In this document: positions 1 through 64,000 of the stretch, in pieces
Numbering within the stretch: the stretch's first letter is position 1
Layout of the letters: the number at the start of each line of letters is the position of its first letter
Assembly: GCA_001972305.1 (NCBI GenBank)
Contig: BDDD01000020.1
Coordinates: forward strand, 515,981 to 579,980
From: Cephalotus follicularis
Taxonomy: Eukaryota > Streptophyta > Magnoliopsida > Oxalidales > Cephalotaceae
Direction: 5' to 3'
DNA: 64,000 nucleotides
Made by a program: the position numbers and the translations under genes
The notes under the pieces: generated by a model
Seen by the model: the letters and a program-made list of their open reading frames with translations, nothing else
Databases searched by the model: none
What the model was told of the DNA's origin: nothing

Positions 1-542
1 CCGTGTTCAGCAATCATGGTAACCCGTGTTACTCGCACTATGTGTCAGGTAACATTGTACTTGGGCGTCCCTAGACATCTCCTGGCACCTAGGAGAATAT
101 CCCCGCCACCGGCCATCAGTGATACTCCGTCACTCCAGCCAGTACAGCATCAATCACAATAAAAAAATCAATTCAATTCAAATCGTTTCAAAGTAGTTTA
201 TAAAGTAGTGGAAATAATACATTTATATCAAAATGTATTGCATCTTTGAAACTATGTTTCAATCCATTGAAAACATACATTTATCAAAATATATATTTTC
301 ATATCAAATAATGATTTGTATAAAATAATGTACACATTTCTAAAATGAATAAAACACTTTAGAATCAATCACATTTCAATCACCAACTCATTTCATATAA
401 AAATGCAATGCAAAGATATGCTCAAAGTGCGGGTCAGTCCCTAACCAGTCGGCTGTCTCCTCTTGACAGACAGTTGTTTTCCTTTGACTGCTGGATGTCA
501 TAGCCCTGGTAGTCGGCTGCCTCCTCTAACAGTCAGCTGTCT
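1..542 (-). mobile_element. LTR-I (Ty3/Gypsy LTR), left piece, runs off the window
   Basis: AT-rich noncoding DNA that continues at 3181 after the LTR-F insertion: the sequence around CAGTCGGCTG and 'ctcctcttgacag' occurs on both sides. Together with 3181-4225 it forms an LTR ending in GGGCGTTACA, the terminus seen in Gyp-G and LTR-J, so I read it as a minus-strand Gypsy LTR whose other end lies left of the window. CAGTCGGCTG-type words begin near 445. No coding sequence is visible. The family call is inference from terminus and word arrays. Confidence 0.6.
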
Positions 543-2215
543 TGTAACGCCCCCAATCCGAGTCCACTTTATGCTGAAAGCGAGCCTCGGAAATCTGGTA
601 CGTTACATGGGGGTGAAACCTTTAATCCTTTAGCAATCTTACCAATTGCTAATATTTATCCAATTTCTCATATAAATAACTTGTAACTTGTCATACTACA
701 CTTTAAATATTATACTCTCATTGAAATCATCATATTCATAGTCAACATCTTACATCTACACAGGATCTATCATAAAGCATTACACAGCGGAAAACATTAA
801 TTGATAATGTCATAAACTGTTTATACAAAAAGAATGTTATTTTATCACATAATTTCTCTTCAAAAAATCACTTATGAACTCCTGCTAAAGCTCGACTTTC
901 CTCGTTCAATCTCTTCTTGGAAAATTTTAGTTGAAAACAAAACATTGAAATGAGTGAGCACCAAAATAGCTCAGTAAGAATCATAGTCATAAAAGTTATA
1001 GAAATCCATTATTTTTGATAATCTTTATCAAAACGTTTCTAGATCATACATTTCAGAACAACATTGAAAGTCGTCTTTTAGTTTTATAAAACTAGAACAT
1101 TTCATTTCGAAATCCATTTCTCAGATACTTTTCATAACATCAAAACATTTCTAAAATCATACATTTTCTGGTATATATAGTCCAGCCATACTTGAAAACA
1201 TAACTTCCTTGGAAACCATTGTCTTGTATTATTTTATAAAGCCAAAACATTTCACATTCATTTCCTTTTCTGCTCATATCTCATGAAACATAACATTTTA
1301 TTTCTTTTTCTGATCCTATCTCATGAATCAGAATATTTCATAAATACTGAGGGGTTGTAAAAACGTAAATAACTCTGTTGAACCTTCGCTTCACCGTGGC
1401 ATTGTGCACTCCCCGATTACTATCATTACTAAGCATGCATGCCCGAGAGCACTCTCCGCTCCTTAGCATTAATCTTTTACTAGATTAATCCACCCTGGAT
1501 CGCAATCCAGTCGTTGTTCATCTCAGTAGTTGCATTTTCTCATTTGTAAAAATAATCATTTCTTGATACTTCGAGTGACCAGCTCAAAGCATCCATAAAT
1601 AACTTTGTACAACATTTTCTAGAATTTATATTTCAAACAGAAATATTTTAAAATAGTAATATAGAATTTCGTTAAGAAATTGGCAATAATTCAACATAGA
1701 ATTTAATAATTTACATAAATTTAATATAGACATTTACCACGAATATTGGCAGAAATTTAAAATACAAGAACGTAACAATTATAAAAGATATATAGAAATA
1801 TCGAGCATAAAATTGCTTAATTGAAATATTAAATTAAAATTAACTTCCTCCACTCTGTGAGACGGATATACCGATCATGTCGATGGGAAAGTTAACTTAA
1901 AATGAGTTGATAAAATAAACGGTTGCAACGAGAATAAAATTACTTAATTGAAATAATAATTGAAAAATTAACTTCCTCCACTCTGTCAGACGGATATACC
2001 GATCGTGTCGATGGGAAAGTTAAATTAAATTGAGTTGTAAAATATCATCATAAAATATTTTAGGAAGGTAGGTAAAATACTTTTGAGTGAAAGAATAGAG
2101 TTTCCATACAACGTAAAAAACTTTTTAGAAAAAGAATAGGAATCCTTACATAGCTTTATTCTCCTTCTTTCTTCCTCTATGTTGAAGAAATTTCTACACC
2201 GAAATCTCCACAAAA

Positions 2216-2350
2216 TTTTCCTTCCTTTCTCCTCTCCCTTTCTCTTTCTCTCCCTCTCCTTTCTCTCTTCTTCTTTCTCTAGCTCTCTTCTTTCTCTCTT
2301 TCTCTCCCTCTCTTGTTCTTTCTCTCCCTTTCTTCCTCTCCAAGCTCAGC
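2216..2350. repeat. C/T-rich low-complexity tract
   Basis: About 135 bp almost purely of C and T, with CTTTCTCTCC-like units. It sits just downstream of the predicted TATA box of LTR-F, on its minus-strand reading, so it would be a GA-rich start of the transcript. It also produces a spurious serine/leucine-rich open frame on the plus strand. Confidence 0.8.
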
Positions 2351-2383
2351 AGAAACAAACTCATTTCTCAGCTGAGAATGCTC

Positions 2384-2396
2384 CCATATATATAGG
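2384..2396 (-). promoter_or_regulatory. Predicted TATA box of LTR-F
   Basis: On the minus strand the sequence reads CCTATATATATGGG, the best TATA box in this LTR, about 790 bp inside the LTR's 5' end. It is followed downstream (leftwards) by the long C/T-rich tract, on the plus strand, at 2216-2350. Position and motif only; no transcript evidence. Confidence 0.45.
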
Positions 2397-2624
2397 AAAG
2401 GCAAACTTTGGAGGTCAAGCTTGCATGGTGTCATTCATGACCTCACCCATGTGAGCTTGCCTTCATGTGATTAATTTAAATCAATCCAGCTGATGCCACC
2501 TGCCCTATATTAGAAAAATATCATAATTCATCCATTCCTTGCTTGATACGTGCCCTACAATCCATTTAAATCCTCCGAAATGGGATAAAAAGCTAGAATT
2601 ATGCACCTGACACAGGGCAAAGCG

Positions 2625-2950
2625 TCGTCTCTTTAGCTCTAAGCGTCGACGGTTACAGCCTTTACCTGAGTTTTGCACCTCTATCCCGACTAAAGCACTG
2701 ACGCTTTCCTACAAAGGGTTGCCACTTTAATTCTCCTCCAGGTCAATTCTAGATACTTTATCTCGAAGCATCGACTTTTACATTTAGAGCGTCGACCGTT
2801 GACCAAAGCGTCGACTCTTTATCCCTAAGCGTCGACGGTGTGAGGGCTTTGTCCAATTTCCCTTGCGCTGGTTTAAAGTCCAGATCTAAGCGTCGACCGT
2901 TACTTCCAAAGCGTCGACGCTTTAAGTTGGACTGTCGGTGCTTTAAGACA
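2625..2950. repeat. GTCGAC word array in LTR-F (AAGCGTCGACGCTT type)
   Basis: At least six exact GTCGAC cores, near 2644, 2791, 2809, 2831, 2892 and 2913, each inside a word resembling AAGCGTCGACGCTT, plus degenerate copies (aagcgtcgtc, aagcatcgac). Start-to-start distances within clusters are 19-21 bp. The array lies upstream of the LTR-F TATA box, in the part corresponding to U3. Confidence 0.85.
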
Positions 2951-3184
2951 GTTTTCTTTCTCATCACTTAGCCAAATAAAATTTTCTTTGGGGGGCGCTG
3001 CCGCCCGAACCCCTGCCTGCTGTCCAGGCAGCGGGACACCCTGTACGCTTACCGGGGAGTGGAACCCCCGTACTCCCTGAGCGTAGGGTCATACTACGGG
3101 TCCCTTGAAATATTTGCCAATTACACAATAGCAATTATTTTCCATAATTAATATCTTTACTGGAAATTCGGATCCTCACATGTC

Positions 3185-3410
3185 TCCTCTTGACAGTCGG
3201 CTGTCTGCCTCATCCAGTCGGCTGCCCTCTCTTGGCAGTCGACTACTCAACCTTCTGCAGGTATGTTCCATTCAACGTATGAACAATCAACTGGTTCTTA
3301 CATCCAATCGGCTGTTTCCTATTGAGTAGCCGGCTGTTCGCGCTAAACAACCGGCTGTCCTAGCTTTCCAGTCGGCTACCCGCCTTGGCAGTCAACTGGA
3401 TTTATACCAG
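3185..3410. repeat. CAGTCGACTG word array 1 in LTR-I
   Basis: Repeated CAGTCGGCTG/CAGTCGACTG words and variants (for example near 3200, 3217, 3235, 3327, 3343, 3371) separated mostly by C/T-rich linkers. Gyp-G LTRs hold the same word at an equivalent place. Confidence 0.8.
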
Positions 3411-3939
3411 TAGGCAAAAACAGCAGAAAAAGGGCATGTCCTTCACACTTCAATCCAACCAAACACAAGCATTTAACAACAATCACACAGATTTATGCTC
3501 ATAACACAATCCACAGCATGCATTTCGTGCATTAACTTCCATTATAACAAAACTTAAATAACAATTATGAGATTTACCCCTACCTTAGAATTCCAAGTTA
3601 GGAATTGAAATCCTCCTCTTTAAGTCCCAATCCGAGTTTCCAAGTCTCTGAAGCCATCCAGCAACTCTTGCAAATCCGGGTTTCCGGTCACTGGTCCAAA
3701 CGTTCGAAAACACAGCCTACAAGACTCCTTGGATCAACAAACACACTCACTTCCTCTTCCTTCTCCTTCACACCCTCCGAACTCTCCTCTCCTTTCTGCG
3801 AAAATGGTGAAGATTGAAGGAAGAAAACGCGTCTTTTATGGAGGAAAACACGGCTCTCTCTCTCTTTTTCTCTCTGGCTGACACCCACATAAAAGAACAC
3901 ACCCACTTCTGTCAACAGTCTGGCGCGCACGTTATGCTG

Positions 3940-4090
3940 CCAGACCTGTCGACAGTCGACTGCCTAGAGCAGGCAGTCGACTGTTTCTGTCGACACACCT
4001 CCAGCTGACTGCTTCCCACAACAGTCTGCTGGTTTCACACAAGGGTGGTCCAGTTGACTGTCCCTCATGGGCAGTCGGCTGCCCGCCCTG
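3940..4090. repeat. CAGTCGACTG word array 2 in LTR-I
   Basis: Second cluster close to the LTR's minus-strand 5' end: four exact GTCGAC cores between about 3947 and 3990, then weaker copies ('cagtctgctgg', 'cagttgactg', 'cagtcggctg'). Same two-cluster layout as in Gyp-G and LTR-J. Confidence 0.8.
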
Positions 4091-4225
4091 CATCAGCACT
4101 TCCACACTTCAACTTTTGCCCAAGTTTAACAATACAAAAAGGGAAAATTCATAATTCTCATTAATTAAACGCATAAATGCATTGAAAATTACAATATTAC
4201 ATTAATGAAAATCCTGGGCGTTACA

Positions 4226-4521
4226 GTCGAATTAAACAGCTGAGAAGCAAAACCATTCCCTTGGTGAGCCTAGGCGCCAGGAGATGGCAAGAGCTTATTC
4301 ACCAAACTATCTGTATTACAGATCTCTCTGAGTCTGCCCGTGAATCACTGGCGATAGTATTTACCTTTTCTATCATCTTCGAAGCACAAGGTGGTAGTTA
4401 GGTGGTGCGCGGTCGGTGCTAGGAGTTAGTGACATGTGACACCCACCTAGTTGAGTGATTGTTTGTACCCTTGTGCGGTATTATTGATACGTGATTGATT
4501 GTAGCCATTTGGCATTGTTGC
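4226..4521 (+). mobile_element. Gyp-A 5' LTR, left remaining piece
   Basis: From about 4263 this matches the Gyp-A 3' LTR at 12550-12815 ('gtgagcctagg', 'ggtggtagttaggtggtgcgc', 'acccttgtgcggtattattgat'). The front of this LTR is absent and LTR-I sits directly to the left. The piece is cut at 4521 by LTR-J and resumes at 7125. Confidence 0.75.
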
Positions 4522-5819
4522 TGTCCCACCCCGCTTTCGGTAAACAACATAAAAGAAGTAAAGGCAATTAACAATTAAGATTCAGCTTATGGAAACACCA
4601 TAAAATTTAAACTTCTCAAACATGATATCAGTTGCGGAAGCATTAAAACTCATAAGCTGAAAAACACGTAACGCGCATCCCTTACTACACGTTACCAAAT
4701 ACATGTCTGTCATAGTTAAAATCCCACAAAATGGAGCATGATCCAAAATACATTATTCAGTAACATCAAAAGTCGATTGAACCAGAAACTACGGTACACA
4801 ACACCCAAAGGGACATAACCCTGAGTAAAAAATTATTAAAACTTGTTCTTCATCCATGCTAATTCCCAAAGCCAGTCCACTGCATCAATCTATAAAGTAG
4901 GGGTTAGCTTTTGTCCTCACTCGGCTAAGTCATAAGAGCAGTTGGGATCAACATTAAATGCATGTCATGTAATGTATGCGTAGATAATGCAGTGCAGTAA
5001 AACACCAGTTTATATATATATCAAAAAATATATAAGTTTGAAGGTACAGTAAAAGATCTGTAAGGATATCTATATGAAAAGATATGTATGCAATAACAGT
5101 ACAGTAGTAACCCAGCTAGGGCTACATCAACAGGCACAGTAGTGTCCGAATAGGACCAGTAGATGGTACAGTTTGTCCACAAAGGGACCACAAATAGATA
5201 GTCAGTATGTACAACGCATCCAACTCCTGGCCCCACGTTGCACTCTCACTTCGGTCCCGTCTCCGGACAACCAAGCAAGTCAACAGTACAGTACAGTGAG
5301 TTACCCAGCCAACTCCTGGCCCCTAGGTCAACCCTTCCACTAGTCAACGATGGCATTCCTTGCCAGGAAACTAGTACGGGTCAGGCACAAACACAGTAAT
5401 TTCACAGAGCATGAACAGTGAATAGTCACAGTAAATAGTGCAGTAACAGTACAGTAATGATCGTTAGATCAACACAGGCAGTTCATTTCAAAATATTTTT
5501 GAAAGTCGTAAACATTTGAAATATGTATTTCCAATAGATAGAAAATACCTTAAACAGTTTCAGTAATGGAAATTGCTTCCCCAGTTTGGTCGAAAATACG
5601 TTATTATCCAATATATATTTCCGTACTCAAAACATTGTGTTCCGAATCCATGTATGGATTTCTAAAAATCATAACTTAGAAATCATAATCAATTTATAGA
5701 AAATCAATAAACAGGCGGTAAACAGTATACATACAATGCATACAAATGCTCAAGTGCATCCTAAATGGAATCGGCATCATCGGGCATTACAATCGTAAAG
5801 ATTGTCCAAACAGGACTCT

Positions 5820-6020
5820 AAAGCGTCGACGTTTTTCCCCTGGGCGTCGACGCTTATGTCCTCTAAGTGTTGACGCTTGATCCTTGGCGTCAGCGCTTTC
5901 TATACCTTAGGCATCGATGTCTTCTCCCATAAGCGTCGACATTTAAAAATGCATTCAGTAAGTAAAATGCAGTTCACAGTACAAAGCGTCGACGCTTTCC
6001 AAAGGCGTCGACGTTTTCAA
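5820..6020. repeat. GCGTCGACGC word array 1 in LTR-J
   Basis: Five exact GTCGAC cores plus variants (gtgttgacgc, gcgtcagcgc, gcatcgatgt). The first two words start 21 bp apart. The flank just to the left, with 'catacaaatgctcaa', matches the left flank of the CAGTCGACTG array in the Gyp-G LTR. Confidence 0.85.
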
Positions 6021-6789
6021 GTATCAGTCGTCTTCTTCCTCGCGACATGACAAGACAGTAACGTTTCCACCATAATAACATGCAATCCAACATGTATATA
6101 CCCCAGAAAACAGACGTGAAACATCACATTACACATCCAGTACAACATGGCATAAATTCAGGGACCCAAAACAGTTGAACAGGCCATGCAATCCATGCAT
6201 AAACATCACTGAACATACACCAATATTGAACACAAAATACAAGTATGGCTTCCCCTACCTTTGGCTTCAAGTTAGAAGCCAAAAGTCCACCTCTCTTAGT
6301 ATCCAATAAGTCACTTTGAGTCCCCAGGTTCGGCCTAAAGGTTCCCTGGTTCGTCCCAATAGTCGTTGTCCGAGCTCTAAGCTTCCTTTGCTCAACAATG
6401 GTGGCTGGGCTTCCTCTCTAATTTTTCTGCTCTCCTTTGTCACTCATAGTGTCTCTAAACTCTATGGCTTTCAATAACAGATGAGAGTGAGGTAAGAGAG
6501 CCAACTTTATGCCATATCTCCTTTTGTTTCACTTGCATGCACCCACCATTTCCTTCCCTTCTCTTTCTTGTGCAACATGGTGCAACAGGTGTCAATATCT
6601 TCTTCTTCCCAGTCCATGCATGTTCACATGTCCCTTCCCTTCAGTCCCTTTTCAGTCCTGGGAAGTCAGACGCCATATTGCATGCATAACACATCTCTAA
6701 AGTACCTGCCAAGATGCTTCATGTGTGGCACAAACATTCCACCATGCAACACGTCTATCTACTGTTTGTGCATATCAGAACCATGAAGT

Positions 6790-6955
6790 AAAGCGTCGAC
6801 GTTTACATGCAGGCGTCGACGCTTAAAGCATTTTGCCTAAAGGGCATCGACGTCATTAACAGGCATCGACGTGCATGTGCATGGTTCACATGTGCATCAT
6901 TGCTGCGTAGGCGTCGATGCTTTCAAAAAGGCGTCGACGCTTTTAACCCAAAACT
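6790..6955. repeat. GCGTCGACGC word array 2 in LTR-J
   Basis: Six words (GCGTCGACGT, GCGTCGACGC, GCATCGACGT twice, GCGTCGATGC, GCGTCGACGC); adjacent pairs start about 20 bp apart. The right flank ('atcaacatca ... ggaaaacatcatcaaa') matches the right flank of the second Gyp-G array. Confidence 0.85.
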
Positions 6956-7124
6956 GTGTCGTTTTACTTCAAATTGCACCTTTAACATTTCTATTCCAAA
7001 ATCAACATCATTATAGTTTGGAAAACATCATCAAAGTCGGGAGCTCTGACATTCTCATTAATTCCATGATAAGGTTACATCGGAAGTTAAATTATTACAA
7101 TGTATGAAATTCCCGAGCGTTACA

Positions 7125-7550
7125 GTTGCTTATATATATATATATACTGTTTTCAAATTGTAAACTGCCATGCATGATTACATTCATTTATTCATGTTCA
7201 TGCATAACTCCTACTTAGCCAAGTGAGGACAAACGCTAATACCTACTATTTCAGATTGATGAAGTGAAGTAGAGACAAGCAACTGAAGCTATACCTTGGA
7301 AAGCTTCTTATTTAAGGTTGTTAATGTTGTAATGTAATAAAATCATACTCCTTTGTTGTATTTACATTTTCATATGTATTATATAACATGTACTGTATTG
7401 AGCTTATGCACGTTGTATGGGTTGTGTGTGGATGCACTTTTATATAATCCAGTATGAATGATTGCTTTCGCAAAGTTTTAAATTTTTAATTATTGGTAAA
7501 TACTGGATTAAATTGATAACCATGTGTTAAACTGAAAATGGGGCATGACA
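7125..7550 (+). mobile_element. Gyp-A 5' LTR, right piece
   Basis: Resumes after LTR-J with a short TA repeat (7131-7147) and ends 'ggggcatgaca' at 7550, immediately before a priming site. The same end, inverted, is found at 27956-28331, which helps show where the Gyp-A 3' LTR went. Confidence 0.8.
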
Positions 7551-7554
7551 GACA

Positions 7555-7566
7555 TGGTATAAGAGC
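7555..7566 (+). other. Primer binding site of Gyp-A (tRNA-Met type)
   Basis: TGGTATAAGAGC, one base from the plant initiator tRNA-Met complement TGGTATCAGAGC, four bases after the LTR end. A second, perfect TGGTATCAGAGC lies at 7638-7649 in a similar context ('acatggtat'). Confidence 0.75.
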
Positions 7567-7779
7567 TTATAATAATTTATAGGCTATCATTGGGATACTA
7601 TCCTCAGCAATCAAATGATTGGATACCATGACAAACATGGTATCAGAGCATATTGCATATATGTCTAGCTTGGACAAGTTCCATGGAAACTAAGTGAATT
7701 GTTTCCTGATGATTAACATCATCATCCTTATAGGAAACATAAAGGATCACCGAAAGGAAAACGTGGATGTGTAAGGTTC

Positions 7780-8220
7780 CTACCTTACCGCGTCGATGTA
7801 AAGGAATCATGAAAAGTAGAGTCTATTCCTTATCTAAAGAAGATATACCATATACGAAGTTTATTGGCTCGTGTATTGATTGACCCTGGGGCTATGCATT
7901 CATTCATTGCATCATATTTTTTTGGCAACTTGCATTGTTTGACCTCTTGTTGTCTTATGTGCTAGAGGCAAGTACTCCAACTAGAGGCTGCCTATTGACT
8001 CATACTGTACTGAATGACTATGAGATCACAATAGATGAAGTTCAGTTATTCGCTGATCTGATTGTATTACCGATCCGAGATTTCGATGTTATCTTGTGGA
8101 TGGACTTGCTCTACACTTATCAAACTTGTGTAGACTGTTACAATAAGGATGGTGTTGATGCCAATAGCCCTGTTTTAGTGAAACTTCCTGGTTTTGCATG
8201 GATTTTGATTCTGATTTAGA
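7780..8220 (+). pseudogene. Gyp-A protease remnant (retropepsin-like)
   Basis: Plus-strand fragments match the aspartic protease region of chromodomain Gypsy elements: 'IDPGAMHSFIA' near 7880 corresponds to the usual DSGA-type active-site region, and 'LPIRDFDVILWMD' near 8065 to the typical LPxxxFDVILGMDWL block, which Gyp-G also shows at 33900-33950. Such a protease would cut the Gag-Pol polyprotein. The element is heavily decayed with many breaks, and no gag is recognisable upstream. Confidence 0.7.
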
Positions 8221-8559
8221 CCGGGCTAGTTATTAAGCCTCTGAAATGGCGCCCAAGGCTGCCAAGTAGTCTAGACTTGCCTGGAAGGCTGACCTTAAGA
8301 AGGCCGACCTCCTGAAATCCTATGTGATATACGTAATGAAATGACAGTGAGGGCTATGAACTGTATAGAGATTTAAGTGACCGATCGAATAAGCCGTGAT
8401 GGCTAAGTGATCGATCAAATGGACCGAAAGGCATAAGTCTTCTCTGAATATTTTTGTATCGAATAGTGGTTGATCGAGATAGAATGCAAATGGTCATTGC
8501 AAATGTGTAGTCTATATATGATTATGGGTGGCTAGCGTATTGTCATCGATCGTATCGTA

Positions 8560-9060
8560 TAGTTATGGACCATTGTTGAACGGTTAGTGACCGAATGGAC
8601 CGTTGTTGAACGATTAGTGACCAAATAGACCGTTGTTGAACGGAATGGACCATTACTGAATGGATAGTGATCGAATGGGCCGTTGGTTGAACAGATAGTG
8701 ACCGAATGGACCGTTATTGAATGGTTAGTGACCGAATGGACCGTTATTGAAGGGGTAGTGACCGAATGGACCGTTGTTGAACGGATAGAGACCGAATGGA
8801 CCGTTATTGAACGGTTAGTGACCGAATGGACCATTATTGAACGGGTAGTGACCGAATGGACCATTGTTGAATGGATAGTGATCGAATGGATCGTTATTGA
8901 ACGGACAGTGATCGAATTGACCGTTATTGAATGAATAGTGATCGTAAGGGCCATTATTTAATGGATAGTGATCGAATGGACAGTTATTTAATGGTTAGTC
9001 ATTGAATGGACCTTTACTGAATGGTTAGTGAACGAATGGACTGTTATCGAATGGATGGGC
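8560..9060. repeat. 30-bp minisatellite inside Gyp-A
   Basis: Sixteen or so units with an exact 30-bp period over most of its length (from 8701 to 9000 two units fill each 60 bases). A typical unit contains ACCGTTATTGAACGGT, a potential hairpin with a 6-bp stem (ACCGTT/AACGGT), followed by tagtgaccgaatgg. The divisibility of 30 by 3 gives long repetitive open frames on both strands, which are not genes. It stands in the part of the element where reverse transcriptase would be expected. Confidence 0.9.
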
Positions 9061-9194
9061 ATTACATCGATGCTCGAAATAGATTGTGAAAGAACTGATA
9101 GGACGGTTAACTACTTATATCTGTTGGTATGGGACAGTATATGTATTTAGTCAACGACTCAATGTCAACTACATATGGAGTTTACCTTTAGATT

Positions 9195-9345
9195 CCTAGT
9201 GGAGTGCAAAATGGCTATGAATCATAAATGGATATGGATTGTAAAGGGATATGGACCGTAAATGGATATGGATTATAAATGGATATGGACCATAAACAGC
9301 TATGGACTGTAAACGGATATGAAATGTAATGGATATAGCACAATC
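9195..9345. repeat. 18-bp minisatellite inside Gyp-A
   Basis: About seven copies of a unit like atggatatggaccgtaaa with an 18-bp period and degenerate ends. It follows the 30-bp array within the same element but has a different unit. Confidence 0.8.
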
Positions 9346-10194
9346 ATGGATTGATATGGGACGAAAGGCCCTGGATGATGGTATATGGTGGAGTTGCTGA
9401 TGACGTATTGTGTTATGGCGTATATGAATATGAAATGACATTGTTCATATCTTTTATGTTAGGTATGCATCTCACATGATCGATATTATATATATGTCTG
9501 CTACACATCTGCTCACATTCATTGCTTTTGTATATTGTACACGGCTATCGGTTGTTGGCCTGTTTCATTGCAATGAAGTGGGCCAGGTTCAGGTTCAGAT
9601 GACAGCTACAGTGATTAGTCAGGACAAGCGCAGGGTAAGAAATTACATTTCTCCAGCCTATCTTGTAATATATGAATAAAGTAAGGAAACATATATTTTG
9701 AGGCTTGTTATTGATCATTATATGACATGCCGGCTCGTGCCAGTGCTGTTATAGATATGAGTTTGATGTATTGTATATGCATGATCATTATATTGATGAG
9801 TTAAGATGATTATCCTCCATATATTATAATAGATTCCATTGATATGATTATATTTCGCATGCGTATGATATTACTGGATATGATAAATCGCATCACTGAG
9901 TTGAAAGGATTGTCCTTCGCATGCAAATGATATATTGGATTTAGTTATGATGTAGCCTAGTACGGGCTGATCCCTCAGAAATAGATTAGGAGGAGACATG
10001 AGAGTTGATCCCCAAATATATAAACTGTGGTTATCAGGTGGCATGGAGTCCGATAAACGGATACTACATGCCCGATTTTCAGGAGATCCTAAAGGTATGA
10101 TTTTTAATGGGTATCCATACTGATTTTATATATTGTTTGAGGTTTCCGCTGGGATAATCTGATTGATAAGGATTTTAGATTATAGCACTTTGAG
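9346..10194 (+). mobile_element. Gyp-A internal region without recognisable domain
   Basis: Plus-strand internal DNA between the minisatellites and the pol end. Frames are short and I recognise no reverse transcriptase, RNase H or integrase motif. The context (protease upstream, pol end and polypurine tract downstream) makes it decayed or replaced pol sequence. Confidence 0.5.
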
Positions 10195-10400
10195 GAATAC
10201 GATTTATATGAGTTAAGGATGGATATGAGTCTTGGAGAGATACCTATCTGGGTGATCGATCATCGAGGCAAGCAATTGAGAAAGGACATTTCATTGGTGA
10301 AAGTGTGATGGTAATACCATGGGCTTGAAAAGCCGCGTGGAACGTGAGGAAGAAATGAAGGCATTCTACCTTCACATGTTTTAACATAGGGAATATCGAG
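10195..10400 (+). pseudogene. Gyp-A pol C-terminal remnant
   Basis: Plus-strand reading near 10220-10310 includes 'GEIPIWVIDHRGKQLRKDI' and 'SLVKV', matching the stretch after the integrase in plant chromodomain Gypsy elements (usual form E-x-P-V-x-I-L-D-R ... LVKVLW). It lies just before the polypurine tract, as expected for the end of pol. Confidence 0.7.
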
Positions 10401-10411
10401 ATGAGATTTCT

Positions 10412-10426
10412 CGAAGGAGGGGAGAA
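10412..10426 (+). other. Polypurine tract of Gyp-A
   Basis: Purine-rich GAAGGAGGGGAGAA just before the 3' LTR start TGTAATTCTCCG; in the family this primes second-strand synthesis. Confidence 0.75.
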
Positions 10427-11784
10427 TGTAATTCTCCGAAATTTCGTAAATAATTATTACGATATTGGTACAGTGTATGGCCGTGATAAAGCCAGGCCCG
10501 GAGCAATAAAAGCATTGCGCATTGAAATGGCAATTATAAGGCCCAAAATGGCTAATAAAGCCTATTTTTAAAGCGCATCTGTAAGGCTCAATGTTTTCCT
10601 TATTATTGCGGTTATTTTAGTGGTAGATGGACTAATTAATATCGCAATTCGTGGAATAAACGGGACCCAGGTCTTAATATTTTGCTGGTAAATACCAACA
10701 AAGAAAGGGGGAAATCAAAAGAAGGAAAGAAGGAAAGGGGTCACGGGCGCATGATGCACCCGTGCAAAAGAAAGAAAGGAGATAGAGGTGAGAGAGTGGG
10801 AGAGAGTAAAGGAGAGAGAAAGAGAGAGAGCGCCAGAGACGACGCTGGAGCAAGCCACCGGACCATGAGAGGAGGGCGAGCAACCTAGGCGCTCCAACCG
10901 ACGGTAACCTCTTCCCTCTTCTTCTTTTTTTTCTTTTCTTTTCTTCTCATCCCTGATGCTGATACTGTCGGCCGGATGATTTCGATGATTTTAGCATCAC
11001 TGATTCAGTGGGTCTTTGTCTAGGAGGCCAGCTCTGCCCATTTCGATCACCGTTGAGGCGTTTCACGGCCTGAATTGGCCGAAATCAATCGACTAAGTCG
11101 ACTCAGCGAGCTTGACTCGCTGTCGCCTGAGAACGTGCGTCTGGCGTCGAGTCTTGGTGAGTCTTGGGAAGTGGTGTGTAAAACTGATGGTCGTGTGGTG
11201 TTTTTGGGTGGTGATTGGACTTGTTGAATCTGGCGAGTCGACTCAGTGAGTCGAACTCATTGCCAGCCATGTCACAGCGTTTGGCGCCGAGTCACAGTGG
11301 GTCTTGAGTGGTTCTGAGTAGCTCGTTCAATTTGGAACCAGTTTATGGGTGTTGCACAAGCTGGGTGAGTCAGCAGGAATCTGGCCGGCGTTCTGGTGAC
11401 CGCAGTGTTGGTTTCTATGTGTCAAACGTAATTGAAATGTGTTGTATGTGCAGTGAGCGAGCTGGTAATTGGGTTCGGTAGTGAAGGGAAGTGATAATCG
11501 ATAGTTGGCAGCAATTTGGAAATGTTCGACAATTGAACCTACAGCTCGACTGTACTATTGATACTGCTTTAAAAGGTAGGGTTTATGACATGTTTATGAA
11601 GATATAGCATGTATATTGTGTTATGGTGCCTAGTTTGTGCTTGCATGTTGATGTTAAATTGTTAAATCCCTGCTTGCTTGAACTGATTTCTAGATTGCAT
11701 ATCCTGTTATGTATGATTTACGTTGATGCCAAAGTTACATGTTAACTCCTTACTAAGGTAATCGATGGTTTACCTGTTTGCGTT

Positions 11785-12060
11785 TGATTCTCGTCGACGC
11801 CATGGAAGGATAACGTTGACGTTTAAAGCTACTGCTTTAGAAAACGTCGATGCCAATAAGGAACGAATTTACGCGTAGGGTTCCTACCTTATCGCGTCAA
11901 TGCTAAGGAGAAATGTTAACGCTTAAGGTTCCTACCTTAATGCATTGGTGTCTAGTGGTAACCTTGACGCCTACGATACACGTTAATTCCAAGAGAAGGA
12001 ACATGTTGACGCCTATATAGACATCGAAGCCTAAAATGCACGTTAACGCCATCCTGCACC
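11785..12060. repeat. Degraded GTCGAC word array in Gyp-A LTR
   Basis: Words like CGTCGACGCC, CGTTGACGTT, CGTCGATGCC and GTTAACGCC recur with irregular spacing. Only one exact GTCGAC core remains; the others mostly differ by transitions, as expected if methylated CpG sites decayed. Confidence 0.65.
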
Positions 12061-12814
12061 AGTGGATATTCTGTATTGTTTATGCTTGATTGCATTGAGT
12101 ATTGAATCCTTGATCTGATAGTGTTACCGTTATGCAAGTATATATTGCTACTGTTACAGATATTGCATATCTATCAAAGTGTTTTGTAAAGACTATTGCA
12201 TCAAAGTGATTTCAAGGATTTCAATGATCGAATGCTATATGCATGTCTTAAGGTTTTCAAATATTGTTTTAAAGAAAACCTAGTGTTATTAAAATGATTT
12301 CTCCAAATGAAATTATTGAAGTGTTTTATTGTTTCTTAAATCAAACTCAGTGCAGTGTTACTGTTCTCTTAAAAGGGAACTTAATGAAATGTTTTATTGT
12401 TTTCTCAGATGAGATTTTACCAAAGTGGTATCGTTTTCTCTACCAAAGAGTACTTATTGTTATATTACATTATATATTTAATTTCAGTGAATTGATTGTG
12501 ATTCATGTGATGCTGATAGTTTAGTGATAGGAGTGTATCACTGACTACGGCTGTGAGCCTAGGTGCCAGGAGATGGCTAGAGCTCATTCACCAAACATCG
12601 GCATTGCAAATCTCTTTGAGTGTGCCCACGAATCGCCGGCAACAGTGTTTACCTTTTCTATCATCACCGGAGCACATGGTGGTAGTTAGGTGGTGCGCAG
12701 TCGGTGCTAGGAGTTAGCGACATGTGTCACCCACCCAGTGGAATGGTTGTTTGTACCCTTGTGCGGTATTATTGATAAGTGATTGTTTATAGCTATTTGG
12801 CATTGTTGCTTATA

Positions 12815-12872
12815 TATATTGACACACACAAATACACACACAGATATATATACATATACATATATATACTGT
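12815..12872. repeat. CA/TA microsatellite in Gyp-A LTR
   Basis: Alternating acacac and atatat runs at the place where the 5' LTR copy has a plain TA repeat (7131-7147). It gives rise to a spurious 168-codon frame that also runs into LTR-X. Confidence 0.85.
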
Positions 12873-12901
12873 TTCCAAATTGTAAACTGTCATGCATGAT
12901 T

Positions 12902-15900
12902 TGTGACAACCCGCTCCCGAGACGTCACAAGGAAACTGGGTTGACTTTAACCATAAACCATCGCACAGACTGGTCATATGAAAAACCTCCTGTCATCTCC
13001 TCCTCGTACTTTTTTTCCTTTCCTCGCACGTCACGAGAGCAGAGGACTGGACGTCCACCTGCGCCTCGGCTGCCCACTGCACCGGACTGGCGCCACGCGC
13101 CAAGGTCCTACCTATCCTTTTCTTCCACGACAGAGGACCCGAACTACAACGACAAGGACATAGCATCCGTGCATACACACATACATGATAAAGGAAAGAG
13201 TAGAAAGAGACAAACATTTTATCGTGGTTCGACACAGAATAGCCTACGTCCACTTCCTCAATCATCCATGAGGCCACTAGTATGAAGTTCATTACATACG
13301 GGGTTACATAGCTTAGCAAAAATAGAGAATGAAAGGATAACCACACCGGCCATCCATGGCAGAGAAGCCGCACCAGACCTCATCATTCAGGGAAGCTATG
13401 CCAAACCAGAAGCCACTGCTCAACAAGACCTGAGGAGAGCACCCCAAGGATGTATTATAGAAAGGAGCAGGGGACTTCAACGAGAGGAGAGCCTCAACTC
13501 ATCGTAACATTAAACCCTCAACACTGTCTTCCAAAACACCAACAACGCACCGTATCACTTAAAACCCAAGGGGGCACCCACGAGCTCGACACGTGATCAC
13601 TTAACACTGTCTTCCAAACACACACCGTATCACTTAAGCCTAAGGAGAGAACCCACGTGTTCTACATGTGATCACTTAACACTTTGGTCTAGGGCCAGGG
13701 GAAACACATCTTCCACAGACCTTCTCCTCTGGACCCTTGATCACCACCTTTACAATATGCCATACGACAATACCAGACCACAAGTACTGTAAGGTGCAAC
13801 CTCTGCAAGGTACAAAACAATAAGCCAGACCACAAGCATTGCCTGCCCAGTAGCTCAGGACTTCAAGGGTACGCACCCCTACGACGTAGTTTAGCAAGTT
13901 TGTCATGTCTGCCTTCATGCATCATCCACAATAGCAAGGTGAAGAATGCCACAACAAGTGCACTACCTACCCGCGGAGATGCCATAGACACCTGCCCACT
14001 ACAGAGTACCAGATCATCCACGGAACAACAGTCCATCCACGGATATCAAACCATCCATAGATGCCAACCCACTCCCAGCACCAGTCCAGGTAGCCCGAGG
14101 AGATTCACGCCTAAGAAGGAAACTTCAACAAAACACCCGGGAAGCCACTTTGCTCGGTCAACCCCCAAGGAGACCACTACACAAGCGATACCCGAGGAGA
14201 CCACCACACAAGCAAATGCTCGAGAAGATCATCGCACAAGCAATCATCACACAGCAACCATCAAACAAGCGATGCCCGGGGAGACGCTACACTCAGCCAT
14301 GCCCGGGGAGACAATACATTCAGTAAAGCCTGGGGAGACCACCACAACAGCAAAGCCTGGGGAGACCACCACAATAGCAATGCCTGGGGAGACCACCACA
14401 ACAGCAAAGCCCGTGCACAAAGGAATGATAACGTTTAACATAAACAATGCCTGGGATCGACACAAGGCCCGGGGACAACGCCAAGCATTAGGACAACTAC
14501 CTGAGGCCCCACCAATAGTCGATTTACACTATGGAGATGAAATCTCACCTTGGCCCAACACCCAAGAGATCCACCTAGGCTCACCCAACAGAACATCTTC
14601 AGGGACCGAGCTGGTCAGAGGTCGAGAGGACGGCCAAAACTAAAGAAAACTCCATACTCTCACACTGCCACAGCTAGAACCATCTCAGCAAGCAGAAATA
14701 ACAACTCCGTTGAACGTCCATCGACATGTTCATGGGATACAGGACTGTAAACATCCTTCATATACGCGTATAGATACCCACTTCCAGAACACCGCATGAA
14801 CATCGACAGAAGGGCTATGCGAGCACTCCTTCCCCGACAATGACACGTTTAGCGCACTTCACTACATGAACATCGATCGTGGGGCAATGCAATCCCACCC
14901 CCATCGTCAATCACGAGCTCGACACTACCAAGGAGACACATCAACTGGCAAATGCTCAAGAAGATGCTTGACATGCATTACTCACCAAGGGACGCCCGAC
15001 ATGGACTACTCTTCAAGGAAAACTTACCATCCACTGCTCAGGAAGAGATGTACATTAAACTGATTCCTCTGCCACGACGCACATCGTACTAACTTCCCGA
15101 CAAGAACACGCATCTTACTTGGCCATGACAGTTGTATTCATCACATAAATCTGAGGAACCTCGTCTACCCAGAATCTAAATGCTAAACACAACTCAGAAA
15201 ACATCTCAACACAAAATGGTTAAGTTAGTAATAACCATAAACGAAACCACAGTGAAATGTCACATACCTGGGTCTCTCAAGACCAGTTCCTGAAACGCTT
15301 ACCAGTTCCTTGGAACTTTGAATCTCCCCACTGGATTCATCACATTCCAAGAACTCGAACAGCCCACCAAGAGCATGGGATCTACCAGAGGTATCCACGT
15401 TTCACTATCTCAAAAGTCAAACATACCAAGAATACCAACTCACGGCTCAACATACTGAGGAACTTCGAATCCACCATACCACACTAGGGTAAGAACATCA
15501 AAGACCAGCGAGAATCACCTTCAACGACGTTTGACTACTGAAGAAATGAAGAAGAAGAGAAACAAGACTTGTAGAAGTGATGATCAGTCACGCCAGAAGG
15601 ATCCAATGAAAGAGGAAGCTTGAACCTCACAGGGAGTACTCACGACTCACCCGGACAAATTTCACACCGCGCCTTCCCTTTCTTCCTTCTTCTTCCTACC
15701 TACTTCTCACATACTTCCTCTCTTTTCTCTTCCTCTCTCTAACTTCCTCTTTCTTTTTCTTACTTTTCCCCCTTGATATCCTATTCTGCCCAAGGTGCCA
15801 GACATCACTTCACATACTCTCCCTGACACACGTCTTTTCACACTAGAAACCGTTAGCTTCTCTTGTAAGCTTCACATATGGGCTTAGTCAAAATAAATGA

Positions 15901-16045
15901 CTATTCCCAATAACCACCACTTTTGGCCTTGTGGCACAATAAAGGACTTCCAAAAAGGCATCAAGGAAAAATAGCAAAGCCCCAACCAGGCCTTAACCAG
16001 CTGATGACAAGAAAATCTTTGGCAAAACCATACCTGGGTATTACA
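12902..16045 (-). mobile_element. LTR-X, left copy (Gypsy-type LTR, solo)
   Basis: A 3,144-bp block starting TGTGACAACCCGC and ending CTGGGTATTACA. It is the reverse complement of 28593-41190 without the Gyp-G insertion: the ends, the minisatellite and the C/T-rich stretch (15680-15770) all match. Outer flank TGATT (12897-12901) belongs to the Gyp-A insertion site; inner flank CCAGG (16046-16050) belongs to the Copia LTR insertion site, so the two flanks do not pair. No internal domains. The 247-codon frame at 13900-14643 is repetitive LTR sequence, not a gene. Related to LTR-D and LTR-K. Confidence 0.88.
14160..14412. repeat. 27-bp minisatellite in LTR-X (left copy)
   Basis: Best units (14320-14412) have a 27-bp period around cctggggagaccaccacaac; units further left are degenerate. 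Because 27 is nine codons, it reads as a PGETTTTAK-type repeat in one frame. The inverted counterpart is at 39530-39730. Confidence 0.85.
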
Positions 16046-16050
16046 CCAGG
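16046..16050. other. Target-site duplication partner of LTR-X in the Copia LTR
   Basis: CCAGG here, reversed CCTGG, pairs with CATGG at 41191-41195 (one mismatch). The Copia 3' LTR shows the uninterrupted site as 'cacagctggaatatg' near 48312. Confidence 0.65.
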
Positions 16051-17036
16051 TGTGCAAATTAATCCCTTGATTAATTTCCATAATTAAGTCTGTTTCTGAT
16101 ACATCCGATACTCTATCCTGACGATAGTTACCGTGTACTATAATCTCTTGTAATCCTTTGCTTCTATCACGGCCTAGGGTAAGGATACGTGTTAACCTTA
16201 GATATGCTAATATCTATAAATCCGTATTTTGCCGTCATGATTATTGACAAGCCTTTCTCGAAACCCTAGGTTCCAGCTCGTCGTAACCTGGCCAGGTATT
16301 TCAAAGTCCACAATGAATACATACACTATAGAGCAAATCACGCTCACATCAGGTGTGACAATTCCTTGTTGCGCACTCATTTAAATTCACATAAATCCTG
16401 TAAGACACAAAAGCTGCCTGTTTGCAATCCCGTGAAAGAACTGGGTAGGGCAGAAATCAAAGTCAGACAGTCTCTATGCAATGCATAGTACCCTCTAGGG
16501 TCTAAGGATTAGACAAGTCCATCAAGAACTCGCTAGACTCGTAAAGTCTATACACTACTGTCTCAGATGGGAAACTCCATTGACATAGGATATGTGACCA
16601 TCCAAATAGAATTCCCATGGTGGGTCAAGTTCAGTGTACATGCTCCCAGCACAACGCCGCATTAGCTTTAGGATTCAATCCAAGTGGCAATGAGATACTC
16701 GACCCTCTCATTCGCGATTGCAAGACCAATACGGAAAGTCTATACGATTCAAAAATGCTCAAAGTAAGTGAACCTATGACTTGCAACAGTTTAGTCACAG
16801 GGAATAAGGAAGTCGCTCTCATAGCCGTAGGCTCAACAACCAACCCTTCGATGTGACAGGGCACCAAATATGTAAGCAGTGTCATGCTTCTATTATGTGC
16901 TAAAACATATACGGTTATGCCAATAATAAGTACAATTTGCATAATGTAACATGAATAGAACAAGACTGTATAAAATGAGCAGAGTACAAGTACATCGAAC
17001 CACCTAGTGGCTTGATGGGTCACACTCTCTCTAAGA
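16051..17036 (-). mobile_element. Cop-1 5' LTR front part, inverted and displaced
   Basis: Reverse complement matches the first ~990 bp of the Cop-1 3' LTR at 47333-48320: it begins in the 'agagagagtgtgacc' motif near 17033 and shares 'attattggcataaccgtat', the 'ctatagtgtatgtattcattg' part and 'atcaagggattaattt'. It sits inside the Gyp-B integrase remnant. The rest of this LTR continues at 41191 in the opposite orientation. Confidence 0.85.
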
Positions 17037-17960
17037 TTGCGGTGGTCTGCATAGCTTTTTGGTCTACTTTGGGCTGTAAGAAGCCTTTCTCTGATGACCT
17101 TTGCCTTCTCAGTTGTTTCTTGCACAAGCTTAGGTCCCACAAAACTCTACTCATCAACTTCAAATCAACATATTGGGGTTTTACATTTCAGTCCATAGAG
17201 AGCCTCGAAGGGTGCCATACTAATACTGTTATGATAACTATTCTTAAATGAGAACTCTACCAAGGGTAAATGGTCATCCCAACTACCACCCTAATCTAAA
17301 ACACATGCTCGTAGCATGTCTTCCAGAGTCTGAATAATCCTCTCAGTTTATCCATCTGTCATGGGATGGAAAGCTATGCTGAAATTCAATTGAGTACCAA
17401 AAGCTTCTTGCAGTTTCCTCGAAAACCGCGATGTGAATCAGGGGTCTCGATCGGACACCACACTAGTAGGTGCTCCATGTAGTCTCACAATCTTTGCAAT
17501 ATATAGGTTTGCTAACCATGTATGGGAATAAGTTGTTTTGATTGCGAGAAAATGGACTGATTTGGTAAAGTGATCAACGATCACCCATATAGAATCACGA
17601 ATATTCTTTGTTCTTGGCAGTCCTGTTACAAAATCCATCGTAATGTGTTCCCACATCCACTGTGCCACGGGTAATGGTTACAGTAATCCTGCTGGCCTCT
17701 GATGTTCTGCTTTGACCTATTGACATGTCAGACTTCAAGCGACATACTCAGCTATTTATATTTTCATATTGCTCCACCAATAGTTTTGGTTCAAGTCTCG
17801 GTACATCTTGGTACTCCCCGGACGTACGAAGAAACTGGAGCGATGTGCTTGTGACAACATTTCATTTTCAAATTCTTTATCATTTGGAACAAAAATTATG
17901 TCTTGATGTCGGACTAACCTGTCACTCTGAACTGAGAAATGGGGCTTCAAACCTCTAATC
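17037..17960 (-). pseudogene. Gyp-B copy 1 integrase remnant
   Basis: Minus-strand frames show the integrase of a chromodomain Gypsy element: zinc-binding region ('[24 protein letters not shown]', about 17770-17900), catalytic core ('WEHITMDFVTGLPR' and 'WVIVDHFTKSVHFLAI', 17500-17660; 'HGAPTSVVSDRDP' near 17445) and the following 'MAPFEALYG' and 'LVQETTEKAKVIRERL' blocks down to 17037. It would join element DNA into the genome. Gag, protease and reverse transcriptase are not present between here and the priming site. Broken, about five or more breaks. Confidence 0.85.
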
Positions 17961-17962
17961 TC

Positions 17963-17974
17963 GCTCTGATACAA
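17963..17974 (-). other. Primer binding site of Gyp-B copy 1
   Basis: GCTCTGATACAA, the complement-strand view of a TGGTATCAGAGC-type tRNA-Met site, just left of the LTR start at 17980. It shows that the LTR on its right is the 5' LTR of a minus-strand element. Confidence 0.75.
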
Positions 17975-18544
17975 AAAACTGTCACGCCCTGAACCGTGGG
18001 ATGGACCCCACGGTCTGACACGTGACATTCTGTACAATTATTTATCTTTTCATAATTCAATCTTCATAAAAATTTAAAACTTTAATGAAGAACATCATAA
18101 CCAATAACCTTTGAATAATATATGTGGATATACTCAGTTCTTACACAACTTTATCCATAAAGACTCTACCACAAACCAGCAGGTCGTAAGAAAATAATTA
18201 CATAATTTCTTACTCAATACATTGGTCTGGAATAGCGCACAGCCGAGGAAGAGGACTTACTTTTCTCTATATCCCTTGGGTTGTTGTGCTCCAACGGTAC
18301 CTGAACCTAGCCCATTCAGAGAATGGGTCAGCAACCCGTAGGTTTAGTAGATTACCACATGCAGAGACATACCAACAGAGGAATTACAATTCAAACAGAG
18401 AAAGATGAGTGCTTGCCATTTATCCATTTCCATCATTAATTACTTCCTCAGACTACTCTACTCAAACAAGGCAGATTTCCCAATCATAAAATAGAGGAGT
18501 TGGTACGATCATACATAGTCTGTTTCCTATACAAGTCTTACTAT

Positions 18545-18885
18545 TGAGGTTCACCTGCCTATGGAATTCACCCTTTGGTTCACCCACCGAGTGGAATTCA
18601 CCCTTTTGGTTCACCTGCTCTGGCGAAATTCACCCTTAGGTTCACTGGCTCTGGCGGAGTTCACCATTAGGTTCACCCATTAAGCAGGATTCACCCAAGG
18701 ATCACCTGCCTATGGAATTCACCCTTAGGTTCACCTACTCTGGCAAAATTCACCCCTTAGGTTCACCTGCTGATCAGAATTCACCCTTAGGTTCACCTAC
18801 TCTTGGCAGAATTCACTCCATTTGGCCTCATCTGCCCGGGACAGCCTCTATGTGGATTCACTTTTTAAGTTCACCTACTATAGCA
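18545..18885. repeat. GGTTCACC...GAATTCACCC minisatellite in Gyp-B LTR
   Basis: Roughly ten degenerate units of about 30-35 bp, each with 'aggttcacctgctctgg' and 'gaattcaccctt'. The homologous array in the second LTR copy is at 26800-27065, so it belongs to the family. Confidence 0.85.
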
Positions 18886-18994
18886 CGTCTTACTAAGTTT
18901 GTGCATACATACAATAGGCTGAGAAAGATCTCTGCTCGAGGTGCTGACCCTTAGTCAGACTTGGCGCTCTAATGGTGCTATGCATTATGCTCTG

Positions 18995-19350
18995 ATCATT
19001 CTCACGCTTGAGGGACTGGTCGAATAGATACGCATGAATGTGCTTGGCGACCATATGGACTGGTCTGCTCTGCCTATTGTATGGACTATCCATGCTCGGT
19101 GACCTTGTGGTCTACACGATGTGCTCGGACTAATCATGCTCGACATGTATGGACTATCCATGCTCGGTGACCTTATGGACATGCCTACTCGGCATGTACG
19201 AACTTGCCATGCTCAGCATGTTCGAACAAGTCATGCTCGGCACACACGAGTAGGTCATGCTCGAACAAATTATGCTTGGCGGATGCGTGAGCAACTCTCG
19301 CTTGGTGACCAAGTGGACTGGCATGCTCGGCACGCATTAGACTAGTCCAA
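18995..19350. repeat. GCTCGGcACGCATG minisatellite in Gyp-B LTR
   Basis: Degenerate units of about 25-35 bp such as 'catgctcggtgaccttatgg' and 'tgctcggcacgcat', alternating. The counterpart is at 27115-27545. Confidence 0.8.
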
Positions 19351-20154
19351 CTTTTAAGCTAGGACACTATACGCCCTCTGCAAACTAGTCTGGCTCAGCG
19401 TCGAGATTCAACTATAAGTACCTTTCAAGTACTGAGCTCTACCAAATTCATTCCCATTACATTAACCTTGGCAGAGGAACAAACAAAGGAATCCTAATCT
19501 AACAAGCACAACATAAAACACACAATACAAGCAATACAAACAATCAATCAATATAACAAACCACACAACACACACATTACATATAACACACACTACATGC
19601 AAGCTGGTAGGCGCTTGGACATGTAGCAACCTACCTAAGAAACGGTTGAAAACGGAGATCGCTCGATTCCTTCTTGAATCCTGAACTTCCTCCAAGTCTT
19701 GAGCTACTACGTACCTCGGCTTCCTTCTCTTTTCCACTCTGGCATTGCTCCTTCCCTTCCAAGAGATGGGTGATTTATACAAGAGGATGGGAGACTTCAA
19801 ACTCTCTCGAAGAAGCTCCCACCTGCCGTTTTCTTGTTCTTTCTCATGACATCAGGCCCCATCTTCCCCTTTCTTCCTTCTCTCGATCTTTCCACAATAG
19901 AAACAGGAATAGAGTGTCTAAAGCGCGTTTCACGAGTGTCTCCTTCCTTTTATACCCATCTAAAGAAGCAGCAGGAAAGTGCCACACAAACAGTCACCTT
20001 CCACAAGAATTGGGCCTACTTCTCTCCTTTTCCTTACCAGCCTAAACCATTGCTCCCCAATTCCAAATTTCAGCTGTGGCCCAAATAAGAGAATCAATGT
20101 CTCAAGGCCTATAATACATAATAATAATTATTTATGATATTAGGGGGCATTACA

Positions 20155-20370
20155 TCAGCTATCAAATTTATACCCATAATTCCAAAACACATATAGCAAT
20201 CAGCTGGCTTATCAATATCATTCAATTCAAAAAACTCAATATAGCACTTATTATTCCGCAACTCCAATTAATTCCAAATAGCACTTTAATTTAATTAATC
20301 ACCTTCAATTCTCAATCAGTAAGGATCCTATACTGGTATATCCAGTATAGTTCACTCTCTGATACCAAAC
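20155..20370 (-). mobile_element. Gyp-C leader with primer binding site
   Basis: 216 bp of AT-rich internal DNA between the Gyp-B LTR and the Gyp-C LTR. At 20357-20367 it holds 'tctctgatacca' in complement view (tRNA-Met type) next to the LTR start at 20371. This identifies the LTR to the right as the 5' LTR of a minus-strand element whose internal part was split by Gyp-B. Confidence 0.7.
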
Positions 20371-21109
20371 TGTCACTCCCCAATCCATGAGAAAACCCCC
20401 ACGATCCGACACGTGATATACCATCCTTTTAATCCAATCATATCATATAAAACATACTAAAAAAAGTGCTATAATTTTAAAACTTTAAATACCATAAGCA
20501 TGGGGAAGATAAACATCACTATACAAAGACAAGCCCACCCATAGCCATCACATCGATATATACACATCTTAAGCACTGCCACAAGCTGGAAGGTGAAAAG
20601 CTGAAATACAAATGTCTCTTATACATTCCAACTATAAAAATACAAAAGGTAGATAACAAAACTATATTGTTACACGAGAATCTGAGCTGCAATCCGGTCC
20701 ATCTGATCACCTCGGACTATCACCTATGCCTAACCCATTACGAGAATGGGTCAGTGACTAATAGTTGAGTAGGAAATACAATATGCGATGCAATGGTATT
20801 CAACAGATATACAAGTATATATGCAAGGCATGTTATATGCATGAATGCCGAGTGTGGATAGCTCCAGCACACCAACCGTCCCTCAGCAATGGTATACTTC
20901 GCTAATCCTAGTATCATATCAAAGGCCATAGGCCTACAGACACTACATAAAACAATCCATAACCATACCATGGGAACAATCAATCCATAAGATCAAGTAC
21001 TTCTCTGCCTCTCCGGCCTGAGATAGTACCTCCACCGTCCATGCACTCTTCGTGCCATATCCAGTGGAGCATAGGATAACACCGGCCACATGTCCATACC
21101 ATAATGCTT

Positions 21110-21260
21110 ATACCCGAAGGTACTAGCTCATAATACTAGTCCTGAAGGTACTAGCCCATAGGGGGATCTGTACGATCTTTCCATAATGACACTAATACGA
21201 TCTACTCGTAATACTAGTCCTGAAGGTACTAGTCTTTAGGGGGATTTGTACAATCTATCC
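21110..21260. repeat. Short tandem-like repeats in Gyp-C LTR
   Basis: Copies of 'cctgaaggtactag' and 'gggggatctgtacgatc' recur three and two times respectively, with a spacing of some tens of bases. Confidence 0.65.
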
Positions 21261-21854
21261 ATAAGGAGTCTAATAGGATCAACCCCATATCCATACCCGT
21301 GTCAGTCTACAATGTGGTGATGCCCGAAGGTCAGCTGGCAAAGGAGGAATCCTTAAAATATGTGCCCTACATCCATAATACTTCATGACAGAACTGAAGA
21401 TTATGAATGGGTTATCCCATAAGTCTCAATCATAACAATCATAGATGTACCGTAACCATATTTCCATGGAAAGGATAGGGACCATCCATAAATGACCACA
21501 TAGGATCCATCCGTCAAAATAAAACAATTTCTATAGCCATATCCATAATCATTTCCATAAACCATTTTATTGGTCCCAATCGGAGTAGAAAACAGTGGAG
21601 AGGAAGTCCAACTATGATATCCATGTCCAGATGTCCCAATCGAGCTACCCTAACCATTATTGAAAACAATTTCTATAAAAACCCTTTTTGTATGATTTTC
21701 TTTAAAATCCCATTTTGAAAGTTGATTTTGAAATTAAAGTGTTAAAAGAGGATTTTCATAGGCTACAAGGCCTTAGGGAGGCTACCTATGGAATCCATTT
21801 AGAGAGAAAACCGTTTGGGATTGAAAATAGTAAAGTTTGGCTAAAAAGAGGGGC

Positions 21855-22165
21855 TTTAGGCGTCAACGCCTTAATATGTACGCGTCGCTTAACGTCTAAG
21901 CGTCAATGTTTTGCGCTAGGCGTCAACGGCTAAAGCAATATGCCTTAAGCTTCAACGCATGTCTCTAAGCGTCAACCGCTTATTATAGATAAGGCGTCAA
22001 TGCTTTAGGCTAAAGCATCAACGCTTATGTCCATTTTCCCTTATCGCGTTAATATGCTGTATAGAATAGCGCACAAACGCACAAGGCACATAGGCGTAGA
22101 TGCTTAAACTGAAAGCGTCGACGCTCTGGGCCCTGAAGAACACGTCAACATGTACAAAGAACACA
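21855..22165. repeat. GCGTCAACGC-type word array in Gyp-C LTR
   Basis: Words such as AGGCGTCAACGCC, AAGCGTCAATG, AAGCGTCAACCGCTT and one exact AAGCGTCGACGCT near 22112. The core is mostly GTCAAC, one transition from GTCGAC. Here the array lies downstream of the TATA box on the minus-strand reading. Confidence 0.75.
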
Positions 22166-22695
22166 TTGACACCCTGGGCCGCTGTCAACTCCGTAAAATG
22201 TCAAAAAATCCATCAAAATTCATTTAAACAGTTTTTAATGGATTCAAAGGAAGCTATGAGCTCCAAACATCAATTAAAACTCAAAGACAACTTTTAAACC
22301 ATTTAAATCCATTCCCATGACCCTTAGATTGAGAGAAAACATAAATTGGGTAAAAAGGACCCAACTCATAATTTCCTCTCAAGTCTCCTTTTTAATCCGT
22401 TATAAACCATACCATGTACCATAAACCATCCATCTAGCATGTATACAGCTATCCATAACCATAAAACCATACAAACCCATCACAATGTGGCGATCAGAGC
22501 ATAAGTTGAACCTACCTCAAATTGGCTGAGAATGGAGAATATGTCGCTTGGATCTTCGTTCTGCTTTTCCTTTAGGTTCTATATGCTGCCACGATCCAAC
22601 GACTCCTTCCTTGCTGGATTTCGCTACCTCTCTCTCTAACTCACTCTCTCTAGAATAGGAAATGAGAAGTGAATTTAGAATGGAACTGAACCTCC

Positions 22696-22703
22696 TATAT
22701 ATA
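22696..22703 (-). promoter_or_regulatory. Predicted TATA box of Gyp-C LTR
   Basis: TATATATA in the context cctcctatatatacc, about 205 bp inside the LTR's minus-strand 5' end, the best promoter candidate there. Confidence 0.45.
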
Positions 22704-22907
22704 CCAATAGGCTGCTTTAGGCAAAAATCTCATAAACAGCGGTCAGGTTCTACTAAACCTCCACTACCCATAAACAGACATAAAAGTGAATAATAGTATA
22801 TATCATATACAATCCATGCCATCCATATGTACAATATTGTACAATACCATGTAAATACAAGCAAAACACATGTAAATCCGTACACATAAAAATATTCGAG
22901 GCTTACA

Positions 22908-23409
22908 AAATCGATGCCCCAAACATAAAAAATCTCCACTGTAAAAATTGGAATCAAAGGCATCATATTCCTCTTGGTCACACAGCCTAAAGATTGACAT
23001 GAAGCAGAAGCCCTACAGTACTAAAATGTATCTTTAAAAAGACTCAGCAAATAAAATCCATACTGTTAAACTTTGGCCACAGTCTTAGTTGGGTGAAAAT
23101 GGCTACCACAAGCCTGATCATGACAAAAAGATAAGATTGAATGATACTCATGATCAGGAATGCACCTTCGCACAATTTGATCAGGACATGCTTTAAAAAG
23201 ATAACGGTCATCCCAAAAGAAATGTTTGACTTGAGAGAGAAAATGACGCTTATCTTGAGCAGACCACTCTAATTGTACAATCCCCATAACAAGATAATTG
23301 ACTATATCCGCATACCATGGTTCACTCCCAACAATCATCAACTATTCATCTAGGGAAGTTTCATTAATTAGACCCTTGACCTCTCGTGTGTTGGAGAGAT
23401 AAGATAAAT
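22908..23409 (-). pseudogene. Athila/Tat-like Gypsy integrase fragment (Ath-1)
   Basis: The minus strand encodes 'EPWYADIVNYLVMG', 'DKRHFLSQVKHFFWDD', 'CIPDHEYHSILSFCHDQACG' and then 'TKRNMMPLIPIF' and 'EIFYVWGIDF', the zinc-binding and early catalytic-core part of integrases in the Athila/Tat branch, distinct from the chromodomain elements elsewhere in the window. It is only a fragment, bounded on the left by Gyp-C and on the right by Gyp-B copy 2, and is the oldest recognisable layer here. Broken, a few breaks. Confidence 0.85.
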
Positions 23410-23548
23410 TGTCAAGCTCCGTACCATGGGATGGGCCCCATGGCCCGGCACGTGGCATACCATACAATAATCACTATTTAATTATCATAAAAATTTAAAA
23501 CTTCAAATCATTATCTCATATGAGGATATAAGTTCCAAATCAATTAAG
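23410..23548 (-). mobile_element. Gyp-B copy 2 LTR, left piece
   Basis: Starts TGTCAAGCTCCGTACC and matches the first ~150 bp of the Gyp-B LTR at 17980, including 'cataaaaatttaaaactt'. It is split by LTR-D and resumes at 26414. Confidence 0.8.
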
Positions 23549-26413
23549 TGGATAAGCCCAAAAATACAATAATTTAACGACCCACATTAATTTTGGAGAA
23601 ATTGATGTTTGGGCCTTGGGGGAAATTTTTTCTTTTCTCCTTGGTTGGTTACGGCTTGGGCTTGGTGGCTTAAGTCCCATTGGACATGTGTTAAATGAAG
23701 AAGGGATAAAAGGGAAGATATTTTTTTTGTTGTGTCTTGGGAAGTGTGTGAAGCTTCTTGTGGAAGTTTTGATATTTAGTGGTTGATATGCTTTGGCTGA
23801 TGAGAAGGGACAGTTGATGATTACAATCAGTTCATGTTGGAAGGGGCATTTGCTGAAGATTTCTTTCTTCCTTCCTTCTTTCTCCTTCTTCGTTCTCCTT
23901 GGAGCTTCATTCGTCATCTGAGGTTGCAACTTCCTTACCGTCTACACGTTTAGCCAAGTGAGTTTTCTCCTCGGTTTGGTTTTGGTGTGCAGCTCCGATT
24001 ATAGAGTAACAGTTTGTGAGGCCGAGGAAGAGCTTGGTTGTAGTTCTTATGCATGTGTGTGGTTCATGCATGTTCCTCGGACGTTTGTTGGATAGTTATG
24101 GCTAAGTTGTTATGTGTTGATCTTGTAGAGGAAGATCCAGGCGTTGAGTCTGCACAGCAGGGAAGATGGCAGAGGACTGCAGTTACTAGTGAGTGGGATG
24201 TTTTCCTTTTCTATCAATTGATACTGAGAGTCTATTGTTTATATGCCCTTCCATGATATTGTCTTTGACCAGTATTCTTCTCCTGTTTTCTTATTGGTTA
24301 TTGCATGTGAATTCTATTTTCGAGCAGAGTTGCTCGGTGTCTTGGCTTGATATGTTTCCCCTGTTATTGAGTATTCATGCTTTTCTTGATATAATGTGTT
24401 GTTGTTTCCTTGGATACTAGTTACTGGTACTTGGATATGTATGAGCCTTATTATGGTTGATAGAGGAGTAGGCGTTTGATCCCAATTCCATTCAGCAGTG
24501 CCATGTCTATGATGAACTATCGGGTGTGACTGTGCCTGGGTTCCATACCCGGATCTGCACATTTCGTTGGTCTATGATGGCATGTTGTATGGGAGAAGCT
24601 GAGGATCCACTACTTCTTTGGTCAGGCCATGATGGAGTCCTCAAACACGAGATTGCCTACCCGAGATGGTCTAAGTGGTGATACGCTTACCGCTAAGCTG
24701 AAGTTTTCCTCTGTCATCTGGACAAGGGTGGAGCCGAGAGGTGATTCACGGGCCCCTTGGACAATATTAGCGCTATATGATTACTGATGAGGTAGCTCCT
24801 CGAATGATGTTCATATGGTGTAGTACTGAACTCGTGGTTGCCGACGAGGGTGGGCTTGGGTAGCCCCTCGATGACTGTTCATGTAGTGAGGTGTGCCAAT
24901 ATGTGATTACCGATGAAGGAGTGCTTGTGTAGCCCTTCCATCGATGTTCATACGGTTCTCTGGAAGTGGGTATCTATATGCGTATATGAGGGATGTGTAC
25001 AGTCCTGTAGACCATGACCTCACTGATGTGGTTCCAGCAGTGTTGTTGCTTGTGTTTGCCGAGGTGGTTCCGACTATGGAAATGTGTGAGTATGATGTGT
25101 GCATGAATGTGTGGGGTATGTGCATGTGATTGATACAGTACCAGTAGTGCTCAGATTATTCTGTGATCCTTGGAATCTTGATCATTTTGTTGATCCTCGG
25201 ATCCCCGGTATATTTATTATAACTTGTTGTTATTACTTCTTTGAGGTTAGTCATTGAGTTTGGTAGCTCTGACGTCTCCTTGGACTCTTACTTTATTGAT
25301 ATTTATGTATATCTTCACATCTGCTTTATCCTTGTTGAACAGTGGGTATGTAATGTCCTCAGCCCAGTTGGGGCATGGCATCTTTCATATGATCTTAGCA
25401 CTCAGTGTTTGTGGGATGCTCGAGAAATTCCTTGATCTTACTCACTAGTTAGTTGGACTAATCCCCTCTCAGTTTTGTGTGCAAAGGAAGTAGGGTTGCT
25501 GAGTTCTTGATATCCACAAGAGGAAGCGTGTTGTTAGAGGTAGTCGTCTGACGCAAGTACATTAGGATGGCTGCTCGGCCATGCACGACCTTCATGCATT
25601 TTGGGGCATTCTTGGGGTTTTGTATAGATTTTGTTATGCATAAGATCTGTAACCTCTTTATATCATCTCTGTATATGAATCTTGGAGGATAGGGGTCCTT
25701 GGCATTTTTTATGTATTTTGTCAGAGGATCATGTATGGTTTATACTTGATGATTTTATATGCTTATATATGTCATGAGGTCTTCCCCTGATAGATGTGAT
25801 AGTTTCTCTAAGTGTGTAGATGTCGAGAAGATGAGTGTGTGCTTGGGAGTCCTCTTACCTTAGCAGTGGTGCAGGCCTGCTCGGCCCATGCCTTATGTTG
25901 AATCATAGGAGTTCCATCTCGAGCCTTTTTGGGAGCAGTTGGCTCAGCGCCGAGATGTAGAGGAAGGGGTGGTTAGGTTTAAAGACTAGGAAGACCTTAT
26001 GTTTGATCTTCCATCTCGGGTTAGTTCGACCTTAGAGTTGAAGTCTAGGGGCGTCCTCGGGAGTTTTGTTCTTGGACGTAGATCATAGACGCTAGGTAAG
26101 AGTTTAAGGTTTTCCTTTGTTTTACCCGACCTCTGACTAACAGAGTTCCTTGAGATGAGTTGATGTATGAACCCAGGTGGATATTTTGAGTGCTCGGACG
26201 TTGTGAGATTCAATCTCCTTAGTGTTCTTTGAGCATTTGGGGGAGCTCGGGTGGTTCTCCTCTGCAGCGTGTTTCCACGTCTGCTCTCTTGGCTTTGAGT
26301 GTTAGGATTTTAGTGTTGGTGTTTTGGTGACCAAGGTTAGGGATCCGGGTGGAGGATCCTTCCTCCTGGCACGGCCATCCTCCGATAAGGGTGGTCGGGA
26401 ACGGGGCGTGTCA
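23549..26413 (+). mobile_element. LTR-D, Gypsy-type LTR nested in Gyp-B copy 2
   Basis: About 2.9 kb between the two halves of the Gyp-B LTR, ending 'acggggcgtgtca' at 26413. Inner parts resemble LTR-X (24940-25010 against 39125-39195, 'gaagtgggtatctat') and LTR-K (24500-24600 against 49880-49970, 'cggatctgca'). The left end is uncertain: I see no clear TGTAA-type start and the 5-bp flanks do not match. Frames of 60-129 codons have no recognisable domain. Likely a solo LTR. Confidence 0.65.
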
Positions 26414-26799
26414 AATAATGTCTCAAGGAACTCTGCCATAAGTCAACAGGTCATATAAATATTTCCAAATACTCTTACTTACTGACTAACCTTTGGAACT
26501 GCAATGCCGAGGAGGAATACCTACTCTGCTCTTTATCCATTGGGTTGTTGTGATACTCCAACTATACTTGAACCTGATCCATTCTCTGAATGCATCAGCA
26601 ACCCATGGTTGTGTAGACTACTATATGCAGAGATGCGTAAACATTGGAGATATACAATAAATAAAGAAATGCGTTCATATATGCAACAGCTAAATATATT
26701 CATGTGCATATCATTTCCTCAGAGTACTTTACTCAAGGCAGACCTCACAATCTTAATATATGTATAAGGCTGAGGAGTTGGTCCAGCTACTATGTAAGG

Positions 26800-27065
26800 T
26801 TCACCCTTAGGTTCACCTAAATTAGTTTGATTTCTATATGAGGTTCACCTACCCTGCAGAATTCAACCTTAGGTTTACCTGCTCCGGCGGAATTCATTCT
26901 TAGGTTCACCTACTAAGCGGGATTCTCCCGAGGTTCACCTGCCATGCGTAATTCACCCTTAGGTTCAACTGCTCTGACAGAATTCACCCATTATTGGGCT
27001 CACCCGCAAGGGACAGTCTCTATGCGGAATTCACTCTTAAGTCCACCTGCTATAGGATGTCACTA
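26800..27065. repeat. GGTTCACC...GAATTCACCC minisatellite, second copy
   Basis: Counterpart of 18545-18885, about seven degenerate units of 'aggttcacctgctccgg' and 'gaattcaccctt'. Confidence 0.8.
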
Positions 27066-27069
27066 ACAA

Positions 27070-27070
<1 letters not shown>

Positions 27071-27102
<32 letters not shown>

Positions 27103-27104
27103 AT
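27071..27104. repeat. GT/TA microsatellite
   Basis: A run of about nine GT units followed by about five TA units within the Gyp-B LTR; absent from copy 1 at the matching place (18890-18910). Confidence 0.9.
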
Positions 27105-27114
27105 CATAAGGTGG

Positions 27115-27545
27115 AGAAGGTGGTCTGCTCGGTGCTCTTTAGGCGCTATACAATTGGTTGTTAGTTTTCTCTATGCCTTGAAGGAATGGTCTTCTCAACA
27201 CGCATGGGCTAGTATGCTCGGCACGCATGAGCTAGATTTGATCGGTGACCATCATGCACTGGTGTACTCAGCATGCGTGAGCTAGCTATGCTCGACTATA
27301 ATCATGGACTGGTCTGCTTGTCACGCTTGGACTATCCATGCTCGGCGACTTCATGAGTAGGTCTGCTTGGTATGCATGGGACTAGTTATGCTCAGCGACC
27401 ATACGGACAGGTCAGCTCAGCACGCAAGGACTAGTGTGCTCAACGACCATGTGGATTGGTTAGCTCTGCACGCATGGAATAGTCATGCTCGGTGACCTTA
27501 TGGAAAGGTCTGCTCAGTACACGTGAGCAAGTCTGACTTCGAGCA
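27115..27545. repeat. GCTCGGcACGCATG minisatellite, second copy
   Basis: Counterpart of 18995-19350 with units such as 'atgctcggcgacc' and 'gctcggcacgcatgagcta'; longer than in copy 1. Confidence 0.8.
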
Positions 27546-27955
27546 AAGAAGCAATGAGTCCTCGAGAAACTAGTCTAGATTAGCGTTGGGCTCTCCTCTA
27601 AGTACTTATTGAAGTATTGAGCTTAACATATACATTCTAAAATAGAATTAACCAAGAATCCTAGTCTAACAAGTACAAAAATATCCACAACAATATAGAC
27701 ATCACACACAACAACACATACAATACAATCATACAGAACAAACAACACACACACATGTTTGTAGGAGCTTGGACATATAGCAACCTACGTAACTTCAGTT
27801 GAAAATGGAGAATATACTGCTTCACGCTTCACTCCGATCCTACTTGGATTTACAACTACTACGCATTCACTGCTTTCTTCCTCCGCTTCACTCTTTCACT
27901 GCTCCCTTAGAGCCAGGAGATGGGAATTTATGCTGGAGCACAGGAGGAGACGAGT

Positions 27956-28331
27956 TGTCACACCCCGTTTTCTGTTTAACACATGGTTATCAATTTAATC
28001 CAGTATTTACCAATAATAAAAAATTTAAAACTTTGCAGAAGCAATCATTCATACTGGATTATATAAAAGTGCATCCACACGCTGCCCATACTAAGTGCAT
28101 AAGCTCAATACAGTGCATGTTATATAATACATATGAAAATGTAAATATAACAACGGGGTATGACTTTATTACATTACAACATTAACAACCTTAAATAACA
28201 AGCTCTCCAAGGTACAGCTTCAGCAGCTTGTCTCCATTTCACTTCGTCAATCTGAAATAGTAGGTATTAGCCTTTCTCCTCACTCTGCTAAGTAGGAGTT
28301 ATGCATGAACATGAATATATGAATGCAATCA
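27956..28331 (-). mobile_element. Gyp-A 3' LTR tail, inverted and displaced
   Basis: Begins TGTCACACCCCGTTTTC and is the reverse complement of 7180-7550 (including 'taacacatggttatc', 'atgcataactcctacttag' read in reverse). It ends at 28331 with AATCA, the complement of the TGATT that ends the front part of the same LTR at 12901. It is set into the Gyp-B LTR at 27955. Confidence 0.85.
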
Positions 28332-28592
28332 AGTAATACCCGAGTACGGTTCAACAGCTTTGCTCTATAGTGTATGTATTCATTGTGGACTTTGAAATAC
28401 CTGGCCAGGTTACGACGAACTGGAACCTAGGGTTTTGAGAAAGGCTTGTCGATAATCATGATGGTAAAATACGGATTTATAGATATCAGCATATCTAAGG
28501 TTAACACGTATCCTTACCCTAGGTGGTGATCGGAGCAACGGATTACAAGAGATTATAGTACACGGTAACTATCGTCAGGATAAAGTATCGGA
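28332..28592 (+). other. Scrambled junction: LTR-X head fragment joined to a Copia LTR piece
   Basis: 28332-28359 resembles the first bases of LTR-X (AGTAATACCCGAGTACGG against TGTAATACCCAGGTATGG). From about 28360 to 28592 it is Cop-1 LTR sequence ('ctatagtgtatgtattcattg' to 'gtatcggatg'), matching 48030-48270 and, in reverse, 16130-16375. At 28593 LTR-X starts again. This looks like a patchwork left by break repair during the inversion. Confidence 0.7.
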
Positions 28593-28819
28593 TGTAATAC
28601 CCAGGTATTAATTTGCACACCCGGTGTATGGTTTTGCCAAAGATTTTCTTGTCATCAGCTGGTTAAGGCCTGGTTTGGGCTTTGCTATTTTTCCTTGATG
28701 CGTTTTTGGAAGTCCTCTATTGTGCCACAAGGCCCAAAGTGGTGGTTATTGGGAATAGTCGTTTATTTTGACTAAGCCCATATGTGAAGCTTACAAGAGA
28801 AGCTAACGGTTTCCAATGT
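28593..28819 (+). mobile_element. LTR-X, right copy, first piece
   Basis: Starts TGTAATACCCAGG, contains a short Copia-derived patch (about 28606-28628), then reads as the reverse complement of 15855-16030 ('attttcttgtcatcagctgg', 'aagcttacaagagaagc'). Gyp-G follows; the LTR resumes at 38122. Confidence 0.8.
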
Positions 28820-29399
28820 GACGCCACCAACTCCTGGCCCCACGCTACACTCCCACTCCGGTCCCTACTCCAGGCAACCGAGCGAGGCAACAGTACATTG
28901 AGTTACCCAGTCATACTCCTGGCCCCTAGGGCAACCCTACCACTAACCGGCGCTGGCAGCCTCCGCCATGCAGCTAGTGGATCAAGCACAAACACATAAC
29001 CATTCACAGATCAAACAGTGAATTCAAGCAGTAACAGTACAGTAAACAGGACTGTAGTGATCGTTTAGATCCACAACAGGCAGGTTATTCCCAAAATGTT
29101 TCAAAAGTGACAACATTTGAAATATTGCATTTTCAGTAGAAAATACGTTTAAACAGTTTCAGTAGTGGAAATCGCTTTCCAAAGATGTTTGAAAATACGA
29201 TATCAATATTCATATAGCATTTCCAATTTACCTATGGATTTCTAAGTAGCATCACATTAGAAATCATAATCCAAGTACAAACGGGCAGTAAACAGTACAT
29301 ATGCAATGCATACAAATGCTCAAATGCATCCTAGCAGGAATTAGGATCGTTTCGCATCATTTTAGGAAAACATCAGTCCAACCAGTTAGCTGGAATCAT

Positions 29400-29645
29400 T
29401 ACAAGTCGATTGTTTTGGGTCGAGAAGTATCTGTAGTCGATTGGTTCATTCTACCAGTCGACTGTCCATTAGGCAGTCGGCCGTTGTTCTTCAACAGTCG
29501 ACTATTACAGTGTACCCATACGAGAACATTCCCAGATTGCCATTTCTGGGCAGTATGAAGTATGAACAGTTGACTGGTTTCCATTGGCAGTCGATTGGTC
29601 TCATTCAGTGGTCGACTGTCTTCCTTCGACAGTCGGCTGCTCTGC
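29400..29645. repeat. CAGTCGACTG word array 1 in Gyp-G 3' LTR
   Basis: Three exact GTCGAC cores plus GTCGAT, GTCGGC and GTTGAC variants in words like CAGTCGACTG, with spacers close to 10-12 bp in several places. Confidence 0.85.
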
Positions 29646-30444
29646 GAACCAGTGGCATGCAAATCGATCTAACCACTCCAACGGATCATGGTAAGTAGAT
29701 AACTTAAGCTCAGGGACAGGAAATACAACTACAAGTTGTCATATCATCCATATAACAGTTTATCCAACATTCATTTCATCATGCAAGCCAAGGACATATA
29801 AGGTTCAACATGCATGCCCAATAATCACATTGATTCTCAGTAGGCAGGCATAGCAGTTGGAAACAGTAGTAACCACATTCAAAATTCAGTACCTACAACT
29901 CACAAACCAGGAATTTCGAATCATGGAACATGTAGTAAGTTTAAACACAAAATGCAATTACAACTTCCCCTACCTTTGATTCCAAGTTAGGAATCTGTAA
30001 GTCCACCTCTTTGCCTTCCAATCAATGACGTTATGAGCTCTCCAGAAGCTCCAACTCCAAGCCCAGCAGCCCCAAGGACAGCTCCAACCTTGAGCTCCAA
30101 GCTTTAACAATGGAAAAACACTCCTCTTCCCTCTTTTCTTGTGGTTTCTCTTACAATTCTCTCTGGTTCTCTAACTTTTTAGTACTAGTACGAGAGGGGT
30201 GAGTGAAGACGTTTTTATGCAGAGTCTTTTCTCCCTTTATCCCTTCACATAGCACTAAGGCCACATTCCCTCATCACATGTATGCACACACTCACAGGTC
30301 TGATTTCTCTGCCCCATGAAGTTTTGCATGATGCACAGGTGTCCTCTCCCTCCATCCTCTCGGCTGCATGCAGCACAGATGGCCTCCACTTCCAATGTCA
30401 GTTGTAACATGTGATTTATGTCACATGCAAGAAATAGGGCATGA

Positions 30445-30605
30445 TCCAGTCGGCTGCCTTTCCCTGGCAGTTGGCTGTTTGCCTGGCAGTCTGTTGCCAA
30501 GTGTCATGACAGTTGGCCAGTCGACTGGTTCTTCCTACCAGTCGACTGCCCCCATATGCAGCCATCCAGTCGGCTGGTCCTCCATACTAGCCGACTGCCT
30601 CTAGT
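30445..30605. repeat. CAGTCGACTG word array 2 in Gyp-G 3' LTR
   Basis: Eight or so words (CAGTCGGCTG, CAGTTGGCTG, CAGTCGACTG twice, CAGCCATCCAGTCGG and others). Several neighbours start 21 bp apart, one pair 28 bp apart. Confidence 0.85.
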
Positions 30606-30773
30606 ATAATTACCAAGTAATCACACTTCTAAGTATATAATTGATTAAAATCAACATCACCTTAAATTGGGAAAACATCATCAAATTCAGAAAAACCCAT
30701 CATTTTATTAATTCCACAAATAAGGTACAATTACATTGTGAAATTACAGTACATGAAAATCACGGGCGTTACA

Positions 30774-30800
30774 TCCACCCCTCCTTCAAAAAAATTTCAT
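30774..30800 (-). other. Polypurine tract of Gyp-G
   Basis: The plus strand reads tccacccctccttc next to the LTR end; on the element's strand this is GAAGGAGGGGTGGA directly before the 3' LTR. Confidence 0.75.
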
Positions 30801-30809
30801 CCCCGAAAT

Positions 30810-32385
30810 TCAAAACGAGACTTGAACAGGTGCGGGTAGCGCTCTTGGATATCCTCCTCCCGCTCCCAAGTTGCTTCATCAGGTCGGTGGAACTGCAACT
30901 GAACCTTGACCATGGAGATGGTTCAGTTCCTCAAAATCTGTGTCTTCCGATCAAGAATCCGCACAGGGAATTCCTCATAGGATAGATCATCTCGCATCGA
31001 AACAGTATCATGATCCAGGACATGTGACAGGTCCAGGACATATCTTCTCAGCATAGATACATGGAAGATGTCGTGTACGTTCGACAGTGTGGGAGGTAAA
31101 GCAAGCTGGTAGGCGACCTCTCCGACTCTCTCCAAAATCTCGAAAGGACCAACGTAGCGAGGAGATAATTTGCCTTTCTCCCAAACCTTTGCACGCCCTT
31201 CCATGGTGAAACCTTCAAGAACACATGATCACCCATACTGAAGGTTAAAGGCCTTCTCTTGACACTATCCGCACAGCTCTTCTGCCGACTTTGAGCAGCA
31301 AGCAGCTTCTTTTTTATCGACCTGATCTTTTCTGAAGTTTCCTCCACTAATTCAGTCCCGAGTAAAGGTCGCTCCCCGACCTCATCCCAACACACAGGAG
31401 ATCTGAACTTCCTCCCATACAGTGCCTCAAACGGTGCCATGCCGATACTGGAATGATAGCTGTTATTCTATGAGAACTCTATCAGAGGAATGTGATCCTC
31501 CCAAGTACCAGCAAAATCAATAATACAGGCCCGTAGCATATCCTCCAGGGTCTGGATGGTATGCTCAGACTGCCCATCGGTCTGAGGGTGGAAGGCAGTA
31601 CTGAGGTTCAGCTTCGTCCCGAAAATTGTCTGAAATCTCTTCCAGAAGTTGGAAGTGAAGATGGCATCTCTATCACATAAGATACTGACTGGAACACCGT
31701 GTAGCCTCACTATCTCCGTTACACACAAATGAGCTAGCTTGCTGGCAGAATCGGTAACATGTGTAGGCAGAAAGTGTGCTGATTTGGTGAGTCTGTCCAC
31801 GACAACCCACACGACCTTGTGATGGTTCCGAGTCAGAGGAAAACCCGAAACAAAATCCATCGTAACATGTTCCCACTTCCACTGTAGAATTGGAAAAGGT
31901 TGCAACAAACTTGCCGGTCTCTAGTGCTCGGCCTTAACTGTCTAGCAAGTCAAACACCTTGCCACATACTCGGCGATCTTCCGCTTCATACCGGGCCATC
32001 GGTAACACCTTTTCATGTCTTGATACATTTTAGTGCTACCAGGATGAATACTGTACAGAGATTTATGAGCCCCGCGGACTAACTCATCCTTCAGTCTTGG
32101 TTCATTCGGAAGACACACTCGTCCTCGATATCTCAGAATACCATCAGCATGCACCCGAAAATCGGATTCCGAGTCCAGGTTCCCTCGAATCCGTTCCAAC
32201 ACCGGATCAGGTGGTTGTGCATCCCTAATGTGATCCAGTAACACAGGTTGTACCCGCATGTCGGCTAGAAAGATCCCCGGTGACTGATTAAATGGAGACC
32301 ATTCTTGGAAGTCTTCTAACATCTTCCATTGCGACACCATCGCACTGGCAAGCATAGCCTTGCAGCTCAAGGCATCAGCGACCAC
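30810..32385 (-). pseudogene. Gyp-G integrase and C-terminal tail
   Basis: From right to left: the end of the RNase H block at 'MVADALSCKA' (near 32380); zinc-binding region ('GAHKSLYSIHPGSTKMYQDM', 'CRWPGMKR..' and a CLTC pair, 31945-32110); catalytic core ('WEHVTMDFVSGFP', 'WVVVDRLTKSAHFLP', 'HGVPVSILCDRD', '[20 protein letters not shown]', 31470-31880); then '[15 protein letters not shown]', '[20 protein letters not shown]' and '[14 protein letters not shown]' and an [10 protein letters not shown] tail (30930-31440), the part preceding the chromodomain-like end. The role in the family is insertion of element DNA. Broken. Confidence 0.88.
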
Positions 32386-33690
32386 ATTCGCTTTCCCTGG
32401 GTGGTAATGGGCACTGTAATCATAGTCATTAAAGGATTCTACCCACCTGTGCTACCTCATGTTCAGTGTATCCTGACAAAACAGGTACCTCAAACTCTTG
32501 TGATCGGTAAAGATCTCAAACTGCGCCCCATAAAGATAGTTTTACCACTTCTGAAGGGCGAAGACAATAGCCGCAAGCTCAAGGTCATGAGTCGGGTAGT
32601 GTTCTTAATACGGCTTTAGCTTCCTCGAGGCATATGCAATCACTCTGCCTCGCTGCATCAATACACAGCCCAAACCCTTACCTGATGCATCACTATACAC
32701 TGCAAAGCCTTCATTACCATCAAGTAGTGCCAAAGCAGGAGCAGAAACCAACCGATCCTTTAGTTCACGAAAACTAGCCTCACAGTTTTCGTCCCAGACA
32801 AAAGGAGTCTTCTTCTGGGTCAGTTTAGTCAAGGGTTCGGCTATCCTTGAAAATTTTTGGATGAACCTCCTGTAATATCCTGCCAATCCAAGGAAACTGC
32901 GCACCTCCGTCACATTCTTCGGTTGCGGCCAGTCTCGTACTACTTCAGTCTTTGACGGATCCACCGCCAAGCCTTCTCCAGGTACTATGTGACCGAGAAA
33001 GATCACATGGTCAAGCAAGAACTCACACTTGCCAAACTTGGCATACAACCGGTGTTCTCTAAGAACTTGCAATACTAGCCTCAGATGATGAGCGTGCTCC
33101 TCCTCGCTCCTCGAATATACTAGTATGTCATCAATAAACACCACAACAAACTGGTCCAGGTATGGTAAGAATACCTCATTCGTCAATGACATAAAAGCTG
33201 CCAGTGGATTGGTAACACCAAACGGCATCACCAGGAACTCGTACTGACCATACCGTGTTCGGAAGGCAGTCTTCTCAATGTCTCCTTCCCTTACTCGCAG
33301 TTGGTGATAACCTGACCTCAAGTTGAGCTTGGAAAACACCCTCGATCCTTGCAACTGATCAAACAACTCCTCAATGTGGGGTAAAGGATACTTGTTCTTG
33401 ATAGTTGCCTTGTACAACATTCTGTAGTCGATACAGAGCCTCATCAACCCATCCTTATTCTTGACAAATAGTACAGGTGCACCCCACAGAGAAACACTGG
33501 GTCTAACAAAACCATTATCAATCAGATCTTGTAACTGTAGCTTCAGCTCTCGTAACTCAGTCGGAGCCATCTGATAGGGTGACTTAGAGATAGGAGCCAT
33601 TCCAGAAACAAGATAAATAACGAACTCCACACTCCTCTTCGGTGGTAAGGATCCCAAATAATCAGGGAACACATCCGGAAATTCGCACAC
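32386..33690 (-). pseudogene. Gyp-G reverse transcriptase-RNase H region
   Basis: A long open stretch shows the classic Gypsy RT: '[12 protein letters not shown]', '[17 protein letters not shown]', '[20 protein letters not shown]', '[18 protein letters not shown]', then the catalytic box '[20 protein letters not shown]' (F-I-D-D), '[18 protein letters not shown]', '[14 protein letters not shown]' and the start of RNase H ('[18 protein letters not shown]'). The RNase H part continues to the left with DHKSLR-type and '[13 protein letters not shown]'-type remnants around 32380-32530. It would copy element RNA into DNA. Fossil copy. Confidence 0.92.
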
Positions 33691-33699
33691 AACTGGAAT

Positions 33700-34200
33700 T
33701 TCCTACAAACTCAACCCTTTCTCCTTCCTACGATCAATCACATATGCCAAGTATCCCTCGCATCCTTTCTCTAGGTATCTCGATGCTCGAATAAAAGATA
33801 TGATCGGTGTCGAGAACCCCTTGTCCCCTTTGAACTGAAAAGTCGTTCTATCGGGCAGACAAAAATCCATAGTCTTATGGTAGCAATCCATACGAGCACG
33901 GTGTGCCGATAGCCAATCCATCCCCAATATAACATCAAAGTCACGAATAGGTAGCACAATCAGATCTGCATACAAAGGAATGCCTGCCATAAAATCTCAC
34001 AACTCCTATATACCGAGTCAGTATACATGGAAGTCCCAGTCGGTGTACTCACATCAAGTATGTATGACATGCAGTCAGGGGTAACATCTAAACAAGATGC
34101 AAAACGTGCAGATATAAAGGAATGTGATGCTCCAGAATCCATCAGTACCGTAGCAGAATAACCATATATATACAGAGTACCTCAAACAACAGAAGTCGAC
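33700..34200 (-). pseudogene. Gyp-G protease region
   Basis: 'MDSGASHSFISARFA' (near 34100-34140) is the aspartic protease active site (D-S-G-A), followed by 'ADLIVLPIRDFDVILGMDWLSAHRARMDC' spread over 33870-33970. Retropepsin-type protease of the Gag-Pol polyprotein; lies between Gag and RT as usual in Ty3/Gypsy. Confidence 0.88.
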
Positions 34201-34319
34201 TCTGGAACCTCTGTCTGAGCAAGTACGAAAATTCTACCTTTTGCGATGCCCTTGCCGGTATCTCTCCTATGTGACGTTCCCGCCGCCGCACCGTTGCTAC
34301 TCCCCAGCCCAGTAGGCGT

Positions 34320-35395
34320 TGTAGCAGGACTCTTTGGACAGTCCTTCACTGAATGACCAGGTGCTCCGTACCTCCAGTACCAACCATTGAATCTCCAGCA
34401 ATCTTTTTGTTGGTGGCCGGTACGACCACAATAATAGCATCCTCCAGATCTAGCATTACTCCCCTGGCTAGGAGTACCCTATGAAGTTATCTGTTGAGAC
34501 TTGTTCTTCGATGACTTTGTCGGAGAACCACCATCTTGCCACTTTGGCGATGCCAGTCGGGACTGTGTAGGACTCTGTTTACTATCCTTTGTACGAGCTC
34601 TCTCAGCCCAGTCTTCACTGGATATGGTCTCCAACAGTCTTACTTTCTGGGCAACCTCCACAAAAGTCCTCAGCTCAATAGCTTTGATCCTTGACCGAAG
34701 ATCTGGTCGCAGACCTCTCAGGAATCTCCAAATCTTCTTCTCCTTATCATCTACCAGATATGGTGAGTGTCTAGCCAGCTCCATAAATCTTGCCTGATAC
34801 TCAGCCACAGCCATCTCTCCCTGTCGCAACTCCAAGAGCTCCGTCTCTCGTCGCTCTTGCTCAATACGTGGAACATAAGTCTCCAAGGACTCCGTCTGAA
34901 ATCTGTCCCAAGTACTGTCCAGTCTTTCCGATTCCCATTTTTCTTTAACCATTTCCCACCAATGAGTGGCCTCACCCCATAGGCGGTATACAGCAAACTT
35001 CAGCTTCTGAGCATCAGTATAGTCCATCACTTCAAAGATCTTCTCCAAGTCTTGCAGCCATCTCTCAGCAACAGTAGCATCAAGTTGTCCCTTGAAGCTG
35101 GGTGGATTCAGCCTCATCAACTTCTCAATATCTCTCCCAAACTGGGTACCATCCTCCCCCAGGCAAAGGTCGGGAGCCCTATGTTGTGGTCGATCTTGCG
35201 CGTAGTACTAGTGCATCTCCTCCACGTTGGCCCTATTAAAGGCCACCTGTTGCTGAAAGTAATCCACAATTCGGGCCATCGGATCTCTTTCATCTTTGGG
35301 AATATTCATCCCTTGCGGAACATTAGCTTCCTCAGGGCCATTAGCTCCAACGGCTCTAGCCCTAGCACGTGTCCTCCTTCGGTCCATTGTTCCTA
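34320..35395 (-). pseudogene. Gyp-G Gag (capsid and zinc knuckle)
   Basis: Minus strand. A start region near 35390 with arginine-rich 'MDRRRTRARARAVGANG' is followed by the retrotransposon Gag domain: 'PPSFKGQLDATVAERWLQD', 'KIFEVMDYTDAQKLKFAVYR', 'WGEATHWWEMVKEKW', 'QARFMELARHSPYLVDDKEK', 'FLRGLRPDLRSRIKAIEL' (34600-35110). A zinc-knuckle region (CYYCGRTGHQQ-like) lies at 34330-34450. In the family, Gag forms the virus-like particle around the RNA. Fossil copy. Confidence 0.88.
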
Positions 35396-35481
35396 TAAGA
35401 AGGATGACGGTCAGTCAGGACTTTAGGAAATAATTCATTAATTGCCAAGGAAAGTATCCTAGCAAAGCATACATGGAATAT

Positions 35482-35493
35482 GCTCTGATACCA
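35482..35493 (-). other. Primer binding site of Gyp-G
   Basis: GCTCTGATACCA, the exact complement of TGGTATCAGAGC (initiator tRNA-Met type), five bases from the LTR start at 35499. Confidence 0.85.
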
Positions 35494-36754
35494 CTCTTGT
35501 CACACCCCGTTCAAGAGAAAATGACATTAAAGCAGTAAGGGCAACTAACACGTAAAATACAGCTCATGTAAAACCCATAAAATTTAAACTTTAAACCAGA
35601 AATCAGTTGCGAAAGTATTAAAAATCCATAAGCTCTAACCCATAACGTGCATCCCATACTCCACGCTACCCGACAAGTCATCATTGTTAATCTCTCACAA
35701 AACATAGTGTGATTACAGTACAAGTTTAAAATCCCTCATCAAACAAATCCGTAAATACGGTACATCAGAAATCCTTTAACAACTTAGTTATTACAAAACA
35801 GGAGAATAGAACTAAGAACAACATAACACTTGCTCTTCGTCCATGCCAATCCAACAATCCACTGCATCAATCTGTAAAGTTGGGGGTTAGCCTTTGTCCT
35901 CAGTCGCTTAAGTCATAAAAGTAGTCCGGGATTAAAATTAAATACATGTCATGATATGGATGCAGGGATGATGCAGTGTAGTAGAAATTCCAGTTTATAT
36001 ATATACGAAAATATATATATTTTCCGTACGGTAAAAATAGCAGTGGGTACATATATAAGAAAATATATGTATGCAGGAACAGTACAGTAGTAACCCAGCC
36101 AGAGATACATCAACAAGCACAGTAATGTCCGAGAAGGACCAACTGGCAGTACATGATGTCCACATAGGACCACAACAAAAGGCAGTATGTGTAACGCCGC
36201 CAACTCCTGGCCCCATGCTACACTCCCACTCCGATCCCTACTCCAGGCAACCGAGTGAGGAAACAGTACAGTGAGTTACCCAACGATACTACTGGCCCCT
36301 AGGTCAACCCTACCACTAACCGGCGCTGGCAGCCTCTACCATGCAGCTAGTGGATCAAGCACAAACACATAACCATTCACAGAGCAAACAATGAATTCAA
36401 GCAGTAACAGTACAGTAAAGAGGACAGTAGTGATCGTTTAGATCCATAACAGGCAGGTTATTCCCAAAATGTTTCAAAAGTGGCAACATTTGAAATATTG
36501 CATTTTCAGTAGAACATACGTTTAAACAGTTTCAGTAGTGGAAATCGCTTTCCAAAGATGTTTGAAAATACGATATCAATATTCATATAGCATTTCCAAT
36601 TTACCTATGCATTTCTAAGTAGCAGCACATTTGAAATCATAATCCAAGTACAAACAGTACAAACAGGCAGTAAACCGTACATATGCAACGCATACAAATG
36701 CTCAAATGCATCCTAGCAAGAATCGGGATCGTTTCGCATCATCTTAGGCAAACA

Positions 36755-37025
36755 GTCGTCCAACCAGTTGGCTTGAATCTTTACCAGTCGACCGTTCTGG
36801 GTCGAGCAGTATCTGTAGTCGACTGGTTCCTTCTACCAGTTGACTGTCCATTAGACAGTCGGCTGTTCTTCTTCATCACTCGACTGTTACAGTGCACCCA
36901 TACGAGAACATTCCCAGATTACCATTTCTGGGCAGTATAAAGTAGGAACAGTCGACTGCCTTCCATTGGCAGTCGACTGGTCTAATTGAGTAGTAGACCG
37001 TCTTCCTTCGATAGTCGGCTGCTCT
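36755..37025. repeat. CAGTCGACTG word array 1 in Gyp-G 5' LTR
   Basis: Four exact GTCGAC cores and several variants (CAGTTGGCTT, CAGTTGACTG, CAGTCGGCTG). It begins about 50-60 bp after the 'catacaaatgctcaa' anchor that it shares with LTR-J, which has GCGTCGACGC words there. Confidence 0.85.
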
Positions 37026-37789
37026 GAGAACTAGTGGCATGCAAATCGATCTAACCACTCCAATGGATCATGGTAAGCATATAACTTAAGCTCAGGGACA
37101 GGAAATACAACTACAGGTTGTCATATCATCCATATAACAGTTTATCCAACATTCATTTCATCATGCAAGCCAAAGCCATATAAGGTTCAACATGCATGCA
37201 CAATAATCACATTGATTCTTAGTAGGCAGGTATAGCAGTTGGAAACAGTAGTAACCACATTCAAAATTCAGTAGCTACAACTCACAAACTAGGCATTTTG
37301 AATCATGGAACATGCAGTAAGTTTAAACTCAAAATGCCATTACAACTTCCCCGACCTTTGATTCCAAGTTAGGAATCTGTAAGTCCACCTCTTTGCGTTC
37401 CAATCAGTGACGTTCTGAGCTTTGCAGAGGCTCCAACTCCAAGCCCAGCATCTCCAAGGACAGCTCCAACCTTGAGCTCCAAGCTTCAACAATGGAAAAA
37501 CACTCTTCTTCCCTATTGTCTTGTGGTTTCTCTTACAATTCTCTCTGGTTCTCTAACTTTTCAGTACTAGTACGGGAAGGGTGAGTGAAGACATTTTTAT
37601 GCAGAGTCTTTTCTCCCTTTCTCCCTTCACATGGCACTAAGCCCACATTCCCTCATTCACATGTATGCACACACTCACAGGTCTGATTTCTCTGCCCCAT
37701 GAAGTTTTGCATGATGCACAGGTGTCCTCTCCCTCAATCCTCTCGGTTACATGAAGCACAGATGGCCTCCTCACATGCAACAAATAGAG

Positions 37790-37960
37790 CATGATCCAGT
37801 CGGCTGGCTTTCCCTGCAGTTGGCTGTTCGCCTGGCAGTCTATTGCCAAGTGTCACGACAGTTGGCCAGTCGACTGGTTCATCCTACCAGTGGACTGCCC
37901 CCATAGGCAGCCATCCAGTCGGCTGGTCCTCCATGCCAGTCGACTGCCTCCAGTATAATT
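37790..37960. repeat. CAGTCGACTG word array 2 in Gyp-G 5' LTR
   Basis: Counterpart of 30445-30605; two exact GTCGAC cores with GTCGGC, GTTGGC and GTGGAC variants, many starting about 20-21 bp apart. Confidence 0.85.
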
Positions 37961-38121
37961 ACCAAGTAATCACACTTGTAAGTATATAACTGATTAAAAT
38001 CAACATCACCTTAATTTGGGAAAACATCATCAAATTCGGAAAACCCATCATTTTATTAATTCCACAAATAATGTACAATTACATTGTGAAATTACAGTAC
38101 ATGAAAATCACGGGCGTTACA

Positions 38122-41100
38122 GTCAGGGAGAGTATGTGAAGTGATATCTGGCGCCTTGGGCAGAAGAGGATATCAAGGGGGAAAAGTAAGAAAAACAAAG
38201 AGGAAGTTAGAGAGAGGAAGTCTGTGAGAAGTAGGTAGGAAGGAGGAAAAAAGGGAAGGCGCGGTGTGAACTCTGCCTGGGTGAGTCATGAGAACTCCCT
38301 GTGAGGTTGAAGCTTCCTCTTTTGTTGGATCCTTCTGGCATGACTGAGCATCTCTTCTGCAAGTCTTGTTTCTCTTCTTATCCATTTCTTCAGTAGTCAA
38401 ACGTGGTTGAAGGCGATTCTCACTGGTCTTTGATGTTCTTACCCGAGTGTGGTATGGTGTATTCGAAGTTCCTCAGTATGTTGAGCCATGAGTTGGTATT
38501 CCTGGTATGTTTGACTTTTGAGATAGTGAAATGTGGATCCCTCTGGTAGATCCCAAGCTCTTGGTGGTTGTTCGAGTTCTTGGAATATGAAGAATCGAGT
38601 GGGGAGATTCGGAGTTCCAAGGAACTAATAAGCATTGCAGGAACTGGTCTTGAGAGACCCAGGTATGTGACGTTTCACTGTGGTTTCATTTATGGTTATT
38701 ACTAACTTAACCATTTTGTGTTGAGATGTTTTATGGGTTGTGTTTAGCATTTAGATTCTGGGTAGACGAGGTTCCTCAGATCTATGTGATGAATACAGCT
38801 GTTATGGCCAAGTAAGATGGGTGTTCTTGTCAGGGAGTAGTACGATGTGCATCCTGACAGAGGAGTCAATTTGATGTACATCTCTTCCCGAGCAGTGGAT
38901 GGTAAGCTTTCCTTGAAGAGTAGTCCACGTCGGGCGTCCCTTGGTGAGCAGTGCATGTCAAGCATCTTCTTGAGCATTTGCTAGTTGATGTGTCTCCTTG
39001 GTAGTGATGAGCTCATGATTGATGACGGGGGTAGGCTTGCGTAGCCCCTCGATCGATGTTCACGTAGTGAAGTGCGCTAAACGTGTGATTACTGGGGAAG
39101 GAATGCTCGCGTAGCCCTTCTGTCGATGTTCATGTGGTGTTCTGGAAGTGGGTATCTATACGCGTATATGAAGGATGTTTACAGTCCTGTAGCCCATGTC
39201 CACGTTGATGGACCTTCAATGGAGTTGTTATTTGTGCTTGCTGGCGTGGTTCCAGTTGGGGCAATGTGAGAGTATGGAGTTTTCTTTAGTTTTCGCCGTC
39301 TTCTCGACCTCAGACCAGCTCGGTCCCTCAAGATGTTCTGTTGGGTGAGCCCTGGTGGATCTCTTGGGTGTTGGGCCGGGGTGAGATTTCATCTCCTTAG
39401 TGTAAATCGATTATTGGTGGGACCTCGGATAGTTGTCCCAATGCTTGGCGTTGTCCCCGGGCCTTGTGTCGATCCCAGGCATTGTTCATGTTAAACGTTG
39501 TCGTTCCCTTGTGCACGGGCTTTGCTATTATGGTGGTCTCCCAAGGATTTGCTGTTGTGGTGGTCTCCCCAGCCTTTGCTATTGTGGTGGTCTCTGCAGG
39601 CTTGGCGTTATGGTGGCCTCCCCAGGATTTGCTGTTGTGGTGGTCTCCCCAGGCTTTACTGAGTGTGGTGTCTCCCCGGGCATCGCTTAGTGTAGCGTCT
39701 CCCCGGGCATCGCTTGTGTGATGGTTGTTGTGTGATGATTGCTTGTGCGATGATCTTCTAGAGCATTTTCTTGTGTGGTGCTCTCCTTGGGTATCGCTTG
39801 TGTAGTGGTCTCCTCGGGCATTGACCTAGTAAAGTGGCTTCCCGGGTGTTTTGTTGAAGTTGCCTTCTTAGGCGTGAATCTCCTCGGGCTACCTCGACTG
39901 GTGCTGGGAGTTGGTTGGCATCTATGGATGGTTTGATATCCATGGATGGACTGTTGTTCCGTGGATGATCTGGTGCTCTGTAGTGGGCAGGTGTCTATGG
40001 CTTCTCCGCAGGCAGGTAGTGGAATTTTTGTGGCATTCTACCCCTTGCTATTGTGGATGATGCATGAAGGCAGATGTGACAAACTTGCTGAACTACGTCG
40101 CAGGGGTGCATACCCTTGAAGTGCTGAGCTACTGGGTAGGTAGTGCTTGTGGTATGGCTTGTTGACTGGGCTGACAGTGCTTGTGGTCTGGCTGGTGGTC
40201 TGGCTTGTTAACTAGGCAGGAAGTGCTTGTGGTATGGCTTATTGTTTTGTACCTTGCAGAGGTTATGGTCTGGCTTGTGGTCCGGCACCTTCCAGTACTT
40301 GTGGTCTGGTGTTGTCGTCTGGCATATTACAAAGGTGGTGATCAAGGGTCCAGAGGAGAAGGTCTGTGGAGGATGCGTTTCCCCTGGCCGTAGACCAAAG
40401 TGTTAAGTGATCACACGTAGAACACGTGGGTGCTCTCCTCTGGCTTAAGTGATACGGTGCGTGTTTCGAAGACAGTGTTAAGTGATCACGTGTAGAGCTC
40501 GTGGGTGCCCCCTTGGGTTTTAAGTGATAAGGTGCGTTGTTGGTGTTTTGGAAGATAGTGTTGAGGGTTTAATGAAATGGTGAGTTGAGGCTCTCCTCTC
40601 GTTGAAGTCCCCTGCTTCTTTCTATAATACATCCTTGGGGTGCTCTCCTCGGGACTTGTTTAGCAGTGGCTTCTGGTTTGGCATAGCTTCCCTGAACGAT
40701 GAGGTCTGGTGCAGCTTCTCTGCCATGGATGGCCGGTGTGGTTATCCTTTCATTCTCTGTTTTTGCTAAGCTATGTAACCCCGTATGTAATGAACTTCAT
40801 ACTAGTGGAACCTCATGGATTATTGAGGAAGTGGACATAGGCATATTTTGTGCCGAACCACTATAAAATGTTTGTCTCTTTCTACTCTTTCCTTTATCGT
40901 GTATGTGTGTATGCATGGATGATATGTCCTTGTCGTTGTAGTTCGGGTCCTCTGCAGTGGAGGAAGAGGATAGGCAAGACCTTGGCGCATGGCGCCAGTG
41001 CGCTGCAGTGGGCAGCCGAGGCGCAGGTGGATGTCCAGTCCTCTGCTCTCGTGATGTGCGGGGAAGGAAAAAAAAGTACGAGGAGGAGACGACATGAGGT

Positions 41101-41190
41101 TTTTCATATTACCAGTTTGTGCCACGGTTTATGGTTACAGTCATCCCAGTTTCCTTGTGATGTCTCGGGTCTCGGGAGCGGGTCGTCACA
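38122..41190 (+). mobile_element. LTR-X, right copy, second piece
   Basis: Reverse complement of 12902-15825: 'gtcagggagagtatgtgaag' at the start, the 27-bp minisatellite at 39530-39730, the 'gatcacgtgtagagctcgtgg' part, and the end 'gggagcgggtcgtcaca' at 41190. The right flank CATGG (41191-41195) pairs with CCAGG at 16046-16050, not with this copy's own left flank. Open frames of 70-133 codons are LTR sequence. Confidence 0.88.
39530..39730. repeat. 27-bp minisatellite in LTR-X (right copy)
   Basis: Units around 'ttgctgttgtggtggtctcc', the inverted form of the array at 14160-14412, with about seven units of varying preservation. Confidence 0.85.
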
Positions 41191-42550
41191 CATGGAATAT
41201 GATAGTCATAGAGTCAGGGTCTTAAAAGTAGTCAATGACTATATATGGTAAGTTTACTTAAGAGTAAGGTGTCTTAGTAACACACCATCATTGCCGATTA
41301 ATTTGGGACTTTTGGGTCCCGCCTCACGAGTATTTGTATAAGATACATATATTGTATTGTTTTATAATGTGTGTTGGCACATGTTATATATTGTGGCATA
41401 TTAGTGATATTACATGACTACTTAGTTAATGCAACATACTATTATGATTTTGGTAATAAAATAATAATTGTATTATTATTCTCTATCTCTATATCTCTCA
41501 AACTCTCTCTTATTGGCTGCTGCCTGGGACATTAACGTGTCATGGTTATTAGATAACCAATATGGCAGGTAGCAGTAAACAAAAGGCAACACGTCTTCTT
41601 CACTGTGCTGGCCGTTTGTTATGGTCCCAAGAAAGGAATAAAATCCTTTAAGCGCATTGTGACAGCCTGGTTGCATTTTGGAAATGGATAAGCCATTTGT
41701 TATGGTGCCATGGATGGTAAACTGGATTTCTATTCTAGGAATGAAATCCGGTTAACTCATTTCCATTATGGCTGGGCTTATGGCGATTCACATTTTGTGG
41801 ATCACAACACTGGATAATTGGTAAAGCCTTAAGTCATGCAAGAATGAAAAGGAAACATGACTTGTCATGACACCAGAAATGGAAAACGAGATTTGCATTA
41901 TGGAATGAAATCCTATTTACATGTTTTTCATTATGGGTGGCTTTATGGTGATCCATATTGTATGGATCATGACACTAGGTGCTTTAAGAGCATAAGAGAG
42001 AAAACGTGTTTCATATATATAACACTGAACACGTTTTTGCTTGGGGGACTAGTGTGTCTTGCCACTTGTCTGCAACATTTTGCAGAGAGAGAAATAGCAT
42101 TGTGTTTGGTTTTGTTCTTAGAGGATAAAACATAAAAGACAAAAGAGAAAGCAAATACCTATGATCATAAAAACCACAGCTTGATTACTCTAGGTGGTGT
42201 ATTGCTTGCATTAAACTCTACATTCCCCGTATTAATCCTAGAGTAAGATTAGTGTCATAGGAATTGTTTTACGCTGGTCATTCCGCTACTGTTCGTTCCT
42301 GTGTGAAAGCTTCAAGTCTCAAAACGAAAACTTGAATGAAGGAGTTGGTTGCTCGGTATAAACTATATCCTTCTATATATGTTTATATTGTTTATCTGGG
42401 CTGTTGATTAGCGATCCTAGGTTGTTTATACTTGTTTATGGTGTTTGAATATGGGATGTTCTTTATTTTGAGGCACTTTAATGAAATTAAAGTTGAACAA
42501 CCTATGCACTTAACGCCTAAAATGACTATAAACGAAGATTTATTCTTACA
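41191..42550 (+). mobile_element. Cop-1 5' LTR, rear part
   Basis: Matches 48318-49596 of the 3' LTR (roughly 10% different by eye, many differences of CG/TG type). It ends 'tattcttaca' directly before the primer site. The front part lies inverted at 16051-17036. It contains two of the ~150-bp hairpin-bearing units (41690-41990). Confidence 0.85.
41690..41990. repeat. Two ~150-bp hairpin units in the Cop-1 LTR
   Basis: Two tandem related units, each with 'ggaatgaaatcc', a 'ttccattatgg' part and a hairpin. Arms are GATTCACA/TGTGGATC at 41785-41803 and TGATCCATA/TATGGATCA at 41949-41969. Related units occur in the leader (42945-43260) and the 3' LTR (48800-49110). Confidence 0.75.
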
Positions 42551-42564
42551 ATTGGTATCCGAGC
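42551..42564 (+). other. Primer binding site of Cop-1
   Basis: ATTGGTATCCGAGC, one base from the usual Copia ATTGGTATCAGAGC tRNA-Met site, directly after the LTR end. Confidence 0.8.
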
Positions 42565-42639
42565 GTACTAATCAACCCCAATTAAATATTGTTTTTGGTT
42601 TTTGGAGGCTGTTTTGGATTAAAATTCGTGGCTGATATT

Positions 42640-42935
42640 GAATAACCGTCGACGGTTTGGCATAACCGTCGACAGTTACACGTGAAGCACTAACGGTTAG
42701 GCATAAGCGCTGATGGATTGCTACTAGGTGCTAACAGTATGCGTTAAGCGCTAAAACAAAACCTTGAGCATTGGCGCTTATGCGAAGACCGTTGGCACTT
42801 TGCGTTGAGCGTCAAAGCTTAGTTGTTTGGGCAACGACGCTTTGTCTAAAGCGCAGCTGGTTACTCAAAGCGTCGACGCTTAGCTGGTAACCGCCGACGC
42901 TTAGGATAAGGTATCGACGCTTTCGACGAGAAAAT
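42640..42935. repeat. GTCGAC word array in the Cop-1 leader
   Basis: Words AACCGTCGACGGTT (a perfect 14-bp palindrome), ACCGTCGACAGTT starting 20 bp later, AAGCGTCGACGCTT near 42878 and degenerate copies (aaccgccgacgctt, gtatcgacgctt, gcgctaaaac). This is a Copia element carrying the same word type as the Gypsy LTRs. Confidence 0.85.
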
Positions 42936-42944
42936 GCAATAACA

Positions 42945-43260
42945 AAATGGAAAAGCCATAAGTCATGTCTATTAGAAATGGATATGAGGCCAAAGATGGA
43001 AAATAGGATTTTTATTAATGGAATGAAATCCCATTAACATGTTTTCCATTTTGGATGGCTTAATGGTGATCCACATTTGGTGGATCATATCATTGGATGC
43101 ATAAATTATGCAAACAGGAAATGGAAACATCCATTTTTGTCATGGTGACAAGAAAGGAAACGAGATTTGATTTCAGAAATTAAAATTTTGTTAACACGTT
43201 TTCATTATTCCTAGCATAATGGTGATCCATAATTGGTGGATCATGTCTTTGGATTAATAT
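42945..43260. repeat. Two ~150-bp hairpin units in the Cop-1 leader
   Basis: Units related to those in the LTR. Hairpin arms are TGATCCAC/GTGGATCA at 43067-43087 (5-base loop) and TGATCCA/TGGATCA at 43223-43243. Confidence 0.7.
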
Positions 43261-44558
43261 GGTTTATAATCCCTTTGATGCTGGATTTTGATTAATCTAG
43301 TGGGAGTTTTACCATATTATGCCACATTTGATTCGATTAGCCATCAAAAATTAAAATGTTTACTTGTTTTATTCAAAAGTTATATTAGACATATTTTTGG
43401 ATGTGATAAGCATGATGGTAAGGTTATGAGACTTGACCTAGATTTTTGTTTCTTTTGTGGATGTTTAATTCTCTTTATTATTATTTTTATTAGGTTTGTA
43501 ATTTAGTGGCCTGCGAGCACCTTAATTCCATGTCTTTATATCAACTCTAGGATAGATTCTTTTCTTTGAAATTTAAATGTAAATTTTATTAAAAGCTTTG
43601 TAAGCAAAGGAGAATCGTATGGAGCTTGAAGAGGAAGATCAAGGAAGTTACGAGACCAAGGTGAAGGCCATGGATGCGTGGTACTCTATGTAATAAAGTA
43701 GAATAAATAGTTCACCTAGGAGACCCATTGATCATCTTGGCTCGTGTGGATCACTATAGATTTGTCCCTAGCCTAACAATGTTTTCTGTTGTACTTCGGA
43801 TGCATGTGTTTGACAATTGGTCAAATTACGTCATTGCATGTAAGCCGTAATGAATTGGATTTGGCGAAGATAACCAATGAATTAATTAAAGGATCGGCTT
43901 AGTTAAAATGTGAGATCTGAAATCCCTCCAATGATGAAATAATAAGTGTTAACGCCGGGGACACTAAGAGTGACCCGATGTGGCATTCCATAGTTCTCAT
44001 TGAGTGGCATTGGCAGATTGTGGTCTTGTTAGCAAAACCTAAGGTCTGCGATCTGTTTGGTGTCATGTCAATGTCAGTATTACATACTGCAAGGAAATCA
44101 CGTTGTTTTGCACTTGGACATGTAAATGTGTGGGTGTCAAAACATGTGTATTGGTTTGAGGATTGTGGGTGTAGACTTATACTAGCTCTAATGGTTTGTC
44201 ATGCTAAAGCTGAGATCATATTGAGCTGGTAGGCTGAAGCTATGATTGGATCTTACACGAGCGTGTGAGATTAGATCCTGAGCTGTGTAAATTGGCAGGT
44301 GAGCTTACCTATCTTGGGTATTGTGGTTTGTCATGCTAAAGTTGAGTCCACAATATGTTGAGGTAGATTCCAATCCCCACTAGGAGATTAGATCTCCCGA
44401 ATTCCACATGGAGGTGTGGGATACGATCAAAATAGTGGGAGGAACCATAAGCACTAAAGACCAAGTGTTATGGTAGTAGCATGGAAAATGGAAATATGGA
44501 AAATTTGCTAATAACCTCTAAATGTTTCCTATAGGTTATATATATACTTTGCTAGAAA

Positions 44559-45425
44559 ATGTCTGTCAGCGCCGCTATTGAAAGAGTCTTCGAGACTAAT
44601 AAATCGGATGGGCCTAATTTCCTTGACTGGCAATGCAATCAGCGCTTGGTTCTGACATAAATGGAATTGTCTCATGTGATGACGGAATCACCCCCGATAA
44701 TAGGTGATGATTCATCTTTGGACACTCAGGCTGTTGTTGCTAAGTGGCTTGGTGATGACGAGCAGGCTCGGTGCCTCGCTATAGCTGGCATGGTGTCGGA
44801 GCTACAACGACAGCACGAGCATATGGAGAGCCTTGGTACTATACTTCTCTGTCTCAGGGAGTTCTATGGTGTACGATATAGGACTGCTAGGTTTAACCTC
44901 TCTCGTCAGCTCTTCGGTACAAATATGGTGGAGGGAACATCGGTCCATGAACATGGACTGAAGATGATAGATTTGATTGAGCAGTTGGCTTAATTAGATT
45001 TGACTATGGATAACGATTTCTACATAAATTTCATTTTGTCATCCCTCTCTCGGTCGTTTTCGCAGTTTATATAAAACTTCCACATGAATAAGGTGGATTG
45101 TTCATTGCCTGAGCTAGTGGCTATTCTTAGGACTGCGGAGGCGAATCGTGACATTGGTAAGTCAAAATCTGCCATGATGTTTCTTCCTTCTTCAAAGACT
45201 GCTCAGCAAGAGGGTGGGTCTAAAATGAAAGGCAAGGCCAAGAAGAAGAAAAAAAACATAAAGGAAGAAAAGCCACTTGGAGTGGTTGCGGGAACAATCA
45301 AGGAGAAGCTCAAACAGTTTATGGAGGAAAAAGCTTGTTTTTGTTGTGGGAAACAAGGACATTGGAAAAAGGACTGCAAGGAGTTTCTTGCTTCCACTGA
45401 TGCTACCTCTAGTTCAGGTACATGA
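44559..45425 (+). pseudogene. Cop-1 Gag with zinc knuckle
   Basis: A start at 44559 ('MSVSAAIERVFETNKSDG', then 'PNFLDW') matches the usual opening of Copia Gag. Then 'ARCLAIAGMVSELQRQHEHM' and 'LREFYGVRYRTARFNL' follow, a lysine-rich segment near 45240-45290 and the zinc knuckle CFCCGKQGHWKKDC (C-x2-C-x4-H-x4-C) near 45340-45380. In the family it packages the RNA. Fossil copy. Confidence 0.85.
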
Positions 45426-45439
45426 TTGAGAATCATGTA

Positions 45440-46765
45440 GATTCTTATATTAGTTCTACTTGGGTGTTAGACACTGGTTGTGGGACTAATTTTTGCAATT
45501 CTTGGCAGGGTCTAAGAAGTGCAAGGTAGCTTAGAGCTGAAGAAGTAGTGGACCTACAACTGGGTGATGGATCAAGTATCATTACTAGAGTTGTAGGTGT
45601 TTATGATTTTCAGTTGCCTGGTGGTTTTGAATTCAGTTTGAATCCTTTGTTGAGAACTTAATATGGAACTTTGTTTGTGTTTCGTACCTTTATAAATTTG
45701 GCTTGAAGCTTAATTTTAATTTGAATGGTTTTTCTCTTTTGTCAGGTGACAAAATTTTATATGTGATGTACATATAGAAAATGGGATTTTTGTTTTGAAC
45801 ATTGATCACAATATGGCGTTGTCAATCGAGCAAGGAACTAAAAGACAAAGAGAGAATAATGAATCCTATACTTGGCATTGCAGATTGGGTCATCCTAGTA
45901 AGGCAAGGATGTCAAAGTTGGTTAAGGATGGTGTTTTAGACATCCAGGACTTAGAGTCCTTTCCAACGTATTAATCTTGCCTGCTTGGAAAAAATGACCA
46001 AATCTCCCTTCTCCGGTCAAGGAGAAAGGGTAGTGGATTTACTAGGTTTGATCCACACCGACGTTTGTGGACCTATGTCGGTCAGTGCATGAGGCTGATA
46101 TCTTTACTTAATTACTTCTACCGATGATTTGTCACGGTATGTGTATGTGTTTCTGATGAGAAACAAATCAGATCCCTTTGAGGGTTCAAGGAATTTAGAA
46201 ATGAAGTAGAAAAGCAAACAGGGAAGCCCATTAAAACACTTTGATTAGATCGACGGGGCGAGCACCTGTCTCCTGAGTTCCAGGATTATCTTAGAGATAA
46301 TGTCACTCTCTCACAATGGACACCTCCAAGAACACCACAACATAATGGTGTTTCGAACGGAGGAATCGGACCTTGATGAATATGATCTGATCCATGATGT
46401 ATTTTAAAAACCTAGTTACCTCTTCTTGGGATCATGCACTGTAAATAGCTGCATATATCCTTAACCAGATTCCTTCGAAATCCTTTCCCTCCACTTCATA
46501 TCAGATATGGACAGGGAGGAAACCTAGCCTAAAACATTTGAGTGTTTGGGTCTGTCCAGCTTACGAAGCTTGGAGCCTAGTAAGCTGGAGGCACGATTAG
46601 ATCGGTGTCGGTTTGCTGGGTATCCCAAGGAAACTATGGGATATTATTTCTACTATCCCAGCGAACAAAAAGTGTTTGTTTCGCGTACTATAGTTTTCCT
46701 GGAGAAGGAATACCTACTCACAGGAAGCAGTGGGAGCAATGTGAAACTCGTGGAGTTACCATAGG
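45440..46765 (+). pseudogene. Cop-1 protease and integrase remnants
   Basis: 'WVLDTGCGTNFCNSWQGLR' (45462-45520) is the protease active site (D-T-G). 'HCRLGHPSKARMSKLVKDGV' (45880-45940) is the GAG-pre-integrase/zinc region, followed by 'LIHTDVCGPMS' near 46050 in the catalytic core, and 'RFAGYPKETMGYYFYYPSEQ', 'VFVSRTIVFLEKEYL' (46605-46715), typical of the integrase end in Copia. Strongly decayed. Confidence 0.82.
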
Positions 46766-46949
46766 TAGAAACACCATAAAATGGAAAGGAATTAGAGGCT
46801 GACACCTCTACAGACACAGCTGGAATTAGACTCTAGCATGAGATTAGATCTCATACAGGCACTCCTTCCGTAAGGAGAACTGGCAGGATTTCAACAGTGC
46901 CAGAGAGATATGACTTTCTCGTTGAAGGCACTGATGAACCCACATCATC

Positions 46950-47319
46950 GAGGATGATGAGCCTGCCATCTATCAGGATGCAGAGTATATAGCAGCCTTA
47001 GATGCTTTAAGAGATGGTGTTTGGATGCGTGAGTTCATAGTTGAACTTGGAGTGGTTCCAACCGTTAGTCGTCCTGTAGTTCTCTATTGTGACAATAATA
47101 GAGTCATCGCACAAGCCAAGGAGCCCAGGTCTCACCAACGGTCCAAGGATATCTTGTGGTGTTATCATTGATCCAAGAGATCTTTGACAGAGGAGACATG
47201 GAGAGGGTTGCCTCTGAGCCAAATTTAGCAGACCCACTTACTAAAGCACTTAGTAGAAATGTATTCGAGAGTCATCGGAGTATGATGGGCTTGAACTATA
47301 CGGCTTCATGGCTTGAGGG
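46950..47319 (+). pseudogene. Cop-1 RNase H remnant
   Basis: 'EYIAALDALRDGVWMREFIV', then 'LGVVPTV', 'VLYCDNNRVIAQAKEPRSHQ' and 'ADPLTKALSRNVFESH' match the end of Copia pol (RNase H with the YCDN box, then the closing DPLTK motif). Upstream I do not recognise a reverse transcriptase palm. Confidence 0.85.
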
Positions 47320-47332
47320 CCAAGTGGGAGAT
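47318..47332 (+). other. Polypurine tract of Cop-1
   Basis: GGCCAAGTGGGAGAT just before the 3' LTR start TGTTAGAGAGAG; the form AAGTGGGAGATTG is typical of plant Copia elements. Confidence 0.8.
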
Positions 47333-49596
47333 TGTTAGAGAGAGTGTGACCAGTCAAGCCACTAGGTGGTTTGATGTACTTGTACTATACTTATTTTATA
47401 CAGTCTTGTCTATTCATGTTACATTGTGCAAATTGTATTTATTATTGGCATAACCGTATATGTTTTATCACATAATCGAAGCATGACACTGCTTACACAT
47501 ATGGTGCCCTGTCACATCAAAGGGTTGGTTATCGAGCCTAAGGCTATGAGAGCGACTTCCTTATTCCCTGTGACTAAACTGTTCCAATTCATAGGTTCAC
47601 TTACTTTGGGCATTTGTGAACCGGATAGACTGCCGTATCGGTCTTTCTCTCACAAATGAGAGGGTGGAGTATCTCGTTGCCACTTGGATTCAATCCTAAA
47701 GCTAATGCCGGGGGCATGCTGGGAGCATGTACACAGAACTTGAGCCACCATGGGAATTCTATTTGGATGGTCACATATCCCGTGTCAATGGATTTTCCAA
47801 TCTGAGACAGTAGTGTATAGACTCTACGAGTCTAGCGAGTTCTTGATGGACTTGTCTGATCCTTAGACCTAGGCGGCTACTGTGCATTGCATAGAGACTG
47901 CCTGACTTTGATTTCTGCCCTACCCAATTCTTTCGCGGGATTACCGAAATGGCAGCTTTTGGGTCTTACAGGATTTATTTGAATGTAAGTGAGTGGACAA
48001 CAAGGAATCGTCACACCTGCTGTGAGGGTGATTGCCTCTATAGTATATGTATTCATTGTGGACTTTGAAATACCTGGCCAGGTTACGACGAGTTGGAACC
48101 TAGAGTTTCCGGAAAGGCTTGTCGATAGTCATGATGGTAAAATACAGATTTATAGATACCAGCATATCTAGGGTTAACACGCATCCTTACCCTAGTCCGT
48201 GATCGGAGCCGAGGATGATGAGACATTATAGTACATGGTAACTGTCATCAGGATAGAGTATCGGATGTATCAGAAATGTACTTAATTGTAGAAATTAATC
48301 AAGGGATTAATTTACACAGCTGGAATATGATAGTCCCAGGTTCAGGGTCTTAAAAGTAGTCAAGGACTATTTATGGTAAGATTACTTAAGAGCAAGGCGT
48401 CTTAGTAGCATACCATCGTTACCGATTAATTCCGGGCTTTCGGGTCCCGCCTCACGAGTATATGTATCAGATACATATATCGTATTGTTTTATAACGTGT
48501 GATGGCACATGTTATATATTGTGGTGTATTAGTGATGTTACGTGACTAATTAGTTGACGAAACATACTAATATGATTTTGGTATTAAAATAATAATTGGA
48601 TTATTATTCTCTATCTGTATATCTCTCAAACTCTCTCTTATTGGCTGTTGCCTGGGACATTAACGTGTCATGGTTATTAGATAACCAATATGACAGTAAG
48701 CAGCAAACAAAATGCAACACGTCTTCTTCCTGGTCGTTTGTTATTGCTCCAAGAAAGGAATAAAATCCTTTAAGCACGTTGTAACAGCCTGGTTGCATTT
48801 TGGAAATGGATAAGCCATTTGTTATGGCACCATGGATGGTAAACTGGATTTCTATTGTAGTAATGAAATCTGGTTAACTCATTTCCATTATGGCTGGCCT
48901 TATGGTGATTCACATTTGGTTGATCACAACTCTGGATAATTGGTAAAGCCTTAAGTCATGCAAGAATGAAAAGGAAACATGACTTGTCATGACACCAGAA
49001 ATGGAAAACAGGATTTGCATTATGGAATGAAATCCCATTTACATGTTTTTCTTAATGGGTGGCTTTATGGTGATCCATATTGTATGGATCATGACACTAG
49101 GTGCTTTAAGAGCATAAGAGAGAAAACGTGTTTCATACATATAACACCGAACACGTTTTTGCATGGGGGACTAGTGTGTCTCGCCACTTGTCTGCAACAT
49201 TTTGTAGAGAGAGAAATAGCATTGTGTTTGGTTTTGTTTTTAGAGAATAAAACAGAAAAGGGAAAAGAGAAAGCAAATATCTTTGATCATAAACACCACA
49301 GCTTGATTACTATAGGTGGTGTATTGCTTGCATTAAGCTCTGCATTCTTTGTTTTAATCCTATAGTAGGATTAGTGTTATAGGAATTGTTTTACGCTTGT
49401 CATTCCGCTGCTATTCGTTCCCGTATGAAAGCTTCAAGTCTCATAACGGAAACTTGAAGGAAGGAGTTGGTTGCTTGGTATAAACTCTATCTTTCTATAT
49501 ATGTTTATATTGTTTATCTGGGCTGCTGATTAGCGATCCTAGGTTGTTTTTATTTGTTTATGGTGTTTGAATATGGGATGTTCTTTGTTTTGAGGT
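47333..49596 (+). mobile_element. Cop-1 3' LTR
   Basis: Starts TGTTAGAGAGAGTGTGACC. The first ~990 bp match 17036-16051 reversed and the rest matches 41191-42475. Near 48312 it shows the LTR-X insertion site without LTR-X. It lacks the last ~75 bp seen at the end of the 5' LTR; LTR-K sequence follows. It holds two hairpin units (48800-49110). Confidence 0.85.
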
Positions 49597-50004
49597 GATT
49601 TGTGAGTGGGACATTCTCTTCTTTCTTTTACTTGATATCTCCTGTGCCTGTTGCTATCTTTTAGTCGAACGTTTTCTGTGGGATTTGGATCCCTGTTACC
49701 CTTGTTCATGTTGTTATCCTGTTCTTGGCAGAGCTTGAGAGCTTGGGTGGTTCTTGGGTTGAATGTATGGTGTTTCCTCTGAGATATGGAATGCACTGGG
49801 ATGTGCGGATGGGATGCATGGGTTCGGTCGGTGGTAAAGGGTACGTTCGAGAACCAACTCTCTTTAGTATTCTCATTGTCTATGATGGGATGCTTTGGGG
49901 AACTGCCCCCGGGTTCGTTACCTGGATCTGCAGTGTACTATTGTCTATGATGGTATGCTGCGTTCAGTGCAGGGGAGTTCTCCGTTTTTATCCATTTCGC
50001 CGAG

Positions 50005-50215
50005 GATAGCGGGCAAGGCCCGGATTGATACTAGCGGATGAGGTCCGGATAGATTCTAGTGGGGAAGGCCAGGATAGGTGGTGTGTGAGTATGTGTTTGG
50101 CTTGGTATAGCGACAGACCATGGATACTGTGGTGGATGGCGGGTAAGGCCCGGATAAATACTAGCAGACGAGGTCCGGATAGATCCTAGCAGGCGAGGCC
50201 TGGATAGATGTGTAT
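50005..50215. repeat. GGCCCGGATAGA minisatellite in LTR-K
   Basis: Degenerate units of roughly 25 bp with 'aggcccggatagatactagc' and 'gaggtccggatag', in two groups (50005-50075 and 50135-50215). Confidence 0.8.
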
Positions 50216-51059
50216 GTTTTTCCTGGTATGGCGGTTGATGTGTATGTCTTGCCTGGTATGGCGGTTGACCATGGGATATTGTGGTGTTGTTCCTCTTCTC
50301 TTGATTATCATGGGCGCAGTTGTTTAACTTGTGATGTTATCTTTTGTTGGAATCCTCTACTTATTGATATTTGACTCTCTTTTCCTTTGGCAGACTCTGA
50401 GGAGTGGAACCTTGTGATATTGCTTAGTTTGTGTTTCTTGTTTATCCCCTGACTTGTTCTATTTTGCCCAGTGGGGCTTGTTTATATATATTTCTTTTCC
50501 TTGTGCGTCCAGTGGTAATGGATGCTCTGGAGAATGCTTGTTCTTGCTCACTAGTCATTTGGACTAATCCCCTCCCGGTTGTTTTGCAGAGGAAGCTGCG
50601 GTGGCTGCTAGGGCAGTCCCTTGGGTTTATAAGGTAGTCTGCGGAGGATAAGCAGAGCTAACGGCTTCACGGGCTCGTCCTTGCATGCATTCATGGGGTC
50701 ATATGGGTTGTATTCTTTTGTTGTACAGTCCCCGGCCTGGGGAGGATATGTTATTCTTTTGTATGAGTCATTGGCTTGTTATCAGGGGATGATGTTTTTG
50801 TGAACAAATATATTTTATTTTGAAATGACAATATGATATATTTTTGAGATGATTTGTTGTGGTTTATGATGAGAAACTTGTGTTTTTATTTGAAATGTTA
50901 TGTTACGTTCTTCTGTTGTTTATCGAGAAACTTACCCGAGGTCGGGCAGGTTAGGGGATCTCCCCGAGGAGGCGGTTAACCAGCGGGGCTCGTGTCCTGA
51001 CCTCAGGGTTAGTGCTAGGATGATTTATGTTCTGGTCTGGTTTTTGTCGTTGAGCTCTG

Positions 51060-51300
51060 TCCGAGGAGCACATGTTGTCCGAGCAGACGTCCGAGGAGAA
51101 CGTGTTGTCCAGGGATGACATGCCCAAGGACGACATGCCCTGGGATGGCATGCCTTGGGATGGCATGCCCGGGGAGGTCATCCCTGGGGAGGCATGCCCG
51201 GGGTGGACATGCCCGGGGAGGACATGTTCTTGGTCAGTCGTCCAATGAGGACATGCCCGAGGACAGCTCATCCAGGGAAGGCATGTCTTAGGATGAGGTG
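51060..51300. repeat. GACATGCCCGGGGAGG minisatellite in LTR-K
   Basis: A dozen or so degenerate units of about 15-20 bp such as 'gaggacatgcccgggg' and 'gatggcatgccttgg'. Very GC-rich compared with its surroundings. Confidence 0.85.
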
Positions 51301-51577
51301 CAGGCCTGGCTTGTGTTTGTCGTTTTGTGCTGTGTGATGTTGGCATCCCCTGCCCGGGACCCCTGGTGTAATACCCTGTTCGTTCGTAAACGTATTTTTA
51401 CGGGTTCGTATATATATATATTTTTACGGATTCGTAAATGTTTTTACGGATTTTATATGTGTTTTCGGACTTTTAATTTTGTTTAATTTTAAAGTCCGGT
51501 TGCCCTATAATCGGGTTTATGTAAATTGTGCGGTATGATACTGGTCCGATATTTGGGTATGTTATGCTATGTTGGGC

Positions 51578-51586
51578 TTTATAAAT
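51578..51586 (+). promoter_or_regulatory. Predicted TATA box of Gyp-E LTR
   Basis: TTTATAAAT about 210 bp into the LTR, conserved at 56075-56083 in the 3' LTR. Motif and position only. Confidence 0.4.
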
Positions 51587-52579
51587 TCTTATTTTAATCC
51601 AAAACTTATTTTATTAAAAACAAATTATTATTCTTTTATTTTAATATTCCTTAATTCATTTATTATTATTCTTTTGTCTTTAAAATCCATAATTCATGTT
51701 TCTATTATTCCTTTAATTTCTTTATTTCTTATTTTAGCATTTTCTTCTTCTTTTCTCCTACTACCTTCCACATTCTCCTTCTTTCCAGCAATTCCCACTA
51801 TCAAATGCCATGTTAGAATCTCTCTTTCCATTACAAAATCCAGAAAAGTTCCTTTCTTCCTCCTTTTGTCTCCTCCATTCTCCATTATTAGAGTATCTTG
51901 CCATTTTATATGTTGTCCACTTCTTCCTTGCAAGCCATTGTCAAATCTGCACTGTTAGTGTGTAACAAACTGCTGTGTAATTGTTTCTTCAAATTCCAGA
52001 AGGTAATCTCAAACCTTAATTGATTCTTTTGGGTTAAATTCTCTTATTTTGCTATGTATGTCTAAAAATACCATGGTTTTGTATTTTCTTCTTTCTTGTT
52101 TCTGTTCACATCCGAATTGTGTGTTGTACTTGTGTTCTTCCTACTGTTTTCTGGGTTCATTAACATCATTAAAGGTTAGTTAATTCATCCCCTTTGATTA
52201 TAGTTTTGTTTCAATGGCTTACATTGAGTTTTTGTGCTCTTAGTATCTTGGAGTCTTTAATTCTTGCCTAAACATGTTGTCAATGTATTAGTAATGTTAT
52301 CTGCACGTTTTATGCACCTATATATGTCACAAACTGAGTTCATAACTTCTGCTATCAATTAGAAACAAAATCTAGACATGTTCATGCAATGTCTTCTTGC
52401 TTCCTTTTGCAAGATAAATCATGGAAAGATCGTTTCTTTGTCAAATTGAAGTTTGTAAATCACCTACAAGTCATATATAATCATATGTTTATGTCCATAT
52501 GTCTTTGGTTTAATGTAGAAATCATTTAAATCATTTTCAGTAGCAAATCGTCGAATTTCAAAATGTTCTGTTGCCCAGA

Positions 52580-52750
52580 ACAGCCGACTGTCTGAGTGGA
52601 CAGCCGACTGGAATGGGTGCGTAGTCGACTGGACTGAAGAACACAGTCGACTACCTGCATTTTTGGGTTGCGTAGTCGACCGTCACATGATCCAGTCGAC
52701 TGCCCAGACTCTCCAGTCGACTGGATCCCTGTTCCAGGCGACTGGTATGC
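52580..52750. repeat. CAGTCGACTG word array in Gyp-E 5' LTR
   Basis: Eight words (CAGCCGACTG twice, TAGTCGACTG, CAGTCGACTA, TAGTCGACCG, CAGTCGACTG twice, CAGGCGACTG). Counted start to start they lie 20, 21, 22, 29, 20, 21 and 21 bp apart. Confidence 0.9.
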
Positions 52751-53006
52751 CCTGAAATGTGCTGTTTTCACCCGTTTTGATTCGTTTGACCCCCGAATCG
52801 ATCCGAATCTCTTCCAAACTTTCTTGTGAGTCTTTTTAATGCTTCTAATGTGTTTTAAACTCATATACACATGATTTTAAATGTCCTCATATGACTGCCA
52901 CGTTTTCGGCTGTCTTTGGCTAATAAAAGTAAACCTTGTGATTTGTTATGATATATATGATATGACCCTGTGACGACTCCCGCCGTCCGGGGGTGTTACA
53001 GAGATA

Positions 53007-53018
53007 TGGTATCAGAGA
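53007..53018 (+). other. Primer binding site of Gyp-E
   Basis: TGGTATCAGAGA, tRNA-Met type with one base different from TGGTATCAGAGC, six bases after the LTR. Confidence 0.85.
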
Positions 53019-53171
53019 ATTTGGTTTTGCTTCCTTAGAAGACCTAACTAGGTTTGACCTGTGAGATTGGGTAGACACCGGGTTAGGTTGTTTCGCTTAT
53101 GACTTTATGATATGTTTTCTGCTTTCTGTTTTATTCCTTGTGATGTTTTATGTTTGAGCGCCTTTTCGTAG

Positions 53172-54300
53172 ATGGCACGTACAAGGAATGCTGCTAAGAG
53201 GATTGCACCCCCTGAGGCTCAGGAAGTCAGAAATGAGCCTACCATGGAGGAGCTCGTACGTCAGGCAGTCGCTCAGGAGATACGGCGTGCATTGAATGAA
53301 CAAAATCTGAACCAGGACCATAGGGAGCCGGTTGCTGCTAATGATGCTCCAGCTGATGTTCAGTTGGGGAGAGATGCTGGGAACGGGACTGTTACACCCA
53401 CTTATGTTTGGCTTGAGCGGTTCCAGAAGCAGAGACCACTGTCTTTCAGCTCAGCCGTGACTCCGGTGGAAGCTGAACACTGGATTGCTAATATGGACAA
53501 GATCTTTGATGTGCTTGGTTGCAGTGATGAACAGAAGATCAAGTTAGCCGTGTACAAACTTGAGGGTGATGCTCAGAAATGGTGGAAAGCTGTTGTTTTG
53601 GCTAAGGGTGGCAACTATGCGGAGACTCTGACCTGGTCTGAGTTTTGTGAAGTCTTTTATCAGCAGTACTTTCCCACTGCTGATAAGGAGGCTTACGCCA
53701 GAGAATTTGTCAACACCAGACAGAAGGATGGAGAGTCGGTGACGGAGTTCTTGACCCGTTTCACTAGGCTTGCTGGTTTTGCTGGGTCCGTTGTAGGAAC
53801 AGTATTGGAACAGGCGGAAAAGTTCAAATGGAAATTGCACTATAAGTTTCGGGGTAAATTGATCAACACCAGGTTTGCTGATGTATCTGAAGTGGCTAAT
53901 GCAGCTAAGAACATTGAGCTGGAAAGGTTAGATTTCCAGGCTGCTCGACAGGAGTTTGACAGAAAGAGAAACAGAGGTGATTCTCAGGAGCAAGGTTCTG
54001 GACAGAATAAGAATAGGAATGGTAAGCGTGGGAAGAGAAATGATTATCAGGGACAGCAACATTCCGGTAATGACAAGAGGCAGACACAGGGAGCTGCGGA
54101 TGTCCAGATTTCCAAGTGTGATGTGTGTGGTAGACATCATCCAGTGGGAGTATGCTATAAGGCTATCGGGGCCTGTTTTGTGTGGACAGAAAGGGCACTT
54201 CGTGAAGGATTGTCCTGACCCTCGTGCAAAGGAAAGGAAGGGGAATTATGCAGATCATGGACAGCGCAACGTGGGAGGTCGTGTCTTTGCTATCACGACC
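53172..54300 (+). pseudogene. Gyp-E Gag
   Basis: Start at 53172 ('MARTRNAAKRIAPPEAQEV'), about 170 bp after the primer site. The retrotransposon Gag domain follows: 'VEAEHWIANMDKIFDVLGCS', 'EQKIKLAVYKLEGDAQKWW', 'FCEVFYQQYFPTADKEAYA', 'EFLTRFTRLAG' and 'ADVSEVANAAKNIELERL' (53460-53930). Then come a basic, glutamine-rich linker and zinc-knuckle cysteines (CDVCGRHHPVGVC near 54118-54155, CGQKGHFVKDC near 54175-54220). The capsid part is well preserved, in keeping with the low LTR divergence. Confidence 0.9.
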
Positions 54301-54339
54301 CAGTAGGCAGCTAACGCACCAGGTACTGTTTCGGGCCTT

Positions 54340-54540
54340 ATTTATATTGGTAACCGTAGGGCTTATGTTTTGTATGATACTGGATCAACCTACTCGGTTG
54401 TAGCGAGGTCTTTTGTTCGGCATCTTGGGATGTTTCCTCAGTTGCTTGATCCAACTTTGATTCTTTCGACCCCTACGGGTTCTTCTGTTGTGATATCTAA
54501 GTGCTTTTATGCTTGTCCTCTTGTTTTCGATGATCGGGTT
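54340..54540 (+). pseudogene. Gyp-E protease start
   Basis: 'MYDTGSTYSVVARSFVRHLG' (from 54370) has the aspartic protease D-T-G active site in the context typical of chromodomain Gypsy elements, followed by 'LSTPTGSSVVISK'. Only the front of the protease is recognisable. Confidence 0.8.
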
Positions 54541-54559
54541 CGTGATGCGGACCTTTTGC

Positions 54560-55440
54560 CTATCGATGAGGCACACAGTTCTCCATTTTCTATACATCCG
54601 GGTTCTACAAAAATGTATAGGGACTTGAAGAAGAATCTCTGGTGGAATGGAATGAAAAAGGATGTTGCGGAGTACGTTGGGAAGTGTTTGATCTGTCAGC
54701 AGGTAAAGATTGAGCACCAACGTGCTAGTGGTTTGTTACAACCCTTGGAAGTTCCAATTTGGAAATGGGAGAGCATATCGATGGACTTTGTTACGGGTTT
54801 GCCGAGAACTTTCAGAAGGCATGATGCTATCTGGGTAGTAGTGGATCGATTGACGAAATCGGCTCACTTCTTGGCTATCCGAGAAGACTTTTCGGTTGAC
54901 CGTTTGGCTGAGGTGTTTCAGCAAGAGATAGTGAGACTCCGGTATCCATTGTTTCGGATAGGGATCCTCGTTTCACAACACGGTTTTGGAAAGGGTTTCA
55001 GAAAGCTTGGGGTACTAGGCTCAGTTACAGTACAGCTTTTCATCCACAGACAGATGGGCAGACTGAGAGAACCATCCAGACCTTAGAGGATATGTTGAGG
55101 TCTTGTGCTTTGGAGTGGACTGGGAGCTGGGATGAGTATTTGAGCTTGGTGGAGTTTGCCTACAATAACAGTTGGCATGCTAGCATTGGTATGGCTCCGT
55201 TTGAAGCTATGTATGGGAGGAAGTGTCGTGCTCCGACATGTTGGGATGAAGTTGGAGAGCGAGTTATCGAGGGACCTGAGCTAGTGCAGATCACTACGGA
55301 GAAAGTGGCAATAGCAAAGGAGAGATTGAAAGCTGCTCAATCTCGACAGAAGAGTTATACGGACAAACATCGGAGGGACTTGGAGTTCAAAGTGGGTGAA
55401 CATGTGTTCTTGAAAGTTTCACCTTGGAAAGGAGTCTGAC
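54560..55440 (+). pseudogene. Gyp-E integrase
   Basis: Zinc-binding region ('[18 protein letters not shown]', 'CLICQQVKIEHQ', 54570-54725), catalytic core ('WESISMDFVTGLPR', 'WVVVDRLTKSAHFLAIRED', 54765-54890; '[18 protein letters not shown]'-like segment near 55040-55090), then '[20 protein letters not shown]' and '[17 protein letters not shown]' (55155-55290). Confidence 0.88.
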
Positions 55441-55815
55441 GTTTTGGGCTGAAAGAAAAGTTGAGTCCGCGGTTTATCGGGCCTTTCAAAGTTCTGGAGA
55501 AGATCGGCGCGGTTGCTTATCGGTTAGCTTTGCCTCCGCAGTTAGCATATGTCCATAATGTGTTCCACGTGTCTTTGTTGAGAGGTTATCAGTATCATCC
55601 CCTACATGTGGTTCACTATCCGTTGGACAGTATTCGAGAGGATTTATCTTGCGACGAGGAGGCCGAGGCTATTTTGGATCGACAGGAACGGGTGACACGT
55701 AGCAAGACCGTTTCTTTTGTGAAAGTGCTTTGGAGGAATCATCCCGAACGTGAGGCTACTTGGGAGCTAGAGGAGCATATTCGGGAGCGTTATCCGCACT
55801 TGTTTGTTTGAGGTA
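55441..55815 (+). pseudogene. Gyp-E pol tail (chromodomain-like end)
   Basis: '[20 protein letters not shown]', '[13 protein letters not shown]', '[20 protein letters not shown]', ending 'RYPHLF'. The VKVLWRNH...ATWE segment is the chromodomain-like end of integrases in this branch, thought to guide insertion into marked chromatin. Confidence 0.85.
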
Positions 55816-55847
55816 TGTTTGTGTTTGAGATTTCGGGACGAAATCTT

Positions 55848-55865
55848 CTTTTTAAGGGGGGTGGA
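55848..55865 (+). other. Polypurine tract of Gyp-E
   Basis: TTTAAGGGGGGTGGA just before the 3' LTR start; in the family this primes plus-strand DNA. Confidence 0.85.
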
Positions 55866-57461
55866 TGTAATACCCTGTACGTTCGTAAACGTATTTTTAC
55901 GGGTTCGTATATATATATTTTTACGGATTCGTAAATGTTTTTACGGATTTTATATGTGTTTTCGGACTTTTAATTTTGTTTAATTTTAAAGTCCGGTTGC
56001 CCTATGATCGGGTTTATGTAAATTGTGCGGTATGATACCGGTCCGATATTTGGGTATGTTATGCTATGTTGGGCTTTATAAATTCTTATTTTAATCCAAA
56101 ACTTATTTTATTAAAAACAAAATTATTATTCTTTTGTCTTTAAAATCCATAATTCATTTTTCTATTATTCCTTTAATTTCTTTATTTCTTATTTTAGCAT
56201 TTTCTTCTTCTTTTCTCCGACTACCTTCCACATTCTCCTTCTTTCCAGCAATTCCCACTATCAAATGCCATGTTACAATCTCTCTTTTCCATTACAAAAT
56301 CCAGAAAAGTTCCTTTCTTCCTCCTTTTGTCTCCTCCATTTCCCATTATTAGAGTATCTTGCCATTTTATATGTTGTCCACTTCTTCCTTGCAAGCCATT
56401 GTCAAATCTGCATTGTTGGTGTGTAACAAACTGCTGTGTAATTGTTTCTTCAAATTCCAGAAGGTAATCTCAAACGTTAATTGATTCTTTTGGGTTAAAT
56501 TCTCTTATTTTGCTATGTATGTCTAAAAATACCATGGTTTTGTATTTTCTTCTTTCTTGTTTCTGTTCACATCCGAATTGTGTGTTGTACTTGTGTTCTT
56601 CCTACTGTTTTCTGGGTTCATTAACATCATTAAAGGTTAGTTAATTCATCCCCTTTGATTATAGTTTTGTTTCAATGGCTTACTTTGAGTTTTTGTGCTC
56701 TTAGTATCTTGGAGTCTTTGATTCTTGCCTAAACATGTTGTCAATGTATTAGTAATGTTATCTGCACGTTTTATGCACCTATATATGTCACAAACTGAGT
56801 TCATAACTTCTGCTATCAATTAGAAACAAAATCTAGACATGTTCATGCAATGTCTTCTTGCTTCCTTTTGCAAGATAAATCATGGAAAGGTCGTTTCTTT
56901 GTCAAATTGATGTTTGTAAATCACCTACAAGTCATATATAATCATATGTTTATGTCCATATGTCTTTGGTTTAATGTAGAAATCATTTAAATCATTTCCA
57001 GTAGCAAATCGTCGAATTTCAAAATGTTCTGCTGCCCAGAACAGCCGACTGATTGAGTGGACAGCCGACTGGAATGGGTGGGTAGTCGACTGGACTGAAG
57101 AACACAGTCGACTACCTGCAGTTTTGGGTTGCGTAGTCGACTGTCACATGATCCAGTCGACTGCCCAGACTCTCCAGTCGACTGGATCCCTGTTCCAGGC
57201 GACTGGTATGCCCTGGAATGTGCTGTTTTCACCCGTTTTGATTCGTTTGACCCCCGAATCGATCCGAATCTCTTCCAAACGTTTTTGTGAGTCTGTTTAA
57301 TGCTTCTAATGTGTTTTAAACTCTTATACACATGATTTTAAATGTCTTCATATGACTGCCACGTTTTCGGCTGTCTTTGGCTAATAAAAGTAAACCTTGT
57401 GATTTGTTATGATATATATGATATGACCCTGTGACGACTCCCGCCATCCGGGGGTGTTACA
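55866..57461 (+). mobile_element. Gyp-E 3' LTR
   Basis: 1,596 bp, a close copy of the 5' LTR, slightly shorter because of a few indels. The word array is repeated at 57050-57215 with the same eight positions. Confidence 0.93.
57050..57215. repeat. CAGTCGACTG word array in Gyp-E 3' LTR
   Basis: Same eight words as in the 5' LTR. By eye the GTCGAC cores are intact in both LTR copies and one flanking word (TAGTCGACCG against TAGTCGACTG) differs. Confidence 0.9.
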
Positions 57462-57748
57462 CCTGGCGAGACATAGTGTTGCGTTCTCTGCCCTGGCTCC
57501 CTCCCCTGGCACGTTCCATTAGTGGAGCGGTGCATTTGGACAGCGTTGTTATATCCCTTTAGTTAAACGGTGTGTTTTGAAATGGTTTTACAGTTATGCC
57601 ATTTCTTGTTTGCTTCTTCTCTGCCTTGCGTTTTGGCACTGTTTGGGGGTGTTTTGCGTGGCACTTTTCGTTTAGAGGAGATGAGAAATTTCTCCTTCCT
57701 GTTGGGCGGTTAGTCCGAGGTGGCTATCCTGAGGGATGGGTCGTCACA
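57462..57748 (+). mobile_element. LTR-K, second piece
   Basis: Resumes after Gyp-E with CCTGG and ends 'gatgggtcgtcaca' at 57748, an end of the same form as LTR-X ('gggtcgtcaca'). Confidence 0.75.
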
Positions 57749-57870
57749 ATATGAGTTTTGAGGAAGTACCTCTCCAGATCCTCGATGGTCGGATTAAGCA
57801 ATTTAGGAGCACAACCATTTTGCTGGTGAAAGTGTTGTGGCAATATCACTGTTTAGCATAGAAATATGTT
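57749..57870 (+). pseudogene. Fragment of a Gypsy pol C-terminus
   Basis: The plus strand reads 'MSFEEVPLQILDGRIKQFRS' and 'ILLVKVLWQYH', the segment after the integrase in chromodomain Gypsy elements. It begins abruptly after LTR-K. It could be the far end of Gyp-B copy 1, whose integrase is interrupted at 17037 by the Copia LTR, but a different Gypsy copy is equally possible. Confidence 0.7.
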
Positions 57871-58370
57871 GTTTTTAAGAATATATTTGTTATATTTTTA
57901 TGCTTGGAACAGACAACTTTGGTTGTGTATGATTACTTTTCAGGTACAAGGCTAAAAAGACCAAAGTGCATGAAGAATGGTTCAAACTGGTTAAATATCT
58001 AAAAATAACAGAGCAAAGCGTCGACGCATTGATTATAAGCATTGACGCCTAGACTCAAAGCGCTGACGGTTTCAAAGAGAGCGTGGACGCTTTACACTTT
58101 AGCGTGGAAATAGTTTGCAGTCTCATGATTTTCGTCAACACTAATCCTTTTGGCATCAACGTGTTGGAAATTTAATGTTTATGCGTCAACACCATGATCA
58201 AGTCGGCAACACAAAAAATGCACCAATCAAACAGTACTTAAACGTTAACGTGCAATGAGGAAGATGTCAACGCCATGTTAAGTGACGACGCCTTGCTTGT
58301 AAGTGCCGACGCTTAAGGCTCAAGTTTGCTCAATAACGCAACATATAAGTCGATGCTTAGCGCCCTCAAC
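57871..58370 (+). mobile_element. Gypsy 3' noncoding remnant with word array
   Basis: AT-rich DNA after the pol fragment with no protein. From 57995 it carries AAGCGTCGACGCA and a series of degenerate copies (agcattgacgcc, aagcgctgacgg, gcatcaacgtg, aagtgccgacgctt). It ends at the Gyp-H LTR. Confidence 0.55.
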
Positions 58371-59946
58371 TGTAACGCCCCCAATCCTAGTCCGCTAAAT
58401 GCTCAAAGTGAATCTCGAGGAGTCGGTGCGTTACGTGGGGTAAACCATTACATCTTTTAACACTCTTGCTTAATGCTAACATATACCTTAAATCCTCATG
58501 CTTTTCAACACATTGTTTCACTTTGAATTCAAGCTTCAAACATCATCATCTTATCTAAAGATGTCATAAACCATCACATTCATATACTTTCACGTTTCAG
58601 CATCATTTGTCATAAATATTGCATAGTGGAAAAATAATATCTTATTACATTCCAAAATCAGCTTATGCAAACACTATTACATAGCATATTTCTTTCAAAG
58701 CTTCTTCTTATGAGCTCCCTCTAAAGCTCGCATTCTTCATTTAATTGTTTCCTGAAAACATTTTTATTTGAAAACAAAACATTGCAATGAATGAGCTTAA
58801 ATAGCCCAATAAGGTTTTCATAGTAAACATACTTTATCACATTTCATTTTCTGATTATAACACATAACGAGAACATTTCATAAACTAAGGGGTTATAAAA
58901 ACTTAATGAACCCTTTCAACACCACTTCACCGGGGCATTGTGCACTCCCTGGTTACTATCCTTACATCACATGCATGTCCGTGAGCATCTCGCTCCGTTA
59001 ACATTAATCCCTCTCGGATTATTCCCTCTTGGATCGCAATACAATAGTGGTTCATTTCATTTCATTTCCTTTCACAATTCATAAAACCTTTCTCTTCATT
59101 TGAGTAATTAAATCAATTGCATTCGTAAAACAACTTTGCATAACATTCCTAAAATCAGCATTTCATATAGAATTACTCATTTTTAGAGAAAACATAAAAT
59201 ACAAAAGTTAAAGTAGACACTTCAACGATTCCATAATGATAACAATCATTAAATCCCATTGAGAAACGAAGCTGCAAAGAATTTTTAAATTTGCAGGTTC
59301 CATATGAAAATAGGACATGAGCAGTAATCTTAAAAATAAATTTTCATCAGGAATTCCATAGAAATTCGAGATTCATGAAGCATAACAGTTAAAGAAGACA
59401 TCTTAAGGTTTCCAAAACATTCAACCATTCTAAATTTTATCAAGAAAAGAGCAAGATATGAATAAAACAATATGATGCATAATTCAGAAGTAAAATAGAG
59501 GAACTTTGATAAAAATGGGTATTGAATTTCCGTACTTTGGTTTAGATTTCCTTTTCCTCCTTCTCCTTTTCAATTCTCATCTTCAATCTCACCAGAAAAC
59601 ACTCTCTTAGGTGGCTTTAAGTGGTCTAAGCGTCGGTTGGAGGAGTTAGTCCAAGTTGAAAACCCCCTGTTTTTAACCGGCGTTAGAAGTGGTCTAAGCG
59701 TCAATGGTTTACCTTCAAAGCATTGCCGCTTTAAGAAACTGTCGACGCTTAGGTGGCTTTGTCTTGGCATGCTGACATTAGAAGCATTCGTTCGATGGTT
59801 AAGGCTAAGCACTGACGCTTAAAACTACACCGTCGACGCTTTATCCCCTGTAAACGACGTCTTCGACATAAAACATGATGCAAACAAGATACCAAGTAAA
59901 AGAACATACTTCTTAACATTATCATTCAAAATTTCCGGTCATTACA
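58371..59946 (-). mobile_element. Gyp-H 3' LTR
   Basis: 1,576 bp from TGTAACGCCCCCAATCC to 'tttccggtcattaca'. The first part matches LTR-F at 543. A degraded word array lies at 59620-59860, near the LTR's minus-strand 5' end. Confidence 0.88.
59620..59860. repeat. GCGTCGACGC word array in Gyp-H LTR (degraded)
   Basis: Two exact GTCGAC cores (CTGTCGACGCTT, CCGTCGACGCTT) with GCGTCGGTT, GCGTCAATG and GCACTGACGC variants. It occupies the same relative place as the LTR-F array. Confidence 0.75.
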
Positions 59947-59975
59947 TTCTACCCTACTTACAAAAATTTTGTCCT
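59947..59975 (-). other. Polypurine-like tract of Gyp-H
   Basis: The element strand reads AAGTAGGGTAGAA before the LTR start TGTAATGACCGG; short and less pure than in the other elements. Confidence 0.55.
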
Positions 59976-59984
59976 CAAATTTTG

Positions 59985-61175
59985 TTATACATTAGACTTA
60001 AAAAGATGAGGGTATTCATGTCTCAATGTGTCCTCCAACTCCCATGTAGCTTCTTCAACTCCGTGGTTTTTCCGTGAAACTTTAACTAATGGAATGTTCT
60101 TGCTCCGTAGGACTTGTTTTTTATAATCCAAGATTTTCGTTGGTTGTTCAGTGTATGACAAATCTTCATGCACTTGTATTGGTTCCAATCTTAGAACATG
60201 AGAGGGGTTGGCCATATACTTCCAGAGTAGAGATACATGGACACACATTATGAATGTGAGAGAGATTTGGTGGCAATGAAAGTTTATACACAACCTCTAC
60301 AATTCTTTCCAAAATCTCGAATGGTCCAATGTATCAAGGACTAAGCTTTCCCTTCTTGCCAAATATCATAACCCTTTTCCATGGCGATACTTTAAGAAAT
60401 ACGAAATCTCCCATTTCAAACTTCAACTCCCTTCATCTCTTATCTGCATAGCTTTTCTGCCTACTTTGAGCTGTTAAGTGATGTTTCTGAATCAACTTCA
60501 CCTTCTCTGTAGTTATTTTCACCATCTCTGGTCCCAACATCTTTCTTTCTCCTACTTCATCCCAACATATCTGCGTTCGACACCTTCGTCCGTAAAGTGC
60601 TTCGAAAGGTGCCATATGAATGCTAGCTTGGAAACTGTTGTTGTAGGCAAATTCAATCAAAGTGACAAGCTGCTCCCAACTCTCATGAAAAACTATAACA
60701 CAGACTCTTAGCATGTCTTCCAATGTTTGAATAGTCCATTCTGAATGCCCATCAGTCTGCAGATGGTATGCCATACTAAAATTCAACCTCGTACCCAAAG
60801 CAGTTTGTAGACTTTTCCAAAATCTTGATGTGAAGCGAGGATCTCGATCTGAAACTATAGATACTGGTACACCATGTAATTTGATAATCTCTTGTTCATA
60901 AATCCTTGCCAACTGACTCAATGAATGACTGTCCTTGATCGGTACAAAATGAGCAAATTTTGTTAATCGATCCACAATCACCCATATTGTGTTATTCCCT
61001 TTAGCTGGCCTTGGAAGTCCGGTTACGAACTCCATACTGATATGTTCCCACTTCCATTCGGGTATGGGAGGTGACTGCAGAGTCCCCTTTCCTAACTGAT
61101 GCTCAGCTTTAACCTGCTGATAAAAAAGACATCTTGACACAAAGTCCGTAATTTCTCTTTTCATATTATTCACCA
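59985..61175 (-). pseudogene. Gyp-H integrase and C-terminal tail
   Basis: Zinc-binding end ('FVSRCLFYQQVKAEHQ'), catalytic core ('WEHISMEFVTGLPRPAKG', 'WVIVDRLTKFAHFVPIKDS', '[15 protein letters not shown]', '[18 protein letters not shown]'), '[20 protein letters not shown]' and '[18 protein letters not shown]' (60433-61173). The tail 'YTEQPTKILDYKKQVLRSKN', 'EEATWELED' and 'YPHLF' lies at 59985-60293. Fossil copy. Confidence 0.88.
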
Positions 61176-61810
61176 GTAGAGATCTCGTAAGTCTCTATAC
61201 ATTTTTGTACTTCCATGGTGGACTGTGCAATTCAAACTATGTGCTTCCGTCAATACTTCATTCTTCAAATCTGCATTAGATGGGACGCATAATCTTGAAT
61301 CAAATCTTAGTACGTCATCAACTCCCAGATTAAGACGTGATATTTTTCCATTCCGCATTTGTTCTACTATCTCATTCAGTTCTAGATCCTCAAACTGACA
61401 TTGCTTTATTCTTTCAACTAGAGATGATTGAGCTATGACTTGATATCGAGAAGCTTCGTCTCCTTGTTTTCTCACTTCCAGATTCATCCTTTGGAAATCT
61501 CTTATCAATTCTTCCTGTGAAGTGATTGTCATAGCTAAGTTCCTCGTGCTCTTTCGGCTCAAGGCATCCGCCACGACGTTTGCTTTTCCTGGATGGTACT
61601 GAATAGTGCAGTCGTAGTCCTTGATAAGTGCTAACCATCTCCTTTGGCTCATGTTCAACTCCTTCTGTGTGAAAATATATCTGAGGCTTTTGTGATCGGT
61701 GAAGATTTCACACCTCTCTCCATATAGATAGTGCCTCCAAATCTTTAGTGCGAAGATAACTGCAACCAATTCCAAATCGTGGGTAGGATAATTCTATTCA
61801 TTCACTTAAA
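61176..61810 (-). pseudogene. Gyp-H RNase H and connector
   Basis: '[20 protein letters not shown]', '[19 protein letters not shown]', '[20 protein letters not shown]' and '[10 protein letters not shown]' mark the Gypsy RNase H; then follows the connector to the integrase zinc region ('[10 protein letters not shown]' near 61200). Confidence 0.88.
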
Positions 61811-62880
61811 GCTGCCTAAAATCATAAGCGATTACTTTTCCTTGCTACATCAGCACACAACCGAGTCCTTTGCGAGATGCATCACTATACACTACAAAAC
61901 CTTATGATCCTAAGGGCAATGTTAATATTGGGGCATTCATTAACCTCTCTTTCAACTCCAAGAAACTTCTTTCGCATTGGTCGAACCACTCGAATTTAAC
62001 ATTCTTCTGCATCAACCTTGTGAGAGGGTTCGCAATGCAAGAGAAATTTTTGAAAAACCTTTGATAGTAGCCTGCCAATCCCAGAAAACTTCGTATCTGG
62101 GCTACCGTTGTTGGTCTCTGCCATTCTCTTACCACCTCTATCTTAGCAGGGTCTACTGAGATACCTTCCCGTGTGATCACGTGTCCCAAAAAGGATACTT
62201 CCTCCATCCAAAACTAGCATTTGCTGAACATAGCTTAGAGTAGTTCCTTCCGCAGTGTTTGTAACACCCGGGTTAAGTGCTCCTTATGCTTCTCTCGACT
62301 CCTTGAGTATACTAGTATGTCGTGGATGAAGACTATCACAAACTAATCCAAAAATTCACTGAATATTTTGTTCATCAATTCCATAAATACCGCTGGAACG
62401 TTCGTTAATCCAAACGACATTATTAAAAACTCGAAATATCCATATCTCGTCTGAACAGCAGTTTTCAGTATATCATCTTTCTTGACCTTCACTTGATGGT
62501 AGCCCGATTGAAGACCAATCTTCGAGAAGTATCAAGCATTCTTGAGCTGATCAAACAAGTCGTTGACCCTTGGTCATGGGTATTTATTCTTGATGGTGAC
62601 TCGATTCAGTTCTCAATAATCTATGTAGAGTCTCATTGTCCCATCTTTCTTCTTTACGAACAATACCAATGCAGCCAATGGTGATACTCTTGGCCGAATA
62701 AATCCTTTATCCAAAAGTTCTTGTAACTGAGTCTTCAATTCAGTTGGAGCCATGCGGTAAGGACTCTTTAAAATAGGGGTCGTTCCAGTGATTATATCAA
62801 TCATGAACTCCACTTCTCGATCTGGTGGCATACTCGGTAAATCTTCAGGGAAAACATCTGTAAATTCTTTCACAATATGA
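61811..62880 (-). pseudogene. Gyp-H reverse transcriptase
   Basis: From the right: '[19 protein letters not shown]' and '[20 protein letters not shown]', '[19 protein letters not shown]' (62620-62870), then remnants of the palm (62220-62600), and 'SFLGHVITREGISVDPAKIE', '[18 protein letters not shown]' (61990-62200). Decayed. Confidence 0.87.
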
Positions 62881-63094
62881 ACATCCTCAATCTTTATCTT
62901 TTCTTACTTGGTATCTATCAATATGTGAGATATCCTTCGCAACCGCTTTTCAACAATCGCTTAGTTTGCATCGATGATATGAATCTCAGAGGTTCACTAA
63001 CTACTGTACTTCAGAAGATAAACTCAGGTTCGTTAGGTATAGAAAACCTAACTTCCTTTTTAAAACAGTCAACACTATCATGATTCGCCGAAAG

Positions 63095-63660
63095 CTAATT
63101 CATGCCTAGGATGACATCAAAATTTAGGATTGCTAGGGGTACTAGGTCTACTAGAATCATCTTATCACATAATCTTAGATCACAAGACTTATATACTTTA
63201 TCTGCCATCAAAGTATTACCACTTGGCATTTCGACGGCTAAACCTATCTCCAACTCTTGCGATGGGGTACTTAAACATTGTGCAAAAGATAAAGACACAA
63301 ATGAATGCGTCACTCTCGTATCAAACAATACATATGCTATTTTAGAGCATACGGGAAAAGTACCTATCACCACTTCATTGGGATTCTCCATTTCGTCAGC
63401 CATCATAGCATAGGTTCTGGCCGGTGCTCTTTGTTGTGCTCCACCCTCTCTCTGCCCTCCCAACTTTGGTCGGGTGCATTGGTTTGACATGTGCCCTTCC
63501 TGGCCATAGTTATAACATTTGATCGGTCGCTGATTCTGAGCTTGACCTTAACCTTGTCTGCATTCTCTCACTTGATGTCCCAGTTTTTCACACTTGTAAC
63601 AAACTCCCTTTCCGAGTAGGCATTCCCCACGATGGGTCTTTCTGCACTACTGACAGGGTT
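63095..63660 (-). pseudogene. Gyp-H protease and zinc knuckle
   Basis: 'VLFDTRVTHSFVSLSFAQCL' (near 63260-63330) occupies the place of the usual DSGATHSFI active-site box, and 'VPLAILNFDVILGMN' (near 63100-63140) the FDVILGMDWL block. A zinc-knuckle (C-x2-C-x4-H-type) sequence lies near 63580-63605 in complement view. Confidence 0.78.
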
Positions 63661-63669
63661 TACGGTCTC

Positions 63670-64000
63670 CTCCCCCATAAGATCTTCCTTACTTGTTGTT
63701 ATTATTAGAGGATTTACCCGCCTTCCTCTTTCCTTGTCCTTGCTCAGCCCGTCTTTGTTGATACCTTTGATTGTCTATCTCTATTCTTAATGCACATCTC
63801 AAAACTGCCTTATAGGTTTGTAGATCTTGTGCTATCAACAATCTTCGAATCTGAGGCTTCAGACACTGGCAAAACCTATTTTCCCTTCTCTCTTCTGTCG
63901 ATATTATGTGAGCCGCGTATCGAGACATCCTTGCAAAGTTTGCCTCATACTGAGCTACGGTTTCTGATCCGCATTGCTCCAAATGAAGGAAGTCCTTCTC
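63670..64000 (-). pseudogene. Gyp-H Gag, C-terminal part (cut by window edge)
   Basis: 'SETVAQYEANFARMSRYAAH', 'ENRFCQCLKPQIRRLLIAQD' and a basic glutamine-rich end ('RRAEQGQGKRKAGKSS') match the second half of plant Gypsy Gag (EFxRLxxYAPH...F..GL...IR form). The front lies beyond 64000. Confidence 0.82.

Follow-up and report, generated by a model that had tools for sequence, protein, structure and literature searches.

Why do two long terminal repeats (LTRs) with a common backbone carry different short words in their paired arrays? This question is raised by the window, as we call the whole 64,000-nucleotide stretch of DNA analysed, which appears to come from the Australian pitcher plant, and in which the solo LTR-J can be compared with the 5′ LTR of the element Gyp-G (G5). 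The words concerned are GCGTCGACGC (the GCG word) and CAGTCGACTG (the CAG word), both near-palindromic, with a common GTCGAC core and different outer bases. The features involved are:

4522..7124, minus strand: LTR-J, a solo LTR judged from sequence and flanks, with TSD GTTGC on both sides
5823..6014, minus strand: J array 1, GCG words, leader side
6793..6940, minus strand: J array 2, GCG words, preceding the TATA-like site in sense
35498..38121, minus strand: Gyp-G 5′ LTR (G5)
36785..37021, minus strand: Gyp-G 5′ LTR array 1, CAG words
37797..37946, minus strand: Gyp-G 5′ LTR array 2, CAG words
28817..30773, minus strand: Gyp-G 3′ LTR (G3), lacking the sense 3′ end; CAG arrays 29403-29639 and 30447-30597
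30774..35497, minus strand: Gyp-G interior, broken gag/protease/RT/RNase H/integrase pieces (Pfam matches, frames)

Homologous backbones with different words

The extents of both LTRs in a preliminary description of this DNA were confirmed, as was their homology. The J and G5 backbones are 72.0% identical over 1,330 columns, with 71.1% identity at the LTR start (128 columns) and 72.8% in the leader (114 columns). The words indeed differ, J having 13 GCG and no CAG words and G5 having 15 CAG and no GCG words, and arrays 1 and 2 agree in word type inside each LTR. The anchors that had been placed directly beside the arrays do exist (left, 5739 in J and 36691 in G5; right, 7020 and 38019) and also occur in the second Gyp-G LTR, but they lie about 70-80 bp off the arrays. 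Likewise, the arrays occupy the same two places with respect to promoter layout, but not word by word: only 4 of 8 words of J array 1 are in register with G (p about 1), and the 5 of 6 in array 2 are equalled by permuted gaps (p 0.27-0.49). Conversion of words at fixed J/G positions was rejected on these grounds. Between the anchors, nearly all of the promoter/leader block is unalignable between J and G, save a short leader segment. More than the words has therefore changed, and the background is not constant. Exchange of the arrays alone inside fixed anchors was also ruled out in that simple form, as the whole U3/leader block has diverged.

Copies, spacing and purity of the words

Further arrays of both words are found elsewhere in the window:

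1..542, minus strand: LTR-H, first part, running off the window; CAG words 446-539 (array 1)
543..3180, minus strand: LTR-K, solo LTR with TSD TGTCT; GCG words 2622-2920; inserted between two words of H array 1
3186..4225, minus strand: LTR-H, second part; CAG words 3194-3398 (array 1) and 3946-4081 (array 2)
51367..53000, plus strand: element F 5′ LTR (F5); CAG array 52581-52744
55866..57461, plus strand: element F 3′ LTR (F3); CAG array 57042-57205; TSD CCTGG outside the element
58371..59946, minus strand: LTR-I, a relative of K; degenerate GCG words 59698-59839
21860..22124, no strand: degenerate GCG array outside the named LTRs
42646..42920, no strand: degenerate GCG array outside the named LTRs, with the in-between words CCGTCGACGG and CCGTCGACAG
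58018..58312, no strand: degenerate GCG array outside the named LTRs

Neither word is a chance occurrence. The window holds 13 exact copies of the CAG word and 8 of the GCG word, as compared with means of 0.04 and 0.00 over 100 dinucleotide shuffles. When matches with up to two mismatches were counted, 38 neighbouring CAG words and 17 neighbouring GCG words were spaced 19-22 bp apart, a spacing that occurred in none of the shuffles. This interval makes up 55 of the 92 short gaps separating adjacent words; a further 12 gaps measure 28-31 bp, so that the spacing is not purely helical, and helical phase across the larger word gaps was not seen in the arrays of the window. In the sense of the element, the site reads CAG[T/C]CGACTG or AA-GCGTCGACGC-YT, one per ~21 bp (two helical turns).

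The words are carried by six LTRs with three backbones that do not align with one another. CAG words are found in G, H and F (63 in H, G5, G3, F5 and F3) and GCG words in J, K and I (22), and none of these 85 words is of the other type within its LTR. Exact words are retained between families that differ by at least 28%. Between the two LTRs of one element, word positions changed in 18 of 170 cases against 82 of 1,490 elsewhere for G5/G3, and in 1 of 80 against 24 of 1,419 for F5/F3; the words of F were not faster.

The words also have a direction. Among 43 CAG words in element sense, position 4 is C in 18 and the mirror position is G in 4 (p 0.004), while in 28 GCG words the left outer pair has 19 mismatches and the right 4 (p 0.003); both p-values are optimistic, given the non-independence of words in an array and of LTRs in a family. 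The polarity is reversed in LTR-I (1 and 3), and no clear polarity is seen in the three arrays outside the named LTRs (5:4, 1:3 and 4:3). A TATA-like site, picked by eye in each case, follows array 2 in element sense, and array 1 of J, G and H lies downstream of it, in the presumed leader.

History of the J block

The members of the J/G backbone in the window are J, G and part of H. In R/U5, 109 sites unite J and G, 32 unite G and H, and 41 unite J and H, which groups J with G. At the LTR start and in the leader the corresponding counts are 35, 37 and 18, and the grouping of J with G is gone. This conflict (Fisher's test, p 4.6e-5 for the local and 2.5e-4 for the global alignment) comes from three sequences of which H aligns weakly (54-55% in R/U5), and faster change in J could contribute to it. 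G and H are moreover identical in word type (CAG) and have a common array-1 register (9 of 9 words; p about 0.012-0.014), which J does not follow. With J and G grouping as sisters only in R/U5, and with G resembling H in both its word type and the register of array 1, the sequences favour turnover of the whole U3/leader block in J. Among the LTRs within the window, no match to a donor of this block was found in K, I, F or H at E 1e-3. The integrase comparison gave no clear placement of G, F and I (11, 10 and 12 of 113 sites).

The preliminary description had offered either replacement of the arrays as modules or matching of the words to a changing partner. Replacement is the better supported, with the whole U3/leader block in place of the arrays alone as its unit. 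The words may nevertheless have been matched to a changing DNA-binding partner, which is tenable because the outer bases differ against a constant core, near-palindromy, polarity and spacing. Judged within this one window, the LTRs suggest repeated switching of words.

Coding content of Gyp-G and outside searches

Gyp-G is a Ty3/gypsy LTR retrotransposon, with gag, protease, RT, RNase H and integrase domains between its LTRs (Pfam); its rve integrase core scored 25.8, under the gathering score of 32.6, and its reading frames are broken. As for an extra gene or word-binding protein, the Gyp-G pieces searched gave gag-pol domains only; antisense frames of 147, 99 and 99 aa are present besides. 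In the viral_contigs collection, a pair of exact CAG words separated by 9-13 bp had no match, the GCG 14-mer occurred at 42 loci, once each, and two facing half words at 12 loci. A search of these loci for word arrays returned only L046, with two GTCGAC pairs 19-22 bp apart; these pairs lie ~5.9 kb from each other and thus form no array. The Gyp-G RT had no match in viral_contigs, and the ORF spanning the F array matched no protein (one candidate, none at E 0.001). Since the collections searched consist of phage and prokaryote data or of proteins, such misses are of little weight for plants. Among the literature matches listed, no retrotransposon title was found for the letters of the words, and none in the open-licence literature described such LTR word arrays.

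Candidate binding-site arrays in the LTRs

The reading that we prefer, with a probability of roughly 0.5, is that the words are binding-site arrays for a protein acting on the LTR promoter, with two specificities, block-wise change of word and selection for uniformity. It is supported by enrichment and spacing far above shuffles, purity, polarity, the keeping of the words where spacers diverge, their place upstream of the TATA-like sites, and the conflict between the J block and its R/U5. Counting against it are the 28-31 bp gaps, the deviating polarity of LTR-I and of the three arrays outside the named LTRs, the in-between words at 42646..42920, the slight likeness of spacers within arrays, the CpG sites of the words, for which no shielding was seen, and the F words, whose rate of change did not exceed that of the remaining positions. 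A sequence-specific DNA-binding protein would occupy the arrays and act on the promoter, and its binding would drive or permit LTR transcription. Two binding specificities, both built on the one GTCGAC core, would coexist. A change of word would involve the whole U3/leader block of an LTR, probably through template switches from one element to another; thereafter, selection within the active lineage would keep all words of one LTR alike. The putative trans-acting partner is probably a host factor, because Gyp-G shows gag-pol domains only and the words are common to several families; the argument from coding content is confined to Gyp-G.

Possible, albeit tentative, is a shared two-word address code, in which several Ty3/gypsy families of one genome would have converged on or exchanged words recognized by two related proteins, and an LTR would change channel by a U3/leader swap. 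The swap of whole U3/leader modules would then cause both arrays of an LTR always to match. The two trans-acting proteins of such a code could be host-encoded or come from another transposon, with one word for each.

We regard it as unlikely that the arrays are targets of a VANC-like anti-silencing protein, encoded by another transposon, that removes marks and coevolves with its motif. VANC motifs are described in the available portions of PMC5735166 and PMC10398659 as short, dense tandem arrays of one orientation upstream of genes and in introns, and related VANDAL elements as carrying related distinct motif types, for which coevolution with the binding protein was proposed. The polar words at two non-coding places resemble these arrays, and dense non-coding arrays of one orientation are present here, with LTR-I and the three arrays outside the named LTRs lacking that polarity. 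However, the VANDALs of Arabidopsis are DNA transposons that encode VANC, while Gyp-G, in the pieces searched, shows no extra gene beyond its gag-pol domains. In addition, the present words are near-palindromic and common to unrelated families with different LTR backbones, in contrast to the family-specific targets described for VANC. Shielding of CpG was not seen in the words either: 10 were kept and 5 decayed in G words against 20 and 10 elsewhere, and 8 and 1 in F words against 29 and 2.

Slightly less likely still is that the words have no function and are fast-evolving ~21 bp tandem repeats spread by slippage and gene conversion in a hypervariable U3. Such hypervariability is known (PMC1838419, in part), and spacer identity is somewhat higher inside arrays (0.407) than from one LTR to another (0.362) or among shuffled letters (0.319), a slight likeness of the sort that unit duplication would leave. 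Yet the words persist where the spacers do not, spacer identity between G and H in word register being 36% in array 1 and 20% in array 2. Moreover, both words recur in LTRs without an alignable backbone, as do promoter position and polarity.

It appears improbable, more so than the foregoing, that a DREB/CBF-type AP2/ERF factor binds the arrays and makes the LTRs stress-responsive. In element sense, the half-site G(T/C)CGAC agrees with the HvCBF1 binding motif (G/a)(C/t)CGAC, known from a title cited in PMC3602543, and 12 of the 43 CAG words contain the strict core [AG]CCGAC when read in sense, as against none in antisense. This core is, however, found in none of the 28 GCG words, the looser [AG][CT]CGAC is nearly equal in sense (43/71) and antisense (33/71), and the conserved palindromic flanks are left unexplained. 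Rider, according to an excerpt of PMC6762207, has a CBF site in its U3 and yet no cold response. The least probable reading, pairing of adjacent words as RNA hairpins for packaging, strand transfer or small RNAs, draws on a complementary pair of variant words in one F array and on three arrays whose sense RNA folds are stabler than shuffles (z -4.6, -3.8 and -6.2), a necessary outcome of palindromes, but neighbour complementarity was not clearly above shuffled word order (p 0.10; with G-U 0.06), the common sense T-to-C change disrupts pairing, and array 2 precedes the TATA-like site, although the RNA 3′ end includes U3.

Relation to known systems

If the arrays bind protein, they provide natural LTR pairs that differ in word on a shared backbone, and thus direct access to how mobile elements change a regulatory partner. 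The exclusive distribution of two words over unalignable LTRs would mean joint trans-acting control of several families, which bears on concerted transposon activation or escape from silencing. LTR sites for host transcription factors are described for ONSEN (heat element), EVADE (W-boxes) and Rider (DRE/CBF) in the available parts of PMC12786077 and PMC6762207. These LTR promoters with transcription factor sites resemble the predicted sites reported here, but as described there they belong to single-family elements, whereas the present arrays flank the promoter and use two mutually exclusive words in several families. The Ty1/copia elements Tnt1, Retrolyc1 and Retrosol of Solanaceae are related elements that, as far as PMC1838419 was available, differ mainly in U3 and evolve in a modular way. 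They are thus relatives with divergent regulatory U3, like J and G, but the present case concerns Ty3/gypsy, two phased arrays of palindromic words, and the same words in unalignable LTRs. The pattern used to recognize exchange of a U3 module, a conserved backbone with a divergent U3, was found in J versus G5.

Word-carrying LTRs and their arrays

Much of the window consists of nested Ty3/gypsy-like elements, and several of their LTRs carry rows of near-palindromic words on a GTCGAC core, of either a CAG or a GCG type. Array 1 is the leader-side row, downstream of a TATA-like site in sense, and array 2 the row upstream of that site.

Word-carrying LTRs and associated segments
1-542 and 3186-4225: LTR-H, both arrays with CAG words; extends beyond the window edge and is split by solo LTR-K
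538-3185: solo LTR-K, target-site duplication TGTCT, inside the spacer separating two words of LTR-H array 1; GCG words in the sense-upstream part
4522-7124, minus strand: LTR-J, solo LTR of 2,603 bp, target-site duplication GTTGC; GCG words
28817-30773: 3' LTR of element Gyp-G (G3), without its sense 3' end; CAG words
35498-38121, minus strand: 5' LTR of Gyp-G (G5), 2,624 bp; CAG words
51367-53000 and 55866-57461: LTRs of element F (F5 and F3), one CAG array each
58371-59946: LTR-I, a relative of LTR-K; GCG words in the sense-upstream part
6252-6280, 37349-37385 and 3577-3600: leader segment common to J, G and H, upstream of array 1, sense CTAACTTGGAATCAAAGGTAGGGG or similar, splice-donor-like

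The Gyp-G 5' LTR is adjoined by TGGTATCAGAGC, which we take to be the usual initiator-Met primer site, and all ten database relatives of the Gyp-G gag at E <= 0.001 were named Cephalotus follicularis, the Australian pitcher plant, which makes this species or a close relative the probable source of the window. Once LTR-K is removed, the LTR-H words flanking it lie 21 bp apart. LTR-K and LTR-I are 69%, 66% and 75% identical in three segments; LTR-I starts ~60 bp past a degenerate word array (58018-58312). Element F has intact ends and a CCTGG target-site duplication, and in its interior (53001-55865) the protease frame continues directly into the integrase zinc-binding domain; the absence of reverse transcriptase is an internal deletion.

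GTCGAC was the top-ranked 6-bp palindrome of the window (51 versus 6.3 expected), while CAGTCGACTG (13 versus 0.03) and GCGTCGACGC (8 versus 0.00) were, alongside AT repeats, its prominent 10-bp palindromes. Neighbouring matches 19-22 bp apart numbered 38 and 17 for the two words, and none occurred in 100 dinucleotide shuffles. Taking both words across the whole window at <=2 mismatches, 55 of the 92 gaps of <=100 bp measured 19-22 bp, with a peak at 21, and 12 measured 28-31 bp. Neighbours thus prefer a spacing of 21 bp; no single helical phase was followed at larger gaps.

Typing of the words in preset arrays of the LTRs (<=2 mismatches) placed 63 nearer CAG (H, G5, G3, F5, F3) and 22 nearer GCG (J, K, I), with no opposite-type word in any of these arrays, and the hybrids CAGTCGACGC and GCGTCGACTG were absent from the window. 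Two observations count against a sharp divide: many left word halves are altered in LTR-K, and an array at 42646-42920, without an assigned LTR, holds two in-between words. Three degenerate GCG arrays, this one among them, lack an assigned LTR, and degeneration has gone further in small word groups at ~11.1 and ~11.8 kb.

As placed by eye, J, G5, H and K have one array upstream of the TATA-like site in sense, and J, G5 and H a second one downstream; the stretch from this site to array 1 includes a conserved segment whose sequence, AAAGGTAGGGG or similar, is splice-donor-like. By the same inspection, no TATA-like site was seen close to the array of LTR-I, and the sole array of element F lies far downstream.

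The words are asymmetric in element sense. Among 43 CAG words (H 18, G5 17, F5 8), C stood at position 4 in 18 and G at the mirror position 7 in 4 (p 0.004), and the 28 GCG words of J, K and I had 19 mismatches in the left outer pair against 4 in the right one (p 0.003); both p-values are optimistic because words of one array may be mutual copies. With both LTRs of G and F included (71 CAG words), the CAG counts were 28 and 4. LTR-I alone showed the reverse polarity (1 left and 3 right mismatches), and nothing clear was seen in the three arrays without an assigned LTR. CAG-array spacers were 66% purine in sense. Identity among 39 spacers was 0.407 within arrays; between LTRs it was 0.362 where the word was shared and 0.366 where it differed, versus 0.319 for shuffled letters.

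History of the LTR-J array block

LTR-J and G5 were 72.0% identical over 1,330 columns of R/U5, 71.1% over 128 columns at the LTR start and 72.8% over 114 columns in one leader segment; the remainder between the anchors was unalignable. The preliminary description had placed shared anchors directly beside the arrays. Both anchors are indeed present, but ~70-80 bp separates them from the arrays. The LTRs form three backbone groups (J/G/H; K/I; F), across which no matches were found at E 1e-3 save G5-F5, confined to the arrays themselves.

Informative sites for J, G5 and H differed between LTR parts. Local alignment gave 109 JG, 32 GH and 41 JH sites in R/U5, versus 35, 37 and 18 in LTR start plus leader (Fisher p 4.6e-5); global alignment gave 125, 55 and 25 versus 34, 42 and 18 (p 2.5e-4), with H aligning poorly in R/U5 (54-55%). 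In array 1, all 9 G words were in register with H (p 0.012-0.014), and in array 2 this held for 6 words (p 0.06-0.14). In this register their spacers were 36% identical in array 1 (z 2.2) and 20% in array 2 (z -0.9). J was in register with neither G nor H in array 1 (p >= 0.88), nor significantly with either in array 2 (p 0.20-0.49). We therefore conclude that J near its arrays either has a history other than that of its R/U5 or has changed much faster there. Turnover of J's whole block fits both, and would have altered both arrays at once; no donor was found within the window. With J/G/H (H outside), K/I and F as groups, at least two word changes would be required.

Predicted function of the arrays

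The best reading of the arrays is that they are predicted binding sites of a trans-acting protein, which would dock on them at the LTR promoter. This is indicated by the near-palindromy, the kept core, the ~21 bp neighbour spacing with loose spacers, the promoter position and the sharing of words by unalignable LTRs. For Gyp-G a host factor is favoured, since the only domains recognised in its pieces were those of gag, protease, RT, RNase H and integrase. The sense half-site G(T/C)CGAC resembles the DREB/CBF motif, given as (G/a)(C/t)CGAC for HvCBF1 in a title cited by PMC3602543. The strict core occurred in 12/43 CAG words in sense and 0/43 in antisense, but in 0/28 GCG words, and the partner's family is therefore left without a DREB/CBF assignment. 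That the arrays act as folded RNA is unlikely: three arrays form stable folds as sense RNA, but complementarity of neighbouring words was not clearly beyond that in shuffled order (p 0.10 and 0.06).

G5 and G3 differed at 18/170 word positions; the array spacers (29403-29639 and 36785-37021) diverged more (26/262) than the rest of the LTR (82/1,490). For F5 and F3 the counts were 1/80, 4/96 and 24/1,419. Within words, 10 CpGs were kept and 5 had decayed in G, against 8 and 1 in F; elsewhere in the LTRs the figures were 20 and 10 for G and 29 and 2 for F. Decay was thus alike, and the words of these LTR pairs have no visible protection in dead copies. Exact words in families differing by at least 28% suggest that they are maintained in active lineages.

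Comparison with known systems

U3 regions that diversify while the backbone stays constant are already known from Tnt1 (PMC1838419), and host-factor sites within LTRs from ONSEN, EVADE and Rider (PMC12786077, PMC6762207); binding in the present arrays is predicted from sequence. Oriented motif arrays are likewise found in VANDAL elements, where coevolution with the binding protein VANC has been proposed (PMC5735166, PMC10398659). Among the matches listed from the open-licence literature, we found no description of unalignable gypsy LTRs that share one near-palindromic core at two-turn spacing, flanked in either of two mutually exclusive ways. The analysis as a whole covered one window, with six array-carrying LTR types on three backbones.

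Another element is present as two related copies in inverted orientation, which carry 27-bp tandem repeats (GEAMPGETT-like) within a stop-free frame (14268-14411 and 39518-39681); a Pfam search with the frame at 14268-14411 gave no match. Other tandem arrays, with a period of ~30-31 bp and different words (GGACCGTT/GAACGG; AGGTTCACC..GGAATTCACC), lie at 8565-9056, 18548-18816 and 26839-26989.
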